Shown: positions 1 to 64,000 of the stretch, piece by piece
Numbering within the stretch: the first letter of the stretch is position 1
Layout of the letters: the number at the start of each line of letters is the position of its first letter
Origin: Stieleria neptunia
GTDB lineage: Bacteria > Planctomycetota > Planctomycetia > Pirellulales > Pirellulaceae
Reading direction: 5' to 3'
DNA: 64,000 bases
NCBI RefSeq assembly: GCF_007754155.1
Contig: NZ_CP037423.1
Location: 9,172,938-9,236,937, forward strand
Made by a program: the position numbers and the translations under genes
The notes under the pieces: model-generated
The model's input: the letters and a program-made list of their open reading frames with translations, nothing else
Databases searched by the model: none
Told to the model about the DNA's origin: nothing

Positions 1-708
1 ATTATCAACGGCGTACGTCAGTGCCGCCAAGAATTCTTGCGTCTTCGCGTAGGTCAGGTCGTTCCATTCTTCATTGATCCAATCTGTACCGCCGGGCCAA
101 CCATGACCGATCCTGTATCGACGTTTCAGTTTGCACGCCTGAGGAGAGGCGTGTAATTCGATCTCTTCTTCAACAATTCCACCGTAATCCCCCGAGCGGA
201 ACTTGAGCTTCGTTGACCATGAATCCGGCAACAGCAATGGATAGCTAGGGCAGGGCAAATTCTTGGCTCCGGGGATTTTCTTCCACGCGTCGGGATACCG
301 TTTGCCTTTTTTTCGATACTCCGCCGCGTAGCGTTTCCCGTATACATCCCACCATTGTCGCCACTTCGCAATCGCCGACCGATGTTCCCCTTCGACATCA
401 GAGTCCGCATACAGAAGTTGGTCAAACTTACATCGCGAGATTGTGCGAAGTTGACTGACGATTATCACGCGGTCGCCAGCAACTCCGGGCTTGCCTTTGA
501 ATCGCGGATCAATTGCAAGTTCGAGCAGTTCAGGAAACCGCTGCAGGGTGGGGAGCGTTTTGACGTATTTGTAGTTGGAGTCGATTTCGTACGGGTAACG
601 CATCCACTTCGCGTACGCCCCGCACTCGCCCCAAGAGTCAGTTTCTTGCGAGCGACCAACCCCAACAAAACAGGAGAAAACGGCAATCGCGAGCAGGATG
701 ATTTTCAT
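1..708 (-). CDS. Secreted protein of unknown function (3-prime part outside window)
   Basis: The minus strand is open from an ATG at 706-708 to the window edge, giving 236 residues without a stop. The N-terminus has a charged start and a hydrophobic stretch (KIILLAIAVFSCFVGVG) followed by RSQE, typical of a Sec signal peptide. The mature part is rich in Trp, Tyr and Lys, with a segment reading AIAKWRQWWDVYGKRYAAEY, and has no family I recognise. It is the leftmost cassette gene: its start is 9 bp from the low core of attC1, and its own attC lies off-window. Codon use is normal throughout, so I regard it as real. Confidence 0.8.
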   Translation of the reverse strand, partial: MKIILLAIAVFSCFVGVGRSQETDSWGECGAYAKWMRYPYEIDSNYKYVKTLPTLQRFPELLELAIDPRFKGKPGVAGDRVIIVSQLRTISRCKFDQLLYADSDVEGEHRSAIAKWRQWWDVYGKRYAAEYRKKGKRYPDAWKKIPGAKNLPCPSYPLLLPDSWSTKLKFRSGDYGGIVEEEIELHASPQACKLKRRYRIGHGWPGGTDWINEEWNDLTYAKTQEFLAALTYAVDN

Positions 709-716
709 TCGATTGG

Positions 717-815
717 GCGAACGTCACGCGGCACCGTTCACGCGGCACGGCGAACGACATGGTGTTTTCAGGTGACGCCGACTCCGTGCCTGCGTGTGCG
801 GGCGGATGGTCCGCG
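717..815 (-). repeat. attC1 (degenerate high core)
   Basis: The low core is GCGAAC and the high core is GGTCCGCG, where other sites have GGTTCGCG. The arms CACGCGGCACGG and CCGTGCCTGCGTG pair. It closely resembles attC5, which also borders a module copy. Confidence 0.7.
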
Positions 816-1192
816 CGTCCGGCCACGACGAAGGCACGTGCGATCATCGCTCGCTGCCAATGTACTCGATCGGAATCGCCATGGGAAATTCCGTGGCCCA
901 ATCAGCAGTCGGCATTTCAGGCGTCCGTCTGCCGTGAATCGTACTCGTATTCAGCATCGCGGTACTCGCGCTCGCACTCGATCGACAGGCGACGGTTTGT
1001 CTTCGTCGGTCGAGTCGACCGCGCACCGATCCAACGATGACGTCAAATCCGAATCCTGGGAAACAGAGGTCTGACGAAATCCGGTGGGCGCCCGTCGGGT
1101 CACGATCAAACGACGGCGAATCAATTGCCACAAAAAAAACGCGAATACACACAAAAGAAGAAGTGGGCGCTGTCGTCAGGCGTCGGCTAGCA
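816..1192. repeat. Repeated cassette module, copy 1
   Basis: This 377-bp stretch contains the module hallmark CCAATGTACTCGATCGGAAT near 855 and the segments GTCGACCGCGCACC and AAGAAGTGGGCGCTGTCGTC shared with other copies. It has the long middle with GTACTCG-type repeats. Reading frames on both strands are broken relative to copy 7, so I do not call a gene. Confidence 0.8.
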
Positions 1193-1289
1193 GCGCAAAC
1201 GGTAGCCGTCACCGAGGACGGACGATCTATTTTCTACTTCAAAAACCGCGCAAGCCGTCCTTCGCGTGCGTGCACGGCGTGGTTATCGC
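1193..1289 (-). repeat. attC2
   Basis: The low core is GCGCAAAC and the high core GTTATCGC. The arms GGTAGCCGTCACC and GCACGGCGTGGTT pair, with the unpaired G of TGCAC in the high arm. The stop codon of the next gene lies inside the high core. Confidence 0.85.
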
Positions 1290-1660
1290 CTGACTGGCGT
1301 TTTTGCTTCTGCGATCTCTTCGGCACGCTGAAACTGTCGCCGAAACCACCAACCGATAGCTAGCACGCAGGCGAGCACAAGGATGCCTGGTTCGAATATC
1401 GCCGACAACATAACACCAGCAGCTAACCACCAGACACGAGGCGTGACTCCGAAAAGAGATGAGGATGTGTTCACGTCGAACCAATGCAAACCAGAGTACA
1501 CGGACGCAAGAAACACCGGCACGAAGAAGATCGCTGTACTGCTATTCCAGCCGAGCGCATCCCAAGGTGCTGACAGTCCAAGAAGGGACAGCGCGAAGGT
1601 CGCCGAAGTCGCCAGCAATAAATACGTCGAATCGCGATCACGGGTTTCCATGTTGGACAC
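1283..1660 (-). CDS. Small integral membrane protein, cassette gene
   Basis: The product is 125 residues from a GTG at 1660, or 122 from the ATG at 1651. I see three hydrophobic segments: one near residues 13-33, one near 43-60 and a long one near 76-105 that may be a hairpin. The C-terminus is Arg-rich and probably cytoplasmic. I do not recognise a family. The TAA stop falls inside the high core of attC2 and the start lies about 25 bp from attC3, so the gene fills its cassette exactly. Confidence 0.75.
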   Translation of the reverse strand: MSNMETRDRDSTYLLLATSATFALSLLGLSAPWDALGWNSSTAIFFVPVFLASVYSGLHWFDVNTSSSLFGVTPRVWWLAAGVMLSAIFEPGILVLACVLAIGWWFRRQFQRAEEIAEAKTPVRR

Positions 1661-1682
1661 TCGATTGTGTTAGGTGATTTGT

Positions 1683-1753
1683 GCGATAACGAATTGCGAT
1701 CTATCCGCGCATGCGGAGGAACGGGGATCCATCGTCCGCCAGAACGTTGTCGC
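1683..1753 (-). repeat. attC3 (short type)
   Basis: The low core is GCGATAAC and the high core GTTGTCGC, giving a 71-bp site with arms TTGCGATCTATCC and GGATCCATCGTC. The low core is the exact complement of the attC2 high core. It is nearly identical to attC13. Confidence 0.75.
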
Positions 1754-2456
1754 TCCTCTGGTGGGCCGGTCACAGCACTGGATTAGAACGGATCCTGCCA
1801 GATGTTGCCAGTTTCTCAGGCCCAGTAGAACTCGAGCTGGGTGACGGGAGGACGGTCCGCTTCGGACTCCGGCCTCCTTGCACTTTCTTGTTCACTTTTC
1901 GTACTACCAGTCGTACCAAGTGCGAAAACTCGTCACCCATCGCGGCGTCCGAACTATCCCGGAGGGATCACAGCGATTAGCCGGAGGTCAGCGCAGCGCC
2001 ACCTCCGGGCAACGCGCCGATTCCGCCCCTCGACCCCGGACGGGGTCGCAGCAAACCTCGATGCCCGCCGTGCTCAGCCTCTCGCTCAATGGCACCCCCA
2101 AAGACCGACCGGAAACTCGGCATCGACACACTGGGCGCAAGTCGTTTTCCCAATCAGCCAGATGCAGAAAGAAGGTAGGAAAATTTCGGGTAGGAAAACG
2201 GATGCCCGAAAAACGACACCCCCTGCTCTCTTTTCCTACCCAAAATTTTCCTACCTCCATCTCCAGCCGATGCTTCATCCGCGCTTCATCATCAGCCCCC
2301 CGCTCCTCTTCACGTTGAGAAAGCTGGCGAAGACGCCGACGACCTACGGCCAGAGGATTTGAGACGCCGACCTCAGCCTACGGCCCGAAGTCCCACGCTG
2401 GCCTCAGCCCATTGCGACCGCACGTCAACCGTTGAAGCGGAAAGCAATTCGATTAA
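1754..2456. other. Decayed cassette body without an intact gene
   Basis: The part near 1800-1975 resembles the 3-prime end of the zinc-ribbon gene in the cassette at 7601-8375 (minus-strand reading ends TQLEFYWA against AQFEFAWD there), but frames are broken. The right end, 2335-2456, is similar to 8255-8375. Between them lie the palindromes CCGGAGGT...ACCTCCGG near 1980 and the large inverted repeat at 2174-2255. I see no complete gene here. Confidence 0.6.
2174..2255. repeat. Palindrome built on the motif GGTAGGAAAATTT
   Basis: GGTAGGAAAATTTCGGGTAG at the left returns in inverted order at the right as CTACCCAAAATTTTCCTACC, with arms of about 25 bp and a spacer of about 33 bp. It looks like a MITE or REP-type insertion in the decayed cassette. 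Confidence 0.7.
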
Positions 2457-2573
2457 GTTCAACGGTGACGATCACCCCGTTCACGGACCAACGGGTTGGC
2501 GTCGAAATTGGAGTGAGTGTCGTCACGGTGGAAAGATTCGTCGATCGCAGCAATGAGTGAACTGGGGTTATCA
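2457..2573 (-). repeat. attC4 (irregular)
   Basis: The low core is GTTCAAC, the same as in attC14, and the high core is GTTATCA. The arms pair only partly (ATCACCCCGTTCAC against GTGAACTGGGGTTAT). Support comes mostly from the high core complementing attC5 and from the gene stop lying in it. Confidence 0.5.
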
Positions 2574-3083
2574 TCCCAGGAGTACTTTCTTTGCGATTGG
2601 CTGCGATGACGGCGCATTTAGTATTTCGACTGCCTTGCCAAGTATCGGATGCTCATCATCAGACAAGGTCAGCAGGCGTACCAGAATGTCACCAAACTCA
2701 GACGAGGCGACGCATTCGTGCATGACACTTAAGCATGCGTCATAGATCGCATTCCCAAACTTGCTATAGAACTGCTCGTCTTCGAGCGGCTCGTCATACT
2801 TGCGGTACATCGTTTCCAGGCCCTCACAGCTTAAGCCAAACGTCCTCCCATTGGGAACATATTCCCATCCATCTAGGCTCGGGATGTTGTCTAGCTCCGA
2901 GGGGACTTTCGGATTCTTGGCGATTCGCGAAATGATACCGTCGTTTGAGAAATCGGAAGGTAGTTCAAGCGCAAAACCGCAAACGGCCGGGTCGCTTCTC
3001 AAGTCTTTCAGATGAGAAACGAGCTCCTGATGCAAGATGCGTTGCCATTGAACGATATCTCCGCTTGGATCGACTGATGCCAT
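2571..3083 (-). CDS. DUF4303-like cytosolic protein, cassette gene
   Basis: The product is 170 residues from the ATG at 3083. It starts MASVDPSGDIVQWQRILHQE and contains a beta-strand-like FALELPSDF near residue 33, a central segment around WEYVPNGRTFGL, and a helical C-terminus. The layout (amphipathic helix, FAL-type strand, W-x-Y core) reminds me of DUF4303 proteins of polymorphic toxin and immunity neighbourhoods, but I cannot confirm that. There is no signal peptide or membrane segment. The stop TGA is inside the attC4 high core and the start is 31 bp from attC5. Confidence 0.7.
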   Translation of the reverse strand: MASVDPSGDIVQWQRILHQELVSHLKDLRSDPAVCGFALELPSDFSNDGIISRIAKNPKVPSELDNIPSLDGWEYVPNGRTFGLSCEGLETMYRKYDEPLEDEQFYSKFGNAIYDACLSVMHECVASSEFGDILVRLLTLSDDEHPILGKAVEILNAPSSQPIAKKVLLG

Positions 3084-3113
3084 AGAGGTGTAACCAAACT
3101 TGGATTCAATTAA

Positions 3114-3208
3114 TGATAACGTCCACCGTTCACCGCGGCACGGCGAACGACATTGTGTTTTCAATTGACGACGACCCCGTGCCTGCGTGTGCGGGCGGAT
3201 GGTTCGCG
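3114..3208 (-). repeat. attC5
   Basis: The low core TGATAAC is the exact complement of the attC4 high core; the high core is GTTCGCG. The arms CACCGCGGCACGG and CCGTGCCTGCGTGTG pair. It belongs to the same subtype as attC1. Confidence 0.8.
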
Positions 3209-3545
3209 CGTCGGGCATCGGCGACAGCCCGTGCCATCGACGCTAATTGCCAATGTACTCGATCGGAATCGTCGTGGGAAATTCGGTACCCCAATCAGCA
3301 GCCGGCACGTCAGGCGTCGGTTGTCAGCGTTGGTATCAACAGGCGTCGGTCTGTCTTCCTCGGCCGAGTCGACCGCGCACCTATCGAACGGTGACATCAA
3401 ATGCGAATCCCAGGAAACAGAGGTTCGATGACATCCGGTGGGCGAACTTCGGGTCACGATCAAACGACCGTAAATCAATTGCCACAAAAGAACGCGAGAA
3501 GACGCAAAAGAAGAAGTGGGCGCTGTCGTCAGGCGCCGGTCAGCA
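3209..3545. repeat. Repeated cassette module, copy 2
   Basis: The hallmark CCAATGTACTCGATCGGAAT starts at about 3251. The middle is the short variant containing TTGTCAGCGTTGGTAT instead of GTACTCG repeats. The right half, with GGGTCACGATCAAACGAC and the AAGAAGTGGGCGCTGTCGTC end, matches copies 5, 8 and 9. Confidence 0.85.
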
Positions 3546-3639
3546 GCGCGAACGGCGGAAATCACGCGGTCGGCGCGAGCGATCATCCACTTCAATGAAA
3601 CCCGACTCGCCGACTCGTCGTGCATCCGATTGTTATCGC
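3546..3639 (-). repeat. attC6
   Basis: The low core is GCGCGAAC, complementary to the attC5 end; the high core is GTTATCGC. The arms are ATCACGCGGTCGGCG and CGCCGACTCGTCGTGCAT. Confidence 0.85.
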
Positions 3640-4114
3640 ATGTCTAACCGAAGCACACGACTTCGTTCAGACGCTACGCGCAACTATAGCCAAGAAACGA
3701 GCACATGGTCGGTGCCGCAAGAAAGTCGGGGATATTGCAACGAGTAGAGACCACGCTAAATCCGGTTGGATATAGTCATCAATCAGCTGCTCCCTTCACG
3801 TTTCGCGTTCTCACGTTGCAATCTGATCCCTCTCAACAAAACGCCTCCACCCAACGGGATGCCAAGAAGACTTCCGAACACGTATGCCGAGTTTGACGGT
3901 TTGGGCACTAGATTATTCATCAGGAGTAGAAGGGAAGTAAGTGGGCCGACAATCCAGATTGCTCCCCAAATTAGGGATGGGGTCGCCGACGGTTGTTTCT
4001 CTGGAGCGCCCATAGGTTCTGGTGCATTGTTGGAAATTGACGAGTAGCAGTGTATGCGGTGAGAATGTAACTGGTAAGCAGTACCAACGTTTGTCGCAAC
4101 TGTGGGCCATCTTT
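3640..4114 (-). CDS. Small membrane protein in this cassette (coding part 3783-4013)
   Basis: Within this cassette body the gene runs on minus from ATG at 4013 to a stop at 3783, 76 residues. It has two hydrophobic segments, about residues 14-33 (LIWGAIWIVGPLTSLLLLM) and 43-60 (AYVFGSLLGIPLGGGVLL), and a basic C-terminus (RLQRENAKREGSS), which suggests a two-pass inner-membrane protein. No family is recognised. About 140 bp between the stop and attC6, and 100 bp upstream of the start, show nothing identifiable. Confidence 0.6.
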
Positions 4115-4207
4115 GCGATAACGGCGGTGGTCACCGCGTCGGCGCGATCGACCTGATCTCAAAAACAAACTCAACTCGCCGACTGCGGTGCACCACGTGG
4201 TTCACGC
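4115..4207 (-). repeat. attC7
   Basis: The low core GCGATAAC complements the attC6 high core; the high core is GTTCACGC. This is the common subtype with arms GGCGGTGGTCACCGCGTCGG and GCCGACTGCGGTGCACCACG, leaving the unpaired G of TGCAC in the high arm. Confidence 0.9.
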
Positions 4208-4794
4208 GTCCGGCCACGACGACAGCCCGAGCCATCGCCGCTGCTTGCCAATGTACTCCATCGAAATCGCCGTGGAAACTTTCACTCCCCTCGCTGAACC
4301 GATTTCTATGTGGAGTCGGGATGAAGCCCGGAGGGCTGGCACAATGCTTGCCGGTGGTGTCAGCCACCGGTATCGAAAGAACGGATTTGCGGAGGCCTGG
4401 AAGGCCGGCACAATGTGGCTCCGGGTCCACTCCAAGCCCGGATATTGTGTCGACCCGCTGGGCCTAGGGCGTGCCTTTGAATCCACCCCCGGTGGCTCAC
4501 GCCACCGGCAGACACTCTACCGGCCCTCCGGGCCTGAAAGCCGCCCTCGTACTCAGCACCGCGGTACTCGTGCTCGTACCCGAATCAACAGGCGTCGGTT
4601 TGTCTTCCTCGGCCGAGTCGACCGCGCACCTGTCGAACGATGACATCAAATGCGAATCTCAGGAAACAGAAGCTCGATGAAATCAGATGGGCGTCCTATG
4701 GGTCACGATCCAACGACGGCGAATCAATTGCCACAAAAGAACGCGAGAAGACGCAAAAGAAGAAGTGGGCGCTGTCGTCAGGCGTGGGTTACCA
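4208..4794. repeat. Repeated cassette module, copy 3, carrying an inserted repeat
   Basis: The module hallmark is at about 4249, but the sequence departs after GGAAACTTTC and returns at the GTACTCAGCACCGCGGTACT segment near 4550. The 270 bp between (about 4275-4546) are a different repeat rich in CCGG palindromes, with GCCGGTGGTGTCAGCCACCG and the phrase GAAGCCCGGAGGGCTGGCAC. Copy 11 has the same insertion at the same place. Confidence 0.8.
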
Positions 4795-4887
4795 GCGTGA
4801 ACGGCGGTGGTCACCGCGTCGGCGCGATCGACCTGAACTCAAAAACAAACTCAACTCGCCGACTGCGGTGCACCACTTGGTTCACGC
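4795..4887 (-). repeat. attC8
   Basis: The low core GCGTGAAC complements the attC7 high core; the high core is GTTCACGC. It is almost identical to attC7. Confidence 0.9.
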
Positions 4888-5265
4888 GGTCGGCCATGGC
4901 GACAGCCCGAGCCATCGCCGCTGTTTGCCAATGTACTCAATCCGAATCGCCGTGGGAAATCGAGCGTCCTAATCTGCGGTCGGCATTTCAGGCGCCGGTT
5001 TGTCTTGGATCGTACTCGTACTCAGCATCGCGGTACTCGTACTCCTACTCGAATCGACAGGCGTCGGTTTGTCTTGGTCGACCGCGCATCTATCGAACCG
5101 TGACATCAAATGCGAATCTTAGGAAATGGAGGTCCGATGACATCAGGTGGGCCGAGTTCAGTCACAACGTTCAGCAGCGTGGGCGACCGGCATCGGTTTG
5201 TTTGCCTTCCAGTCGAGTACGAGTAGGAGTACCGGCTGACGCCTGAGTACGAGTACGATTTGGGA
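4888..5265. repeat. Repeated cassette module, copy 4
   Basis: The hallmark (CCAATGTACTCAATCCGAAT) is at about 4929 with the long GTACTCG-repeat middle. The second half is the alternative type: AGGTGGGCCGAGTTCAG, then a GAGTACGAGTAGGAGTACC segment near 5217 that is an inverted version of the middle repeats. Confidence 0.8.
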
Positions 5266-5358
5266 GCGCGAACGGCGGTGGTCACCGCGTCGGCGCGAAT
5301 GACCTGAACTCAAAAACAAACTCGACTCGCCGACTGCGGTGCACCACATGGTTCACGC
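5266..5358 (-). repeat. attC9
   Basis: The low core is GCGCGAAC (one mismatch to the attC8 end) and the high core GTTCACGC. It belongs to the common subtype. Confidence 0.9.
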
Positions 5359-5706
5359 GTCCGGCCACAACGACGGCACGCGCCATCGTCGTCGACAGCC
5401 AATGTACTCGATCGGAATCGCCGTGGGAAATTCGGTATCCCAATCAGCGGTCGGCACTTCAGACGCTGGTTTGTCTTGGATCGTGCTCGTAATCGATCGA
5501 CAGGCGTCGGCTTGTCTTCTTCGGCGGAGTCGACCGCGCACCTATCGAACCGTGACATCAAATGCGAATCCCAGGAAACGGAGGTTCGACGAATTCCGGT
5601 GGGCGCCCTTCGGGTCACGATTAAACGACAGCAAATCAATTGCCACAAAAGAACGCGAGAGAACACAAAAGAAGAAGTGGACGCTGTCGTCAGACGCCGG
5701 CTAGCA
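5359..5706. repeat. Repeated cassette module, copy 5
   Basis: The hallmark is at about 5398. A shortened middle (GATCGTGCTCGTAATCGATC) changes the reading frame on both strands relative to copy 7. The right half is the standard type. Confidence 0.85.
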
Positions 5707-5798
5707 GCGTGAACGCTACGCGTCACCCGGTACGCACGAAAGATTTTCAACTTCAATAACGCTGACTCGCGTACTCGGGTACACGCGATTGTTCTGCG
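5707..5798 (-). repeat. attC10
   Basis: The low core GCGTGAAC complements the attC9 high core; the high core is GTTCTGCG. The arms are GCGTCACCCGGTACGC and GCGTACTCGGGTACACGC. Confidence 0.9.
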
Positions 5799-5810
5799 TT
5801 TTCACGATCG

Positions 5811-6215
5811 CTAAGGCCCTTCCATACGATGTAGCACCAGCACATCCTCGACCGTGTCAGTATCATCGTACACGATCGCCACGCTCCAAAGGTGACTGAC
5901 CAACAGACCGGCGCTCTCATCACGCTGACATCTAAGATAGTTCGCGTTGTCCACGCTGCGATACTCGCGGTCGCTACCAATGAACCCAGGATCTTCTGAA
6001 AACGAACCATTCCTGATGACCTTGCACTCAAACCCGGATTGCACCATGCGTGCTTTAGCGTCCTCAAGTGACGTTCCAATTGGCACGATCGCTCGAACGG
6101 CCGTCAGCATCTCGCCCTGGCTCTCTGCGCGGATCCGCGATTGCGAAATCGAACGGCAACCAGCCAACGAACCAACCAGCAATGCAATGGCAATGAATCT
6201 CAAAGACGGCTCCAT
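5811..6215 (-). CDS. Small lipoprotein, cassette gene
   Basis: The product is 134 residues from ATG 6215. The N-terminus MEPSLRFIAIALLVGSLAGC is a lipoprotein signal peptide with the lipobox LAGC and Cys20 as the likely lipidated residue. The mature part, about 114 residues, has a segment VPIGTSLEDAKARMVQSGFEC (split here as VPIGTSLEDAKAR and MVQSGFEC) that resembles the start of SmpA/BamE-like or DUF-type lipoprotein folds, then a strand-rich C-terminus. I infer anchoring in the cell envelope; function is unknown. The stop is 12 bp from attC10. Confidence 0.75.
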   Translation of the reverse strand: MEPSLRFIAIALLVGSLAGCRSISQSRIRAESQGEMLTAVRAIVPIGTSLEDAKARMVQSGFECKVIRNGSFSEDPGFIGSDREYRSVDNANYLRCQRDESAGLLVSHLWSVAIVYDDTDTVEDVLVLHRMEGP

Positions 6216-6221
6216 TCAGTA

Positions 6222-6351
6222 GCAGAACATCAGCGATCACCTCGCACGCAGACCTCTACGATTGAGATGGCGTGAGCGTGATGATCGAAACGGGGTAAGA
6301 GTTTGTGTATCGCGACAACGAGCGAGCTGGGGTGCATCGCCGGGTTCGTGG
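6222..6351 (-). repeat. attC11 (long type)
   Basis: The low core is GCAGAAC, complementary to the attC10 end; the high core is GTTCGTGG. Arms are ATCAGCGATCACCTCGCACG and GGGGTGCATCGCCGGGTTC. At 130 bp it is longer than most and nearly identical to attC22. Confidence 0.75.
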
Positions 6352-6696
6352 CGTCGGTCGGCACGCCGGTTTGGAACCATCGTCGCGGCTAGCCAATGTA
6401 CTCGATCAGAATCGCCAAGGGGAATTTCAGCGTCCCAATCTGCAGTCGGCATGTCAGGCGTCGGTCGTCAGCGTTGAAATCGTCAGGCGTTGGCTTGCCT
6501 TCGCCAGCCGAGTCGACCGCGTACCAATCGAACGATGGCATCAGGAGCGAATCCCAGGAAACGGAGGTTTGATGAGATCAGGTGGGCGTCGCTCGAACGC
6601 ACCAGTCGCGGCCGGAATGTCAGGCGTTGGTTTTGTTGCGGCCCAATCAATTGCGAGCACGAGCACCGTTTCACTGAGCACGAGCACGATTCAGCA
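6352..6696. repeat. Repeated cassette module, copy 6
   Basis: The hallmark (CCAATGTACTCGATCAGAAT) is at about 6394 with the short middle TCGTCAGCGTTGAAATCG. The right half is a third type containing GAGCACGAGCACCGTTTCAC repeats and is not shared with the other copies. Confidence 0.75.
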
Positions 6697-6789
6697 GCGT
6701 GAATGATCGCGATGACCGAGTCGCGACGAAGGAGCTTGCGATGCCCCAACGATCGGATTCGCGACTTCGGGTCCATCGCCTGGTTAGGC
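6697..6789 (-). repeat. attC12
   Basis: The low core is GCGTGAAT and the high core GTTAGGC, which fits the classic GTTRRRY consensus exactly. Arms are ATCGCGATGACCGAGTCGCG and CGCGACTTCGGGTCCATCGC. Confidence 0.85.
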
Positions 6790-6825
6790 TGACTGCTTAA
6801 CGCCACTGTCGGTGACAGCTAAACT

Positions 6826-7461
6826 TCATTTCGCTTTGCCGAGAACGAATTCCTTCAACTCACTCACTAGATCATCGGTGCCGTCGCGGTAGTACACACT
6901 CTTCACAACTCCGACTCCGGCGGCGTACCACAATTTGGATTTCGATGTGGTTAGGGTTCTTCCCTGGCGTTGAAAAGTATATTCGGCCACCACTGGGATC
7001 GCCAAATACTGACCGGCTGGCACCGATACAAGCTCCTCCTTTCCGATGGTGAAGGATGCAGTTTCATCAAGGTCTTGCTCTTCGTCACGGCTTTTGTTTA
7101 TCCACGTGACACCCGCTTTTGCTGGTAACTTCAGCAATGGTTTCCGGTTCTCAGATTTGCCTTCGATGTTTCGCACCAAGAACAAACCGCTGGGCGAAAC
7201 CGCACACATATACTCATTGAAACGCTTTCCGGAGTCGTGTCCGTATGCAGAGTTTTCTCGCGACAAAGTGACGACGTGCTCACCATCCACACGTTCGACT
7301 TTCGTAATCGTTTCAGTGACGGTAGTGATGCGGTCCCCCAAAGTTCTCTGAAGGACCCGCCTCGAGCCTTCCACCGTTGGGAAATACAAGTCCTGTGCAT
7401 TCACCATCGGAATTGCAAGGAAAAAGGCTAGGCAAGTAGAGAGTATCGTGGAGCTAGTCAT
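6826..7461 (-). CDS. Secreted beta-rich protein, cassette gene
   Basis: The product is 211 residues from ATG 7461. Residues 1-22 form a signal peptide ending VNA before QDLYF. The mature part begins DLYFPTVEGSRRVLQRTLGD, then has strand-rich stretches and a C-terminal motif KLWYAAGVGVVKSVYYRDG. This plan (YFP...G...W-type start, WYAxGVGxVK near the end) recalls secreted planctomycete proteins with a DUF3108-like or TapB-like fold, but I am not certain. It is one of the largest cassette genes and fills the space between attC12 and attC13. Confidence 0.75.
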   Translation of the reverse strand: MTSSTILSTCLAFFLAIPMVNAQDLYFPTVEGSRRVLQRTLGDRITTVTETITKVERVDGEHVVTLSRENSAYGHDSGKRFNEYMCAVSPSGLFLVRNIEGKSENRKPLLKLPAKAGVTWINKSRDEEQDLDETASFTIGKEELVSVPAGQYLAIPVVAEYTFQRQGRTLTTSKSKLWYAAGVGVVKSVYYRDGTDDLVSELKEFVLGKAK

Positions 7462-7529
7462 GAAAGATCTTGAGTATTTTGCGGCAGTTTAAGTTGCAGT
7501 ACCCGCAACCGATGGTTTCCATTTGGAAA

Positions 7530-7600
7530 GCCTAACGAATTGCGATCTATCCGCGCATGCGGAGGAACGGGGATAGATCGTGCGCCAGAACTTTGTCGGC
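7530..7600 (-). repeat. attC13 (short type)
   Basis: The low core GCCTAAC is an exact RYYYAAC match and complements the attC12 high core. The high side reads CTTTGTCGGC, which lacks the usual GTT. Arms CGATCTATCC and GGATAGATCG pair perfectly. Confidence 0.75.
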
Positions 7601-7661
7601 CTTCACGTGGGCCGGTGATGGGTCTCGATTAGAGCGGATCTTGGCGGTGGATGCCAGCGTT

Positions 7662-7959
7662 TTAGTCCCAGGCGAACTCGAACTGGGCGGCGGCAGGCCG
7701 GTCCGCTTCGGCCACTACCGCCTTTGCACTTTCTTCTTCACTTTTTAGGTACCAGTCGCACCAAGTGCGAAAAACCTTCACCCATCGCAGCGTCCCAAAA
7801 GCGACGATCATCAAGAGCCAATGACTCGCGGTACCAGTCCGAACAAGCTTTATTGCTTGGCCGAAAGAGATCCGCCCACGACGGCTTGTCGATCTCATCG
7901 ACAAGCGTCAACGATTCGCTGCCGCAGTGCTCGCAGACCAACCCGGAATCACAGTCCAA
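7662..7959 (-). pseudogene. Zinc-ribbon protein gene with a frameshift
   Basis: One minus frame gives LVCEHCGSESLTLVDEIDK, with a CxxC knuckle, then SWADLFRPSNKACSDWYRES, and runs to a stop at 7738. The adjacent frame takes over with WYLKSEEESAKAVVAEADRP and ends at 7662. The two frames read as one protein of about 95-100 residues broken near 7745-7760. The only near-start codon is a TTG at 7959, and the frame stays open upstream to about 8003. A further decayed copy of the 3-prime end is at 1800-1975. Confidence 0.5.
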
Positions 7960-8375
7960 CGGCGTCGGGTCACCCCGACCGGTGAGCTCCCCCGCAGGCC
8001 GTCCGCTTCACCAATCACTTGCACGCAGTTCATCAGCGTCGCGGTGCTGACCACGTTTTGATCTCATGGGCGCAATTCAGAAACTCGAAGACGCTCGACT
8101 CCAAAGGATCGGCGCGTCGTGTGTTCGATCGGATTCGTCTCTTAGTCAAAGATAAACACGCTCGGACCACACGACGCGAGTGGCGGGGGAGTCATGCGCC
8201 GGTGGATCACTCGGGTGGGCCACAGGAGATCAGGACGGCTATCGCACCAAAAGGCTGACGACCTAAGGCCAGAGGATTCAAGAATCTGGCGTCAGCCTAC
8301 GGGCCGGAGCCCCACGCTGGCCTCAGCCCACCGCAACCGCACATCAACCGCCGCAGCGGAAAGCAATTCGATTAA
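7960..8375. other. Non-coding cassette remainder
   Basis: I see no gene. The stretch 8255-8375 is similar to 2335-2456, including the phrases CACGCTGGCCTCAGCCCA and AAGCAATTCGATTAAGTTCA, so both cassettes of this family share the same end next to the low core GTTCAAC. Confidence 0.6.
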
Positions 8376-8467
8376 GTTCAACGGCGGTGGTCACCGCGTC
8401 GGCGCGAGTGACCTGAACTCAAAAATAAACTCAGCTCGCCGACTGCGGTGCACCACTAGGTTCACGC
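8376..8467 (-). repeat. attC14
   Basis: The low core is GTTCAAC and the high core GTTCACGC. It belongs to the common subtype. Confidence 0.9.
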
Positions 8468-8843
8468 GTCCGGCCACGACGACAGCCCGAGCCATCGTCG
8501 CTCGCGGCCAATGTACTCGATCGGAATTGCGAAGGGAAATTCGGCATCCCAATCAGCGGTCGGTACGTCAGACGTCGGTATGTCTTGGATCGTACTCGTA
8601 CTCAGCACCGCGGTACTCGTACTCCTACTCGAATCGACAGGCGCCGGTTTGTGTTCATCGGCCGAGTCGACCGCGCACCTATCAAACGATGACATCAAAT
8701 GCGAATACCAGGCAACGGAGGCCTGATGACATCCGATGGGCGCCGTTCGGGTCAAGATCAAACGGCGGAGAATCAACTGCCACAAAAACCACGAGAAGGC
8801 ACAAAAAAGAGAATTGGGAGCTGTGGTCAGGCGTTGGTTAGCA
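8468..8843. repeat. Repeated cassette module, copy 7 (most intact)
   Basis: The hallmark is at about 8508, followed by the full GTACTCG-repeat middle and the standard right half. This is the only copy in which both the 71-codon plus-strand frame and the overlapping minus-strand frame stay open across the middle. Confidence 0.85.
8511..8726 (+). CDS. Possible single-span membrane micropeptide in module copy 7
   Basis: The plus strand encodes 71 residues beginning MYSIGIAKGNSASQ, with one strongly hydrophobic segment at about residues 24-44 (MSWIVLVLSTAVLVLLLEST) and an acidic tail. It would be a small one-span membrane protein. Against it: the frame is broken or the hydrophobic segment is missing in most other module copies, it is opposite to the cassette orientation, and no ribosome binding site is visible. 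The minus strand is also open here and ends in the attC core. Confidence 0.25.
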   Translation: MYSIGIAKGNSASQSAVGTSDVGMSWIVLVLSTAVLVLLLESTGAGLCSSAESTAHLSNDDIKCEYQATEA

Positions 8844-8938
8844 GCGTGAACGTCACGCATCAGCCGGGACGGGCGAACGACTTGCAAGCAGACGACAAAA
8901 CGGACCACCCGTCCTCGGTTGCATGCGATGGTTACCCG
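8844..8938 (-). repeat. attC15
   Basis: The low core GCGTGAAC complements the attC14 high core; the high core is GTTACCCG. Arms are CACGCATCAGCCGGGACGGG and CCCGTCCTCGGTTGCATGCG. Confidence 0.85.
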
Positions 8939-8985
8939 TCTTACCCGGTGCGGTTTGAAAGCCTGAAGTGCGACACAGTTGTTTA

Positions 8986-9324
8986 TCAAAACAAAGGCAA
9001 CATGTGCATCCCTGCGAGCATCAGCAGACCACCAACAAGGCAAGCCTGTGCGCGTCGACGGTCCAATCGATAGTAGAATATCCCCGACGTTGTCCAGCAG
9101 AGGCCAATTGACGTCAGAAATGCCAAGTGCAGTAAGTCTGCGGACCTTTGAAGCCGAAAATTGGTTGCGACAACACCGACAGCAAGTCCGAGTATCAGTA
9201 CCCCAAATCCGCCAACAAGAACGCAGGCAATCATGTAGCCGTCAATTGATTCAGGCAGAACATTCTCAGGTTCGCTTGCGGCGGACCTCGAAGCTTCGCA
9301 GGGGTTGGAACGTTTTCGTATCAT
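8986..9324 (-). CDS. Three-span membrane protein, cassette gene
   Basis: The product is 112 residues from ATG 9324. A basic, polar N-terminus of about 27 residues precedes hydrophobic segments near 30-54 (MIACVLVGGFGVLILGLAVGV), 66-85 (LAFLTSIGLCWTTSGIFYY) and 94-112 (CLVGGLLMLAGMHMLPLF), the last ending at the C-terminus. No family is recognised. It lies between attC15 and attC16, whose facing cores are exact complements. Confidence 0.7.
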   Translation of the reverse strand: MIRKRSNPCEASRSAASEPENVLPESIDGYMIACVLVGGFGVLILGLAVGVVATNFRLQRSADLLHLAFLTSIGLCWTTSGIFYYRLDRRRAQACLVGGLLMLAGMHMLPLF

Positions 9325-9359
9325 GCGTTCGTGGCAGCGAAGTTGATCGCGACCAGCGT

Positions 9360-9452
9360 CGGGTAACGTCGGCGATCACGCGGCGGCGACGAGCGATCAA
9401 CCACTTCAAATATCTTGACTTCGCCGCTCGTCGTGCATCGCATTGTTACCCG
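9360..9452 (-). repeat. attC16
   Basis: The low core CGGGTAAC complements the attC15 high core; its own high core is GTTACCCG. Arms are CGGCGATCACGCGGCGGCGA and TCGCCGCTCGTCGTGCATCG, with the unpaired G of TGCAC in the high arm. Confidence 0.9.
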
Positions 9453-9470
9453 ACCAGTTTTTCATTGATG

Positions 9471-9977
9471 TCATTCAATTGCATCGGAAATCTGATTGTA
9501 TGCATCAATGAGTTTGCACTCCTGTGTGTTGCTGGTGCGATCTGGATTGAACCAGGAATATCGGGAATCCTCTAACGCGCCAAACGCGAAGTGTATATGC
9601 GGCCCAATACTCTCGTTCGACGACATGCAGTCGCTGACCGTCCTTAACGAATCTACCAATGCAGCCCAGTTGGAAAGAGGGGCCGGTAATGCTGGGCCTG
9701 TCAGGGCTGTCTCCTTCTCGATTCGCACGGCGGAATCCACGATATTCCCGGTCGCGATTCGTTCCCAAGCATCATCATCGGAAATAGTCAAATGTGCGTT
9801 TACCTGATCAGTAGTGAATTCCAATGTAACTGCACGAAACGGCTCAAATGGGGGCAGCGATAAGAGTCGGCAAACGCCAGTGCAATCACTATTGAACGCG
9901 ATTTCATCTAGCGGTCGGAGACCCAGCAGATTCAGAAAGGCACCCTGCATGTCGTCAAACATTGAGGTCGGGATCAT
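9471..9977 (-). CDS. Cytosolic protein of unknown function, cassette gene
   Basis: The product is 168 residues from ATG 9977. The frame runs further upstream to 10058 only through attC17, so the internal ATG is chosen. It is acidic, lacks a signal peptide or membrane segment, and has a central region with TLEFTTDQVNAHLTISDDDA and a C-terminal part SRYSWFNPDRTSNTQECKLI. The size and mixed alpha/beta look fit immunity-type or SMI1-like small proteins, but I see no diagnostic motif. Confidence 0.65.
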   Translation of the reverse strand: MIPTSMFDDMQGAFLNLLGLRPLDEIAFNSDCTGVCRLLSLPPFEPFRAVTLEFTTDQVNAHLTISDDDAWERIATGNIVDSAVRIEKETALTGPALPAPLSNWAALVDSLRTVSDCMSSNESIGPHIHFAFGALEDSRYSWFNPDRTSNTQECKLIDAYNQISDAIE

Positions 9978-9998
9978 CGTTTGCTCAGTGCGCTCATT

Positions 9999-10091
9999 CG
10001 GCGAACGGCGGTGGTCACCGCGTCGGCGCGATCGACCTGAACTCAAAAACAAACTCAACTCGCCGACTGCGGTGCACCACGTGGTTCACGC
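9999..10091 (-). repeat. attC17
   Basis: The low core is CGGCGAAC, which does not match the attC16 high core, and the high core is GTTCACGC. It belongs to the common subtype. Confidence 0.9.
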
Positions 10092-10434
10092 GGTCGGCCA
10101 CGACGACGGCATGAGCCATCGCCGCTGATGGCCAATGTACTCGATCGGAATGGCAAAGGGAAATTCAGCGTCACAACCAGCGTTCGGCATTTCAGGCGTC
10201 GGTTTGTCTCCAATCGTACTCGAATCGACAGGCGACGGTTTGTCTTCCTCGGCCGAGTCGACCGCGCACCTATCGAACGATGGCATCAAATGCGAAACCC
10301 AGGAAACGGAGGTTCGACGAATTCCGGTGGGCGTCCTTCGGGTCACGATCAAACGACAGCAAATCAATTGCCACAAAAGAACGCGAGAAGACGCAAAAGA
10401 AGAAGTGGGCGCTGTCGTCAGGCGCCGGTCAGCA
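10092..10434. repeat. Repeated cassette module, copy 8
   Basis: The hallmark is at about 10132. A 36-bp in-frame deletion removes most of the GTACTCG repeats found in copy 7. The right half is the standard type. Minus and plus frames both stay open. Confidence 0.85.
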
Positions 10435-10527
10435 GCGCGAACGTCACGCGTCACCCGGTACGCGCGAAAGATTCTCCACTTCAAAACCGCCTGACTCGCG
10501 TACTCGGGTGCACGCGATTGTTCTGTG
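10435..10527 (-). repeat. attC18
   Basis: The low core is GCGCGAAC and the high core GTTCTGTG. Arms are CGCGTCACCCGGTACGCGCG and CGCGTACTCGGGTGCACGCG. Confidence 0.9.
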
Positions 10528-10528
10528 C

Positions 10529-10900
10529 TCAATAGTTTCCCACAAAGCAAAACGGCGTGTCCCTTAAATCAGCGTCATCGAGCACTGACTCAACTGTTTC
10601 CATCAGCTCAATATACGAAGCGTGCGTCTGCTCGTCCAATGCGCCAGGGTTGTCCCGAAGATGCTCCAGAACTGCTCGTGCAGCTTGTAGTCCCTTCGCC
10701 GAACTATGCCAGTGAGTAGAAGCGTTGCCGTATTCGCCTTCATAAACGTAAAAGTCATTGATCTGGTCTACGTCTAGATTCGCCGCAATGGTGTCCCAGT
10801 GCGGATGAAAACTGGCGAACTGCTCAGGGTCAACCGCGTGTAGATGATCGACACCAGGTACTGGTCGTTGCAATCGTAAGTGTAGCTTCTCCATCTGCAT
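10529..10900 (-). CDS. Cytosolic protein of unknown function, cassette gene
   Basis: The product is 123 residues from 10900, or 121 from the ATG at 10894. It is acidic, with many His and Asp residues (FHPHWDTIAANLDVDQINDF) and a helical C-terminal half (ARAVLEHLRDNPGALDEQ). No signal peptide or membrane segment is visible and I recognise no family. The stop lies just beyond attC18 and the start 9 bp from attC19, so it fills its cassette. Confidence 0.7.
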   Translation of the reverse strand: MQMEKLHLRLQRPVPGVDHLHAVDPEQFASFHPHWDTIAANLDVDQINDFYVYEGEYGNASTHWHSSAKGLQAARAVLEHLRDNPGALDEQTHASYIELMETVESVLDDADLRDTPFCFVGNY

Positions 10901-10908
10901 CTACCTAT

Positions 10909-11111
10909 GCACAGAACGTCTACGTTCAACGTCTACGTTCAACGTCTACGTTCAACGTCTACGTTCAACGTCTACGTTCAACGTCTACGTTCAACGTCTA
11001 CGTTCAACGTCTACGTTCACCGAGTTAGCGGCGGTAAACGCTGGCGGGTGAGTGGGCTGATTGGCACTTCGTTGCCCCTGATGCTAAGTTCGGTGCAACG
11101 TTTGGTTGAAC
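10909..11111 (-). repeat. attC19, with one arm expanded by tandem repeats
   Basis: The low core GCACAGAAC complements the attC18 end, and the high core GTTGAAC complements the low core of attC20. The low arm reads GAACGTCTACGTTC then ACCGAGTTAGC; the high arm reads GCTAAGTTCGGTGCAACG. They pair, with the usual unpaired G of TGCAC in the high arm. The low arm is stretched by eight copies of a 13-bp unit. Confidence 0.75.
10918..11021. repeat. 13-bp tandem array GTCTACGTTCAAC, eight units
   Basis: Seven perfect units run from 10918 to 11008 and an eighth, GTCTACGTTCACC, completes the array at 11021. The array sits wholly inside the low arm of attC19. Confidence 0.95.
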
Positions 11112-11292
11112 GAGGCCTTCGTTCGGCCCCGATGTCGTGGGACCGGCTCGACCGATGTTTAGGAGTTTACCCGATCGAACGACCCGTCGTGAGGGATTCT
11201 AGCAGCTGTCCCCAACGAATGGATCTCATCGGGCGCGCACCTTCGGTACCGTCGGTGGCAATGGCTGTCCCTTGTGAAATTCTCCAGCGGCA
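11112..11292. other. Non-coding segment downstream of the transposase gene
   Basis: No gene is seen. A short hairpin, GAACGAGGCCTTCGTTC, lies at 11109-11125 at the edge of the attC core. In IS91-type elements the replication origin end lies 3-prime of the transposase, so this stretch is a candidate for that end, but there is no motif I can confirm. Confidence 0.35.
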
Positions 11293-12489
11293 TCATGCGG
11301 CTTGCCCTTGTTTCTCACGCCAAGAATACGCATCAGAGGGAGGATCCCGCCCGGCGGAAAATTCGTGATGCGAGACCAACCGTTTACCACACACCGGACA
11401 CGTGCAAGCATCAAGAAGCCCGGCCGACTCGCACCATTGTTGCCAAGTCAACTGTTCAAGCGAGTCGGACTCTGGCGGCTCCACGCCGAGCGCGGCACGG
11501 GCCTCATCGAGCTGGGAGTATTGGTTGCCGCTGTACAGACCGTAGCCGCGAACCGTCTGAAATCGCCGCGGCGGCACGTGCTCCAGCCAGCGGCCGAGAA
11601 ACTGATCGATCGGCAACGCGGTCACCCCCTGACGTTTCCCGTCCCCACCGTCCTGCGTTCCAATCCGATAGCGAAACACGACCTTGTCATCTTGAACGTC
11701 CAGTAACCGTGACTTGCCGATCGGGCCGCCCTTGATGTACCGAGCCAAATAGGTCGCCACACCGGAGCCATCACGATAGGCGTCAAATATTTTGACGTTC
11801 CACGGTTTGTCGCTGAGCTTGGCCAACAGCTTCTGAAAGTCGGACGCGCTCATCGAGTCGGGCAATTGGATCTTGCCTGATTGAACCTTCTGCTGAAGCA
11901 TCGCCTTGAATTTGCCGCGGAACTTGAGCATCAACACTTTGCGGGGCAGCAAACAATCTTTTTGGGGACGGCGCCACGTCCCATCACCAGCCAGCCCGCC
12001 GGCGGTGACGATGCAATGCAAGTGCACGTGCGGCAACAGGGTCTGGTTCCAGGTGTGCAGCGCCGCCAGGATCCCAGGCTTCGCACCGAGGTACTTGGGG
12101 TCCTTGAGCAGTTGCTGGAGTGTTTCCTTCGCGGCGTTGAAGAGGGTCTCGGCATAGGCAGCCTTGTTGAACCGCCAGATTCGATTCAGTTCGCTCGGGA
12201 GTGTGAAGACGATGTGATGATGCGGGCAGGGCAGCAAGCGTTGCTTACATTTGGCCAGCCACTGCTCTCGGGCCACCCAGGCGCACTGGGGGCAGCACCG
12301 ATGCCGACAGGAGTTGTAGGCGATGCTGTGGTAGTGACCTTCGGGGCAACTGTCGACGTGCCCACCGAGCGTCCGAGTGCGACAGTGTTGGATGCACCAT
12401 GCGGCGCGAAGCATCTCCCGCGAGACGTGAAAACGCGAGGCGAAGGAGTCGAAATAGCGTCCGAAAATCTGTTGAAGCGTGATGGCCAT
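11293..12489 (-). CDS. IS91-family HUH transposase
   Basis: The product is 398 residues from ATG 12489 (a GTG lies two codons upstream). The N-terminal zinc-binding domain shows HVDSCPEGHYHS and SCRHRCCPQC. The nuclease core has the HUH motif HVHLHCIV near residue 155 and the paired tyrosines YLARY near residue 265, as in Y2 rolling-circle transposases of IS91/IS801 type, which nick single strands. The length matches the family and the frame is intact. The start is only about 43 bp from the attC20 low core, and attC19 and attC20 bracket it with complementary cores, so it occupies a cassette position. Confidence 0.9.
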   Translation of the reverse strand: MAITLQQIFGRYFDSFASRFHVSREMLRAAWCIQHCRTRTLGGHVDSCPEGHYHSIAYNSCRHRCCPQCAWVAREQWLAKCKQRLLPCPHHHIVFTLPSELNRIWRFNKAAYAETLFNAAKETLQQLLKDPKYLGAKPGILAALHTWNQTLLPHVHLHCIVTAGGLAGDGTWRRPQKDCLLPRKVLMLKFRGKFKAMLQQKVQSGKIQLPDSMSASDFQKLLAKLSDKPWNVKIFDAYRDGSGVATYLARYIKGGPIGKSRLLDVQDDKVVFRYRIGTQDGGDGKRQGVTALPIDQFLGRWLEHVPPRRFQTVRGYGLYSGNQYSQLDEARAALGVEPPESDSLEQLTWQQWCESAGLLDACTCPVCGKRLVSHHEFSAGRDPPSDAYSWREKQGQAA

Positions 12490-12531
12490 CGGCACCTCGC
12501 AATCAATGCTTGCAGCTCAACCCGAAGGCCA

Positions 12532-12622
12532 GTTCAACGATACGAATCACATGGCGACGGCGAACGACGTGACCACAGGACCAAAGCCAACTCCGTCGCT
12601 CATGTGCATTCGCTGGTTCGCC
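12532..12622 (-). repeat. attC20
   Basis: The low core GTTCAAC complements the attC19 high core; the high core is GTTCGCC. Arms are ACGAATCACATGGCGACGG and CCGTCGCTCATGTGCATTCG, with the unpaired G in the high arm. Confidence 0.9.
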
Positions 12623-12625
12623 GCA

Positions 12626-12922
12626 TCATCGCCGTCGCAAGACCACCTCTATGTCGGAGGGACGCCCTCGACCATCGAGAACAGCAACGACCTCCACGCC
12701 GGTTCCGATGATACGGTAGTAGATCAAATATGGATGGCGAGAAGCAATTTTACGATGAAATCCGAAATGGGTTTCGTGAATCCCGGCGGTGTCTTTCAAT
12801 GCGTCAATGTCATCGAAAATCCGCTCAAAAAAATAGTCACCCGCTCCATCGCTTTGGTGGTCGTAAAACGCCACGCCTTCAGCAATATCCAATCGGGCCT
12901 CATCGAGAACTTCGACGTTCAT
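12626..12922 (-). CDS. ParE/RelE-superfamily toxin
   Basis: The product is 98 residues from ATG 12922. It opens with VEVLDEARLDIAEGVAFYD, continues with the helix HQSDGAGDYFFERIFDDIDA, then the strands FHRKIASRHPYLIYYRI and GVEVVAVLDGRGRP. This is the standard plan of the ParE/RelE fold: two helices, then a beta sheet with the YxIYY strand and a V-x-V-x-x-V-x-x-x-R end. The toxin would act on gyrase or on ribosome-bound mRNA. Its start overlaps the end of the upstream antitoxin gene by 23 bp, and the pair forms one cassette with attC20. Confidence 0.85.
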   Translation of the reverse strand: MNVEVLDEARLDIAEGVAFYDHQSDGAGDYFFERIFDDIDALKDTAGIHETHFGFHRKIASRHPYLIYYRIIGTGVEVVAVLDGRGRPSDIEVVLRRR

Positions 12923-13130
12923 CGATCATCCGTTTCACTTCATTTTTTGCATCGGTGACCGACATTTTCGGCTTGTCACTTGGATTGGCCTCACGATACG
13001 CGAGCACTTCTCCGTGCCATGGAGGGGAAGCTAGATTCTGCGGATCGGCCGAAAGTCGTTGCCAAAGCAAGTCAAAAGCGGCCTGTTGCTGTTCAGCGCT
13101 AAGTGTGTCGATAAATGACTCAATGTTCAT
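12900..13130 (-). CDS. Antitoxin of the cassette toxin-antitoxin pair
   Basis: The product is 76 residues from ATG 13130, preceded by a good Shine-Dalgarno sequence (GAGAGGAC) 6-7 bp upstream. It starts MNIESFIDTLSAEQQQAAFD and ends EVKRMIDERRSSR; it is helical, with a charged C-terminus expected to wrap the toxin. It matches the short addiction-module antitoxins that precede ParE-type toxins. The overlap with the toxin start implies translational coupling. Toxin-antitoxin cassettes are typical of large chromosomal integrons, where they stabilise the array. Confidence 0.8.
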   Translation of the reverse strand: MNIESFIDTLSAEQQQAAFDLLWQRLSADPQNLASPPWHGEVLAYREANPSDKPKMSVTDAKNEVKRMIDERRSSR

Positions 13131-13205
13131 CGGAAGTCCTCTCACGCGAGCCATTTTAGCAGGACGCACACGTCCTGTCGACGATTGGCGACCAACTCGT
13201 TCTGC

Positions 13206-13298
13206 CGGCGAACGGCGGTGGTCACCGCGTCGGCGCGATGGACCTGAACTCAAAAACAAACTCGACTCGCCGACTGCGGTGCACCACATAGTTCGCGC
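13206..13298 (-). repeat. attC21
   Basis: The low core CGGCGAAC complements the attC20 end; the high core is GTTCGCGC. It belongs to the common subtype. Confidence 0.9.
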
Positions 13299-13635
13299 GG
13301 TCGGCCACGACGACAGCCCAAGCCGTCGCCGCTGTTTGCCAATGTAGTCGATCGGAATCACCGTGGGAAATCGCGAGTCCGAATCAACCGGCCGGCACTT
13401 CAGACGTCGGTTGTCAGCGTTGGCATCGACAGGCGTCGGTTTGTCTTCTTCGGCCGAGACGACCGCGCACCTAACGAACCGTGACATCAAATGCGAATCC
13501 CAGGAAACGGAGGTTCGATGACATCCGGTGGGCGATCTTGGGGTCACGATCAAACGACAGCGAATCAATTGCCACAAAAGAACGCAAGAAGACGCAAAAG
13601 AAGAAGTGGGCGCTGTCGTCAGGCGTCGGTTAGCA
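13299..13635. repeat. Repeated cassette module, copy 9
   Basis: The hallmark is CCAATGTAGTCGATCGGAAT at about 13339, with a G in place of C. It has the short middle TTGTCAGCGTTGGCATCG and the standard right half. The minus-strand frame has a stop near the hallmark. Confidence 0.85.
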
Positions 13636-13766
13636 GCGTGAACATCAGCGATCACCTCGCACGCGGACCTCTACGATTGAGTTGGCGTGAGCGTGATGAT
13701 CGAAACGGGGTGGAAGTTTGTGTCTCGCGGCAACGAGTGTGCTGGGGTGCATCGCCGGGTTCGTAG
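13636..13766 (-). repeat. attC22 (long type)
   Basis: The low core is GCGTGAAC and the high core GTTCGTAG. It is nearly identical to attC11 over 130 bp, and the module copies next to the two sites (6 and 10) also resemble each other. Confidence 0.75.
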
Positions 13767-14114
13767 CGTGGGTCGGCACGCCGATTTGGAACATCGTCGC
13801 GGTTTGCCAATGTACTCCATTCGAATTGCCAAGGGAAATTCCGGCGTCCCAATCTGCAGCCGGCATGTCAGGCGTCGGTCGTCAGCGTTGAAATTGTCAG
13901 GCGTCGGTTGGTCTTCGTCAGCCGAGTCGACCGCGCACCGATCGAACGATGACATCAAATGCGAATCCCAGGAAATTGAGGTCCGATGAATTCAGGTGGG
14001 CCGAGTTCAGCCACAACGTTCTGCAACGTGGGCGACCGGCATCGGTTTGTTTGCCATCCGGTCGAGTAGGAGTACGAGTACCGGCTGACGCCTGAGTACG
14101 AGTACGATTTGGGA
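13767..14114. repeat. Repeated cassette module, copy 10
   Basis: The hallmark (CCAATGTACTCCATTCGAAT) is at about 13808, with the short middle TCGTCAGCGTTGAAATTG as in copy 6. The right half is the alternative type with GAGTAGGAGTACGAGTACCG, as in copies 4 and 11. Confidence 0.8.
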
Positions 14115-14206
14115 GCGTGAACGGTAGCCGTAACCGGGAACGGACAGTTGACTTTCCATTTATAAAACCCTGCAAGCCGTTCTCCGGTTCACGGCATGGT
14201 TCTCCG
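14115..14206 (-). repeat. attC23
   Basis: The low core is GCGTGAAC and the high core GTTCTCCG. Arms are GGTAGCCGTAACCGGGAACG and CGTTCTCCGGTTCACGGCAT. Confidence 0.85.
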
Positions 14207-14588
14207 CCGCTTCGGTCACCGATGCGCCTCGCATTTCAACATCGTCACGCCAAGCACGTCGAACGACAGAAATGGATACCGACAGAGTAAGAATCACGAG
14301 AGCCAATGCATAGCCTTCTGTTGGATTGCCGCCGTTTATTGCCGTCCCGATGCCGAAAAGAACAATTGCGAAGACGTGCATTGCGAAGGCAGAGTTCCAC
14401 GTTAGCAGTCCAGTTGCCGCAGCGGAGTAAGCAGGAGCGTTGATGCAGGCCAGTACGATTGGAATCGAAACCGCGAGATGCCGCCAGTTCCATGTGTCAC
14501 CAAACAGCCATACGACACAGGCAATCGCATATACGGGCAACGCCAAACCGAATGCGAGCAGAGCGAGGATGGCCAATACGTAGTCCAT
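14160..14588 (-). CDS. Multi-span membrane protein, cassette gene
   Basis: The product is 142 residues from ATG 14588 (MDYVLAILALLAFGLALPVY); the frame continues upstream only into attC24. Hydrophobic segments lie near residues 3-27, 34-52, 57-82 and 93-109, suggesting four spans, followed by a charged C-terminus. The last codons and the stop run into attC23, so the attC stem encodes the C-terminal residues. No family is recognised. Confidence 0.65.
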   Translation of the reverse strand: MDYVLAILALLAFGLALPVYAIACVVWLFGDTWNWRHLAVSIPIVLACINAPAYSAAATGLLTWNSAFAMHVFAIVLFGIGTAINGGNPTEGYALALVILTLSVSISVVRRAWRDDVEMRGASVTEAAENHAVNRRTACRVL

Positions 14589-14628
14589 ATGCCGATTGAA
14601 TCTAGTTGTCAGCGTTGCGTCAATCAGT

Positions 14629-14720
14629 CGGAGAACGGTACGGATCACGTGGTCGCCGCGAACGACTCACCATTTCGATAAACTCAACTCGGCGACTCAC
14701 GTGCATCCGATGGTTCTGGC
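14629..14720 (-). repeat. attC24
   Basis: The low core CGGAGAAC complements the attC23 high core; the high core is GTTCTGGC. Arms are CGGATCACGTGGTCGCCG and CGGCGACTCACGTGCATCCG. Confidence 0.9.
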
Positions 14721-14738
14721 TTGCCTGTCCGCGACGAT

Positions 14739-15002
14739 CTACTTTCGGCGTTTGAAGATACATACCGAGACCGCATCTCGGTTCGTAGGCGTAAAGGTGG
14801 CTACAAGCTCCCATCCGCTGGCACCAAGCTTGTTAGCTTTCGCTCGGTCGAAACCACCGCCATGAACCTCAAGTTCTTGATACTCCCACGCGGGAACTTG
14901 TCGAGGATTGGCGTTCTGAGCGCGGCTTGGTTGCTGGGCAATTCCAAACCATGTGACCAAAACAAAAACGAGAGCGATTACAAAGTAGGCTGACCGTTTC
15001 AT
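14739..15002 (-). CDS. Secreted DUF4177-like protein, cassette gene
   Basis: The product is 87 residues from ATG 15002. A signal peptide (KRSAYFVIALVFVLVTWFG) is followed by a short mature domain: WEYQELEVHG, then KANKLGASGWELVATF, then VSVCIFKRRK. The W-E-Y strand, the helix ending in L-G-A-x-G-W-E-L-V and the final F-K-R strand are the hallmark of DUF4177/DUF4842-type small domains, here exported rather than cytosolic. The function of that domain is unknown. The stop is 18 bp from attC24. Confidence 0.75.
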   Translation of the reverse strand: MKRSAYFVIALVFVLVTWFGIAQQPSRAQNANPRQVPAWEYQELEVHGGGFDRAKANKLGASGWELVATFTPTNRDAVSVCIFKRRK

Positions 15003-15172
15003 GAAAGACTCCGCTTGGGATTGGGGAAAATGCTGCAGTCAGATCGTGGTCACGCATACCGTGCGCCAAAGAAGGTCTCTAACCCAATCCTGCGGGCAAC
15101 ACATGAATCGGTGATTATAGGAGTTTCAAAGTGATGACACGGGGGGATCAATGTGAGACCGCGACTACGCTT
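15003..15172. other. Spacer upstream of the DUF4177-like gene
   Basis: This 170-bp spacer shows no gene or clear hairpin. It is longer than other cassette leaders, so it might hold a promoter for the gene at 14739-15002, but I see no convincing -35/-10 pair. Confidence 0.4.
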
Positions 15173-15265
15173 GCCAGAACGGTTGCGATCACGCGGCGGC
15201 GACGGGTGATTTACCACTTCATGCAACTTGACTTCGCCGCTCGTCGTGCATCGCGTGGTTACGCC
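15173..15265 (-). repeat. attC25
   Basis: The low core GCCAGAAC complements the attC24 high core; the high core is GTTACGCC. Arms are GCGATCACGCGGCGGCGACG and CGCCGCTCGTCGTGCATCGC. It is similar to attC16. Confidence 0.9.
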
Positions 15266-15681
15266 ACCTTCTCATAGTAGAGCATCGGTGGAGCGACGAA
15301 CCAGAATTGTTCTTCGCGGTGGTCGGGCATTCCCAAGTATGCCCAAAGCGTTGGATGAATTGACAGGGCAATTCCCCACAGCAGTCTGGCATGTTCGGTG
15401 AGCTTCTCGTGATCAGGGATCATATCGCGAGTGCACTCACATTGCCATCCGTCGCCGTCGTCACGTTGCTTGACGTTCGTCGACCATCTGATCGGCACAC
15501 GATTGCGGAATGCGGAAGCCATGTCGATTGATGGAAAAGTCAGCTGATGGATCACAGATCGTGGCTGCGTCAGATCATCATCCTCATCGCGAGCAATGGA
15601 AATTAGTTGGCCGACCGCGTCAACGAGGTGTGTGTCGAAGTCCCATTCCACGTAGCTGTCACTGCAGATGGTTGCAATCAT
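15259..15681 (-). CDS. Cytosolic protein of unknown function, cassette gene
   Basis: The product is 140 residues from ATG 15681; the frame stays open to 15738 through attC26, so the start is uncertain. The sequence is rich in Asp and Trp, with YVEWDFDTHLVDAVGQLISI and a C-terminal LWAYLGMPDHREEQFWFVAP. No signal peptide or motif known to me is visible. The TAA stop lies within the high core of attC25 (GTTACGCC), giving a tight fit between gene and recombination site. Confidence 0.65.
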   Translation of the reverse strand: MIATICSDSYVEWDFDTHLVDAVGQLISIARDEDDDLTQPRSVIHQLTFPSIDMASAFRNRVPIRWSTNVKQRDDGDGWQCECTRDMIPDHEKLTEHARLLWGIALSIHPTLWAYLGMPDHREEQFWFVAPPMLYYEKVA

Positions 15682-15718
15682 TCGCTTAAACCAACCGAAC
15701 AAACGTATGCTCCACTGC

Positions 15719-15811
15719 GGCGTAACGGCGGTGGTCACCGCGTCGGCGCGATCGACCTGATCTCAAAAACAAACTCAACTCGCCGACTGCGGTGCACCAC
15801 GTGGTTACGAC
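15719..15811 (-). repeat. attC26
   Basis: The low core GGCGTAAC complements the attC25 high core; the high core is GTTACGAC. It belongs to the common subtype although it closes a gene cassette rather than a module. Confidence 0.9.
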
Positions 15812-16215
15812 GATTCTTGTTCGGCTCGATGGCATGCGGACGCATGAGTTTTGTTGTCCGCGCCGTCCGCATTCCGGTGCCCCCGTGCATCCAGGTTCTC
15901 GGTCTTACGATACCGCATCCATTCTTTGTCCAGTCGCTTTAGTTCTTCGTCGGCGATGGCGTCAATCTTTTGCAGTGCGAAAAGAAGCGAGCGAGGCGAA
16001 ATTGGCGGCAACGTCATTGCGTGTTTCTTGCCGCAGGATCGACACGTCATCATCGGCGATCGAATGTCTCGTTGGTCTCGAATGTCTGATCGGAGGGACG
16101 TCATCCGCTCACAGAACGTGATGACTTCGCTCCAGTTTGGATTGTTGGACCAAAAGCGTTCCAGTTCGGCGAGCATTTCCGGAAACCAAGCTCGTTGGGC
16201 ATCGCCGGATGGCAT
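15805..16215 (-). CDS. Small protein with one CxxC knuckle, cassette gene
   Basis: The product is 136 residues from ATG 16215 (MPSGDAQRAWFPEMLAELER); the frame extends upstream to 16254 only through attC27. A central MTCRSCGKKHAMTLPPI holds one CxxC pair, possibly half of a zinc site, and is followed by a helical segment and a polar tail ending HRAEQESS. Function unknown. The stop TAA lies inside the attC26 high core. Confidence 0.6.
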   Translation of the reverse strand: MPSGDAQRAWFPEMLAELERFWSNNPNWSEVITFCERMTSLRSDIRDQRDIRSPMMTCRSCGKKHAMTLPPISPRSLLFALQKIDAIADEELKRLDKEWMRYRKTENLDARGHRNADGADNKTHASACHRAEQESS

Positions 16216-16234
16216 CGAGAATGTGTCCCTTTGA

Positions 16235-16327
16235 GTCGTAACGGTGGTGGTCACCGCGTCGGCGCGATGGACCTGAACTCGAAAACAAACTCAACTCGCC
16301 GACTGCGGTGCACCACTTAGTTCACGC
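16235..16327 (-). repeat. attC27
   Basis: The low core GTCGTAAC complements the attC26 high core; the high core is GTTCACGC. It belongs to the common subtype. Confidence 0.9.
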
Positions 16328-16919
16328 GTCCGGCCTCGACGACGGCTTGAGCCATCGTCGCTCTGTGCCAATGTACTCCATCGGAAGCGCCGAGGGAAAT
16401 TTCACTCCCCTTGCTGTACCGATTTCTTTTTGGGTTCGGGATGAAGCCCGGAGGGCTGGCACAATGCTTGCCGGTGGTGTCAGCCACCGGTATCGAAAGT
16501 ACGAATTTGCTGAGGCCTGGAAGGCCGGCACAATGGGTCTCCCGGTCCACTCCAAGCCCGGGCATTGTGTCGGCCCGCTGGGCCCTGGGTATTCCTTTGA
16601 ATCCTCCCCCGGTGGCTGACGCCACCGGCAGACACTCTACCGGCCCTCCGGGCCTGAAAGCCGTCCTCGTACTCAGCAACGCGGTACTCGTACTCCTACT
16701 CGAATCGACAGGCATTGGTTTGTCTTCATCAGCCGAGTCGACCGCGCACCTATCGAACCGTGACATCAAATGCGAATCTTAGGAAACAGAGGTCTGGTGA
16801 AATCAGATGGGCCGAGTTCAGCCACAACGTTCAGCACCGTGGCCGACCGATGTTGGTCTGTTTGCCATTCTATCGAGTACGAGTACCGGCTGACGCCGAA
16901 GTACGAGTACGATTCAGGA
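16328..16919. repeat. Repeated cassette module, copy 11, carrying an inserted repeat
   Basis: The hallmark (CCAATGTACTCCATCGGAAG) is at about 16370. About 260 bp (16407-16665) of CCGG-palindrome repeat interrupt it at the same point as in copy 3. The right half is the alternative type with the inverted GAGTACGAGTACC segment near 16876. Confidence 0.8.
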
Positions 16920-17014
16920 GCGTGAACGCTAGAAATCACGCGGGACGGGCGAAAGACGTGCAAGCAGACCAAATACCGCGACTCCCGTCCTCGCGTGCAT
17001 TTCATTGTTCTGCT
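16920..17014 (-). repeat. attC28
   Basis: The low core GCGTGAAC complements the attC27 high core; the high core is GTTCTGCT. Arms are AATCACGCGGGACGGGCG and CCCGTCCTCGCGTGCATTTC. Confidence 0.85.
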
Positions 17015-17021
17015 TGGCTCC

Positions 17022-17816
17022 TCACAGTTTCCCAAAGTCTGTGAAACGAATCAACTCACTGCAGTTTGAACAGGAAGCCAGTGTGATAATCTCGTGGAAA
17101 TAGTCCTCGGGATTATCGAACAGATGCAGCGATGATGGGTCGTCGTAACCAAGCTCGGCGGCATCCAAGAAGATATCAAAGTCCCAATATGAGAAGCCGA
17201 GGAAAAGTTTCATTCGCCGACCATCGCAGTTCGGGCATCGCAACTGTTTGCGCCTGCCGCTTCCTTTTGCGTGACGCCCAGGACCAAATCCGTTAGCGGC
17301 ATGATAGCCATGTAAATCTGTATCCAGAAACTCGAGTCTTTTTTGGCATGCTACACAACGCCAAGCCAGCGGAGATAGCATGCAGTTTTCTTCGGTGTCA
17401 GAAAAGTCTCGAAGGTAGTGCCCCAACACGACTCCGTGATCAGAACCGCAAGGGCAGGAAACGGAGTATATGGCGGTGTCGCCATTGGATTGAACGTCAA
17501 CGGATGTGATCGATGCCCTTAGATTGGAAATGCACCGAGGCGGTGTCGTAGTTACCCGTTTTTTGAGTTGGCGATAGAGCTCCGGTTCCGAGTCCAAGTC
17601 AAATTGCTTGTATTTGCGGTCGTTGCCAGTGGGGACCTCACGTCGCACGAAACTTGTATCGGCGTCATTGGTCGACGCCTCTGCTTCGTAGCGATAAAGG
17701 ACAGTAAAGCTATGGTGATCGCAATTGATACAGAGAGGCGGTGGATCGTCGTCAGGTTGGATCGTATTGCACTCCTGGCAAACGAGAACCAGGTCTTTTC
17801 CTCTGTTCCTGGGCAA
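17022..17816 (-). CDS. Multi-zinc-ribbon protein, cassette gene at the array end
   Basis: The product is 264 residues from a TTG at 17816; no in-frame ATG lies near. It has repeated CxxC pairs: CQECNTIQ and CINCDHH near the N-terminus, SCPCGSDHG in the middle, then CVACQKR, CPNCDGRR and CSNCSEL. They would form three zinc ribbons. Such proteins usually bind nucleic acid or act as scaffolds, but I cannot name a family. It is the largest cassette gene and the first in cassette orientation. Its start lies about 24 bp from the terminal site at 17840, the core of which complements the attC28 high core. Confidence 0.7.
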   Translation of the reverse strand: MPRNRGKDLVLVCQECNTIQPDDDPPPLCINCDHHSFTVLYRYEAEASTNDADTSFVRREVPTGNDRKYKQFDLDSEPELYRQLKKRVTTTPPRCISNLRASITSVDVQSNGDTAIYSVSCPCGSDHGVVLGHYLRDFSDTEENCMLSPLAWRCVACQKRLEFLDTDLHGYHAANGFGPGRHAKGSGRRKQLRCPNCDGRRMKLFLGFSYWDFDIFLDAAELGYDDPSSLHLFDNPEDYFHEIITLASCSNCSELIRFTDFGKL

Positions 17817-18113
17817 CGGCTAAATCCTCATTCTCATCGACAAGCAGAACGATTAATTATTGGTGGTCCGACCGAGGTAAAAAGCACATATTCCTCGGTT
17901 GGACTGCGGAATATCTCCCGCCACCCGATTCTACGGCACTCTACAGAGGGAGTCAAGTTGCACAGACGGCGCTGAGTTGGTCGCGTCGGCGAAACGCCGT
18001 TGAGCGGCGTCGCTTAGCATGAGCAACAGTTGGGACCATTGCTCATCAGGCAAGCAGACGACAGACGTCGATGATGCTGGCGTCGGCGAACTTGAAACGC
18101 CGCTGGCGCCATC
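17817..18113. other. Array boundary next to ppk
   Basis: A core AAGCAGAAC at 17840-17848 exactly complements the attC28 end GTTCTGCTT. It is followed by the palindrome GTCCGACCGAGG (17866-17877) and CCTCGGTTGGAC (17893-17904), but no clear high core. This may be a decayed attC or the place where attI would be. Beyond it is a hairpin around CGCCGTTGAGCGGCG near 17995, then the convergent-free 3-prime flank of ppk. No integrase gene is present. Confidence 0.5.
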
Positions 18114-20351
18114 TCAACTGCCCGCGCTGATCGGGCGGAATGTCGCTCGGCGGCTTGATTCGGCCTTCTTCCACGTGTTGACCACGCGGTCGTACAACAC
18201 GCGCTGGGAGCGCAGCGGAGGCTCGTCGCCCCGGTCCTGCAAACAATACTCCCCGTCGGGCATCATCTGCCAGCAGTTTGTGTTGTCGTCGAAATAGGTT
18301 TCCAACACCTCCTTCAACCGATCGCAGCATTTTCGATCCGCCACGGGTACCAACAACTCGACACGGCGATCCAAGTTACGCGTCATCCAGTCGGCACTGC
18401 CGATCAACAGTTTCTCGTCGCCGTCCTGGTGGAAACAGAAAATCCGCGCGTGCTCCAGGAACCGGTCGATGATCGAAATCACTTCGATCGTTTCGCTCAG
18501 GTTTTTCACGCCTGGGCGCAAACAACACTGACCACGGACGTTCAAGCGGATCTTCACCCCCGCGCGGCTGGCGCGATACAGCGCATCGATCACCTCGGGG
18601 TCGACCAGGGCGTTGAGTTTGGCGGTGATTTGCCCGCGGCCACCTTGCAGACTGCGCTGCGTTTCTTCTTCGATCAAATCCAGAAACCGGCGACGCATCG
18701 TGGTCGGTGCGGCGGCCAGCTCTTCCAACGCCCTGGGCTGGCTGGCGCCGGTGATCGCATTAAAAAAGTTCGTCGCGTCGCGGCCCAACACCTCGTCACA
18801 AGTCAGCAACGAAATGTCACTGTACAGCTTCGCCGTGGCCTCGTTGTAATTGCCGGTGCCGAAGTGCATGTAGCGGACGATGCCTTGAGGTTCACGGCGG
18901 ACGATGATGCACACCTTGGCATGCGTCTTCAGCCCGTGGATTCCATAGATGACCTGGACGCCGGCGCGTTCCATTTCTTTGGCCCATTCGATATTGCGAG
19001 CCTCGTCGAACCGGGCTTTCAACTCCACGATCGCGGTGACATACTTGCCGCGTTCGGCGGCGCGTTCCAGGGCCGCAACGACCGGGCTGTTTTTACTGGT
19101 CCGATACAACACCTGTTTGATCGCCAACACATCCGGATCCGCCGCGGCCTCCTCGATCAACCGCACCACGGAGTCGAATCGATCGTAGGGATGGACCATC
19201 AGCACATCGCCCGCCACGATCGTCGCGAACATCGACTCTTCCGGATCGATCCGCGGATGCGGCTTGGCCGGCCAGACCTCATCGCGGAGGTGATCGAAAC
19301 CCTCTTCCCCGTGCAGCGTGAACAGGAAACTCAGATCGATCGGACCGTCGATCGCGTACAGGTCTTCGGGGTGCAACTGGTGGACCTTCTGCAAAAACTC
19401 GACCGCCTCCGCACTGGCCGACGCTCCATATTCCAGACGAACGGGCCTGGCATAACGCCGGTTCTCCAAGATCTCTTCCATCCCGCCCAGCAGATCGCTG
19501 GCGGCGTCTTCGCGGAACTCGATGTCGGCGTTGCGGGTCAGGCGAAAGGGGACGCACTCGAGCACTTCGCGGCCGGGAAAGAACTCGTCGACAAAGTGTG
19601 CCGCCAAGCTCTCCAACAACACATAGCCGTGCCGTTTGTCGCCCGAGATCGGCAACACGCGTTGCAGCGATCGGCCCATCGGAATCAACGCGTATTCCGA
19701 CGTTTCCGCCGAGTCCGCGCCGTCAGCCGACTCCGGTCCGTCGCTCGCCTTGCCGAGTCGCGTTTCGGGATCCCGTTTCAGGCGGATGAACAAGTGCAAC
19801 CCCAGACCTTGCAGCAGCGGAAAGCTGTCCGCCGACACCGCTTGGGGCGAAAGCACGGGAAAGACATCGCGCCAAAAGCGGGCCGTCGCCGAGCCGTGTT
19901 CGGACTCACTGGCTTGCGTCAAATCGACTTCCGCAATTCCGGCGGACTCCAATTTGGGCTGCACCTCCTCGCGCAGCAATTGGTACTGCCGCGCGACGAT
20001 CTCGTGCCCCTTTTTGGCGACCGCTTGCAACTGTTCCACCGCCACCATACCGGCGGGATCCCGCTGGGTGGGGTTGCGTTGGTGCAAGATTTTCAGCCCG
20101 CCGACGCGGACCATCATGAATTCGTCCAGGTTGGAACTGGTGATGGCCAGGAACTTGGCGCGTTCGAGAATCGGCAGTTTGCCGTCGGCCGCCTGGGCCA
20201 AGACGCGTTGATTGAACGCCAGCCAGCTGAGTTCGCGGTTGAGAAAACGATCCTCCGGCAGCGGACGATCGATCAGTGCTTTGCGCGAGGCGGTTTTGGA
20301 CCTCGGTTTTCTCTTCTTTTCGCTTTTCGCCACTCGTTTTCCCGTGTCCAT
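18114..20351 (-). CDS. ppk1: Polyphosphate kinase 1
   Basis: The product is 745 residues from ATG 20351. It transfers the gamma phosphate of ATP to polyphosphate at the membrane or in the cytosol. The N-terminal domain begins RFLNRELSWLAFNQRVLAQA (about 35-54) with the diagnostic SSNLDEFMMVRVGGL. The catalytic half has IHGLKTHAKV at 471-480, in which His477 fits the autophosphorylated histidine, and a second phospholipase-D-like half with FHQDGDEKLLIGSADWM. The first 30 residues are Lys/Arg-rich and an acidic insertion (about 203-219) is unusual. It is the first chromosomal gene beyond the cassette array. Confidence 0.97.
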   Translation of the reverse strand: MDTGKRVAKSEKKRKPRSKTASRKALIDRPLPEDRFLNRELSWLAFNQRVLAQAADGKLPILERAKFLAITSSNLDEFMMVRVGGLKILHQRNPTQRDPAGMVAVEQLQAVAKKGHEIVARQYQLLREEVQPKLESAGIAEVDLTQASESEHGSATARFWRDVFPVLSPQAVSADSFPLLQGLGLHLFIRLKRDPETRLGKASDGPESADGADSAETSEYALIPMGRSLQRVLPISGDKRHGYVLLESLAAHFVDEFFPGREVLECVPFRLTRNADIEFREDAASDLLGGMEEILENRRYARPVRLEYGASASAEAVEFLQKVHQLHPEDLYAIDGPIDLSFLFTLHGEEGFDHLRDEVWPAKPHPRIDPEESMFATIVAGDVLMVHPYDRFDSVVRLIEEAAADPDVLAIKQVLYRTSKNSPVVAALERAAERGKYVTAIVELKARFDEARNIEWAKEMERAGVQVIYGIHGLKTHAKVCIIVRREPQGIVRYMHFGTGNYNEATAKLYSDISLLTCDEVLGRDATNFFNAITGASQPRALEELAAAPTTMRRRFLDLIEEETQRSLQGGRGQITAKLNALVDPEVIDALYRASRAGVKIRLNVRGQCCLRPGVKNLSETIEVISIIDRFLEHARIFCFHQDGDEKLLIGSADWMTRNLDRRVELLVPVADRKCCDRLKEVLETYFDDNTNCWQMMPDGEYCLQDRGDEPPLRSQRVLYDRVVNTWKKAESSRRATFRPISAGS

Positions 20352-20459
20352 GATTGCGTTGATCGTGCTGGGAACGTCCCCACCCCAGAATACGCGATCA
20401 GAGGATCACCAGAAATCACCCGCGGCGAAAATACGAGGTCGATCGCGTCCCGTCACCGA

Positions 20460-21404
20460 TCACTCGGCAATCACGTGCAACTGCGGTGGAGCGTCGCTGT
20501 AGAAATCGCCGTCGTAGAATTCATCTTCATCAATTTCCACGTCGTCATATTCGATGTCGATACCATCGCCTGGGCCTTCCGCAGGATTCCTCGAATCCGC
20601 GCTGATTCCGGTTACACGGAGGTGCTTGCCGTCGACGCGACGGAGCGATTCCCGTGGCACCGCCTGAGTGCCCAGCGAAGCGGACGCCAATGCTTCCTGC
20701 GATTGTCGCCGAAGCCGCTCGCGACGTTCAACAGACGTCATACCGGGAAACAGCCCGCGTCCCGGATAGCTCGACAAAACGGCCCCCAACAGCAGGATCA
20801 CCGCTGCGAGACCGACGTACGGGAGATGGTAGGTGGATCCGACCACTGCCACGCCCGCCAACAAGAATCCGATCAAGCCTTTGAGCACAAAACTTGACGC
20901 AGAACTGACCACTGCGGTCGCCAAACGCCCACGCCTATTGCGCGAAAATCGACCTCCGGCAGCCCCCAACGCACGAGTCAACCTGCCAAACAAACGCAGC
21001 CCCATAAACGCGACCACCAACATCGGCAGAGAGAGGGTTGCGTATCCCGAAAAGTCAGGCAGAAAAAGAAACAGGAACACCGCCGCCACACATAACACAG
21101 CGATGACACCGCGGATGGCGAGTCGCAGCTGAATGGAAGCTTCGAGCGTCAGAGCCGCTGTTGCCCGCCCGCAGGAACGGTTTGTCGGCGTAGCTGGCGC
21201 GCGAGACACGTGCGGCGGAGTTGACGCGGGCAAGACACCCGCCGCTGTGCGATTCCGTTCGCTGTTTGCGCTGCACTGGCTTTCCACTTGATTGATTACG
21301 CCCACGATCTGCACTCTCACTGCTGTTGCTTTCTTCTCCGGCCACCCCTCCCTGCAGAATCGCTTGCAGTCCTTCATCCCCGGCGTCCGTCCGACGGGTC
21401 GCAA
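20460..21404 (-). CDS. Membrane protein of unknown function
   Basis: The longest frame gives 314 residues. Two hydrophobic pairs are seen, near 95-132 (GVIAVLCVAAVFLFLFLP and ATLSLPMLVVAFMGLRLF) and near 172-212, followed by a basic loop (RREERLRRQ-like) and a very acidic C-terminal tail. The first 80 residues look unlike the rest. A neighbouring frame beginning MAGEESNSSESADRGRNQSS at about 21345, behind a GGAGGG Shine-Dalgarno sequence, reads like a better N-terminus, so the real start or an indel is in question. No family is recognised. Confidence 0.6.
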   Translation of the reverse strand: MRPVGRTPGMKDCKRFCREGWPEKKATAVRVQIVGVINQVESQCSANSERNRTAAGVLPASTPPHVSRAPATPTNRSCGRATAALTLEASIQLRLAIRGVIAVLCVAAVFLFLFLPDFSGYATLSLPMLVVAFMGLRLFGRLTRALGAAGGRFSRNRRGRLATAVVSSASSFVLKGLIGFLLAGVAVVGSTYHLPYVGLAAVILLLGAVLSSYPGRGLFPGMTSVERRERLRRQSQEALASASLGTQAVPRESLRRVDGKHLRVTGISADSRNPAEGPGDGIDIEYDDVEIDEDEFYDGDFYSDAPPQLHVIAE

Positions 21405-22096
21405 GCGTTGGGTGCGTTACGCACGTTTCGTGCCGAACGAACTAATGAGCCCCAGTTCCATTCCTCGCGAGAGGTGATCAATCCAGACGGAACATCAGTG
21501 TCGGATCGAGCGAGTGGGATAGGCTTCCAGCCTGTCATTCCAGCGTCGACAGGCTGGAAGCCTATCCCACTTCTTTTCCGTGCGTTGCTAAATGGCGGAG
21601 TTGATCGTAGCGCAAGACGCTTCGACTTTTACAGCGACTGCCCTCTCTGGCGTTTGCTCGCTGCGCAAACGCCCTCTCTCCCAGAGGGGGTTCTTCGCGG
21701 ATTTTAGTGGCTAACCGCTCAGGACCGAGGTTTTTCGAGGCATTGCTGCGATGTCCGAATGGGGAGAGCGAGGACAAACGCTCGGTTCAAACGCCCCTCC
21801 GCCGACACGGGGGCCGGCGGAGCGCTCGAAGCACCTTCGGCGCATCGCAGACCAGGTGATTCCTTGGCGGGTTGCTCCTCAACAGAGCCCGCCTCCGCTT
21901 CACCTGGCTTCGCCATCCTACCGAACAGAACCATCGGACATCGCAGTCATCCCTCAAAAAACCTTCCCCGAGTATTCGAGAGCAGCCACTAAACTCGCGG
22001 AAGTACCCAGGGGGAGAGAAACGAAATCGGTTGCCCGATCAACGCGATGACGGACTCAGTCGCTTAGGATTGTCACCATCGACGCGACAGCACGCG
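21405..22096. other. Repeat-rich intergenic region of 692 bp
   Basis: It holds a REP-like palindrome (21513-21572), an inverted pair around GACTGCCCTCTCTGGCG and CGCCCTCTCTCCCAGAGGG near 21638-21695, and a segment near 21755-21860 with many short palindromes. I see no gene; the open frames here are short and repetitive. Confidence 0.6.
21513..21572. repeat. REP-like palindrome, copy 1
   Basis: The left arm begins GTGGGATAGGCTTCCAGCCT and is answered by AGGCTGGAAGCCTATCCCAC, with a short spacer. The flank AACGCACGGAAAA next to it also occurs beside copy 2 at 23506. Confidence 0.9.
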
Positions 22097-23155
22097 TCAG
22101 TTGGACGATGCCGTTGTCACCGTCGCCGTGACCACTTCACCGTCGGCCGATGCCGCGGGTTCTTCCGCCAACTGTTCTTCGACAGGTTCACCTTCGGTTC
22201 CCAACAGGATCCGGAAGGCCTTGGGATAGAAATCCTTGCCATAGGTCATCTCACCGCCCTGGTGCCCAACCGCGCCAACCATTCCCGCGACGACCAACAG
22301 TCCGATCTTCCAGGTACGTTCCAGCTTGCTATTTTTCGACGCCAGACCGCGCAGCGCGATGATCGCCAACACGCCCGAGGTGACCGCCACGATCACACCG
22401 CTCCAACGATGCCAGAAGACTTCGCTGTCCATGTCGACTTTGGTCCACGATCCGTAGCCCTTCTCGATCGCGAACGACCATCCCATCGCGGTTGACGCGA
22501 TCGCCATCAACGATCCCAACAACAGACACGCCAAAGGGATCTGCTGCCCCAGGCTCGGCCACTTCCATCCTAACACGACGAACAAGGCACCGAACAGCAA
22601 CAGCGCGATCGGGAAGTGAACGGTGGCCGGATGCAAGAATCCTTGGAATGCCCAGACGCGATCGATCAGCGACTTGGGCATTTCGGCGATCGGCTCGGCG
22701 ATCGCTTGTTCGCCCTCCTCCTCCGCAGACACCTCGACGATCGCGACGTCTTCGGGCCAGTGGGCACCTTCGTCGATCCAGACGCGAATCATCGACAACT
22801 CGTGCGGCGACATCGGGCCTCCCTTGGACGGGGGCGGCATCAGCATGTCGGGATCATCCGAAAGCATGTAATCGGCCAGCACCGTGCTGTACTCGGCGTC
22901 CTCCGGTTCGACGTACGACAAAAACGTCTCGGCGTCATCGACGCGAAAATCGCCCTTGGCTTCGTCTTCGTTGTGGCACTCCAAACACCTCGCCCGCAAG
23001 ATCGGAACGATGTCGCGTTGGAAGTTGACGATCCGTCCTTCCTCGTCCACCGCGGTGCGTTCCTGAGCCTTCAGGGAGCTGACGTCGACAAGGATCGCCA
23101 CACTGCACGCAGCTAGAACGAGGCGGATCGGGAAACGCATGAATATGGACATCGC
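22097..23155 (-). CDS. Membrane-anchored cytochrome c with DUF2231 domain
   Basis: The product is 352 residues from ATG 23155 (MSIFMRFPIRLVLAACSVAI), a signal peptide. The segment FQRDIVPILRARCLECHNED carries the single haem motif CLECH, followed by DMLMPPPSKGGPMSPHELSM with the distal Met expected for a planctomycete-type cytochrome c (PSCyt1-like). A four-span C-terminal part beginning LHPATVHFPIALLLFGALF matches DUF2231, with conserved His residues in the membrane that could bind haem. I infer a periplasmic electron-transfer role. Longer upstream frame residues look non-coding. Confidence 0.8.
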   Translation of the reverse strand, partial: AMSIFMRFPIRLVLAACSVAILVDVSSLKAQERTAVDEEGRIVNFQRDIVPILRARCLECHNEDEAKGDFRVDDAETFLSYVEPEDAEYSTVLADYMLSDDPDMLMPPPSKGGPMSPHELSMIRVWIDEGAHWPEDVAIVEVSAEEEGEQAIAEPIAEMPKSLIDRVWAFQGFLHPATVHFPIALLLFGALFVVLGWKWPSLGQQIPLACLLLGSLMAIASTAMGWSFAIEKGYGSWTKVDMDSEVFWHRWSGVIVAVTSGVLAIIALRGLASKNSKLERTWKIGLLVVAGMVGAVGHQGGEMTYGKDFYPKAFRILLGTEGEPVEEQLAEEPAASADGEVVTATVTTASSN

Positions 23156-23613
23156 GTTTGTTTCTCCAAAACGAGAACGGCACCCAATGCCCCGCCATTT
23201 CCGTCCTGCTGAACACGTGCGCCGTCTCCGCCCCAAGGGTGCGGATGGCGCCGAGTTCCGGGCGACGTGAAAGTGCGGGAGCGAAACGGTGGTCGTTGTC
23301 GGAAAAAGCGGGTGGTAGGGGGAGGCGGGACCGGCCGGCCGGCGTGATACGTGGTGCGATGCGGCGGTGCCTGGGGCAACCCCGAATGGCGATCAAGACC
23401 GGCCGGTGAATCCGAGATTGCGCAAGGGCGATAACAGCGGACACGCCCCCATTATGACACACGACGGCCCCGGTTCCAATCACTCGTGCTTCGTCACACG
23501 TAGCAACGCACGGAAAATAAGTGGGACAGGCTTCCAGGCTCGTCGATGCTGAAATGACAGGCTGGAAGCCTATCCCACTTCAAGAGATCCGACACATCGA
23601 TTCCGCTCGGTCC
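23156..23613. other. Intergenic region with REP-like copy 2
   Basis: This 458-bp stretch precedes the cytochrome gene and follows the sigma-like gene. It contains the palindrome at 23519-23580 and GCCGGCCGGCG near 23334. No gene is seen. Confidence 0.6.
23519..23580. repeat. REP-like palindrome, copy 2
   Basis: It begins GTGGGACAGGCTTCCAGGCT and ends AGGCTGGAAGCCTATCCCAC, just downstream of the stop of the gene at 23614-24336. Confidence 0.9.
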
Positions 23614-24336
23614 TTAAACCGTCAATCCGCTGAACGCGCTGCCGATTCCGAGCGACTGGATTTCCTTTTTGACGGCTGCTTTGTCGGGGTTTTCCAGCGT
23701 TTCGACCACTTCGTCGGCCAACAACTGGGCAAAGGCCGCTTTGGCTTCCAATTTCAACTGCTGCAACTGAACCTGGTCCAGCTTGACCGAGGACGCCTTT
23801 TCGACCTCGGCGGCGATCTCTTCCAAGCTGGCCTTGGGGTGAATCGTGCTGGCCCACAAGACGCTGTACAGCGGGCGGTTGGCCTCTTGATGCTGCATGC
23901 GTTCCAGCGCCCGCCAGGCCCGCTCGAGCAGACAATTCCGCCACAACACCAGCCATTGCTTGGAATCCAGCGTGACCGAGGCCGATTTTTCCGGGTCCGA
24001 TTCCGTGCCGCCCTGCTCTGCACTGGCCTGCTCTGCACCGGCCTGTTCGGCCAACCGCGCCTTGGCACAGGATTTCACCGCCCGGGCCAGAAAATCGCGT
24101 AGCCGCCCCCTGCGATGCTCGCCGAACCCCGCCGAAACCAGGTGCGTCAACAGGATCCGCAGCGCCTGATCGGCTTCTTCGGTCGACCCCATCACGGCGG
24201 TCAACTGTTTTCGCATCGGCGACAGGTAACGCAAGACAAAACCGGCCGCACTCTCGGCTTCGGTCCACGAGTGCGAGGACCGAACCAAGTTGACCGAGGA
24301 TCGTGTTTTGCCGGAAGAAGAGATCTGAGTCGACAT
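23614..24336 (-). CDS. ECF-sigma-like protein of planctomycete type
   Basis: The product is 240 residues from ATG 24336 (MSTQISSSGKTRSSVNLVRS). The TRSS start followed by a helical domain (SWTEAESAAGFVLRYLSPMR, then STEEADQALRILLTHLVSAG, then RGRLRDFLARAVKSCAKARL) is the pattern of planctomycete sigma-70-like region 2 proteins. A linker rich in AEQ repeats follows, then a second helical part, WRNCLLERAWRALERMQ and HPKASLEEIAAEVEKASSV, in the place of region 4. Typical DNA-contact residues are weak, so promoter recognition is inferred only. Divergent from yhaM. Confidence 0.55.
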   Translation of the reverse strand: MSTQISSSGKTRSSVNLVRSSHSWTEAESAAGFVLRYLSPMRKQLTAVMGSTEEADQALRILLTHLVSAGFGEHRRGRLRDFLARAVKSCAKARLAEQAGAEQASAEQGGTESDPEKSASVTLDSKQWLVLWRNCLLERAWRALERMQHQEANRPLYSVLWASTIHPKASLEEIAAEVEKASSVKLDQVQLQQLKLEAKAAFAQLLADEVVETLENPDKAAVKKEIQSLGIGSAFSGLTV

Positions 24337-24506
24337 GTCGAACAGTATAACACTCCCCCACCATAAACGAAGCACTTTGCGAGAATTCGTCCCGTTGCCG
24401 GTCGCCTTGCAGGGGATCCCCCGCCTCCACACCTTGCCATCGGCGGCCATCGCACGCATCCTTTGCATCGACTTATCATTTTACGCCCCGCCAAAGGGAA
24501 TCTGCC

Positions 24507-25469
24507 GTGCCTCGTACGCTTGTCACCGAACTGACCGACGGCCAATCTCTGGACCAATCCTTCCGCTTGGCCGACAAACAAATCCGCGTCAACCGGCAGG
24601 GCGGCAAGTACCTGTTGCTAAAACTGGCCGACCGCAGCGGGACGATTGTCGCGATGATGTGGAACGCCGATGACTCGGATTATGAAAAGATCCGTCGCGG
24701 CGGCTACGTGCATTGCATCGGCCGCACACAAGTTCACCAGGGTGCGTTGCAAGTCATCTTGACCGCGATCGATGACCTGGCCGAAACCGAAGTCGATCCG
24801 AGTGATTTTGATCAGTTCGACGCCGGCGCCGCCGACCAGGCCCTGGCGACCTTGCGGGACTTGCTCGGAAACCTGCACAACGTCTACCTGCGCGGACTGG
24901 GAAACGCGTTCCTGTCCGACGAGGCTTTCGTCGCCAAACTTCGCCTGGCCACCGCCGCCGTCTCCAATCACCACGCCTACCCCGGCGGGCTGCTGCGACA
25001 CACCGTGGACCTGATGGAAGTCTGCCAGTTTCTCGGACCTCGCTATCCCGGCGTGGACACCGAACTGTTGATGTTTGGCGCGTTCCTGCATGACCTGGGC
25101 AAGATCGAAGAGATCTCTGCCAGCGGCGAACTCAGTTATACCGACCGCGGCCAACTGGTCGGCCACATCGTCATCGGCGTCCAGATGCTCGGCGACACGA
25201 TCGCGACCTTTGAAGAAGACGCCGACGAGGATTTCCCCAACGACCTGCGGTTGCAACTGGAACACCTGATCGTTTCCCACCACGGGCAACTTGAATTCGG
25301 CAGCCCCCGTTTGCCGGCCACGCTGGAAGCGATCGCGTTGCATCACATCGACAACCTGGACGCCAAAATCACTTCCTTTACCAGTCTGATCGAATCGGAT
25401 CTGACCAACAACGAACACTGGACCAATTACCATCCCTCGATCGGACGCAAGCTATGGAAAAAGCAGTGA
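24507..25469 (+). CDS. yhaM: 3-prime to 5-prime exoribonuclease of YhaM type
   Basis: The product is 320 residues from ATG 24507. An OB-fold nucleic-acid domain (residues about 18-85, with [20 protein letters not shown]) precedes an HD phosphohydrolase domain: [20 protein letters not shown], then [11 protein letters not shown] with the HD pair, then [13 protein letters not shown]. This order and length match YhaM/CBF1, which trims RNA and single-stranded DNA from the 3-prime end with metal ions. Its last 16 bp overlap queC, suggesting co-translation. Confidence 0.9.
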
Positions 25470-26155
25470 CCGAAAATCGCCCCCCCGCCGTCGTCTTGCT
25501 CTCCGGCGGACTCGATAGCGCGACCTGTCTAGCGATCGCACGCGAAGCAAACTTTGCCATCCATGCGATCAGTTTCCGCTACGGCCAACGACACGAATAC
25601 GAACTCGAGCGGGCCGCCGCGTTGGCCCAACAATTCGACGTCGCATCGCACCGGATCGTCGAAATCAACCTGTCTCAATTTGGCGGTTCGGCGCTGACCG
25701 ATCAATCGATCGTGGTTCCGAAATCCGATTCCGTCGAACAGATCGGCGCAGAAATCCCCGTCACCTATGTGCCGGCACGCAACACCGTGTTCCTGTCCCT
25801 GGCATTGGCCTTTGCCGAGACCATCGGCTCGGTCGATCTGTTCATCGGCGTCAACTCGCTCGACTACAGCGGCTATCCCGATTGCCGCCCGGAGTACATC
25901 GCCGCGTTTGAAACGATGGCCAACCTGGCGACCCAGAGCGGAACCAGCGGACGCAAGCTGACGATCCACACACCGCTGATCCATCTGACCAAGGGCGAAA
26001 TCATTCAAACGGGACTCGGCCTGGGCGTCGACTATGCGATGACGCTGTCCTGCTATGATCCCGGCCCCGGCGGAAAACCCTGTGGCCACTGCGACGCCTG
26101 CCTGTTGCGGCAAAAAGGGTTTAAGGAAAACAACTTGCAAGACCCCGCGGGCTGA
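25454..26155 (+). CDS. queC: 7-cyano-7-deazaguanine synthase
   Basis: The product is 233 residues from ATG 25454. QueC converts 7-carboxy-7-deazaguanine to preQ0 with ATP and ammonia, in queuosine synthesis. The PP-loop [17 protein letters not shown] is at about 13-29, and the C-terminal zinc site is formed by Cys residues in [20 protein letters not shown] (then CLLRQKGF). The [15 protein letters not shown] and [14 protein letters not shown] motifs are also typical. The start lies inside the 3-prime end of yhaM. No other queuosine gene is in the window. Confidence 0.97.
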
Positions 26156-26162
26156 GAGAGAG

Positions 26163-26190
26163 AGTGGGATAGGCTGGAAGCCTATCCCAC
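26163..26190. repeat. REP-like palindrome, copy 3 (short)
   Basis: GTGGGATAGGCTGGAAGCCTATCCCAC forms a near-perfect palindrome (outer arms GTGGGATAGGCT and AGCCTATCCCAC) between the convergent genes queC and 26196-28316; it could act as a bidirectional terminator. Only the arms are retained compared with copies 1, 2, 4 and 5. Confidence 0.85.
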
Positions 26191-26195
26191 GTCGC

Positions 26196-28316
26196 TCACT
26201 CAAACGTCTTCGGTTCCTTCACCGGAACCAGATCCCAGGTCTCTCGTGGCGACGTTTCTCTCGTTCCAATACGAAGACTCTCCAGCGTCGCAACGGGGAC
26301 GCGACCGCTCCCCAATTCAGCATGCGTGCCGCGTAACTCGCGACCGTCAAACTCGGCCGTCTGCAATCCCAACTGCGCTCCGTCGCGGGTCGTGATGATG
26401 TACCGGCACGCTGCCGGTTCTTCGTCGGATTGCCCGAGCCAAATCACCTCCGCTACGCTCGAACGTTGGATCAACCGCGTTCTGCCGCGGATTTCGATGC
26501 GAGCGGTGTCGTCGTCGATCGACAACAAACGCCCCCGCAACACGTCGCCGGTCGGCGCAACCAACAAGTGTGTCGGCGGCGAATCGGCCTGCCGTCGTGG
26601 CAGACGCATCAGCGATGGCGCATCGGTTTCACCCCGCGTGACCGCCGGCCCCGATCGAATTCGGCTGACCTGGTCTGACGGCACAAGCACCTCGCCAAAC
26701 CAGTCGTTTTGAAATCGGACACCATTGGGCTGGATCGAAATCAATTGACCGGGCAAGCGATCGCCGTGACGAAGCTCCAGCATGCCGCGCTGGCGTCCGG
26801 ACGTCGCATCCGAACCTGCCGCCGACGCAAACCGAATCGTCACGCCGTCGGTCGCCGCGATCCCGACGTCATTCTCGCCGGCCAGGGATCGCCATCCGAA
26901 CGTGGCTCCGACGTCTTGTCCGTCTAGCAAATGTCCCCACAGAGACACGCCGTCTGCCTGGAATCGGGACGCCTCGCCGGCCGGCGCCGTCACGTCCTCC
27001 GATCGCCCCACCCAACGCGTGACGCGTGATGGTGCAACGGCCAAACGTGTTCCCGTCGTCTCGCGCACCAGGATCGCACCGTCGGCATCTCGTCCATCGA
27101 CGCGTCCGCGAACGCGATTGCCGTCCGACAGAGTCACATCACACGCCGGCGAAACGTGCGTCGCCACGGCAAACTCCATCCGAGCGAGATCGCCGATCGC
27201 GTGCCACGCGCCGTCGACACGAAACCGATCCGCATCCCATTGCTCGGCAACCTGGTCGACGATTGATCCGTCGCGAAACAAGGTGAATCGATCCGGCAAG
27301 AACTGTGACGGCGGCGGCTGGCCATCCCACCGAAACAATTCGAAACCGGTCACTTCGACCGGATCCCCACGATTGATCAACGTCAACTCGCGCCGCAGCA
27401 CGGGCTCGTCATCGACGAGCGAGACGTCGGCTCGCAGCATGCCGTCGCGGTAGGCCAGCAGTCGCCCGGCCACCTGGTCAGCATACAAATCCAACTCCAA
27501 CCGCCCCGCCGAATCGGCCACGTCAAACACGTCGGCATCGGAAACACTCGCGTTGCTGCGGACCACCGAAACACTTTCGCCGAACCACTCCACTCGGGTG
27601 ACGAAACGCTCGGTCGGCAAACGTGAAATCGACCCACCCCGCCGATCCACCCGCGCACCGCCCTGCCCTGCCCCGCCCGACGACCGATCACCGAGCGACA
27701 ATTCAAAATCGGCCATGCCCTCGCAAGCCACTTCGATGCGAATTCGAAATCGATTCGGCAGATCAATCGCTGCGACCGCCGCCGATTCGGGGACCGTGCA
27801 AACCATGCCCTGCTCGGTGAAGCCCCAACCCGTTTCACGACGAAACCGATACCGCGCGTCGGACAAGGCCAAGATCTGACGCGGCATGCTCGCCTGGTCG
27901 ACGATGCGGACGACGCGTTGGGCCGCAAAGGAGACCCGCCCGAGGTCTGCGGTATCGAGCGTGATCAGATCGTCGAGCCAGGAGACGACCTTGCCGACAT
28001 ATCGGCTGCGGTCGTCCAACAGAAACGCAAACGTGTGGGTCAGAGTACCAGGACCATCATCTTCAACGCTGCCAGAGTCGGAAGGATTGCGACGAGCCTC
28101 CAACAGATTTTCGGTCGAGATTTCGATCGGCTGGGCGAACCGTGTGCTGTTGATTCGCAGCGTCCCCGGCTCCTCGGCGGCGGACAACGTGCCGTCGATT
28201 GCACTGCCATCGACGAGCAAAAAACGCATGTCGGGATCGTCAGCGGACGCATTTGCCAGCGAACCGATCAACAGGAACAAGACGCCGCCCACGAGCCGGT
28301 AGGCGGCGGAGGTCAA
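26196..28316 (-). CDS. Large secreted protein with repeated small beta modules
   Basis: From a TTG at 28316 the product is 706 residues; the open frame continues to 28601 through a MITE-like repeat, so I discard that part. The start LTSAAYRLVGGVLFLLIGSL is a signal peptide. Similar modules recur: MRFLLVDGSAIDGTLSAAEE, then VTLSDGNRVRGRVDGRD, then LRHGDRLPGQLISIQPNGV, then VAPTGDVLRGRLLSIDDD, and a weaker last one, each with a GD-x-x-x-G-x-L core reminiscent of Sm-like strands. A jelly-roll-like part lies in the middle. Function unknown; it closes the MoxR operon region. Confidence 0.7.
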   Translation of the reverse strand: MTSAAYRLVGGVLFLLIGSLANASADDPDMRFLLVDGSAIDGTLSAAEEPGTLRINSTRFAQPIEISTENLLEARRNPSDSGSVEDDGPGTLTHTFAFLLDDRSRYVGKVVSWLDDLITLDTADLGRVSFAAQRVVRIVDQASMPRQILALSDARYRFRRETGWGFTEQGMVCTVPESAAVAAIDLPNRFRIRIEVACEGMADFELSLGDRSSGGAGQGGARVDRRGGSISRLPTERFVTRVEWFGESVSVVRSNASVSDADVFDVADSAGRLELDLYADQVAGRLLAYRDGMLRADVSLVDDEPVLRRELTLINRGDPVEVTGFELFRWDGQPPPSQFLPDRFTLFRDGSIVDQVAEQWDADRFRVDGAWHAIGDLARMEFAVATHVSPACDVTLSDGNRVRGRVDGRDADGAILVRETTGTRLAVAPSRVTRWVGRSEDVTAPAGEASRFQADGVSLWGHLLDGQDVGATFGWRSLAGENDVGIAATDGVTIRFASAAGSDATSGRQRGMLELRHGDRLPGQLISIQPNGVRFQNDWFGEVLVPSDQVSRIRSGPAVTRGETDAPSLMRLPRRQADSPPTHLLVAPTGDVLRGRLLSIDDDTARIEIRGRTRLIQRSSVAEVIWLGQSDEEPAACRYIITTRDGAQLGLQTAEFDGRELRGTHAELGSGRVPVATLESLRIGTRETSPRETWDLVPVKEPKTFE

Positions 28317-28378
28317 ACGACGATCAGCCGTCTGACGGGAGCCCAATACCGCTAAATCGAGAAGCGACTTTCCCAAAG

Positions 28379-28501
28379 ATGGCTCCCCTCTCCCCCGAAC
28401 AAGCCTCTTGGTCGATTCGGATTGCCTATGCGCGCCAACTGATTGTAGTAAGCGAAAACCTTGCGATGGGTAGAGGCTTGTTTGGGGGAGAGGGGAGCCA
28501 T
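28379..28501. repeat. MITE-like palindrome upstream of 26196-28316
   Basis: The ends are near-perfect inverted repeats: GGCTCCCCTCTCCCCCGAAC at the left and GTTTGGGGGAGAGGGGAGCC at the right, with a 60-bp interior. No coding capacity. Confidence 0.85.
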
Positions 28502-28590
28502 GGTGTTCCATTTTCGCTTCACGATTTAGTGTTATTAGACGCAAGCCGACGGGCCCGCCTCCACGTGATCGCAACCGGACGTCTGGAAGG

Positions 28591-29688
28591 TTATCGTTCA
28601 TAGATCGGCAAAAAGCGGTAGTTCACGGCCAGCGCCAACAAGGACATCGACGTGCTGTTGGTCACCCCGAGATCCCCGTCAAAACTTCCATTCGGCTTCT
28701 GGTCGCGTTTGAGTCGTTGAATCAGCCGATCGTTCCACTGTTTCCAAACCGCGACGTCGGATTGGAAGTACGCCTGGGCTTGATAATAGCGGGCGTATTC
28801 GGGCCACATCGGCTCGGCGTCGCGATTGGCAACGAGGTATCGCAACGTCGACGGATAGGCCGGCAACTCCTTTCGTCCGGCGATGGCGAGCACCAGGTTG
28901 ACGATACTACTGCGGGCAACCGATTCGCCACCACCACCTTCGCTGGCACTGGTGTAGCCGACCGAACCGTCGTCGGCCGTCATGGAGACGAAGTAATCGA
29001 TCGCCCGATCAATCGACTGATCCGGCACCTCGATTCCCGCATTGCGTGCCGCCAGCAAGCCCATCACGACGGCGCCCGAGACGGAGGTATCGGCGTCGCT
29101 GGCGTTGGGCGCGTAACGCCACCCGCCCCGACGATTGTTCTTTTGTGCCGTCAACGCCGCACGGACCGCCAACTCCACCGCGTCAGCGAGACTGCGTCGG
29201 GATTCCTGCTCGCCGGGTGGATACAGATCCGAATCGTCGACCACACCGTAGGCTTCACAAAGTGCCAACATCCCGAACCCGTGATGATACATGCTGGGCG
29301 AAATGTAGCCGGTCACCGCGGACTGGCCGGCGATGATGTGCCGCAATCCCTTGCGAATCACGTCGCGATGCGGGCCAAAATTGGGGTCTTCACCGGAAGC
29401 CAAAAAAGCCAGCACGGCCAGTCCCGTCGTCCCCGGACCGACGCCCTCACCGGCCGGCCACGTCCCCCGATCGTCCTGGGTCTGCGCCAGAAACTCTAAC
29501 CCCTTGGCGTAGATTTCATGCACGTCACGCGAGACCAGCTCGCCGATGGTGGCCGACGATGGATCCGGCGACCGGTTGACCTGGGCGTTGGCCGACATCG
29601 CCAAGCCAAACATGGCCCCGAAAACCAAGCAGAGCAGTGTGATGATATGACGAGTGTTCTTGAACCAACACAGATTCATCGAGTTCAT
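28591..29688 (-). CDS. Secreted prenyltransferase/squalene-cyclase-fold protein
   Basis: The product is 365 residues from ATG 29688 (a second ATG follows three codons later). A signal peptide ends MSANAQ. The rest is an alpha-alpha barrel like that of squalene cyclases and prenyltransferase beta subunits: GLEFLAQTQDDRGTWPAGEG, then YHHGFGMLALCEAYG, then RGGWRYAPNASDADTSVSGA, and QKPNGSFDGDLGVTNSTSMS near the end (repeated QxxxGxW-type motifs). The cyclase DxDD motif is not seen, so I infer a binding or structural role. A 141-bp MITE separates it from the gene upstream. Confidence 0.75.
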   Translation of the reverse strand: MNSMNLCWFKNTRHIITLLCLVFGAMFGLAMSANAQVNRSPDPSSATIGELVSRDVHEIYAKGLEFLAQTQDDRGTWPAGEGVGPGTTGLAVLAFLASGEDPNFGPHRDVIRKGLRHIIAGQSAVTGYISPSMYHHGFGMLALCEAYGVVDDSDLYPPGEQESRRSLADAVELAVRAALTAQKNNRRGGWRYAPNASDADTSVSGAVVMGLLAARNAGIEVPDQSIDRAIDYFVSMTADDGSVGYTSASEGGGGESVARSSIVNLVLAIAGRKELPAYPSTLRYLVANRDAEPMWPEYARYYQAQAYFQSDVAVWKQWNDRLIQRLKRDQKPNGSFDGDLGVTNSTSMSLLALAVNYRFLPIYER

Positions 29689-29750
29689 GCTTGGATTGAT
29701 CCGCGAAGTGAAATCGCCCTGTCGAAAAGGCATTGGTGTCGTCTCATCTA

Positions 29751-29891
29751 AAGTCACCCTCCCTGGCAGGGAGGGTCGAGCGCAGCGAGGGGAGGGTCGA
29801 GCGGTCGTCGCTGAGCGATTCCGAGCGAGAGAAACCCTCCCCGCGTCGTCGTAAACTCCTCCGCGACCCTCCCTGGCAGGGAGGGTGACTT
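29751..29891. repeat. MITE-like palindrome between operon genes
   Basis: The left end AAGTCACCCTCCCTGGCAGG and the right end CCTGGCAGGGAGGGTGACTT are inverted copies, and each itself holds the small palindrome CCCTCCCTGGCAGGGAGGG. It lies between the DUF4175-like gene and the prenyltransferase-fold gene. Confidence 0.85.
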
Positions 29892-29999
29892 CGACTCTTG
29901 CGAGCGTTGTCGTTGCCAAGGCCGGTATGGACGGTGATGAAACGTCGGACGATGCCCGAGCCAGAGGGCTGTGAGATCTCTTCATGCGCATCCGGTTGC

Positions 30000-32900
30000 T
30001 CATTGCCCCGCCTCCACCGCCGCGGAGGATCGTCGCTGTTCCAGCCGATCAAAGTACTGATCCAATCCCGCTCGCCATCGTTCCGGGACCTCGCCACGGT
30101 CTCGTCCGACGGACAACTGTGTTTCCGATTGACGCGTGGTCGCAAGTTGATTGAGACCTTTACCGAGCAACGCGATCGCCGCCTGATCGGTCTCACCGCC
30201 CTGCCCTCCCCCGGCGCTGCCCCCGCCACCGCCGCCGCCCTCGGGGCTGATCTTGTTACTCCGCAACAGCAACTCGATCGCTTCGGTTTGCGCCGCGATC
30301 GCGACCGGCCCGGTTTCCGGCGTGATCAACGTCTTGGACGCATCCACCATCGCGGCACTGGCCAACTTCAACACTTCGATCTCTTCTCCAAAATTCAACA
30401 TCCCGTCCGGCAAGGCCTCGATCCCGTCGACGACCGCGTCCAAACGATCACGCAACAAATCCTGTGACTCACTCAACCGGATCGCTTCGCTGACGTAATC
30501 CGCTTGCTGCATCGCCTGGCGTCCCTGATCGGCGACGCGCGTCTGTTCGCGCAACGTCACTTCGGCCTCCAAGATCCTCAACACTTCCACGATCACCGCC
30601 GGCGAAAGCGACTTCTTGTTCTGAGGCCCCGATTCGGATTGTTCGGATCCCGGGTCCACCAAGTCATCGGCCCACCGATCCAAGTTGTCCGACCAAAACT
30701 CGGCCGCGGCAATCGAAACGCCGGGCCGCAACGGGACCCGATCCTGCAACGTTTTCAGTTGTTCCAAGACACGGGCCTGGTTCATTTCATCCAGCACGGA
30801 TTGAAAGTGTTCGATCTCGCGTCGCTGGCAAAACGCTTCCAAGTCATCCAGCACCGTTCGAACCCGCGCGGCCGACTCGATCACATCGGCGACGACCGAC
30901 TGCAACGTCTGATCGTTCGATTCGGGGGCTTGGCCGAAGGTAGATTCGATGCTTCGTGCCAACTGCATCGCGACCCGATCCTGCAACCGGCTGACCGATT
31001 TCAAACGTTTGACCAGCGTGCTGCCTTCCATGTTCCCCATCAGCTGTTTGAGTTCTTCGGCCACGGCGTCGAATTCCGCGACCAGATCGGTTTGATCTTC
31101 GATGGCGATCGACAAACTGTCTTCTTCCGATTTCTCGGTTTCACTTTTCGGCTTCCGTTTGGACGTGTCGACAATCGTGGTTCCGGCCAAACTGATTCGC
31201 TCGGATGATTCCGCGTCGGGGTCTTGGGTCGATTCTTCGGCGGCATCGCCATCGCTTGGCTCGGCCAATGTCCCTTGCGAGCTTTCCTGTCCGGCTAGTT
31301 CCGCGAACTTCGATTCTTCTTCGCCTTGCTCCGACGCTCGCTGCAGCAATTCGGCGACGCGCGGCATGCGATCATCGGACATCTGTTGCAGCGTCTGGAG
31401 CGTGGCGGCGAGTTTTTCAACATAGTCGACGTCGACTTGATCGTTGCGTGCCGCCTGCCGCAACAACGCCTCCCCTTCGCCGGTCAACGATTCCAGTTGG
31501 CGGCCGTTGAACGCTTCGGCCCGTGCCTGCTCGGCCACCGCGGCACGCCATTGATCATCGCGATCGGCCGCGGCGACTTTGGCCAATTCGCGATTGCGAG
31601 AAAACAGATTCAATTCTCGATCTCGCACATCCATCGCGGCCTGACGCCAGCGAGCGAACTGGTCGGCGATCCAGACGGCGTGCTCGTCGGCCGTCAGCAC
31701 GTGGATCGGCAGCGGATCGGAATACACCCGCTGGCGTCCCGGAAAATCGTCTTCGGCCCAAAACCGCAAACTCACTTCACCCGGCGGAACGGACAACGAC
31801 GTCGCCTGGAACACCGCGGCCAACGAACTCGCCCCGTCGCCGGATCCCAACACCCGTTCGCCCGACTCTGAAGTGGAATCGGCGGCCCACTGCATGCCGA
31901 CTCGGCGGACGGCAAAATCGTCGTCCGCCGTCACCGTAAAACGCAACGCTTGACTGTCCAACACCCGCGGTGGAATCGATTCGTTTTCGACCAACAGTGT
32001 CGGCCGCCGATCGGGAACTCGCTGCACCGTCACGATCATCGGCTCGGCCGCCGCCAATCCGTCTCGATCGGTCCAGTGCAGTCGGACGCTTTCGACCGAG
32101 GTCCCCAAGTCCGCCGCGAATTGATTGCCCTGAACGGCGACCGGTGTTCCGTCGACCGTCGCATCGGCCAAGGCAGACGAAACGGTCAGCCGCAGCTTCG
32201 CCGCGGCGCCTTCGACGATGCGAATCACACCGGCGTCGTAATCCGTCTGCAGCGTGCCGCCGTCGATTCGCCCGGCCAAATAGTCCGGCAACTGAACCGT
32301 TGCAATGACGTTCGTCAATTCTGGCCGAAGCTTGGGGATCAATCGAACCCGGCGGCGTGCATCACCCACTCGGACGTCCGCGATCGATGGCTCGAACAAC
32401 CGTGGCAATTCGAACGAGTAGCTCGCCGGAACAGAGTCGTCGGATCGAGTCACACGAGCCGTGGATCGCCGTGTTCCGATCCGAAGAGTCGCTTCACGCG
32501 GCGTCCAGCGACTTTGGGGATCCAACGCCACCGTCCATCCAGACGACTCGTCGCGCGGCACGACCCGTTCGGGCGGAAACGGTTGCAGGGTCACAAACGT
32601 AAAACGATCGATCGCAGCCAAGGGAGCGAACAGCCGTGTCGCCGCGTTCCCAACCGCATGCGGGGCAAGCACAAACACCAAGACGGCCGACGCTAGCAAC
32701 GCGGCCAATCCACGGACCATGACGTGTAGACGCGATTCCGGAAGCGCCTGATGAAACTCGCGCGTTACCGCTTCGTCGGCCACTTGCTCAAGCGCCGCCA
32801 CACACAGCGTCACCGAACGAGCCTGCTCCGATTCACAGTCCGCCAATTCCAACGCACCGACCAAGTGATCGCCAAACACAGGGTCGCGCCGCCGGATCAC

Positions 32901-33188
32901 CTCGGCAACACGCAACGGTGACCGGCAATCCCAAAGGGTTTGCCACAGACGCATCACCGCGATGCCCATCGCCGCGACCATCACCGCCAATAGACCACAA
33001 CGAATCCAGACGGGTGTGTCGCCGAATCGGTCGGCGATCAGCAACACCCCAAACACGGTCATGGCGATCAACAGAAAACGAAGCAGATGATCACGCCCCA
33101 CCCTCCACACCAGCGCACGACGAAACTCGGCCAGTTTGTCGAGCAAACGGGCGGGAATCGAGATGTGATGGGATTGCCGGGTGGTCAT
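30000..33188 (-). CDS. Large DUF4175-like membrane protein of the MoxR operon
   Basis: The product is 1062 residues from ATG 33188 (MTTRQSHHISIPARLLDKLA). Two membrane segments are near the start (LLRFLLIAMTVFGVLLI and CGLLAVMVAAMGIAVM) and a third near residue 155 (LAALLASAVLVFVLAPHAVG). A large periplasmic part with Ig-like strands follows, then a long, coiled-coil-rich, acidic part, and a Gly-rich tail before RQSETQLSVGRDRG. The plan, and the place beside VWA genes, match DUF4175/TIGR02302-type proteins. I infer a membrane-linked scaffold for the MoxR-VWA system. Confidence 0.7.
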   Translation of the reverse strand: MTTRQSHHISIPARLLDKLAEFRRALVWRVGRDHLLRFLLIAMTVFGVLLIADRFGDTPVWIRCGLLAVMVAAMGIAVMRLWQTLWDCRSPLRVAEVIRRRDPVFGDHLVGALELADCESEQARSVTLCVAALEQVADEAVTREFHQALPESRLHVMVRGLAALLASAVLVFVLAPHAVGNAATRLFAPLAAIDRFTFVTLQPFPPERVVPRDESSGWTVALDPQSRWTPREATLRIGTRRSTARVTRSDDSVPASYSFELPRLFEPSIADVRVGDARRRVRLIPKLRPELTNVIATVQLPDYLAGRIDGGTLQTDYDAGVIRIVEGAAAKLRLTVSSALADATVDGTPVAVQGNQFAADLGTSVESVRLHWTDRDGLAAAEPMIVTVQRVPDRRPTLLVENESIPPRVLDSQALRFTVTADDDFAVRRVGMQWAADSTSESGERVLGSGDGASSLAAVFQATSLSVPPGEVSLRFWAEDDFPGRQRVYSDPLPIHVLTADEHAVWIADQFARWRQAAMDVRDRELNLFSRNRELAKVAAADRDDQWRAAVAEQARAEAFNGRQLESLTGEGEALLRQAARNDQVDVDYVEKLAATLQTLQQMSDDRMPRVAELLQRASEQGEEESKFAELAGQESSQGTLAEPSDGDAAEESTQDPDAESSERISLAGTTIVDTSKRKPKSETEKSEEDSLSIAIEDQTDLVAEFDAVAEELKQLMGNMEGSTLVKRLKSVSRLQDRVAMQLARSIESTFGQAPESNDQTLQSVVADVIESAARVRTVLDDLEAFCQRREIEHFQSVLDEMNQARVLEQLKTLQDRVPLRPGVSIAAAEFWSDNLDRWADDLVDPGSEQSESGPQNKKSLSPAVIVEVLRILEAEVTLREQTRVADQGRQAMQQADYVSEAIRLSESQDLLRDRLDAVVDGIEALPDGMLNFGEEIEVLKLASAAMVDASKTLITPETGPVAIAAQTEAIELLLRSNKISPEGGGGGGGSAGGGQGGETDQAAIALLGKGLNQLATTRQSETQLSVGRDRGEVPERWRAGLDQYFDRLEQRRSSAAVEAGQ

Positions 33189-33190
33189 GG

Positions 33191-33228
33191 GGTGGGAGGT
33201 GGCAGAAAAATGGAGGGCAGAAAAATGG
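33191..33228. repeat. Short repeat with two GGCAGAAAAATGG units
   Basis: The unit pair just upstream of the DUF4175-like start also occurs, almost base for base, at 38397-38434 upstream of the DUF58 gene. It includes GGCAGAAAAATGGAGGGCAG. Confidence 0.8.
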
Positions 33229-33277
33229 AAAAGAAAAGACAGCCTAGCAATCGAAACTTCAAAGTTAAAACCAACCC

Positions 33278-35452
33278 TCAAACGCCTCCGGCCCATTTCC
33301 GCGCGACCCAAAACAACGCCAGTCCGGCGATGATGGCCGACAGCACCGCGGGGTGATTCCACCACTGGATGCGTCGCATGGTGGACGGGTCGGGGGGCAG
33401 GCGATTGAGTTGATCGACGAGCTGGCCGACTTGATCGGCCGCGAACGTCTGGCCTCGACCGACCTTGGCGACCTCACGCATGATATCACGCCGCGCCGGC
33501 CGGCCGACCTGTTCCTCCCCCCTGCCCTGCACCGCGACGCGCGCCCGGACGGTGGATTCTTCCGAAGGGTGCCGGAGCGTCAATGCATGCACGCCGTACT
33601 GGTCCAACTGGGTCTGCGCGGTGAACACGCCCCACTGCGAATCTTCGCGTTGCAGTCGCAGCGAACGGCTCGAACCGGTGGGCGAAACGATTTCCACGGT
33701 CGCCGCGTCGGCTTGCGAGGGCATCCCGCCGCTGGTCATGACGCTGGCTCGCAAGGTCACGGTTTCTCCGATCTCCGGTTGATCGGGTCGATAGGACAGC
33801 CGCATGGTTTCTCCGACCGCCATGTTACGTTGATAGGCCATCCAACGAATCACTTGGCCCCAAAACCGATAGTGGTATTTGTCCTCGACGCCCATCCGCC
33901 AACGCCAGACGGAATCGCTGCCCATGAACAGGACCTTGCCGGCAGCGGCCGGGCGTGTGACCAGCAACGGCACGCGCCCAGATTGATTGCTTGCCTCGGC
34001 GTGCACCGCCAACACCTCGCTGCCCGCTTTGGCGCGGGTGACCGCGGCGTACCAATAAAACCCCGGCAGCGATTCCCAGACCGCCCAGTTGGTCTGCGGG
34101 TCATCGTCCAGCGCCGTCAACAGGCTGCGTCGCCCCGCCCCCGTCAACGCAAACGATGCCGGCACGCCGTTTCCAACCCCGAGCGGCCTGGCCCGATCAA
34201 TCACGACGGGAATCAACTCTCCCAGCTCACTGGCAAACAACGACGCCTGCCGCCCGCGCGGCCCCGGCATCAACACCAGCCCCACCGCCTGCTGCTCGAC
34301 CAAGCCGCGGATCTGACGACACTGCTCAACAGTCAATTGCCCTTCCGCGACGCCGACATCGCCCAAGAAGATCACATCGTACGACGCCAGCTCCGCGGGA
34401 TCCTCCGGCAGCGACGCCAAGTAGTCTTCGCCGCCGCCCCCGACCCCGGGCAACTCGGGATGATAGAGCAAACAGGAAACGTCGATCCCCGGATCACGCA
34501 ACAACGCATTCCGCAAATAGCGATACTCCCATCTGGGCGTCCCTTCGATGACCAAGACACGCAATTTCTCTTCGCGAATTTCGATCGTCTTGCTCAACCG
34601 ATTGTTCTCCGGATTGGTTTCCGATTCGATCACGGGCGACTGGATGGTCAAGGCATAAGTCCCTGCCTGGTCGGATTGCCACAAGAACGCCCCATCGAAG
34701 CGAGCGCCCGGGCGGATTGAAAGGGTCTGGGTGTCCGCGACGCGATCGACTTCGCGCAACGACACGGTCACTTCGCGGATCTCGCCAAACCAGTTTCGAA
34801 TCGTGAAGGGAATCTGGACGGGTTTCGCGACGACACCGAAGGTCGGCACGTCGGCGGAAACGAGTTCGATGTCGGGCAAGCGATCGGGGCTGCCAATCGG
34901 AATCGAATTCACGCGTGCGCGACCACCGCTGCGGGCGGCGATTTCCGCCGCCGCCTGAACGGGTGAACGCCCGCGATTGAAATCGCCATCGGACACCAAC
35001 ACGAACGCGACCGCCGATTCGTGACGCTCGGCCGCCCGATCCAACGCGCCGCCCAAATCGCTGCCCCCGTCGCCCGAATCATCGTTGGATTCGTCGCTGG
35101 ATTCGTCGAGCGCGAGGTCCACTTTTTTGAATCGATTGTCCAACCGCGTCCACGCCGCGTCTCCTCGGATGCGGTCGGCGATCTCTTGACGACTGGCCGA
35201 TTGAAGCCCCGATTGAACATCACGTGTCTGCATGCTCGCCGAGCGATCGATCAACAAGACGACCTCTCCCTTGCGTTCCGAATCGATCTGGTACGTCGTC
35301 TCGGGTTGCCACAACAAACCGATCGCGACGGTCACCAAGACGACACGCAGACTCTCGACCACGGCGACACGCCACCGGCGACCGCTTCGTCGCCAGGCGA
35401 TCCATGCGAACCAAATCACGGCGATGATCGCAGCGGCAGAGATCACGACCAT
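33278..35452 (-). CDS. Membrane VWA-domain protein with GATase-like domain
   Basis: The product is 724 residues from 35452. It has N-terminal membrane segments (VISAAAIIAVIWFAWIAW and ESLRVVLVTVAIGLLW), then a VWA domain with the MIDAS motif DRSAS in VVLLIDRSASMQTRD and SDGDFNRG. The middle (ASYDVIFLGDVGVAEGQLTV, then VEQQAVGLVLMPGPRGRQAS) resembles class-I glutamine-amidotransferase-like domains without the catalytic Cys, common in such proteins. A C-terminal membrane segment (AVLSAIIAGLALFWVARKW) ends it. The start overlaps the upstream BatA-like gene by 10 bp. It is expected to act with MoxR. Confidence 0.8.
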   Translation of the reverse strand: MVVISAAAIIAVIWFAWIAWRRSGRRWRVAVVESLRVVLVTVAIGLLWQPETTYQIDSERKGEVVLLIDRSASMQTRDVQSGLQSASRQEIADRIRGDAAWTRLDNRFKKVDLALDESSDESNDDSGDGGSDLGGALDRAAERHESAVAFVLVSDGDFNRGRSPVQAAAEIAARSGGRARVNSIPIGSPDRLPDIELVSADVPTFGVVAKPVQIPFTIRNWFGEIREVTVSLREVDRVADTQTLSIRPGARFDGAFLWQSDQAGTYALTIQSPVIESETNPENNRLSKTIEIREEKLRVLVIEGTPRWEYRYLRNALLRDPGIDVSCLLYHPELPGVGGGGEDYLASLPEDPAELASYDVIFLGDVGVAEGQLTVEQCRQIRGLVEQQAVGLVLMPGPRGRQASLFASELGELIPVVIDRARPLGVGNGVPASFALTGAGRRSLLTALDDDPQTNWAVWESLPGFYWYAAVTRAKAGSEVLAVHAEASNQSGRVPLLVTRPAAAGKVLFMGSDSVWRWRMGVEDKYHYRFWGQVIRWMAYQRNMAVGETMRLSYRPDQPEIGETVTLRASVMTSGGMPSQADAATVEIVSPTGSSRSLRLQREDSQWGVFTAQTQLDQYGVHALTLRHPSEESTVRARVAVQGRGEEQVGRPARRDIMREVAKVGRGQTFAADQVGQLVDQLNRLPPDPSTMRRIQWWNHPAVLSAIIAGLALFWVARKWAGGV

Positions 35453-37461
35453 CGCGATTCACCTCGCGTGCGCGGCGGCAACGTCAACCAGGCTTCACAC
35501 AACATCCCGACGATCATCATCACCCAGATCACCCCCCAGATCTCGTGCACCAGACCGCCGCCGGAGTCGGCTTGGGGACCGCGCAGGACGACGTGGTTCC
35601 AGCGTCCATCGCCGAGCAACCCCTGGAGCTGCGAATCGGAGATCGTCTGGGGATCGGATTCCGCCGCCGGACGATTGATCGCCAACACGCGCGGCGGGCC
35701 TTCCGCGGAGTGTCGCTGTGCAAACACGCCGGCGCCATGTCCCAGTGGTATGCCGACGGCTTCGTTGTCGCTGGCAAGCAGCGTTTCAATGCCTGCCGTT
35801 TCATTGAATGCCCCCGCCCCCGTTTGCACGGTTTGCAAACGTCGGTCGTCGGTGCCCGCCACGATTCCGCCATCACCGGCAATCTGCAGCGGGCTTGCCT
35901 CGATCGCTTCGGACAACAATCCATACAGCACCAATCCATCCCTGACGAACAAGCTGTCGGGATCGATCACATCGGCTCCGCAAAACCAAGCCGCTCCGCT
36001 GCCGACGCGTACCTTTCCGATCCAAAGCTCCCCCGCACCGATCTCCGCCAACCGCACCATCTGGCCGTCGAGGCAACACGACGCGGCGATCGGCAATTCC
36101 CACTGGTCAAATCTGGCTTGCCGAACGGTGCCCCGAGTCCATTGTTCCCAGCGGACCGCCTGGAACTCGTTCGCGCGGTCGACGTCCGACGGCGGAAAGA
36201 AGACGACGCTGCCGCCGCTCTCGAGAAACCGCGTGACCGCCGCGGCGTCGTCGCCGACGGGCAACTGTCCCTGCCAAATCAAACACGCCACACCACCGGT
36301 CAGCTGCCCCGGTCGCTGCAAACGACTCCCCTGCTCTGCCCCGCCCGGCGAGTCCTCGGCAACAACCACGTTGCCCAGAACGTCCGCGGCCACTTCCAAG
36401 GCCAAACACGGCGACTGGGTAACCAACCCGATGGGTCGATCCCGATCGGCGGACGCGACGAAAAACCAATCATCATCCGCGGCGTTCACGTCCGCCGGTA
36501 TCGAAACCCGGCCGTAAAGGGTGTCCTGGTCGTCCGGCACCGGAACACGCGCATCGATCAATTCCCCCCGTCCCCCGTCGACCCGGACGTCGAAGGTTTT
36601 GGTCACGCCTCCGACCAAGACTCGCAGCGGAACGACGACCGAGGCATCGTCCTGTCGCTGGACGACCGCCGAAACCGTCAGCTGCTTGTCTGAACCGGGA
36701 TCACTGTCTGAACCGGTGTCGACGACGCGTTGGCGGGTTACCACCACCGACGTGTTGACGCGCGGGTCCTCTGCGACGTCCACCAGGTGCAGACGAACGC
36801 CGTCGCCCAACGACTCGGCCGCCTCAGCAACTTGGCTCCACGACTCGGCATCCGGACGCCAATCGTTTGCTTGACCATCGCTGCAGACCCAAACGTCGGC
36901 GACCGGATGATCATGGTCCATCAAGTACTGCATCGCGACGCGCAACATCGTCGGCACGTCCGCCGCAGATGCCGCCCCACCGGTCCACTGTGGATCGGTC
37001 AATGCGTCGACATCCGCCAACTCGATCGGTGCGACACTGACGCTGTCGATCAGCACCACGCGCCCGGTGCCCAGCGTCCGCAGCGTCTCCGCAACGCGGC
37101 GGAGTGCGGCCGCCTGGTGGGTCAATCCGGATTCGGTTCGACGCTGCATGCTGGCAGACCGGTCCAAGACCACCACCGACGGTGCCCCGGAAACGACACG
37201 GCTGGCCGCCACGCCGAACATGCCACTGGAAAGTGGACGCGCCAGCGCGAACACGACGGCCGCAACGACCAAGGTTCGCACCGCAAGGATCAACCACCGC
37301 CTCAGCTTTGCCGGACCACGACGTGCCTGGGTGGCGCGGCGGAGAAACATCATCGCCGCCCACGGCGCGGTGGGATGCCGGCGACGGTGAATCAGATGAA
37401 TCACAATCGGGATCAGCACAAGCGGAAGAGCCCACAGCGCTCCGAGTCTCAAAAAGCTCAT
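35443..37461 (-). CDS. BatA-like aerotolerance-type VWA protein
   Basis: The product is 672 residues from ATG 37461. The N-terminus MSFLRLGALWALPLVLIPIV and HLIHRRRHPTAPWAAMMFLR is the BatA N-terminal domain of aerotolerance regulators. A second span (WLILAVRTLVVAAVVFALAR) precedes a VWA domain with VVVLDRSASMQRR. A GATase-like region and a C-terminal membrane segment (GVIWVMMIVGMLCEAWLTL) follow. The start overlaps the DUF58 stop by four bases (ATGA), indicating translational coupling. Confidence 0.85.
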   Translation of the reverse strand: MSFLRLGALWALPLVLIPIVIHLIHRRRHPTAPWAAMMFLRRATQARRGPAKLRRWLILAVRTLVVAAVVFALARPLSSGMFGVAASRVVSGAPSVVVLDRSASMQRRTESGLTHQAAALRRVAETLRTLGTGRVVLIDSVSVAPIELADVDALTDPQWTGGAASAADVPTMLRVAMQYLMDHDHPVADVWVCSDGQANDWRPDAESWSQVAEAAESLGDGVRLHLVDVAEDPRVNTSVVVTRQRVVDTGSDSDPGSDKQLTVSAVVQRQDDASVVVPLRVLVGGVTKTFDVRVDGGRGELIDARVPVPDDQDTLYGRVSIPADVNAADDDWFFVASADRDRPIGLVTQSPCLALEVAADVLGNVVVAEDSPGGAEQGSRLQRPGQLTGGVACLIWQGQLPVGDDAAAVTRFLESGGSVVFFPPSDVDRANEFQAVRWEQWTRGTVRQARFDQWELPIAASCCLDGQMVRLAEIGAGELWIGKVRVGSGAAWFCGADVIDPDSLFVRDGLVLYGLLSEAIEASPLQIAGDGGIVAGTDDRRLQTVQTGAGAFNETAGIETLLASDNEAVGIPLGHGAGVFAQRHSAEGPPRVLAINRPAAESDPQTISDSQLQGLLGDGRWNHVVLRGPQADSGGGLVHEIWGVIWVMMIVGMLCEAWLTLPPRTRGESRWS

Positions 37462-38369
37462 ACAGCCGAATCTCGTCCTCGCCCGGCCAAAAACCCCATC
37501 AGCGACTCTTCGATCGGCCGGTCCAACATCACACGGTGGTAGTCGACTGCGGTTTCGCGGCTGATCCGTTCCACCTCCTCGAGGAAGTCCTGGACGGCGT
37601 CGGCATAACCGGCGGCAATCTCATCGGGATCGACCAGAATCGATTCATCCCCTTCCATGTCGTTCAACCGAATTGGTCGATCCCAATCGGGTTGTAACTC
37701 GACGGGATCCATCAAATGAAACATCGCGACATCGTGTTTGCGAAACGCCAAATGCTCGACCGCGCTGCGGAGTGTCGGCGGTTCCAGCAACAGGTCGGAG
37801 ATCACGACGATCAACGCGCGTTCACGAATCGTTTCGGCCAACTGATGAAGGGTTTCTTCCAGTGTCGTCACTCCGGCGGCCTGCAGGTTTCGCAGCCGCT
37901 CGAACAACACGGACACCTGCCCGGCAATCCGCCGTGGCGGCAACAATTCCGATCCCGCGTCGCTGGCACAGATCAATCCCGCGGCATCGCCTTGCCGAAT
38001 CGCGATGTAGGCGAGCGTGGCGGCGATCTGCCGCGCCGCGTGCAGCTTGTCACCGAATCCCATCGACCCGCTGCCGTCGAGGACCAAGACCAGACGCAGG
38101 TTGGTGTCGGCTTCGAACTCCTTGACGTAATAGCGGTCGCTGCGTCCGTAGGCACGCCAATCCAATCGTCTCAGATCATCGCCGGGTTGATAGCGACGGT
38201 ACTCGGCAAACTCAACGCTCGATCCGCGATGCGGACTCTGGTGCCGTCCCGATACGGTGCCCAACATCGGCCGCCGCGTCGTCAACGCAATCGCCGACAA
38301 ACGCTCCGCAAGCACGGGATCGAAAAACGATTCCGTCACGGCGTCGGGGTCAGAACCAGGTTCGATCAT
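37458..38369 (-). CDS. DUF58 protein of the MoxR operon
   Basis: The product is 303 residues from ATG 38369 (MIEPGSDPDAVTESFFDPVL); longer frames cross an intergenic repeat. The DUF58 signature is clear: SVEFAEYRRYQPGDDLRRLD followed by WRAYGRSDRYYVKEFEAD, and then a VWA-like LVLVLDGSGSMGFGDKL. DUF58 proteins are the usual cytosolic partner encoded next to moxR and are thought to be handled by the MoxR chaperone ATPase. It overlaps the BatA-like gene by four bases. Confidence 0.9.
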   Translation of the reverse strand: MIEPGSDPDAVTESFFDPVLAERLSAIALTTRRPMLGTVSGRHQSPHRGSSVEFAEYRRYQPGDDLRRLDWRAYGRSDRYYVKEFEADTNLRLVLVLDGSGSMGFGDKLHAARQIAATLAYIAIRQGDAAGLICASDAGSELLPPRRIAGQVSVLFERLRNLQAAGVTTLEETLHQLAETIRERALIVVISDLLLEPPTLRSAVEHLAFRKHDVAMFHLMDPVELQPDWDRPIRLNDMEGDESILVDPDEIAAGYADAVQDFLEEVERISRETAVDYHRVMLDRPIEESLMGFLAGRGRDSAV

Positions 38370-38710
38370 GCGCGTGGTGAAAGAGGAAGTGCTGGCAGGT
38401 GGGAGGTGGCAGAAAAATGGAGGGCAGAAAAATGGGCGTGGGAGAGAGGAGACAAGAAAATGGGTGACAGGAAAATGTGGGGAGGCAGGCGGGCGGCTTC
38501 TCAAAACTCAAAACTCAAAACTCAAAACTCAAAACTCAAAACTCAAAACTCAAAACTCAAAACTCAAAACTCAAAACTCAAAACTCAAAACTCAAAACTC
38601 AAAACTCAAAACTCAAAACTCAAAACTCAAAACTTGAAACTTGAAACTTGAAACTTGAAACTTGAAACTTGAAACTTGAAACTTGAAACTTGAAACTTGA
38701 AACTTGAATC
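38370..38710. other. Intra-operon spacer with composite minisatellite element 1
   Basis: Between moxR and the DUF58 gene are 341 bp holding the GGCAGAAAAATGG repeat (38397-38434), the conserved flank (about 38452-38500) and the heptad array up to 38706. No gene. Confidence 0.8.
38452..38706 (-). repeat. Composite minisatellite element 1 (7-bp units plus flank)
   Basis: About 19 units of CTCAAAA and then about 11 of CTTGAAA (on minus TTTTGAG and TTTCAAG), preceded by the flank with GACAAGAAAATGGGTGACAG and GAAAATGTGG. Read on minus the order is heptads then flank, as in elements 2 and 3. Confidence 0.9.
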
Positions 38711-39760
38711 TCAAATCAACTTCGCGATGATCTCGCGGGCGGTGATCCGTTCGGCTTGTGCGGCGAAGGTCAACACCAGCCGGTGGGAAAGCACGGGCGA
38801 TGCGACGGCCAGGATGTCTTCCTGGCGAACCATGTAGCTGCCGTAGAGCGCCGCCCGGCTCTTCGCGCCCAGAATCAAACTCTGCACCGCGCGTGGTCCG
38901 GCACCCCAGGCGACCAAGGGGATCAACCAATCCGGCGCCGTGCCGCCATCGGGCCGCGTCTGACGGACCAGCTTGGCGGCAAATTCGTACAGGTGATCCG
39001 GCACCGGGACGCGGCGCACCACCTCTTGGTGGCTCAAGATTTGTTCGACCGACAACAGCGAATCCAAGACCGGCTGACGCTCGCCGGTGGTCATCCGGGC
39101 GATCTGAATTTCTTCCGCCTCGCTGGGATAGCCCAGTTCGATCAGGGACATGAAACGATCCAGTTGCGCTTCCGGCAACGGATACGTCCCCTCCTGTTCC
39201 ACGGGATTCTGTGTCGCCAAGACCATGAAGGGTGATGGCAGGGCAAACTCTTTGCCGAGCACGGTCACGTTGCCTTCTTGCATCGCTTCCAACAGTGCCG
39301 CCTGAGTTTTCGGCGGGGCCCGATTGATTTCGTCGGCCAGCACGACGTTTGCAAACACGGGTCCGCGGACGAACTGAAATTCACGCCGCCCCTCGGCCGT
39401 GTCTTGCAGGATGTCGGTCCCGGTGATGTCCATCGGCATCAGATCCGGCGTGAACTGAATCCGACTGAAACTCAGCGAGAGCGTCTCGGCGAATTTTCCG
39501 ACCAGCAGCGTTTTGGCCAACCCGGGCACGCCGACCAGTAGCGAATTGCGGCGTGCGAAAAAACAGATCGCCAGTTGCTCGATCGCTTCGGATTGGCCGA
39601 CGATGACGCGGGACAGCTCGCGGCGCAAATCGGCATAGGCCTGCTGCAAACGATCGATCGCGTTGACATCGTCGCCGGACAGATCACCCTGGGCCGTCTG
39701 AACCTGGGCCGTTTTATCCGGCGAGCCTTTCACCTGTGCTGCTTCAACTTGTCCAGACAT
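38711..39760 (-). CDS. moxR: MoxR-family AAA+ ATPase
   Basis: The product is 349 residues from ATG 39760. The MoxR Walker A variant is NSLLVGVPGLAKTLLVGKFA, Walker B is VVLADEINRAPPKTQAALLE, and sensor and arginine-finger regions LATQNPVEQEGTYPLPEAQL and DRFMSLIELGYP are all present. MoxR ATPases are chaperones that insert metal or assemble complexes with VWA partners. It is the first gene of the minus-strand operon that continues with DUF58, two VWA proteins and the DUF4175-like protein. The first 30 residues are Gln/Asp-rich and poorly conserved. Confidence 0.93.
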   Translation of the reverse strand: MSGQVEAAQVKGSPDKTAQVQTAQGDLSGDDVNAIDRLQQAYADLRRELSRVIVGQSEAIEQLAICFFARRNSLLVGVPGLAKTLLVGKFAETLSLSFSRIQFTPDLMPMDITGTDILQDTAEGRREFQFVRGPVFANVVLADEINRAPPKTQAALLEAMQEGNVTVLGKEFALPSPFMVLATQNPVEQEGTYPLPEAQLDRFMSLIELGYPSEAEEIQIARMTTGERQPVLDSLLSVEQILSHQEVVRRVPVPDHLYEFAAKLVRQTRPDGGTAPDWLIPLVAWGAGPRAVQSLILGAKSRAALYGSYMVRQEDILAVASPVLSHRLVLTFAAQAERITAREIIAKLI

Positions 39761-40089
39761 TGACCTAAGACGACGATCGCGTTGCGTAAGATTCGAATCG
39801 GGCTAGTGTAACCCAAACCGTCTGGGGGCAAACCCGCAGATCGTGTTCGTCGATCGGAAATCAGACGCATGACAGGAACCAGTGGCTCACCCGGGCACCC
39901 GACGCCGGTCGACCGTAACGATTGGTCAAAACAGCACGGTCTTTCGCGTCGCGACGGGAACAACCGTTTTCCCCAACCCGAGAGGGGACAAGGCCCGAAT
40001 ACTGTTATAGCGCGGGAGCCAGGGATGCTTTCGACGTTCTGCACCATCGGCGACCAATGCGTCCCCACCAAAACCGAAAGGATTCGAAC
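39761..40089. other. Divergent upstream region of moxR and the barrel gene
   Basis: This 329-bp divergent spacer must hold promoters for moxR (minus) and the barrel gene (plus). GAATACTGTTATAGCG near 39998 could be a -10-like region, but no firm -35 is visible. No gene or repeat is seen. Confidence 0.4.
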
Positions 40090-40800
40090 ATGCGTTTCGG
40101 ACAGCAACTTCTCCTCGCGCTCGTCATGTCGATTGCGGGCATGAACTCCGCTTCGGCCCAGTGTTTTGATTTCACGAGCTTTGATTTCACGAACTGCTAT
40201 CTCGCGGGTTCCTTTTCCGGCGATTTCCTGACCATGAAAGGTTCCGGACGCAACACCAACGGAAATTTCGACGCCTCGGGAATCGAAAACGAGACGAACG
40301 AAGGGTATGGATTCGCATACGGACGTGAATTCGATCACTGCGACTACCAAATTCGCATGGAATCCCAGTACATGTTTTTTGACGACTCGCAGTTCACGCT
40401 CAACAGCTTTCCCGGACCTCCGGGCCCCTACACGTTCTTTTACCGCGGTGCGTTCACCGAACGCTTTGCCGGACTGTCGAACCTGTGGATAGACAAACCG
40501 ATCAGCGAGAATCTTGAGGTTTATGCAGGTGGAGGCATCGGCTGGTCGCACTTCGAATTTGCCGCATCCGACGGCGTCGTCTCCAGCGTCAAAGACGACG
40601 ACGACTTGGCCTACCAATTCGGCATCGGACTGACGTGCAAGCTGCTGTCCAATGTGGAATTGGATTTCGGTTACCGACGCCTGGATCTCGGCAATGCCAA
40701 CACGAATCTGACGACTGGCGGTGGTGCCGCCGCAGGCAATCTGAATGTCGACCTCGACTCGGATCAACTGATGCTGACGCTACGGGTTTTCCGCCGCTAA
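40090..40800 (+). CDS. Outer-membrane beta-barrel protein (OmpA/OprF-like porin fold)
   Basis: The product is 236 residues from ATG 40090, with a purine-rich AAAGGATT upstream. Residues 1-23 are a signal peptide ending NSASAQ. Alternating strands with aromatic ends (AYGREFDHCDYQIRMESQY, then LSNLWIDKPISENLEVYAG, then VELDFGYRRLDLG) and a C-terminal QLMLTLRVFRR strand fit an eight-stranded barrel. Such proteins occur widely as surface or pore proteins in planctomycetes. The gene converges with the sulfatase, separated by a REP-like palindrome. Confidence 0.75.
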   Translation: MRFGQQLLLALVMSIAGMNSASAQCFDFTSFDFTNCYLAGSFSGDFLTMKGSGRNTNGNFDASGIENETNEGYGFAYGREFDHCDYQIRMESQYMFFDDSQFTLNSFPGPPGPYTFFYRGAFTERFAGLSNLWIDKPISENLEVYAGGGIGWSHFEFAASDGVVSSVKDDDDLAYQFGIGLTCKLLSNVELDFGYRRLDLGNANTNLTTGGGAAAGNLNVDLDSDQLMLTLRVFRR

Positions 40801-40818
40801 GGACCGTCGGAAGAATAC

Positions 40819-40875
40819 GTGGGATAGGCTTCCAGCCTGTCATGGCGAAAACGACAGGCTGGAAGCCTATCCCAC
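40819..40875. repeat. REP-like palindrome, copy 4
   Basis: GTGGGATAGGCTTCCAGCCT is answered by AGGCTGGAAGCCTATCCCAC between convergent genes. The ATTTTTCTGCC repeat follows at 40908-40932. Confidence 0.9.
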
Positions 40876-40955
40876 TGGTAAGTTCCGTCACCCATTTGCA
40901 CGACGCCATTTTTCTGCCCCGTGTTTTTCTGCCATCTCATCGGCAGGCAATCGGG

Positions 40956-42968
40956 TCACTTCCGTTTCCACTGCAAACCGATCGTCACGTCGCCATCAGC
41001 CAGCGTCGTGACGGTCACCGGATGCATGCCTTGCTCGAGTCGAATCTCGGTCGAATAGGTTTCAGCGGGATCGAAACCGAAATCGGCATCGATCAACTCC
41101 GCGTCATGAATCCGTGCGAACGTCGGTGACTCAGTCGAAAGCGTGACTTGATACAGTCCGGTTTCGGGGGCGACAAACACGCCGCGAAACCGAACGGCTC
41201 CCTTGGCACCTGCCACAGACATCTCGTCCAACCGCCCCGACATCGTCGGCTGTAATTCGTCGACCTCGGGCACGTAGGGAAACGTCCCCGAATAAACGTC
41301 ATACGTCCAACCTTCCTGCTGGCTGATGGCCACCGCGGGAATCGCAACCTTGTCATAGGGCCGCGGCGCCGTCGGATTGGCGCGGCGCAGCTGCAGCACA
41401 CGGTCATGCATCTTCTTCTGCAACTTCGCAAATTTTTCGCCCGTGCCGGCGAGATCGTGAAGCTCTTTGGGATCGTTTTTCAGGTCATAAATCGCAAACG
41501 GTTGGCGGTGATCCTGGATGTCGACCCGCACGCCTTTGTAGCCATCGACAAACACGACCTGCATTTGCCTGCGTCGTTGGTTCCGCTTTGACGCTTGAAA
41601 ATCGCCGTACGTGGGCGTCCTGCCGCCGTTGAAATACTCGATGTAAACCTGACTTTGCCGCTGTGTCCCCTGCCCCGTCAACGTCGGCAACAGCGAAACC
41701 CCGTCGGTCCTTGCCGGGGGCGCGATCCCGCCGGCCCGCGCGAACGTCGGCATCCAATCGTGGAACTGCGAGGGCGAACGATCGATCGATCCGGGCGCCA
41801 CCTGCCCGGGCCACCAGGCCAACGTGCCGACCCGGATCCCGCCCTCCCAGACGTCTCGTTTGGTTCCGTCAAACGGACCGTAGGACTGGAACGACTGTGG
41901 CGTGTAGTTGACGCGATTGTCTTGTGCGTCGCGCAAGTACGACTCGTGGTGCGGACCGTTATCGCAACTCAGGACGACCAGCGTGTTCTTGTCGATCGAT
42001 AGGTCGCGCAACGTCTGCAACAAATCGCCGACGCTGTGGTCGATTCGGCGGACCATCGTTGCAAAACGCTCTTCGACGTCCGACCAGCCCTTGCCGGTGT
42101 AGTCGGGATGCCGGTATCCGTCCACCGTTCCGACCGCCGTGTTGATCATCGCCCCCGGCTTGCCGAGCCATTGCAGTCCGCCGTCCAAACCATAGCCTTC
42201 GGGGAACTCGACCGAAGGCAATTGAAGCGCCGCGTGGGGCGTGTCATAGGCGAGGTACAGAAAGAAGGGCTGCTCGGAACCGCTTTTCACATGCTTGGCG
42301 ATCCAGTCTTTGCTGCGGGCGGCGAACAGGTCCGTCGTGTAGCACTTGGCCAAATCCTTGCTGACCTCCTGGTCGTTGTGCCAAATCTGTTTGGGCGTGC
42401 GATGCACTTCGTTGTCGCCCAGGTTCCAGTTTTCGGCCGGATAATGAACGTGACCATCGCGGTGGCGGACATAGCCGTAGAACTCATCGAACCCACGCTT
42501 GGTCGGATAGGCGGGCCAATCGGCCGGCGTCCAATCGTCGTCCTGGCCGTTGGTCGCGCCCTGCAATCCATACTTGCCGACCAACCAGGTCTTGTACCCC
42601 GCCGCCTTCATCACCGTCGCCAGCGTGTGATTGTCTTCGAGCGCCTTGTCAAACTGATTGTCTCGCACCACCGCGTGGCCCTGATGCACGCCCGTCAACA
42701 GTGACGAACGGCTGGGGGCACAAACCGGCGCCGGACAATAATGATCGCGCAACTGCATCCCTTCGGCGGCCATCCGATCCAACATCGGCGTCTGATGCCG
42801 TTTGGAATGCGTCGAATCATTTTGATGCAGCACCCCAAAGTCCCCCCAGCCCATGTCGTCGAGCAGGATGAAGATCACATTGGGCTTGGATTCGGCGCTG
42901 GCCGTGGAGACAAACAGGACGGCGAAAAACGCGAGTGAGGTGGCAAGGGAACGTAACATCGAATGCAT
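40956..42968 (-). CDS. Secreted type-I sulfatase
   Basis: The product is 670 residues from ATG 42968 (a second ATG three codons later). A signal peptide ends TASAES, then KPNVIFILLDDMGWGDFGV, the metal-binding Asp pair of sulfatases. The active-site motif PVCAPSRSSLLTG holds the Cys that becomes formylglycine, so an anaerobic or FGE-type maturase is needed elsewhere. Later motifs LSCDNGPHHESYLRD and KRDVWEGGIRVGTLAWWPG are typical. The C-terminal 120 residues (VRFRGVFVAPETGLYQVTLS) look like a PA14-type or beta-sandwich carbohydrate-binding module. Likely degrades sulfated polysaccharide. Confidence 0.93.
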   Translation of the reverse strand: MHSMLRSLATSLAFFAVLFVSTASAESKPNVIFILLDDMGWGDFGVLHQNDSTHSKRHQTPMLDRMAAEGMQLRDHYCPAPVCAPSRSSLLTGVHQGHAVVRDNQFDKALEDNHTLATVMKAAGYKTWLVGKYGLQGATNGQDDDWTPADWPAYPTKRGFDEFYGYVRHRDGHVHYPAENWNLGDNEVHRTPKQIWHNDQEVSKDLAKCYTTDLFAARSKDWIAKHVKSGSEQPFFLYLAYDTPHAALQLPSVEFPEGYGLDGGLQWLGKPGAMINTAVGTVDGYRHPDYTGKGWSDVEERFATMVRRIDHSVGDLLQTLRDLSIDKNTLVVLSCDNGPHHESYLRDAQDNRVNYTPQSFQSYGPFDGTKRDVWEGGIRVGTLAWWPGQVAPGSIDRSPSQFHDWMPTFARAGGIAPPARTDGVSLLPTLTGQGTQRQSQVYIEYFNGGRTPTYGDFQASKRNQRRRQMQVVFVDGYKGVRVDIQDHRQPFAIYDLKNDPKELHDLAGTGEKFAKLQKKMHDRVLQLRRANPTAPRPYDKVAIPAVAISQQEGWTYDVYSGTFPYVPEVDELQPTMSGRLDEMSVAGAKGAVRFRGVFVAPETGLYQVTLSTESPTFARIHDAELIDADFGFDPAETYSTEIRLEQGMHPVTVTTLADGDVTIGLQWKRK

Positions 42969-43023
42969 GGATTGAGAGACAACGGGATAGCGTACGGCAA
43001 GCCAGTTTAACCGCTCGTCCAAA

Positions 43024-43118
43024 CAATATCATTCTGCCCCGAATCATTCTGCCAATTTGCCGTACCGGAAAAGAGAGATGGCAGAACGATACGGGGCAGA
43101 ATGATGGCCAGACAGGAA
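43024..43118. repeat. Inverted repeat with ATCATTCTGCC units
   Basis: The left side holds ATCATTCTGCCCCGAATCAT and the right side GATACGGGGCAGAATGATGG in inverse order, about 26 bp per arm. It is related in motif to the ATTTTTCTGCC repeats at 33191, 38397 and 40908. Confidence 0.8.
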
Positions 43119-43131
43119 GCCACAATCCTCG

Positions 43132-43860
43132 CTACTGGTCCCCCTCGGCATCGAGTGCGGCTTTGGCTTTGGCAAAATCGGTCGTGTCTTCGACGACCTC
43201 GCCGTCGCGGAGCACGATCGTCCGCTTGGAATTGCGCGCGATGTTGGGGTCGTGCGTGACCAGAATCACCGTGATCCCTTGTTTCTCATTCAGCTCTTGG
43301 AACAACGCAATCACCTCGCGGCTGGTCTGGGAGTCCAGGTTGCCGGTCGGCTCATCCCCCATCAAGATCGACGGACGATTGACCAGTGCCCTGGCGATCG
43401 CCACACGTTGCTGCTGACCGCCGGAGAGCTGGCTGGGATGATGATGGTAGCGATCCCCCAACCCGACCTGATCCAACACCTCGCGCGCCCGATCATGCCG
43501 CTGGCGGGCGGACAGACGTGGGCCGTACATCAGCGGCAACTCGACGTTCTCCAGCGCCGAGGTCCGGTTGAGCAAATTAAAGTTCTGGAACACGAACCCG
43601 AGCTGCTTGTTTCGAATCCGAGCCCGCTGGTCACGGTTCATCGAGACGATCTCCTGGCCGTCGAGCAAGTAGCTGCCGTGGGACGGCCGGTCCAGACAAC
43701 CGAGCGTGTTCATCAACGTCGACTTGCCGCTGCCCGACGGACCGACCAACGCGATGTATTCCCCCCGCTGGATCTGCAAACTGACCGTACGGAGCGCGTG
43801 CACTTGGACTTCGCCCAAGTCATACACGCGTCTGACATCTCGAAGCTCGATCAATGCCAC
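43132..43860 (-). CDS. MacB/LolD-type ABC transporter ATPase
   Basis: The product is 242 residues from ATG 43860. Walker A is ALVGPSGSGKSTLMNTLGCL, the signature is HPSQLSGGQQQRVAIARALV, and Walker B is ILMGDEPTGNLDSQTS. The LGCLDRPSHGSY spacing is typical of MacB- or LolD-type ATPases that drive membrane-anchored exporters. The gene is third in the transcript macA, permease, ATPase, with 6-bp gaps. Confidence 0.95.
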   Translation of the reverse strand: MALIELRDVRRVYDLGEVQVHALRTVSLQIQRGEYIALVGPSGSGKSTLMNTLGCLDRPSHGSYLLDGQEIVSMNRDQRARIRNKQLGFVFQNFNLLNRTSALENVELPLMYGPRLSARQRHDRAREVLDQVGLGDRYHHHPSQLSGGQQQRVAIARALVNRPSILMGDEPTGNLDSQTSREVIALFQELNEKQGITVILVTHDPNIARNSKRTIVLRDGEVVEDTTDFAKAKAALDAEGDQ

Positions 43861-43866
43861 AATGGG

Positions 43867-45108
43867 TTACTCGTACCTGAGCGCGTCGATCGGGTCCAAC
43901 TTGCTGGCGCGCCGAGCGGGATAGAAACCGAAAAACACGCCGACCGCCGCGGCAAACCCCATCGCAACGAGCGCCGCGGGGAACGACACCACCATCGGCC
44001 AATCCGTCCCCGGTTTGTAGGCGTTGATCAACATCGTCGCGGCCATCGACATGCCGGTTCCGAGCGCCAATCCGATCACCCCGCCGATGCTCGACAACAC
44101 CACCGACTCGATCAAGAACTGCCACAAAATATCGCGGCCCCGCGCCCCGAGCGCCATCCGGATGCCGATCTCACGCGTCCGTTCGGTCACTGAAACCAAC
44201 ATGATGTTCATGATGCCGACGCCTCCGACGACCAACGAAATCCCCGCGATCGCCGACAACATCAACGTCAGCGTTCCGGTGATCATCCCCAACGTTCCGG
44301 CAACCTCTTCCATGTCCGTGATGTCGAAATCGTCTTCCTCCCCCGGTGCGATGTCATGTCGCTCGAGCAACAAATTGCGAATCTGACGCGTCGCCGTACT
44401 CATCTGGTTGGTGCTGCGCGCCGAAACCATGATCGCATGAATGTTATCCATCGGTGATCCGAGCAACCGCTTGCGCACCGTCGTCTGCGGCATCAACAAC
44501 AGATTGTCCTGGTCATCACCAACCATGTTGGCGCCTTTCTTGGACAGGATTCCGATCACGCGAATGGGCACGTTGTTGACGCGCAGCGTCTCGCCGAGCG
44601 GATTGGTGGTGCGAAACAACTTCGGTATCAAAGTTTGGCCGATCACGCACACCTTGGCCTTGGACTCGACGTCGGCTTCGCTGAAAAACGACCCGGCCTG
44701 AAGCCCCCAATTGCGGACCAGCAAGAAGTCCGTGCCGACACCCAACATCTCCTTGGGGCTCCAATTTTCGTTGCCGTAAATCACCTGCCCGCCGGTGAAC
44801 ACCAATGGTGAAGCGGCCAAGACCGCCGGACATTCCGTGCTGATCGCATCGGCATCCGCAGCGGTCAACGACGGCGCATCGTTCTGGCGAACGCCGCCGT
44901 CGGTGGTTTGCCCCGGGATTACAAAGATTACGTTGGTGCCCAGGTTTTCCAATTCACCTTGCACCAGTCGGTTCGCGCCCTGACCGATCGACACGATGGT
45001 GGTCACCGCGGCAATCCCGATCACCACGCCGATGACCGTCAACACCGCGCGCATCTTGTTTTTCAACAAGGCTCTCAGCGCGATCCGAATGGTATCCAAG
45101 AACGACAT
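43867..45108 (-). CDS. MacB-type ABC transporter permease
   Basis: The product is 413 residues from ATG 45108. The first span is KMRAVLTVIGVVIGIAAVTTI after MSFLDTIRIALRALLKN (MacB-like N-terminus). A long periplasmic domain follows (about 45-280), then three spans: LMLSAIAGISLVVGGVGIMN, GRDILWQFLIESVVLSSIGG and AALVAMGFAAAVGVFFGFYP. The motif ERTREIGIRMALGARGRDIL is the FtsX/MacB coupling loop. It exports peptides, lipoproteins or drugs together with MacA and an outer-membrane channel encoded elsewhere. Confidence 0.93.
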   Translation of the reverse strand: MSFLDTIRIALRALLKNKMRAVLTVIGVVIGIAAVTTIVSIGQGANRLVQGELENLGTNVIFVIPGQTTDGGVRQNDAPSLTAADADAISTECPAVLAASPLVFTGGQVIYGNENWSPKEMLGVGTDFLLVRNWGLQAGSFFSEADVESKAKVCVIGQTLIPKLFRTTNPLGETLRVNNVPIRVIGILSKKGANMVGDDQDNLLLMPQTTVRKRLLGSPMDNIHAIMVSARSTNQMSTATRQIRNLLLERHDIAPGEEDDFDITDMEEVAGTLGMITGTLTLMLSAIAGISLVVGGVGIMNIMLVSVTERTREIGIRMALGARGRDILWQFLIESVVLSSIGGVIGLALGTGMSMAATMLINAYKPGTDWPMVVSFPAALVAMGFAAAVGVFFGFYPARRASKLDPIDALRYE

Positions 45109-45114
45109 GGGTGA

Positions 45115-46377
45115 TTACTTTTTCACTTCCTGGCCGGTCACCAATGAATCACCGACCGAAAGCGCTCCCGACTTCAGCTCGGTGAATCCGCTTTCGCTCA
45201 ATCCGGTTTCGATCTCCACGGCGCGCAGCAACTTTCCATCGACGACCCAGACGTGGCGCTTGTTCCGCACCCTTCGCTTCTTCGCTTTCTCCGCCGCCGG
45301 CAGTTGCTGCTCCTGGTCATCCCGATCGCGCTTCGCTTTCCACGTCGACCCATCGATCAGGTGCCGGTCGGACTCGCGCACCCACTCGATCTCTTCGGGA
45401 AAGAAACGGAGTGCGGCGTTGGGCAATTTCGGCACATCGCTGATCGAATCGACTTCGAACGAGATGCTGGCTGTCATTCCGGGCAACAGTTTCAAGTCGG
45501 GATTGCTGGTCACGATGACGACGGGATAGGTGACCACGTTCTGGTTGGCGACGCTGCTGACGCGAATCTGCTCGATCTCGCCGGTGAACAACTCGTCGGG
45601 GTGGGCGTCGACGGTGAACGTCACCGGCCGCGATTCAGCTTGAGCCTTTTGAACCAGCCCGATGTCCGCTTCGTCAACGGAGGCGAACACGTGAACCTGG
45701 TCACGCAGATCCGGGGCGACGATGAACAGTTCCGGCGTCTGAAACGAGGCGGCAAGTGTTTGTCCGGGGTCGATCTTTCGGTCGATGATCATGCCGTCGA
45801 CCGGAGCCGTGATCTCACAGTAATTCAGGTTCGCCCGTGAATTTTCCAGCGACGCCTCGGCCTGCTGAATCATCGCGTGCGCGACTTTTAACTGCGCTTC
45901 CAACGACTTCACTTCGAACACGAGCGCGTCCATTTCGCTGTCGGAGAGGAAGCCGACGCTCTTGGTGTACAACTTCTGACCGCGATCGTAGCTGTTGTTG
46001 GCCTGGATCAACTCCGCTTCGATCCGTTCCAGTTCCGCCTTTCGCGTGGCCAGGGTCGCTTCGTCCCTGGCGACGTCGGCTTTGAAAAGCCGCGGGTCGA
46101 TCGTCGCCAACACGTCACCCTTTTTGACCTCGTCATTGAAATCGACGTTCAGCTCCTCGATCGGCCCCGAGACGACCGAACCGACCAGCACCGATTGGAC
46201 CGGCCGTACCGAACCGGTGGAATTGACATACCGCGTCACATCCCCGCGGACGATCGCGGCGGTTTCCCACTTCATCCGATGACGTTCTTCCCAATAGGTC
46301 ATCGCCGGTTTGTATCCGACTGTACCAATACCAGCCAAAACGCCAATCAGGACCAGCATTTTGACAAGCATCTTCAT
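45115..46377 (-). CDS. MacA-type periplasmic adaptor subunit
   Basis: The product is 420 residues from ATG 46377. A single N-terminal membrane anchor (MLVKMLVLIGVLAGIGTVGY) precedes a lipoyl half (SVVSGPIEELNVDFNDEVKK), a long alpha-hairpin with ATRKAELERIEAELIQANNS, the second lipoyl half (NYCEITAPVDGMIIDRKIDP) and a beta-barrel domain. This is the HlyD/MacA adaptor plan. A basic insertion (KAKRDRDDQEQQLPAAEKAK) near the C-terminus is unusual. It is the first gene of the exporter operon. Confidence 0.93.
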   Translation of the reverse strand: MKMLVKMLVLIGVLAGIGTVGYKPAMTYWEERHRMKWETAAIVRGDVTRYVNSTGSVRPVQSVLVGSVVSGPIEELNVDFNDEVKKGDVLATIDPRLFKADVARDEATLATRKAELERIEAELIQANNSYDRGQKLYTKSVGFLSDSEMDALVFEVKSLEAQLKVAHAMIQQAEASLENSRANLNYCEITAPVDGMIIDRKIDPGQTLAASFQTPELFIVAPDLRDQVHVFASVDEADIGLVQKAQAESRPVTFTVDAHPDELFTGEIEQIRVSSVANQNVVTYPVVIVTSNPDLKLLPGMTASISFEVDSISDVPKLPNAALRFFPEEIEWVRESDRHLIDGSTWKAKRDRDDQEQQLPAAEKAKKRRVRNKRHVWVVDGKLLRAVEIETGLSESGFTELKSGALSVGDSLVTGQEVKK

Positions 46378-46659
46378 TCGACTGCGGGGCGAGAGACAGG
46401 AGTGTGATCAACGCCCTTTCAAGTCTAGTTGATCGACGACCCGGACAAGACCTTTGGCAATTGATTCGCATCGCGATCGAAAATCTTGGCACCGCACGCT
46501 CAATGTCACTTACTTTGGCTTTAAAGGTGTTAGCGGAACGGCGCGAGCCGTCCGGTCGCGCTTCAAAAACACCGTGAAAGACCGGAGGGCTCGCGCCCTA
46601 CCGCTAACAAAAACACCCCGCTTGGCGTCAAAGTAGGTGGCATTGGGCGCGCGCTCGCT
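46378..46659. other. Intergenic region with REP-like family 2 hairpin
   Basis: The palindrome at 46528-46609 pairs GTTAGCGGAACGGCGCGAGC with GCTCGCGCCCTACCGCTAAC. It lies between yraN and macA, both on minus, and could terminate yraN transcription. No gene. Confidence 0.75.
46528..46609. repeat. REP-like family 2 hairpin, copy 1
   Basis: The left arm is GTTAGCGGAACGGCGCGAGC, the right arm GCTCGCGCCCTACCGCTAAC. A sister copy with the same GCGAGCC...GGGCT(T/C)GCG core is at 57544-57612. Confidence 0.85.
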
Positions 46660-47130
46660 TCAGGACCACAATTGGAAATCGCCGGCGGCTTCGAAGGCGT
46701 GTTCGTAATGCTCGATCTTGACCGGCAACGATTCGCCCTTGGGCCACCAGATGGCGATCACATCGAAACGGCATGGCGTGCCGAGAAGTTTGCGACGTTT
46801 GAGAAATCGCAACGCGGCGCGGGTGATCCGCGCCTGCTTGTTTTCATCGACCCGATCGGCCGGATGGCCCGGGCGGGTCGTCTGCAGCGTTTTGACTTCG
46901 ACGAAGATCACCGCGCGGGACTTCTTGTCGGCGGCAATCAAATCGATTTCGCCGCCGCGGTCGGATTCACTTTCGGCGACCACCACGAATCCCTTTTGGC
47001 GCAGCAACCGCGCGGCGGCTTGCTCGCCCCGACGGCCGATCGGGGCCTCGGGATCGATCCGCCCGAAACGCCACTGGGAATAGCGATCCCAGAGATGCTG
47101 GATGAATCGCGGGGGCGTTGGACGTGTCAT
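46660..47130 (-). CDS. yraN: YraN/UPF0102 endonuclease-fold protein
   Basis: The product is 156 residues from ATG 47130 (a start six bases upstream is also possible). The UPF0102 core is RRGEQAAARLLRQKGFVVVA, then RGGEIDLIAADKKSRAVIFV with the E-x-D...E-V-K pattern of restriction-endonuclease-like folds (FVEVKTLQTT). The remaining DVIAIWW strand is typical. YraN genes often sit next to rplS, as here. A role in DNA or Holliday-junction processing is suspected in the literature but not settled. Confidence 0.88.
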   Translation of the reverse strand: MTRPTPPRFIQHLWDRYSQWRFGRIDPEAPIGRRGEQAAARLLRQKGFVVVAESESDRGGEIDLIAADKKSRAVIFVEVKTLQTTRPGHPADRVDENKQARITRAALRFLKRRKLLGTPCRFDVIAIWWPKGESLPVKIEHYEHAFEAAGDFQLWS

Positions 47131-47141
47131 GGGCAAACACG

Positions 47142-47200
47142 AGTGGGATAGGCTTCCGGACTGTCGAGCCTGAGATAACAGGCTGGAAGCCTATCCCACG
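47142..47200. repeat. REP-like palindrome, copy 5
   Basis: GTGGGATAGGCTTCCGGACT is answered by AGGCTGGAAGCCTATCCCAC between rplS and yraN. A separate hairpin, GTCAGGCTGTGCCTGAC, follows at about 47251-47268. Confidence 0.88.
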
Positions 47201-47321
47201 TTCGCTGCTCCCGATTGGTTACAGCGAAAACTCCGCAGTCAGGTTCGTAGGTCAGGCTGTGCCTGACTGCCCGCTGGCATGCACAGCATGCCCTACGGCT
47301 GTCGCCATGTTGACGAGCGGC

Positions 47322-47675
47322 CTAGGATCGGCGGCGTTCTTTCAGACGCACGGCTTTGCCGACTCGGCCACGCAGGAAGTACAGTTTCGCGCGACGCACG
47401 ACACCGCTCCGCTTGACTTCGACCTTTTCGATGCGGGGGCTGTGCAGCGGGAATTTTCGCTCCACCCCCTCACCGGCGACGATGCGTCGGACGGTGAACA
47501 TCTCTTTGGACCCGCTGCCGGAGAGGGCGATCACGACTCCGGTGAAGACCTGGATCCGCTCCTTGTTGCCTTCCAGAATTCGCAGGTGAACATCAACGGT
47601 GTCACCGATTTCAAACTTCGGCGGGTTCTCTTTGATCGCGGTCTGCTCGACCTTGTCCAGAATGGCTTGGCTCAT
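47322..47675 (-). CDS. rplS: 50S ribosomal protein L19
   Basis: The product is 117 residues from ATG 47675. The L19 signature [20 protein letters not shown] is followed by [40 protein letters not shown] and the basic C-terminus [20 protein letters not shown]. The length is that of the family. It lies in the conserved order rpsP, trmD, rplS, all minus. Confidence 0.98.
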
Positions 47676-47774
47676 CGTACTACTCTCTTCGTCTGACTGA
47701 TCGCCGAAGTCGCCAGACTTCGGGCGTGGAATTCAAGTTCCCGGAAACTGGCGAATCCGGCTGTCTGGTGCTGT

Positions 47775-48470
47775 CTACTCTTCTTCATCGAGCAAATCCG
47801 CTCGACGTTGTTTCGTTCTGATTCGACTTTGCTCGGCCCGCCACGCGGCGATCGCTTCGTGGTTGCCGCCGAGTAAGACCTCGGGAACGTGATGCCCCCG
47901 AAAGTCTCGCGGTCGCGTGTACTGCGGAAACTCCAGCAACCGATTTCCGCGGCTGAAGGAATCATCCACATGACTGTTTTGATCACCCAACACGCCGGGC
48001 AACAACCGCACGACGCCGTCGATGATCGTCATCGCCGCGACCTCGCCTCCGTTCAAGACGAAATCGCCGACACTGACTTCCTCTGGTTCCAAGATGTCGA
48101 CCACTCGTTGGTCGAACCCTTCGTAACGTCCGCACAGCAGCATGACTCGGTCGCTGAGTGCCAAGTCCTCTGCCATGCGTTGGTCAAATCGCTCGCCTTG
48201 CGGCGTCAGCATGATCTTCCGCGACGGCGTCTCCGCCATCCGCTCGATGTCTTCCACACAAGGCACCGTGACATCGACTTGCAACAGCATGCCCGGGCCT
48301 CCGCCGAAGGGCCGATCATCCACTTTTCGGTGCGGCGTGTCGGCGGCCCAGTCACGCAGATCATGTCGGTGGATTTCGACCAGCCCTTTGGCGATCGCTT
48401 TTTCCAACAAACTCTGCGTCAGGTAGCCGTCGAAGATCGCCGGGAACAGCGTGACGATGTCAAATCGCAC
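47775..48470 (-). CDS. trmD: tRNA (guanine37-N1)-methyltransferase
   Basis: The product is 231 residues from ATG 48470 (MRFDIVTLFPAIFDGYLTQS). TrmD methylates G37 of tRNAs with SAM. The trefoil-knot motifs are PFGGGPGMLLQ, LLCGRYEGFDQRVVDILEPE and SVGDFVLNGGEVAAMTIIDG. The C-terminus, HHVPEVLLGGNHEAIAAWRA, is the normal end. It lies between rpsP and rplS with no rimM between. Confidence 0.98.
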   Translation of the reverse strand: MRFDIVTLFPAIFDGYLTQSLLEKAIAKGLVEIHRHDLRDWAADTPHRKVDDRPFGGGPGMLLQVDVTVPCVEDIERMAETPSRKIMLTPQGERFDQRMAEDLALSDRVMLLCGRYEGFDQRVVDILEPEEVSVGDFVLNGGEVAAMTIIDGVVRLLPGVLGDQNSHVDDSFSRGNRLLEFPQYTRPRDFRGHHVPEVLLGGNHEAIAAWRAEQSRIRTKQRRADLLDEEE

Positions 48471-48529
48471 TCGTCTCTCTCCCGCGATCCTGGTTGCCGT
48501 CTAAAAGGGAACGAATCAGCCGTCCGGAA

Positions 48530-48961
48530 TCACTCGGCGGTCGCTTCGGCTTCGGCAACCGACTCACCTTCCGCGGCAGCTTCTTCGGCCGGCGCTGCTT
48601 CGGCGGCCGGCTCTTCTTTGGCGACCGGCTTGGGTGCTTCGGCGGGTGCCGGCGTGTATTCCTTTCGCTTGCCGAGTCGCTCAAGCGCTTCTTTTTGGGC
48701 GTCCAGGTGCGTCCCCTCGGTGCCGTACTTTTTGATCAGCACGGCGACCTTTTCACTCGGCTGCGCGCCGACGCTCAACCAGTGGTCGACGCGATCGCTT
48801 TTGAGTTGAACGCGGGCATCGGTTTCGGGGCACATCGGGTCGTAATAGCCCAACTCTTCGATCACCCGACCGTCGCGCGGCGACCGCTGGTCCATCGCGC
48901 AAACTCGGAAGAAAGGTCGGTGGGTGCGACCCATCTTTTTCAGACGGATTCGAACTGACAT
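48530..48961 (-). CDS. rpsP: 30S ribosomal protein S16
   Basis: The product is 143 residues from ATG 48961. The S16 start MSVRIRLKKMGRTHRPFFRV is followed by VIEELGYYDPM and the SVGAQPSEKVAVLIKKYG region. The last 45 residues are an Ala/Glu-rich low-complexity tail (KPVAKEEPAAEAAPAEEAAA) absent from short bacterial S16 proteins. It lies directly downstream of ffh. Confidence 0.97.
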   Translation of the reverse strand: MSVRIRLKKMGRTHRPFFRVCAMDQRSPRDGRVIEELGYYDPMCPETDARVQLKSDRVDHWLSVGAQPSEKVAVLIKKYGTEGTHLDAQKEALERLGKRKEYTPAPAEAPKPVAKEEPAAEAAPAEEAAAEGESVAEAEATAE

Positions 48962-49004
48962 TTCAAACTCACTCCAGGAAAAAACAAATTGTGTTGGTGA
49001 ACTG

Positions 49005-50480
49005 CTATCTCTTGTTTCGTCGCTTTTGACGCTTCAACTTGTCACGCTGCTTTCGCAACTTGGCGCGTTCGGCGTTTGACAATCGCTTGCCGGTGCCTTT
49101 TTTGACACGCATGCCGTCCAGGCTGCCATTGCCACTGGCCATCGCCCCCTGCAGCTGCTGCATCATCTTTGCCCGATCCATCATCGAGCCGCCGGCCATG
49201 CCCTGCATCAACGGTTTCATGATGTCGAACTGCTTGACCAACTGGCTGATCACCGGCGTTTGCACGCCGGCACCCTTGGCAATCCGCGTCCGACGCGAGG
49301 CGTCGATGATTTTGGGATTCCGGCGTTCGGCCGCGGTCATGGCATTGATCGCGCCGATCGTTTGCCGAATGCCCCCGGCCGCCTCTTCGCTTTCCAAAGC
49401 GTCCTTGAACTGCCCCATGCCGGGCATCAAGCCCATCATGCGGCCCATCAAGCCAGGCTTGCTGACTTTCTCCATCATGTTCTTAAAATCGTCTAACGTG
49501 AAGTCGCCGGAAGCCATTTTGGCCTCCAACTCCTCGCGTTCCTTCTCGTCGACGATCCGATGGGCTTCCGCGGCGGCGGCCACGATGTCGCCCATCTGCA
49601 AAATTCGGCCGGCCATCCCCTCGGGACGAAACGGCTCCAGTGCGTCAAAATGCTCGCCGGTTCCGATAAATTTGATCGGCACGCCGGTGACGTGCTTGAC
49701 CGACAACAACGCCCCGCCACGGGCATCGCCGTCCAACTTGGTCATCACGACCCCGTCCAGCTCGAGCGACTTGTTGAACGCGTCGGCACTGTTGACGGCA
49801 TCCTGGCCGGTCATCCCGTCGACCACCAGGTAGACCTGATCCGGGCTGACCTTTTTGTCGATCCGCGCCAATTCCGCCATCAACTCCTCGTCGATGGCCA
49901 GACGCCCGGCGGTGTCCAAAATCACGACCCGCGATCCGTCCGCTTCGGCCTTGGCGACACCGTTCTTGCAGACTTGAACGGGATTTTTGTTGTCCGGCTC
50001 GCTGTAGACCGGCACGCCCAATTGCTCGCCGATCACCTTCAATTGTTCGATCGCCGCGGGTCGCTGAAGGTCTGCGGCCACCAACGTCGGCTTGATTTTT
50101 TGCTCGATCAACAACTGCGCCAGCTTGCCGCAGGTCGTCGTCTTTCCGCTCCCCTGCAACCCGCACAACATGATGATCGTCGCACCATCTTTCTTCAGAT
50201 GGATCGACGGATCGACCGGCCCCAAAATCGAAACCAGCTCGTCGTGGACGATGCGAACCAGCTCTTGCTCCGGCCGCAGGCTCAGCAGCACCTTTTTGCC
50301 GAGCGCCCGCTCGGTCACGTGCCCCATGAACTCCTGAACCACCTGATAACTGACATCCGCTTCCAGCAGAGACCGCTGAACGATGTCCAACCCCTCGCGC
50401 ATATTGCCCTCGGTCAGCTTGCCTTTGCCACGCAAGCTCTTAAATGCCGATTGCAATCCGTCTGAAAGGGAATCAAACAC
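49005..50480 (-). CDS. ffh: Signal recognition particle protein Ffh
   Basis: The product is 491 residues from ATG 50480 (MFDSLSDGLQSAFKSLRGKG). The N-domain precedes the GTPase with GLQGSGKTTTCGKLA, DTAGRLAIDEELM and TKLDGDARGGALLS, then a methionine-rich M domain (GLMGRMMGLMPGMGQFKDAL) that binds 4.5S RNA and signal peptides. The C-terminal tail is Lys/Arg-rich (KLRKQRDKLKRQKRRNKR). It is likely the first gene of the run ffh-rpsP-trmD-rplS. Confidence 0.98.
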   Translation of the reverse strand: MFDSLSDGLQSAFKSLRGKGKLTEGNMREGLDIVQRSLLEADVSYQVVQEFMGHVTERALGKKVLLSLRPEQELVRIVHDELVSILGPVDPSIHLKKDGATIIMLCGLQGSGKTTTCGKLAQLLIEQKIKPTLVAADLQRPAAIEQLKVIGEQLGVPVYSEPDNKNPVQVCKNGVAKAEADGSRVVILDTAGRLAIDEELMAELARIDKKVSPDQVYLVVDGMTGQDAVNSADAFNKSLELDGVVMTKLDGDARGGALLSVKHVTGVPIKFIGTGEHFDALEPFRPEGMAGRILQMGDIVAAAAEAHRIVDEKEREELEAKMASGDFTLDDFKNMMEKVSKPGLMGRMMGLMPGMGQFKDALESEEAAGGIRQTIGAINAMTAAERRNPKIIDASRRTRIAKGAGVQTPVISQLVKQFDIMKPLMQGMAGGSMMDRAKMMQQLQGAMASGNGSLDGMRVKKGTGKRLSNAERAKLRKQRDKLKRQKRRNKR

Positions 50481-50614
50481 GCTGAAACAGGAAAATTTCG
50501 AGGAAACAAAGCATCATGCACCCTCCGAAGCACCCAACGGGCGCACCGATAGCGGGCGCGGGAAAGCCCGGCAGTGTACGAGGGGCAGTGCCGTTTTGTA
50601 AATGGAGAAAGCCC

Positions 50615-53600
50615 CTACTTTGCCAGCGGTTTCTCCGGTTCGGCCAACCCGGTGACCGACAACACCCACTCTAGTGGATCATCCGCAGACACCAAACCGG
50701 TGTGAGTCAGCGAAAAAGTCTTCCTGCTCGCCGGATTCGGCAAGCCCAACGCACTTTCTACCGTCACCGCACCATCACCCACCCCCTCAAACAGCTCCTC
50801 GGCCTGCGTCAGCTTCTCGATGCGGGCGGCATAGGCCGGAGAAACCGCCAGACGCGCGAGTTCACCGGGCAGGCGTGCCGCCAATCGCTCGCGCCGTGAC
50901 GCGGTCAGAAAACTCTTCGTCCCCGCCGCCAAGTGGAACCGAATCCCCGCCGGTCGGTCCCGCCGATGCAAACGCGCCAAAAACTCGCTCTCCGGATCCA
51001 ACGCTTCGGCCGCCTCCCCCCGCCCGTCGGCAATCGTGTTGAGCGCCCCCGGAGTCCCGGTGATCAACCGAAACGCCACGTCGAACAACTCCAGCTCGTC
51101 GTGAAACGCCGCCAGGGCCGAGCCGCGAAACGGAGTCCCCAGCGTCACCACGTTGGGAACGATTCGCGACGGGAAATCAGGCTCGGTGACCGCCCAAGTC
51201 GACACGAGACCGCCGAGTGAATGGGCCACCAAATGGACGCGCACTCCGGGATGCTCCCGCCCGAATTCGATCAACTGCTCGGCCAGCCGATGACCGATTT
51301 CGTCCGGGGGCCCGTCGTTGGGGTACTCAAACCGCATCGACGCAATCCCACGCTCGGCCAACGCCTCGGCCGCACGGTCAAACGTGGACTCGCTGCCCTC
51401 CAATCCGTGCACGAACACCACAACGTCGCCGGAATCATCGACATCCTCCCGCCCGATCAGCCGCGGCGGCGCCAATTGTTTCATCAGTTCCCACTTGGGC
51501 GTCTGCTTCAACTCGATCACCAACTCGCGGTCATTGAGCGTGAACTCGATCTTGCCGACCAGCTCCAAGGCGACCAATCCGATCCGATCTTGATTGCCAA
51601 GCTCCCGCCACCGCGGCGCGTCACCGGCTCGCCCGCCCAAGGTGCGGCGCAATTTGGTTTCGTCATAACGCCCGTCGACCAACGCCAACCGAATCGTGGT
51701 CGATGCCGGCTGGTCGGGTTGCGGGGTGGGCTGTTGGCAGGACGCCGCGTTCGGCGTGACGGCCAGCACCAGGGCGGCAACCAGCGTCGCCGCAGCACGG
51801 ACGCGACGGATGCCCAGCCGCGTCGATTGCATCCACAACACGATCCACGACGCCACAAAACACAGCCCGGAGATCAATGCCAGCGCGGCGGCCGACGCCC
51901 ACTGGAACGAGCGTGCTTGCTCGGGCGGCTCGGTGGTCACCGCGAACGAACGCAACCACTGGTCACCGTAACGGGACAACGTCGCATACGAAAACAGAGA
52001 CGTGGCCCACAGCGGTCGTTGTTCTTCCACCCAATCGTCCTCCCACTCCTCTTCCCAATCGTCTTCGTCCGCGACGTCCGATTCAGCCGGAAACACCGTC
52101 AACGAATCATAGTCGGCCAGCGGCTCGTAGCCGTCGGGATCCGAAATCGCAAACGGCGCGCTAAATAGGATCTGAAACATCATCACGACCGGCAAGATTG
52201 CGGTCGCCACCAACGGCGCCCGGCCGGCCAGGGCCGAGATCAATAATCCCAGCATCGTGGCGGCGACCGAGACGCCCAACAACACGACGACGACGCCCGG
52301 CAATTGCGTCACCCGCTCGTCCACGAAAAACGAACGCGCCAGCCACCGGTCCCGAATCACGTACAGCAATCCCGCAAAGACCAGGGTTTGCAACAGCCCG
52401 GCAAGCGAGAGCACCAGTGACTTGGCCGCCAGCACTTGCCCCCAGGTCAAACCGTAAGAACGTTCGTAGTCGTAAAGTTCCCGATCGCGGGTGATCGACA
52501 GATGGCTGCCGCTGGCCGACATCCAAATCACCGACACCACCGCCAAGAACCCCAATCGGTTGATCGGTGCCATCTCGCCATACAACCCATCGGCGACGTC
52601 CCGATCGGGATCCGTCGGCACGCTGATCGCGATCGCCACGGCAAACAAGAACGGGACCAACAGCATGCCGATCACGAAGTGCGGGATGCGGATCGGCCCC
52701 AGAGCGAGACGCGACAACTTGGGCGAGGTCAGTTTTTGCCGTTCGCGACGAAGCAGAATCGCCATCCGACTTGCAAGCCGGTACAGCGCGGAAGAAACGT
52801 CGTCCTCCTCGCCCATCGCCCCCGACTCATCCGCCGCAGGTGCAACGGTGGCGCCACTGTCTTCGACCGCACTGTCTTCGACCGCACCTCCCTCCGGCGT
52901 CGGCCGCATCGTGATCACGCGATCAAACGTCTCCAGCACATGGCGGTGGTGGGTGACGGCAACGATGGTCGCACCGCGGACGGCCAACGAGTGCAACAAC
53001 GCGATCACTTCGCCGGCCGTTTCATGGTCCAACCCACTGTCGGGCTCGTCCAGCACAATCACTCCGGCTCCGGACAACAGCGCGCCGGCGATCCGAAACC
53101 GACGCAATTGTCCGCCGCTGAGTTCCGCCGGAAACTTCTCCTTGGCCGACGTCGGCAGCCCCACCGAATCGAGTGCCGCGTCGATCTCAAACGGCAGCAA
53201 TTCGCGTTGATAAAAACCCGCGATCGCCTGCAACGCATCGCCAATCCTTAAATCCTGGTGCACCAAATCACGCTGCGGCACAAAGAACACACGCCCGCCC
53301 GTTTCAACGCCGTCGGCCAATCCGCTGCCGTCGCGAATCGTTTCCAACAACGTCGACTTGCCACAACCACTCGGTCCGACCAACGCCGTCATTTGGCCAC
53401 GCGAAAGGTGCAGCTTGGTCGCCGTCAGACGGCCTTCGACTTCCGCATCCACGGCCAGATCGAATCCGGCGATCGGCGTGACCGGCGCCAACATGCGTTT
53501 GGTCTGGTTGAACTTCCACGCCAGCGGACCGATTTGAACCACCGCGCCGTCGACCAGCTGACACAGATGCGTTGATCGACCATCGACAAACACGCTTGCC

Positions 53601-54082
53601 TGGTCCGCACAAAGATCGACCAACCAGATCGAATCGGAGTCGCCGGATAAGAAAGCGACATGCCGCTCTTGCAGTTCGCGATGGCGAAACGTTTGGACAT
53701 CCCATCCATCCATCGCCCGATCGCCGCGGCCCACGATCACCCCGTCATGATCGGCCAACCGAATCAACGCGCCCGCGTTCTGAAATTCAATCGATGACCG
53801 AGTCGCGGTCGGTCTATTCTCTTTCGGCGCAACATTCAGCGTCCGGTAGACGGCCATCGGGAACCCGCATCGCGAACAACTCCCCTGCCCTGCCCCGGCG
53901 ATCTGCCCTGCCCCGGCGATCTGCCCTGCCCCGGCGATCTGCCCTGCCCCGGCGATCTGCCCTGCCCCGGCGATCTGCCCTGCCCCGCCATCGATCCCAC
54001 AATGCGGACACGCCTCGCCGATCTCGTCCTCCATTTTTTGACCACTCAATGTTTTGACCCACTCTCCCGCCCACTCATTCAC
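50615..54082 (-). CDS. FHA / ABC ATPase / permease / alpha-beta hydrolase fusion
   Basis: The open frame starts with a GTG at 54082 (1155 residues); ATG 54034 gives 1139. Numbering is from the GTG. Residues 25-73 are a zinc ribbon (CPHCG, then CSRCGF) split by a GAGQIA repeat. An FHA-like domain (about 105-192, VIVGRGDRAMDGW) follows, then an ABC ATPase with VGPSGCGKSTLL (235-246), LSGGQLRRFRIAG and VIVLDEPDSGLDHET. An ABC-2-type permease with about six spans follows, ending in ATLVAALVLAVTPNAAS. The last 300 residues are an alpha/beta hydrolase: VVVFVHGLEGSES and the Ser motif VAHSLGGLVS. I infer export coupled to lipase or esterase action. Confidence 0.88.
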   Translation of the reverse strand: MNEWAGEWVKTLSGQKMEDEIGEACPHCGIDGGAGQIAGAGQIAGAGQIAGAGQIAGAGQIAGAGQGSCSRCGFPMAVYRTLNVAPKENRPTATRSSIEFQNAGALIRLADHDGVIVGRGDRAMDGWDVQTFRHRELQERHVAFLSGDSDSIWLVDLCADQASVFVDGRSTHLCQLVDGAVVQIGPLAWKFNQTKRMLAPVTPIAGFDLAVDAEVEGRLTATKLHLSRGQMTALVGPSGCGKSTLLETIRDGSGLADGVETGGRVFFVPQRDLVHQDLRIGDALQAIAGFYQRELLPFEIDAALDSVGLPTSAKEKFPAELSGGQLRRFRIAGALLSGAGVIVLDEPDSGLDHETAGEVIALLHSLAVRGATIVAVTHHRHVLETFDRVITMRPTPEGGAVEDSAVEDSGATVAPAADESGAMGEEDDVSSALYRLASRMAILLRRERQKLTSPKLSRLALGPIRIPHFVIGMLLVPFLFAVAIAISVPTDPDRDVADGLYGEMAPINRLGFLAVVSVIWMSASGSHLSITRDRELYDYERSYGLTWGQVLAAKSLVLSLAGLLQTLVFAGLLYVIRDRWLARSFFVDERVTQLPGVVVVLLGVSVAATMLGLLISALAGRAPLVATAILPVVMMFQILFSAPFAISDPDGYEPLADYDSLTVFPAESDVADEDDWEEEWEDDWVEEQRPLWATSLFSYATLSRYGDQWLRSFAVTTEPPEQARSFQWASAAALALISGLCFVASWIVLWMQSTRLGIRRVRAAATLVAALVLAVTPNAASCQQPTPQPDQPASTTIRLALVDGRYDETKLRRTLGGRAGDAPRWRELGNQDRIGLVALELVGKIEFTLNDRELVIELKQTPKWELMKQLAPPRLIGREDVDDSGDVVVFVHGLEGSESTFDRAAEALAERGIASMRFEYPNDGPPDEIGHRLAEQLIEFGREHPGVRVHLVAHSLGGLVSTWAVTEPDFPSRIVPNVVTLGTPFRGSALAAFHDELELFDVAFRLITGTPGALNTIADGRGEAAEALDPESEFLARLHRRDRPAGIRFHLAAGTKSFLTASRRERLAARLPGELARLAVSPAYAARIEKLTQAEELFEGVGDGAVTVESALGLPNPASRKTFSLTHTGLVSADDPLEWVLSVTGLAEPEKPLAK
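53884..53991. repeat. 18-bp in-frame tandem repeat inside a zinc ribbon
   Basis: About six units of 18 bp (CCCTGCCCCGGCGATCTG on plus) encode GAGQIA repeats between the two CxxC knuckles of the fusion protein. Confidence 0.9.
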
Positions 54083-54086
54083 CCGT

Positions 54087-55238
54087 TCACTGTCCCTTGC
54101 CCAACAACTTCGCCTCGTACCGAAAATCCGTTTTCACATCGCGTTGCCATTTGGTTCCGAACAACAAGTGGTTCTTGCTCCGCACGTTGGCCTGAATGTC
54201 ACAGGTCCCGTTGGCCTGCAACACCAGATAATCGTTCTTTCCGTAGAACACGCGCCCCTGAATCCCCCGCACGCGGGCGTCATACTTTTTGGCGTTCTGG
54301 TCGAGCGACATCGTCAACTCGCCGCGTTGAATCGCCAACTGGCGACAGGTCTGGCCGTCATAGGTTTCATCACGCAGGTACTTGAGTTTCAGCGAACCGT
54401 CGGATTGCCCGCCCTGCTGGTGCACCATCATGCCGCTGGCGTCTTTCGCATCGACGTCCCAAGTATCGCCCACGGGACGATCGACGTTTTCCATCACGTA
54501 GTAGTCCAGCAGCGGATCGGCGGCTTCGGCCCAACGTCGAATGTCATCGAGTTTGACGGTCACGGGACCGTCGGTTTGCCGGACGCGTGTTACGCCGAGC
54601 CCATTGGACCAGACGACTTCAAACGTGCATCCGGAATACTGTGCGGGGTCCTCGACGAGTTGCGCTTCATCAATCTGCGTCAAACGTTCCACATCAAATC
54701 CGCTGACTTCGGCCAACCGCGTCAACGCTCGCTCGTACCTCGGGTCGACCTTGCCATAGGTGATCAGCAACTTGTAGGCGACGTCGGCCGGCGGCAGGGC
54801 CGTGCGGGTGACGTCGAGTAATTGTTCCAAGCCGATTTTTAGAATCGGAGAGGCTTCGCTAAAGTCGGCCACGCGCAGCCGTTTCTCACTCGTGATCCGC
54901 TGCTGTGACGCCTCCAAGACGTTGATCTCGAAGGTGACGTCACCGAATTGGTTGGACACCACACGGGTCTTGCTGGAATAGCGATTCGTGTAAACCACAT
55001 TCGTGCGGCCTTCGATGCCCCAGTTTTCATTGACCGCCAACCCGCGAATCCGCAGCACCTTCGACGCCGCCCACGACTTGCCGACCGGGTAGCGACGCAA
55101 CAATTCACGCGTGTCAATTTTCGCACGCTTGGGCGCCGATGACTTCTCCGCGCCCAACGACAGCCAATCGCCCGGATCGATCGCCGGCGATGACGACGCC
55201 GCGGCAAAGGCAATTACGAAACAAAGCAAATAACGCAT
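54087..55238 (-). CDS. Secreted protein of unknown function
   Basis: The product is 383 residues from ATG 55238 (MRYLLCFVIAFAAASSSPAI), a signal peptide. The mature protein is strand-rich, with DVTFEINVLEASQQRITSEK and VRQTDGPVTVKLDDIRRWAE and no motif I know. The stop is four bases before the GTG start of the fusion gene, so the two are probably one transcript, and this protein may serve the transporter. Composite minisatellite element 2 lies directly upstream. Confidence 0.7.
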   Translation of the reverse strand: MRYLLCFVIAFAAASSSPAIDPGDWLSLGAEKSSAPKRAKIDTRELLRRYPVGKSWAASKVLRIRGLAVNENWGIEGRTNVVYTNRYSSKTRVVSNQFGDVTFEINVLEASQQRITSEKRLRVADFSEASPILKIGLEQLLDVTRTALPPADVAYKLLITYGKVDPRYERALTRLAEVSGFDVERLTQIDEAQLVEDPAQYSGCTFEVVWSNGLGVTRVRQTDGPVTVKLDDIRRWAEAADPLLDYYVMENVDRPVGDTWDVDAKDASGMMVHQQGGQSDGSLKLKYLRDETYDGQTCRQLAIQRGELTMSLDQNAKKYDARVRGIQGRVFYGKNDYLVLQANGTCDIQANVRSKNHLLFGTKWQRDVKTDFRYEAKLLGKGQ

Positions 55239-55697
55239 ACGTGTGTTCTCCAAGCAATCTCGGAAGTTAAGCGGGGGTTTCAGGTTTCAGGTTTCAGGTT
55301 TCAGGTTTCAGGTTTCAGGTTTCAGGTTTCAGGTTTCAGGTTTCAGGTTTCAGGTTTCAGGTTTCAGGTTTCAGGTTTCAGGTTTCAGGTTTCAGGTTTC
55401 AGGTTTCAGGGTTCAGGGTTCAGGGTTCAGGGTTCAGGGTTCAGGGTTCAGGGTTCAGGGTTCAGGGTTCAGGGTTCAGGGTTCAGGGTTCAGGGTTCAG
55501 GGTTCAGGGTTCAGGGTTCAGATTTCAGATTTCAGATTTCAGATTTCAGATTTCAGAAGCCTCCCGCCTCATTCTCCACATTTTCCTGTCACCCATTTTC
55601 TTGTCTCCTCATCTTGTCTCCTCTTTTCCCACCCCATCATTCTGCCACCCCATCGTCTTGTCCCCATCGTCTTGCCCCCATCATTCATCCCTCCCCA
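55239..55697. other. Intergenic region with composite minisatellite element 2
   Basis: 459 bp between two minus-strand genes. It holds the heptad array (55276-55558), the conserved flank (55559-55606), and a stretch of CATTCTGCC/CATCGTCTTG-type short repeats up to 55690. No gene. Confidence 0.85.
55276..55606 (+). repeat. Composite minisatellite element 2 (7-bp units plus flank)
   Basis: Units are GGTTTCA (about 19), then GGGTTCA (about 17), then GATTTCA (about 5), in homogeneous blocks. They are followed by AAGCCTCCCGCCTCATTCTC and CACATTTTCCTGTCACCCAT, as in elements 1 and 3. Confidence 0.92.
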
Positions 55698-57446
55698 TCA
55701 ATCCAACCCGAACGGCAAATCATCCATCGGGTCCACCACTTTCCGTTTCTCCGCTTCCACCACCGCGACCGACGACGTCTCCAGTTTCACCGGCGGCCCG
55801 AAACGGGCGTTGGTCGACAGCAGCACGGCGTAGCCGCTTTCGCTATTTTCCAATCTCAACCCCTTGGCCAATTGCCAGGCCAACAAGGGGCTGTCGAACG
55901 TGTGCTCGATCACCGTTTTATCCCAATACGGGATCGAACTATCTTTTTTTAGCCAGTACGACAACGCCTGACCGGCACGGTAGTCATCGATCTGCATGGC
56001 AATCGAAGCGTCACCGCCGTCGGTCGATTCCCAGGCCCAATCAACCGATTCAGAATCCGACGGCGTCTCGAATCCGATGACGTGTGCCAGGAACGTATTG
56101 CCCTCGTCGGCCTTGACCACGCGGGTCCTGAGATCAAAGGACCGCAGTTCCAGTGCCTCACCGAGCCATTGTCCCAAAAACTCTTTCACCAAACCCGACG
56201 GCATCAGATCATGTTGCGTCCTGATTTCATCGACGCTGCGATTGCTGCGTGCCCATTCGGTCCAGCGAGCATGGGCTCGGCCGAGCGATGCGATGCGATC
56301 TTGAGCGTCTTGGATGGCATCATCATCCCAAGGTTTATCGACCGCCTGCTGGATCAGTCGTCGCAGTGTTACATTGGCGGTCCGCCATTGTTTCTGACCG
56401 GGCAGTTGCTGCAGGCCGATCAATCGATCGCGCCACTGACTGGGTTGGAAATCGACAGACGCCTCGATCGCTTGCTCCAACGACCGACCGGCCAACTCCG
56501 TCGTCCAGCGCCCGCGATCATCGGGTCGCACGACCGCCGGTTCCGGGACGGCGACGGCCACGGACTGGGGGACGGCCACGGACTGCGAGTCAGCCACGGG
56601 TGGCGCAATCGACGACGGCGTGGCGTTTTCCATGGCTTCGGCCCGTCGCTGCAGCTCGTCGACCTGGCCGGCCAGCATCGCAATCTGGCGATCGTGCCGT
56701 GCATTCATGTTGCGATACAGCGTCACACCAACAGCGACCAGGGCCAACAACAAGACGGCGACGGAGACGAACGTCGAGGTGCGATGGCCGGTCGCGGGAC
56801 GCGTCGTCAGTTTGTCGATCGTGGCATCATCGACTTTGCCCGTCGCCCCCTGGCGGATCAGTGCGATCGCGAGCTTGCGAAGTCGTCGATCGCTGCGAGC
56901 GCGTTTCAGGTTCTTGATCAGACTTTCGACGAACTTCCCGTCCTGGCGACTGAGTTCCCAGATTTTGTGCACCGACGCGGACGAGAGCGAGATTTCGGCG
57001 AGCACGATTCCCAGCGCGTACCAATCGTCGGCCGGTTGCGGCGGCTTGCCCGATTGCAGTCGAGCGGCGGTCCAGTACATCGATTCGGGGTCACCGTGAT
57101 GGACGGCATCGGTTTCGATGGCACGCGAGGGATCGATCCACAGCGTGGCGACCGGCTCGGTTTCCGATCCGCGATTGTGAAACGCCGTCGACGTGATCCG
57201 GCCGTAGCACAGCCCGGCATCATGCATCGTCTTGAGCGATCGGGCGACGTCGACCCAGGAATCCGCCAACGAACGCTGGGCCGTTTGCGTTAGCCCATCG
57301 ATCGGCAAGGGTTCGAATTGGCGAAACGCGTGGACCGCGTGACGGTCTTCGGTCGCGGCAGCGGAGATCGGGAGCGAGCACCCCGGCAGCAGCTTGCCCG
57401 CGTCAAGCGTCGAGAATTCAGAACGGTTGACGTCGTGGCGAGTCAT
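55698..57446 (-). CDS. Membrane-anchored pseudokinase-like protein
   Basis: The product is 582 residues from ATG 57446. Residues about 60-155 look like the C-lobe of a Ser/Thr kinase: SLKTMHDAGLCYGRITSTAF (74-89) sits where HRDLKPxN should be but lacks the catalytic Asp and Lys, and ADDWYALGIVLAEI (139-152) matches the DxWxLG helix. The Gly-rich loop and Lys of the N-lobe are not seen. One membrane span is at about 225-245 (FVSVAVLLLALVAVGVTLYR), then a coiled coil and an extracellular part of 300 residues. I infer a signalling or scaffold role without kinase activity. Confidence 0.65.
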   Translation of the reverse strand: MTRHDVNRSEFSTLDAGKLLPGCSLPISAAATEDRHAVHAFRQFEPLPIDGLTQTAQRSLADSWVDVARSLKTMHDAGLCYGRITSTAFHNRGSETEPVATLWIDPSRAIETDAVHHGDPESMYWTAARLQSGKPPQPADDWYALGIVLAEISLSSASVHKIWELSRQDGKFVESLIKNLKRARSDRRLRKLAIALIRQGATGKVDDATIDKLTTRPATGHRTSTFVSVAVLLLALVAVGVTLYRNMNARHDRQIAMLAGQVDELQRRAEAMENATPSSIAPPVADSQSVAVPQSVAVAVPEPAVVRPDDRGRWTTELAGRSLEQAIEASVDFQPSQWRDRLIGLQQLPGQKQWRTANVTLRRLIQQAVDKPWDDDAIQDAQDRIASLGRAHARWTEWARSNRSVDEIRTQHDLMPSGLVKEFLGQWLGEALELRSFDLRTRVVKADEGNTFLAHVIGFETPSDSESVDWAWESTDGGDASIAMQIDDYRAGQALSYWLKKDSSIPYWDKTVIEHTFDSPLLAWQLAKGLRLENSESGYAVLLSTNARFGPPVKLETSSVAVVEAEKRKVVDPMDDLPFGLD

Positions 57447-57686
57447 CTCGGCTCAGGCGTGAAAACAGGGCAATCCGGGCGCAAGCAATGCCGCCCGTCC
57501 GGGTAACGCTGTGAAGCATTTTTCCCATGTGTTTCTTGAGGTTTTAGCGGCAGGGCGCGAGCCCTCCGGTTCTTCCTCTCTGCCAAAACACCGGAGGGCT
57601 TGCGCCCTGCCGCTAAAAAAATGCTTCACAGCGTAGCCGTCCGGGTACGCAGAGCGACACACAAAGGATAGCACGCCGGAAGCGGT
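57447..57686. other. Intergenic region with nested hairpins
   Basis: Inner arms GTTTTAGCGGCAGGGCGCGA and CTTGCGCCCTGCCGCTAAAA (57541-57616) lie inside outer arms TAACGCTGTGAAGCATTTTT (57504-57523) and AAAATGCTTCACAGCG (57617-57633). Direct repeats of CCGTCCGGGTA flank the whole. The inner part is REP-like family 2, copy 2. Confidence 0.8.
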
Positions 57687-58259
57687 CTATCGGACATCGA
57701 CCCAATCCATCCCGGCAGCCGCGGCGGCTTGGAATCCGAGCGGAGAATCCTCAAAAACGACACAGTTTTCCGGAGCCACCTGAATTCGTCGCGCCGCCTC
57801 CAGAAAAACGTCCGGCTCGGGCTTGTGGCGCTCGGTGTCTTCGGACGTGACGACGACGGGAAACCAATCGTCGATTTGCAGGGCGACCAATTGCTTGGCG
57901 ACGACGACTCGGCCGCTGCCGCTGGCCACCGCCATCGGTTTTTTCCCCCGAAACGCCGCCGCGATCTGGCAAACCGCGTGCATCGGCCGGACCTGATCGA
58001 TCAAACCCTGAAAATGCGATTCTTTTTCAGCCGCGACCGCCTCGGCATCCACCCGCAGACCGCGTTCTTTGGCCAACAGGGCGACAATCTTGGCACTCGG
58101 CATCCCTCCCATCGAATAGAATCGGTCTTCCTTGAATTCGATCCCGTGCCGCATCAGCGTGTCGCGCCAAGCGACATAATGGACCGGCATCGAGTCGGCC
58201 AGCGTGCCGTCGCAGTCAAAAATCAAGCCTTCGTATCGTTCAAAATCGTTCGCGTTCAT
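57687..58259 (-). CDS. HAD-superfamily phosphatase, beta-phosphoglucomutase-like
   Basis: The product is 190 residues from ATG 58259; longer frames enter the neighbouring gene. The motif I LIFDCDGTLADSM has the nucleophile Asp; cap, motif II AVASGSGRVV and motifs III/IV ERHKPEPDVFLEAARRIQVA and CVVFEDSPLGFQAAAAAGM are present. It matches subgroup IA phosphatases such as phosphoglycolate phosphatase or beta-phosphoglucomutase; the small cap favours the latter. Substrate unknown. The gene is divergent from the GspE-type gene. Confidence 0.9.
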   Translation of the reverse strand: MNANDFERYEGLIFDCDGTLADSMPVHYVAWRDTLMRHGIEFKEDRFYSMGGMPSAKIVALLAKERGLRVDAEAVAAEKESHFQGLIDQVRPMHAVCQIAAAFRGKKPMAVASGSGRVVVAKQLVALQIDDWFPVVVTSEDTERHKPEPDVFLEAARRIQVAPENCVVFEDSPLGFQAAAAAGMDWVDVR

Positions 58260-58314
58260 CGCCAAAGAATCGCACAAGACGCAGCGTTCCGGAACCCGAC
58301 CCCCGCTTTTCTCC

Positions 58315-59559
58315 ATGAACCAGCCCCCGCAAATCACTCCAAAGGTGTCGGCTTCGCCCCCACCGATCAAAGACGCCTTGCAGAGCGACAAGACAGGCAG
58401 CGAGAACATTGCGTTTTGCGACTCGATCTTTGCCAAGGCGTTCAAAGCGGGCGCGTCGGACATTCACTTCGAACCGTTCGAGCAAGCGTTCCGCGTCCGC
58501 ATGCGAGTCGACGGCGTGCTGTCCCAGATCGCAGCCGGCCCCGCCGCCGAATACCCCCAACTCTCCTCACGCGTCAAAGTCCTGTCAGAACTGGACATCG
58601 CCGAACGGCGACGGCCCCAGGAAGGCCGATTGAAATTGGTCATCGATAATCGCAGCATCGACTATCGGGTGTCGTCGGTCCCCACCCGATTTGGCGAAAA
58701 AATCGTCTTGCGGATCGTCGACGCCACCGGGCTGAAAGCCGACCTGACCAAGCTGGGCATGAACCCCAAAGAAGCCCAGTTGATGGCCCAGGCGACGGGC
58801 CAACAGTACGGCATGTGCCTGGTCACCGGACCGACCGGCAGCGGAAAAACCACGACGCTCTACTCGGCGCTCAATCGCCTGAACCAGATGGACCGCAACA
58901 TCTCGACGATCGAAGACCCGGTCGAATTTGACGTGTTCGGCATCACCCAGATCAACGTCAAACGCGAACTGAACATGGACTTCGCCCAAGTCCTGCGGTT
59001 GCTGTTGCGGCAAGACCCGGATGTGATTCTGGTCGGCGAAATCCGTGACACCGAAACCGCCAAGACGTCGTTTCAAGCGGCGATGACCGGCCACATGGTG
59101 CTGTCGACGCTGCACACCAACGACACCGTTTCGGCCATCGCACGTCTGCGTGACATGGAAATCGAACCGTTCTTGATCACCGCCGGCTTGAACGTCATCG
59201 TCGCACAGCGGCTGGTGCGACGGATTTGCCAACACTGCAAAGCCCCCGTCACGATCTCTGCCGCCCAACTCAAATCGCTCGGCATCAGCGAAGAACAAGC
59301 CGCCAAGGCGAGCTTCCATCGCGGACGGGGCTGCGTCAAATGCAACGGATCAGGCTGTCGCGGTCGTGTCGCCATCTTTGAAATGCTGACACTGTCCTCG
59401 AAACTTCGCGACATGATCTTTGAAAATGCATCGGTCGAAGCACTCCGCAAACAAGCGATCAAGGAAGGCATGCGAACGCTGCGCGTCAGTGCGCTCAGCA
59501 AAGCCTTTCAAGGCATGATCACGCTGGAAGAAGCCGCCCTATTCTCCGGCCGGACCTAG
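58315..59559 (+). CDS. GspE/PilB-type ATPase without the N-terminal domain
   Basis: The product is 414 residues from ATG 58315 (MNQPPQITPKVSASPPPIKD). It starts at the N2-type segment KAGASDIHFEPFEQAFRVRM, then Walker A CLVTGPTGSGKTTTLYSALN (168-187), the Asp box TIEDPVEFDV, Walker B DPDVILVGEIRDTETA and His-box TGHMVLSTLHTNDTV. A zinc site follows (CQHCKAP, then CVKCNGSGCRGR). The N1 domain of 150 residues usual in GspE/PilB is missing. It powers type IV pilus or type II secretion assembly. The stop overlaps the start of the next gene by one base. Confidence 0.92.
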   Translation: MNQPPQITPKVSASPPPIKDALQSDKTGSENIAFCDSIFAKAFKAGASDIHFEPFEQAFRVRMRVDGVLSQIAAGPAAEYPQLSSRVKVLSELDIAERRRPQEGRLKLVIDNRSIDYRVSSVPTRFGEKIVLRIVDATGLKADLTKLGMNPKEAQLMAQATGQQYGMCLVTGPTGSGKTTTLYSALNRLNQMDRNISTIEDPVEFDVFGITQINVKRELNMDFAQVLRLLLRQDPDVILVGEIRDTETAKTSFQAAMTGHMVLSTLHTNDTVSAIARLRDMEIEPFLITAGLNVIVAQRLVRRICQHCKAPVTISAAQLKSLGISEEQAAKASFHRGRGCVKCNGSGCRGRVAIFEMLTLSSKLRDMIFENASVEALRKQAIKEGMRTLRVSALSKAFQGMITLEEAALFSGRT

Positions 59560-62405
59560 TGATCATGTTCTTCAAACTGAGCGCGCCGCACGTTTCGATT
59601 CGCGAATACATGTACGAAGGCAACGTGATCACGATGCCGATCGTGTTGCTGATCGCGGTGATTGTCAAACTGTTGCGGATCCCGATCCCCGGCTCCACCG
59701 ACATCCCGGCCGTCGAATCGCTGCAACCGTTTCGCGTGCCGGCGGAAAAGGTCGACCCGGAGATCCTCAAAGCGATCACGGATTTGGACCTGCAAGTCCA
59801 CGAACTGGGATTCACCCGCATCGATCTGATCGGTATCAACGACCGACAAAACAACACGCGTTACGGAGGTGCGGCCTACCGCTCGGCCGACGGCGACTCG
59901 GTCGCCTGGATCCGCTATCGACTCTGGCCCAACCTGGAACGGCGCAATAAGTATGCACGCCTGGCGTTGACTTCACTCGGCCCGGCCGGCGAAATCATCC
60001 TGACGACCGCCGCGACACGCGACCTGCTCGATCCGCCCGACTGGCACGTCGAATACCATCCCAAAGTCGACGCGAATCAGCTGCGTGATCTGCACCAGCA
60101 ACACGTCCGCCGCGTGCTGGGAAGCGCCCGGCCGATGATCGCCGGCGACACCGAATCCGCCTTCGATTTACTCGAACACACGCATCGCGAATTCGTCGAA
60201 TTCCAACTCGATCGCGGCGTGTTCGTTCGAGCGACGCCCAGCAGCACGACGCCCAGCAGCGTGACGCCCCACGCCGTGTCTTCTGACATGGCCGCCACGA
60301 CGATTGCGAGCTCCGCCGAAGACGATGTGGTGGTCGCCGAGTTGGTCGAGGAAGCCGAACGCGTCGAGGAGTTTGTCGACGGCGACGACGCGGCCGTACA
60401 AACGCCCCCTGTCGATGAAACGCTGCCGATCATTGAAGCGGTCCGCAAACAGGAAACGAAGCAATCCGGCTGGCTCACCAAACTGTTGATCTTGGCCGTT
60501 TCGATCGGATTGTTTATCGGACTCGGTGCCTGGCAATGGGAACTGGAACTCGTGTTGATCTTGGTCCCGATCCTGCTGGTGCACGAACTGGGACATTACG
60601 TGGCGATGAAAGCGTTCGGATACAAGAACATCCACATGTTCTTCATTCCGTTGTTGGGCGCCGCAGTCAGTGGTCGTCACTATCGCGTCAGCGGTTGGAA
60701 AAAGTCGATCGTCGCCTTGGCCGGTCCGCTCCCGAGCATCGTGTTGGGCTTGGTGCTCGGCGGCGTCGGTTTTTGGTTCGAAAACGAATGGTGCGCCAAG
60801 GGTGCGGTGATCACGTTGATTCTGAATGTGTTGAACCTGGCACCGTTTCTGCCCCTCGACGGCGGCCAAGTCGCCCACGTGACGCTGTTCTCTCGTTCCA
60901 AAGTCATCGATCTGCTGTTCCGGATCGGCACCATCACGATCTTGATGCTGGTCGCATGGTTGCTGGAGGCCAAGCTGCTGTTCGGGATCGGAATCGCGAT
61001 GGCACTCGGTTTGCCGACGGTTTGGCGGACGATGACGGTCACCGAATCGATTCGCCGACGTGACCTGCCCGAGCCCGACAACGACCGGATGCCCGAGGAA
61101 GCGATCCGCGTGATCGCCGATGAGATCCAGCGCGCCAACCTGCCGACCCAAAGCACCTCGACGCTCGCCAAGTTGACGCTGTCGGTTTACGAAAACGTGA
61201 TCGCCCGGCCCCCGAGTTGGCCGGCGACCGTGGGGATCTGGGCGTTGTATTTCGCAGGCCTGTTCGTCGGTGTGATCGGCATGTTCGCGATCACGTTGGC
61301 CACCGTCGGCGGCGGAATGTTCGACGACTTTCCCGAGTTCGAAACGCACTACGAACGCGTCGAAACCGAAGACGGGCAGTTTCGGCTCGGCAAACCGAAC
61401 GCGGACCCCAAGAAAACGAAACTCGACTTGCTGGCTTGGCGGTTCGCCGACGTCGACACGGCCACACTGGCCTATGACGAACTGGTCGAAACAACCGATG
61501 ACTCCGTCGCGCGACTCGGCGACTTCGTTTTCACCAGCACGGTGGTCGACTCGGCAGAAGTGGAAGTCATCGATGGCGACTTCGGCGAGGACTTCGAAAC
61601 GTTTGCCGAAAACGATCCACGACTCGACCTGCTGCGGGGCGCCCGCTGGCGACGGTCGTTCTTCGGAACACAACCGCAATTGATCGTCGTCGTCTCCGCC
61701 GAACAGGCGAACGACCTGATCCGGGCGACCGAAAGCATCCCCTACAACATCGGAGACTCCGTGGCGATCGCACCCTGGACGCCCAAGATCCAGGCGACCG
61801 AAGCTCAACGACAACTGCAGGCCAAACTCCTCGTCCTGCAAGGCAAATCCGATCCGCTGCCGTGGGAACACGCTCCGCCGCCCGACCGGGATGACTCCAC
61901 AGACGAAGACGAAACGATGGGCTTTCGCAACCAGATGCGGCAGTCCGCCGAACGCTTTGAACAGATCCAACGGAATCGTCTCGACTGGATCGGCGAGCAA
62001 GCTGAATCCAGCGAGGGAACGACACGCCAACTCTACAACGCGTTCCTGGACTTCGAATCCGAGTCCACAGCATGGCGACAAGACGAACGTCCCTACGAGC
62101 AAAAGGGACCGCCGCCGACGCTGCCGGACTACCTCATGCCGCTCCTGCCCGAACTCGGGTACCTGCACCCCAACCATCCGCTCCGCGCGACCAGCGTCAA
62201 CGTCGACGCGTACCAATGGACCCCGGACGCCGCAGACACCGCGTTCGCCGAGACCTTTCCCCTGGAACAGGACGGCCGATCACGCGTCTACCTGCAACTC
62301 ACCCCCACCCGCGACGCCGCCGCCGCTTACGCCACCGTCCACGCCTGGCTGAAAAACCAAGGCATCGAAACCGTTGTCTGGAGCTACGAGACGGTGGTGG
62401 AGTGA
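59559..62405 (+). CDS. Large site-2-protease (M50)-like membrane protein
   Basis: The start is a GTG at 59559 or an ATG at 59565, giving 948 or 946 residues. After an N-terminal domain (about 1-290), a membrane part begins: LLILAVSIGLFIGLG and the zinc motif VLIHELGHYV read here as LVHELGHYVAMKAFG (His342-Glu-Leu-Gly-His346). NLAPFLPLDGGQVAHV at about 425-440 supplies the third ligand Asp. Four further spans and a 400-residue soluble C-terminus without known motif follow. Site-2 proteases cut transmembrane signals; the coupling with a secretion ATPase is unusual. Confidence 0.85.
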   Translation: MIMFFKLSAPHVSIREYMYEGNVITMPIVLLIAVIVKLLRIPIPGSTDIPAVESLQPFRVPAEKVDPEILKAITDLDLQVHELGFTRIDLIGINDRQNNTRYGGAAYRSADGDSVAWIRYRLWPNLERRNKYARLALTSLGPAGEIILTTAATRDLLDPPDWHVEYHPKVDANQLRDLHQQHVRRVLGSARPMIAGDTESAFDLLEHTHREFVEFQLDRGVFVRATPSSTTPSSVTPHAVSSDMAATTIASSAEDDVVVAELVEEAERVEEFVDGDDAAVQTPPVDETLPIIEAVRKQETKQSGWLTKLLILAVSIGLFIGLGAWQWELELVLILVPILLVHELGHYVAMKAFGYKNIHMFFIPLLGAAVSGRHYRVSGWKKSIVALAGPLPSIVLGLVLGGVGFWFENEWCAKGAVITLILNVLNLAPFLPLDGGQVAHVTLFSRSKVIDLLFRIGTITILMLVAWLLEAKLLFGIGIAMALGLPTVWRTMTVTESIRRRDLPEPDNDRMPEEAIRVIADEIQRANLPTQSTSTLAKLTLSVYENVIARPPSWPATVGIWALYFAGLFVGVIGMFAITLATVGGGMFDDFPEFETHYERVETEDGQFRLGKPNADPKKTKLDLLAWRFADVDTATLAYDELVETTDDSVARLGDFVFTSTVVDSAEVEVIDGDFGEDFETFAENDPRLDLLRGARWRRSFFGTQPQLIVVVSAEQANDLIRATESIPYNIGDSVAIAPWTPKIQATEAQRQLQAKLLVLQGKSDPLPWEHAPPPDRDDSTDEDETMGFRNQMRQSAERFEQIQRNRLDWIGEQAESSEGTTRQLYNAFLDFESESTAWRQDERPYEQKGPPPTLPDYLMPLLPELGYLHPNHPLRATSVNVDAYQWTPDAADTAFAETFPLEQDGRSRVYLQLTPTRDAAAAYATVHAWLKNQGIETVVWSYETVVE

Positions 62406-62817
62406 GTGGCAGCTCGTGAGGTTCCAGGTTCCAGGTTCCAGGTTCCAGGTTCCAGGTTCCAGGTTCCAGGTTCCAGGTTCCAGGTTCCAGGTTTGAGGTT
62501 TGAGGTTTGAGGTTTGAGGTTTGAGGTTCCAGGTTCCAGGTTCCAGGTTCCAGGTTTGAGATTGGAGATTGGAGCCGCCACCCGCCTCATGCTCCACATT
62601 TTCCTGTCACCCATTTTCTTGTCTGCTCTTTCCCCACGGCCATTTTTCTTCCCCCCCTTTTTCCTGCCATCTCCCGCCCCGTCCTCTCCTCCTCTTTGCT
62701 AGCAAAACTCTCTTTGCTTGAATCGCTGCGGTTCGTCGAACCGATCTACCCCTGTCCCCGGCCCGACACCTAGAATCTCGGGTGAACTGTCGCCACCAAA
62801 GGGGATTGCATGGATGC
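62406..62817. other. Intergenic region with composite minisatellite element 3
   Basis: 412 bp between two plus-strand genes. It holds the heptad array (62416-62568), the conserved flank (62569-62622), a CCATTTTTCTTCC stretch, and 130 bp before the next gene that should carry its promoter. No gene. Confidence 0.85.
62416..62622 (+). repeat. Composite minisatellite element 3 (7-bp units plus flank)
   Basis: Units are GGTTCCA, then GGTTTGA, then GGTTCCA again and GATTGGA, in blocks. They are followed by GCCGCCACCCGCCTCATGCT and CCACATTTTCCTGTCACCCA, the same flank as elements 1 and 2. Confidence 0.92.
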
Positions 62818-64000
62818 ATGAACGGACCCAGCGAGCCGTTGCTCGGTTGTTGTTCGTTTTCTGCTGCGCGGTCCCGTCCGATCGTCTTCCTCTCGATCCT
62901 GGTGACCTGGACGTCGTGGTACCAGTCCCGCAAGTTGGCCGAGTTGACTCACCACCTTGGCTTGCAAACGGGATTGGTGTTTCAAGTCGACCGTTGCCAG
63001 CGGATCGCCCCGGGCAAGTATGTGTTGGAGAACGTGCGGGTCAGCGATCCGGATACGCGTCAACATGTCGTGACGGTTCGATTGATCGATTACTTTCACG
63101 GCAGCGATCGCGTGTCGATGTGGCTGCATCAACCGGAATTTCAGTCGGCCGGTCTGGGCCATGCTTGGACGATGCTGCATGACCGTCTGATCAGCCGTCC
63201 GGCGCAGACGGTGCTACCGATTCGGATCGACGCGACGGACGTCAGCATTCTCAGCCGCGCCGGATCGATGCCGCCGATGGACGTTTCGGCAACGATCACC
63301 CCGGAAGGCGAGAGCGTGCGGCTGATCGCCCGGGCGGAGAATTCCGCCCGCAAGATCGGCCCGCGAATCCGGGTCGAACTGTTTCGCGATCGTGACCGCG
63401 AGGTTCCGGCGACCGAATTGGTACTGTCGACCGACGGTACCGCCCTGCCCTGCTCGGCGCTGGCCGAGTACGCGCCGGCGATCGAGCACCTCGGTCCGAC
63501 GGCAGAATTCAGCGGCGTGATCGCCTGCCGGCAAACAGCCCATGGCTGGTCGTATGACCTGGGTTCGTCTTCATTGACAAAGCTCAGCCTGAACGACTTG
63601 ACCGACCATCTTCCGCACCGGGTGATCGGCCAAGCGGAATTGCATTTCCGTCGTTGCGTGATCCACCCGGGCGAATCGGTGAATCTGAACGGCACGTTGA
63701 AATCGACCAAGCCCGCAAACCTGCGGATCAAAACCCCGCTGCTGACGGCAATGCGGGACCACTTGGCGATGGCGGTCGACGAGCGAGAGTTAGTTCCCAA
63801 TCCGAACGGCATCGAATGCGAGCTGGCGCTCGATTTCGACATTCGCGATGAAACGATGACGCTGACCGGCATCGGAGACAACGTCGTGCTGTATTCGCGA
63901 GGCCGCCCGATCGCCGCGCCGCCGGCCCAGCGGATCGATGCCGCCCGGATCACTGCGATGCTGGCACCGCCGAGTCGCTGGATGGCGGCCTGGAACTCGG
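62818..64000 (+). CDS. Large protein with N-terminal anchor (cut by window end)
   Basis: From ATG 62818 the frame stays open for 394 codons to the window edge. An N-terminal hydrophobic segment (PIVFLSILVTWTSWYQS, about 21-37) looks like a membrane anchor, followed by a large mostly beta domain with YFHGSDRVSMWLHQPEFQS and RIDATDVSILSRAGSMPPMD. The body contains repeated RxEN-type strands, suggesting an AsmA-like or repeat-built periplasmic protein. No family is recognised. A GGGG purine run precedes the start. Confidence 0.7.
   Translation, partial: MNGPSEPLLGCCSFSAARSRPIVFLSILVTWTSWYQSRKLAELTHHLGLQTGLVFQVDRCQRIAPGKYVLENVRVSDPDTRQHVVTVRLIDYFHGSDRVSMWLHQPEFQSAGLGHAWTMLHDRLISRPAQTVLPIRIDATDVSILSRAGSMPPMDVSATITPEGESVRLIARAENSARKIGPRIRVELFRDRDREVPATELVLSTDGTALPCSALAEYAPAIEHLGPTAEFSGVIACRQTAHGWSYDLGSSSLTKLSLNDLTDHLPHRVIGQAELHFRRCVIHPGESVNLNGTLKSTKPANLRIKTPLLTAMRDHLAMAVDERELVPNPNGIECELALDFDIRDETMTLTGIGDNVVLYSRGRPIAAPPAQRIDAARITAMLAPPSRWMAAWNS

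Follow-up and report, generated by a model that had tools for sequence, protein, structure and literature searches.

High-copy non-coding integron cassettes, as in Vibrio vulnificus, and promoter cassettes have both been described. Boucher et al. (2006, PMC1382264) report non-coding cassettes in V. vulnificus, one family of which reaches 45 and 34 copies; as that account presents them, such families are conserved among the species of one group, with none found outside it, and its authors proposed that they are either selfish elements or promoters/RNAs. According to the report of Blanco et al. (2024, PMC11014356), most of the gene-less Vibrionaceae cassettes tested drive expression on the sense strand. 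In oral Treponema, cassettes without an ORF are likewise described as able to supply promoters, and one such cassette occupies the first position of its array (Tansirichaiya et al. 2019, PMC6557892). Finally, sRNA-Xcc1, from a Xanthomonas integron cassette, is named in PMC6557892, PMC12444791 and PMC8876359.

Here we describe a repeated module of Stieleria neptunia that belongs to a lineage of non-coding integron cassettes in the genus Stieleria and that we take, at roughly balanced confidence, for a probable mobile promoter cassette. Like the V. vulnificus families as described (PMC1382264), it is non-coding, repeated within an array and shared across the species of one group. Unlike them, on a comparison by description, it occurs in another phylum and has 97 members in 11 arrays of one genome, many of these members lying in integrase-less arrays. 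It shares with the Vibrionaceae promoter cassettes a size of about 0.5 kb and the lack of a gene; in that report (PMC11014356) activity was measured, for cassettes from four species, whereas activity of the single high-copy Stieleria family is predicted from its sequence. The Treponema set, as PMC6557892 presents it, differs from the module in comprising few cassettes of metagenomic source, some of them with antisense activity. The module also recalls sRNA-Xcc1, a non-coding cassette product recurring between species. However, the latter is a defined regulatory RNA whose cassette, as described, also carries a reverse-oriented symE (PMC12444791), and the Stieleria module differs from it in having no Rfam match, provided that Rfam covers sRNA-Xcc1. 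None of the papers covered by a literature search dealt with Stieleria and integron together.

The window analysed here is a stretch of 64,000 nucleotides of the 10.98 Mb Stieleria genome, and belongs to an integrase-less attC array. Only one integron integrase scores above the TIGR02249 cut-off (380 bits, 9036714-9037652), about 135 kb from the window. The 20-mer hallmark of the module, CCAATGTACTCGATCGGAAT, matches the window 11 times when up to 3 mismatches are allowed. Every match is on the + strand, the first beginning at 857 and the last ending at 16387, and 100 shuffles of the window gave none. All 11 modules lie where the initial annotation had put them; its start points (816, 3209 and so on to 16328) are the starts of the module bodies to within a few bases, to the right of attC. 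The attC stands at the left end of each module cassette because the cassettes are read on the minus strand:

1..17009, minus strand: portion of the integrase-less attC array that falls in the window (the array, in which 28 attC were found, spans genome positions 9168352-9189946)
727..1197, minus strand: module cassette 1 (attC 727-811, hallmark 857-876)
812..856, minus strand: hallmark-attC stretch of copy 1, 45 nt, holding the partly paired family hairpin, of putative function
859..887, minus strand: putative promoter-like site of copy 1 (TACATT 859-864, 17-nt spacer, TTCCCA 882-887)
3118..3550, minus strand: module cassette 2 (attC 3118-3204, hallmark 3250-3269)
4120..4799, minus strand: module cassette 3, 680-bp type (attC 4120-4202, hallmark 4248-4267)
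4800..5270, minus strand: module cassette 4 (attC 4800-4882, hallmark 4928-4947)
5271..5711, minus strand: module cassette 5 (attC 5271-5353, hallmark 5399-5418)
6226..6701, minus strand: module cassette 6, long-attC subtype (attC 6226-6346, hallmark 6393-6412)
8380..8848, minus strand: module cassette 7 (attC 8380-8462, hallmark 8508-8527)
10004..10439, minus strand: module cassette 8 (attC 10004-10086, hallmark 10132-10151)
13211..13640, minus strand: module cassette 9 (attC 13211-13293, hallmark 13339-13358)
13641..14119, minus strand: module cassette 10, long-attC subtype (attC 13641-13761, hallmark 13807-13826)
16240..16924, minus strand: module cassette 11, 685-bp type (attC 16240-16322, hallmark 16368-16387)

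That the modules are integron cassettes is near certain. Indeed, as had been proposed, each of the 11 is a full cassette with its own attC, falling as a separate unit between model attCs, sites marked by AAC...GTT ends and complementary arms. The attC covariance model was trained on 16 attCs from the window, so that matches within the window are partly obtained by construction; the model also recovers this layout when applied to other arrays and to congeners. The usual module measures about 430 or 470 bp, attC included, and module cassette 3 has an additional repeat of about 250 nt between block 1 and the hallmark. The proposed alternation of modules with gene cassettes holds in part, but three modules are consecutive at 4120-5711 and two at 13211-14119. 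Over 13 arrays, 29 adjacent module pairs were found for 34.6 expected (one-sided P 0.06).

The copy number had been called unusual, which is right and even understated: the hallmark has 104 matches genome-wide, and none in the reversed control. Of the 100 hallmarks in or near arrays, 99 share the strand of the array; the exception has 3 mismatches and is not followed by an attC. The 97 members of the module family compare with seven in the second-largest cassette family, and of 166 gene cassettes 113 occur only once (this count leaves out one 84-bp "cassette" made of two adjoining attCs). In the stretches fetched from this genome the hallmark is carried by 92 of 259 cassettes, a proportion that overstates the module share of all attC cassettes since the stretches were picked by their hallmark matches; more attCs lie elsewhere, for example near 1.22-1.235 Mb. 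Modules are often in tandem, and module-poor arrays exist, such as that at 8.17-8.20 Mb (4 modules in 34 cassettes); both observations count against a promoter role. Across the genus we counted 176 natural attC-linked copies, 93 in one genome and 83 in five relatives; match counts across genomes are to be read as "at least", 11 candidates having been scored for most genomes and up to 150 in another search.

The geometry of the module is constant. The hallmark precedes an attC on the same strand by 45-46 nt at 91 of 105 sites and, in the stretches fetched from five congeners, an AAC lies 44-46 nt from it in 83 of 90 cases. Moreover, the attC itself is largely private, one type being found in 66 of 82 modules and in 3 of 159 gene cassettes.

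Copies of the module are dispersed among arrays. On average, any two of the 44 distinct full-length copies are 89% identical, and the nearest relative of a module lies in the same array in 15 of 68 cases (permutation mean 15.05) and is the adjacent module in none of the 68. Assembly or tandem duplication was rejected, as neighbours are no more alike than random copies (0.73 vs 0.72); the initial annotation's worry about assembly duplicates is answered by this divergence and by the mixing of close relatives across arrays. The module body is a mosaic in which the first 100 nt or so and the middle have been exchanged between copies. We propose that the integron integrase copies the module and moves it into many arrays, including ones without an adjoining integrase. 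Close relatives differ in their first cassettes at attI and, in strain SM50, the first 91 nt of a module stand immediately at attI, at the end of a contig. An origin of the module from attI was rejected: the attI regions proper yielded only a 10-nt BLAST match (E 3.0), and the longer matches in this comparison are module copies within the first cassettes.

No coding selection was detected. Purifying selection is absent from every frame, with pN/pS values of 0.75-1.14 in all six frames of three regions (z of -0.71 to +0.78 against column shuffles, computed on the complete sets of 44 copies and 100 aligned sequences), and 282 of 328 alignment gaps are not a multiple of 3. An earlier version of the test, made on samples (20 of the 44 copies and 30 of the 100 sequences), was repeated on the full sets. 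Six gene-cassette families served as coding controls for a like measure: two transposon-type ORF families worked, with in-frame values of 0.17 and 0.30, two failed (0.89 and 0.79) and two had too few changes to judge. A slight point against is that, in the hallmark frame, codon position 3 is a little more variable than positions 1 and 2 (entropy 0.64 vs 0.51 and 0.52). With pN/pS near that of shuffles and gap lengths mostly not multiples of 3, a coding gene family is unsupported, and the strong selection in one frame that would have marked an ordinary gene family is not seen. Sense ORFs of at least 90 aa occur in 21 of 68 short modules, and by the length rules given for non-coding Vibrio cassettes (no ORF above 150 bp, PMC1382264, or above 210 bp, PMC11014356, as stated there) the modules would not qualify. 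GC-rich DNA is expected to contain long ORFs by chance, and we therefore call the module non-coding on the codon test and not on a length rule.

A sigma-70-like site coincides with the hallmark. It is the best of 1110 sense placements, likewise in the genus alignment, and consists in copy 1 of a -10-like TACATT and a -35-like TTCCCA, TACATT being at the same place in all 11 window copies. The alignment holds 100 of 103 dereplicated sequences (176 before dereplication), three congener rows having been omitted without substantive reason; all three have TACATT. TACATT is intact in 92 of the 100, and within the hallmark only its T and A never vary. The significance of the promoter-like score is weak: it exceeds that of column shuffles in the genus alignment (P 0.04) and is no better than theirs in the own-genome alignment (P 0.31 for both strands, 0.18 for the sense strand only). 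A stricter consensus scan missed all 11 hallmark sites; it returned 8 sites for the region where 8.7 were expected. The -35-like element is poor beside the Pc-like TTGACT-N17-TACTAT at attI. On longest-ORF calls, the gene start lies a median of 20 nt from attC after a module and 33 nt after a gene cassette (n=43 and 59; one-sided P 0.0015, and P 0.007 when permuted within arrays); leaders of 60 nt or more do not differ significantly (5 of 43 vs 13 of 59, P 0.20).

A weak sense-strand signal hints at a possible hairpin between the hallmark and attC. Doubly changed cells number 37, against 20.7 in shuffles (0 of 500), and G-U cells 243 against 39 A-C, 150 of the 243 coming from two pairs whose most frequent form is G-U. 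Pairs changed on both sides (4 vs 4.9) and further pair types (19 vs 18.8) equal the shuffles, and 6 of the 11 pairs vary on one side only. The hairpin beats shuffles on only three of five measures, and relatedness can yield such a signal. Consensus folding gave z of -2.5 sense and -1.4 antisense for an own-genome subset of 14, and -3.0 and -0.5 for a genus subset of 18. RNAalifold predicted no pair on all 100 sequences, and Rfam gave no match in the window at gathering scores and none at E 1 for 10000-10530, which covers one copy.

What does the module do? Among the functions suggested by the initial annotation, that of a promoter cassette is the best supported by these sequence comparisons, and we give it about an even chance. 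A mere spacer is unlikely because two blocks of the module body are kept across the species of the genus. The module could also be a selfish cassette without cell function, abundant since its attC is better at folding and recombining than the attCs of gene cassettes, a possibility that we take seriously without favoring it. Indeed, the mostly single attC type has a more stable bottom-strand fold (mean -19.3 kcal/mol vs -15.8 for gene cassettes; 82 and 159 sites, DNA parameters, P 1.4e-15), and the spread over arrays matches the permutation. However, module attCs also fold more stably as top strand (-20.1 vs -16.3), so that fold energy is only an indirect proxy. Moreover, such a cassette needs its attC alone, yet the two body blocks are kept, as is a hallmark with two invariant bases at a fixed distance from attC, which recent common descent may partly explain.

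A family of small RNA genes, in which the conserved 3' part would be a structured, trans-acting RNA like sRNA-Xcc1, seems improbable to us. The weak hairpin signal and the sense-strand bias in the folding of the 18-sequence genus subset would fit it, but Rfam gave no match, RNAalifold predicted no structure over the 100 sequences, two hairpin measures equal their shuffles, and about 100 variable copies would be odd for a single trans-acting RNA. We give as little credence to the idea that the modules are remnants of a former gene cassette, or intergenic repeats trapped in cassettes as a mosaic, retained by chance. The exchanged segments of the body and the long chance ORFs would fit such an origin; however, no frame shows coding constraint, no parent gene was found for the decaying gene once suggested (without a protein database search), and five congeners retain the spacing between hallmark and attC.

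If the module is a promoter cassette, a sense promoter TTCCC[A/T]-N17-TACATT would lie about 45 nt before attC, with its second part in the hallmark. The predicted transcription start is some 40 nt ahead of attC, about 7 nt past TACATT and thus at window position ~852 in copy 1, so that the RNA would begin near the small hairpin. The transcript would cross attC and continue into the following gene cassette, which would lack a promoter of its own and has its start codon some 20 nt past attC. More tentatively, the modules may form a promoter-distribution system in which one integrase seeds about 100 promoter cassettes, and arrays detached from Pc and the integrase stay expressed. In such a system any gene cassette could gain or lose a promoter through cassette shuffling, and the module would combine two roles, as a selfish element equipped with an efficient private attC and as the unit through which the arrays are expressed. 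The question bears on how distant cassettes are expressed in huge integrons, and on the expression of integrase-less arrays. With 176 natural copies, a fixed geometry, a predicted start and a distinct attC, the module makes the selfish and promoter/RNA ideas testable in environmental bacteria as well as in laboratory strains.

The 20-bp hallmark that the initial annotation had reported as repeated in the window was indeed recovered there in 11 copies when up to 3 mismatches were allowed, each on the plus strand, and never in 100 shuffles. Over the whole S. neptunia genome (one contig of 10,975,817 bases) the same tolerance gave 104 matches, and none for the reversed hallmark; these 104, within the fetched stretches, and one site with 4 mismatches make up the 105 hallmark sites analysed here. 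An attC covariance model built from 16 window attCs found 273 attCs in the fetched pieces of the genome, distributed over 14 arrays or single sites. As the window genes lie on the minus strand, a cassette is a body followed by its attC, read leftwards. Segmentation of the fetched stretches gave 259 cassettes, of which 92 contain the hallmark, a share that does not extend to all attC cassettes of the genome because the stretches were picked by hallmark matches. The hallmark lies 45 nt before the attC in 86 of the 105 sites and 46 nt before it in 5. Module cassettes are most frequently 468 and 429 bp long, and an additional repeat is present in a 680-bp type. Translated pieces resembling this repeat precede a number of isolated hallmark copies in other parts of the genome. 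Further features of the window and of the rest of the genome are:

Window about 4280-4530 and 16400-16650: repeat of about 250 nt in modules of the 680-bp type, containing CCGGTGGCTGACGCCACCGG-like palindromes
Window 10915-11031: about eight tandem repeats of a 13-bp unit (AACGTCTACGTTC), at the border of the IS91-type cassette
Window 11006-12535: IS91-family transposase (Y2_Tnp, Zn_Tnp_IS91), a 1530-bp integron cassette
Window 12626-12922: ParE-like toxin gene inside an array cassette
Genome 398204, 1228297, 7273510, 9075768 and 9874994: first tyrosine recombinase (360-aa frame)
Genome 1217333, 2549047, 7276867, 9049030 and 10325776: second tyrosine recombinase (346-aa frame)

The ORF directly upstream of the ParE-like gene could be its antitoxin. 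Segmentation placed 6 members of the IS91-type family in 3 arrays; relatives of the window copy lie in the arrays at 9.04-9.08 and 9.84-9.88 Mb. The five genomic copies of each recombinase have equal or near-equal scores; several lie within attC arrays, some in 3.2-3.5 kb cassettes with a 706-aa ORF.

The modules form a single expanding lineage. In an all-against-all comparison of cassette bodies, the largest family has 97 members (91 with the hallmark and 6 without) in 11 arrays, and the next families have 7, 7, 6 and 6; among gene cassettes, 113 of 166 are singletons. Among the 68 modules shorter than 520 bp, 15 have their closest relative within their own array (permutation mean 15.05) and none has it in the neighbouring cassette, and 23 of the 31 module pairs above 97% identity connect different arrays. 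The attCs of 75-95 nt fall within 85% of one type in 66 of 82 module sites versus 3 of 159 gene sites, and the bottom strand of module attCs folds more stably (-19.3 versus -15.8 kcal/mol for gene attCs), as does the top strand. The size of the family, the mixing of relatives among arrays and the shared attC type together argue that the module travels between arrays across the chromosome and takes its own attC along.

The integron integrase probably performs this movement, as supported by a module found directly at attI in Rhodopirellula sp. SM50, where the first 91 nt are followed by the contig end. A single match in the genome exceeds the cut-off of the integron integrase family (380 bits, 9036714-9037652); it lies about 135 kb from the window and has relatives at 99% identity in S. 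sedimenti and SM50 and at 81% in TBK1r. Modules account for 30 of the 60 segmented cassettes of the adjacent array, including all of the first four; these come after an IS91-type transposase adjoining attI, a further copy of that family that separates attI from the first module. In TBK1r the second cassette bounded by attC is a module, and in the 5.6-kb integrase contig of S. sedimenti the hallmark was not found with up to 4 mismatches. Three close strains (the SM50 contig, a second comparison contig, and S. neptunia at 9038064-9039846) share a near-identical integrase and attI and have different first cassettes: a module, a gene-like cassette and an IS91-type one, respectively. This difference suggests recent cassette turnover. 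TTGACT-N17-TACTAT in the attI region of the S. neptunia integron (TAAGAT in TBK1r) is taken for the putative Pc.

By its pattern of variation the module is not a gene, and the coding reading admitted by the initial annotation was not borne out. For the hallmark region (100 sequences) and, in 44 copies, for the whole body and a middle block, pN/pS ranged from 0.75 to 1.14 across all six frames, with z between -0.71 and +0.78 relative to column shuffles (100 for each); two transposon-type ORF families used as controls gave 0.30 and 0.17 in frame, and two others failed as controls (0.89 and 0.79). Gaps are not multiples of three in 282 of 328 cases among 44 distinct full-length copies, and no three-base rhythm in column entropy was found in three segments of the module alignment. 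Genus-wide, variability in the hallmark region is slightly higher at codon position 3 (0.64) than at 1 and 2 (0.51 and 0.52).

The hallmark, spacing of downstream ORFs and hairpin together would fit a mobile promoter cassette. The hallmark alignment holds 100 of 103 distinct sequences (three were omitted), and since matches were selected by hallmark similarity only the contrast within it is informative. Within the hallmark only the T and A of TACATT are invariant; the hexamer is TACATT in 92 of 100, with TTCCCT or TTCCCA 17 nt before it in 58. In an unbiased TTGACA/TATAAT-like scan this site ranked top of 1110 sense placements (mean 7.8 of 12; best antisense 7.05). Column shuffles reach the top score in 31% of cases for the S. 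neptunia copies (18% if only the sense strand is counted) and in 4% for the genus, so the motif alone is weak, and a stricter consensus scan listed none of the 11 window sites. The median distance to the ORF start is 20 nt after a module (43 distinct genes) versus 33 nt after a gene cassette (59; one-sided P 0.0015; P 0.014 when limited to module-rich arrays and P 0.007 when permutation is confined to each array); counts of leaders of at least 60 nt did not differ significantly between the two (P 0.20). A transcript from the putative promoter would start close to the hairpin. Its pairs are kept in 85% of cells, and doubly changed cells number 37 versus 20.7 in shuffles; doubly changed pairs and pair types were no more numerous than in shuffles. 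G-U cells number 243 versus 39 A-C, 150 of the 243 at two pairs whose commonest form is G-U.

The hallmark pattern has at least one match in 12 of 14 Stieleria genomes (104, 40, 24, 14, 12, 11, 6, 4, 3, 2, 2, 1, 0 and 0 matches), some of the lowest counts possibly being chance matches; control patterns gave 0 in all 14. Module sequence matched at least 10 of 13 congeners and at least one of 46 other family and order relatives (E 7.8e-4), and attC matches occur in 14 of 14 genus genomes. In stretches of five congeners picked by matches, AAC lies 44-46 nt downstream of the hallmark in 83 of 90. Two body blocks are conserved among 92 dereplicated genus sequences, one about 130-240 nt and the other about 0-80 nt before the attC.

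Non-coding cassettes in high copy have precedents in the literature. A V. vulnificus family of 45 and 34 copies in two strains was proposed to consist of selfish elements or promoters/RNAs (Boucher et al. 2006, PMC1382264). Promoter activity was measured in most tested gene-less Vibrio cassettes (Blanco et al. 2024, PMC11014356) and for a few Treponema cassettes (PMC6557892). In Xanthomonas, one study notes an 'empty' cassette that recurs. Unlike the V. vulnificus family, that of Stieleria belongs to another phylum, has roughly double the copy number of the largest printed family that we found, and is spread over arrays without an integrase.
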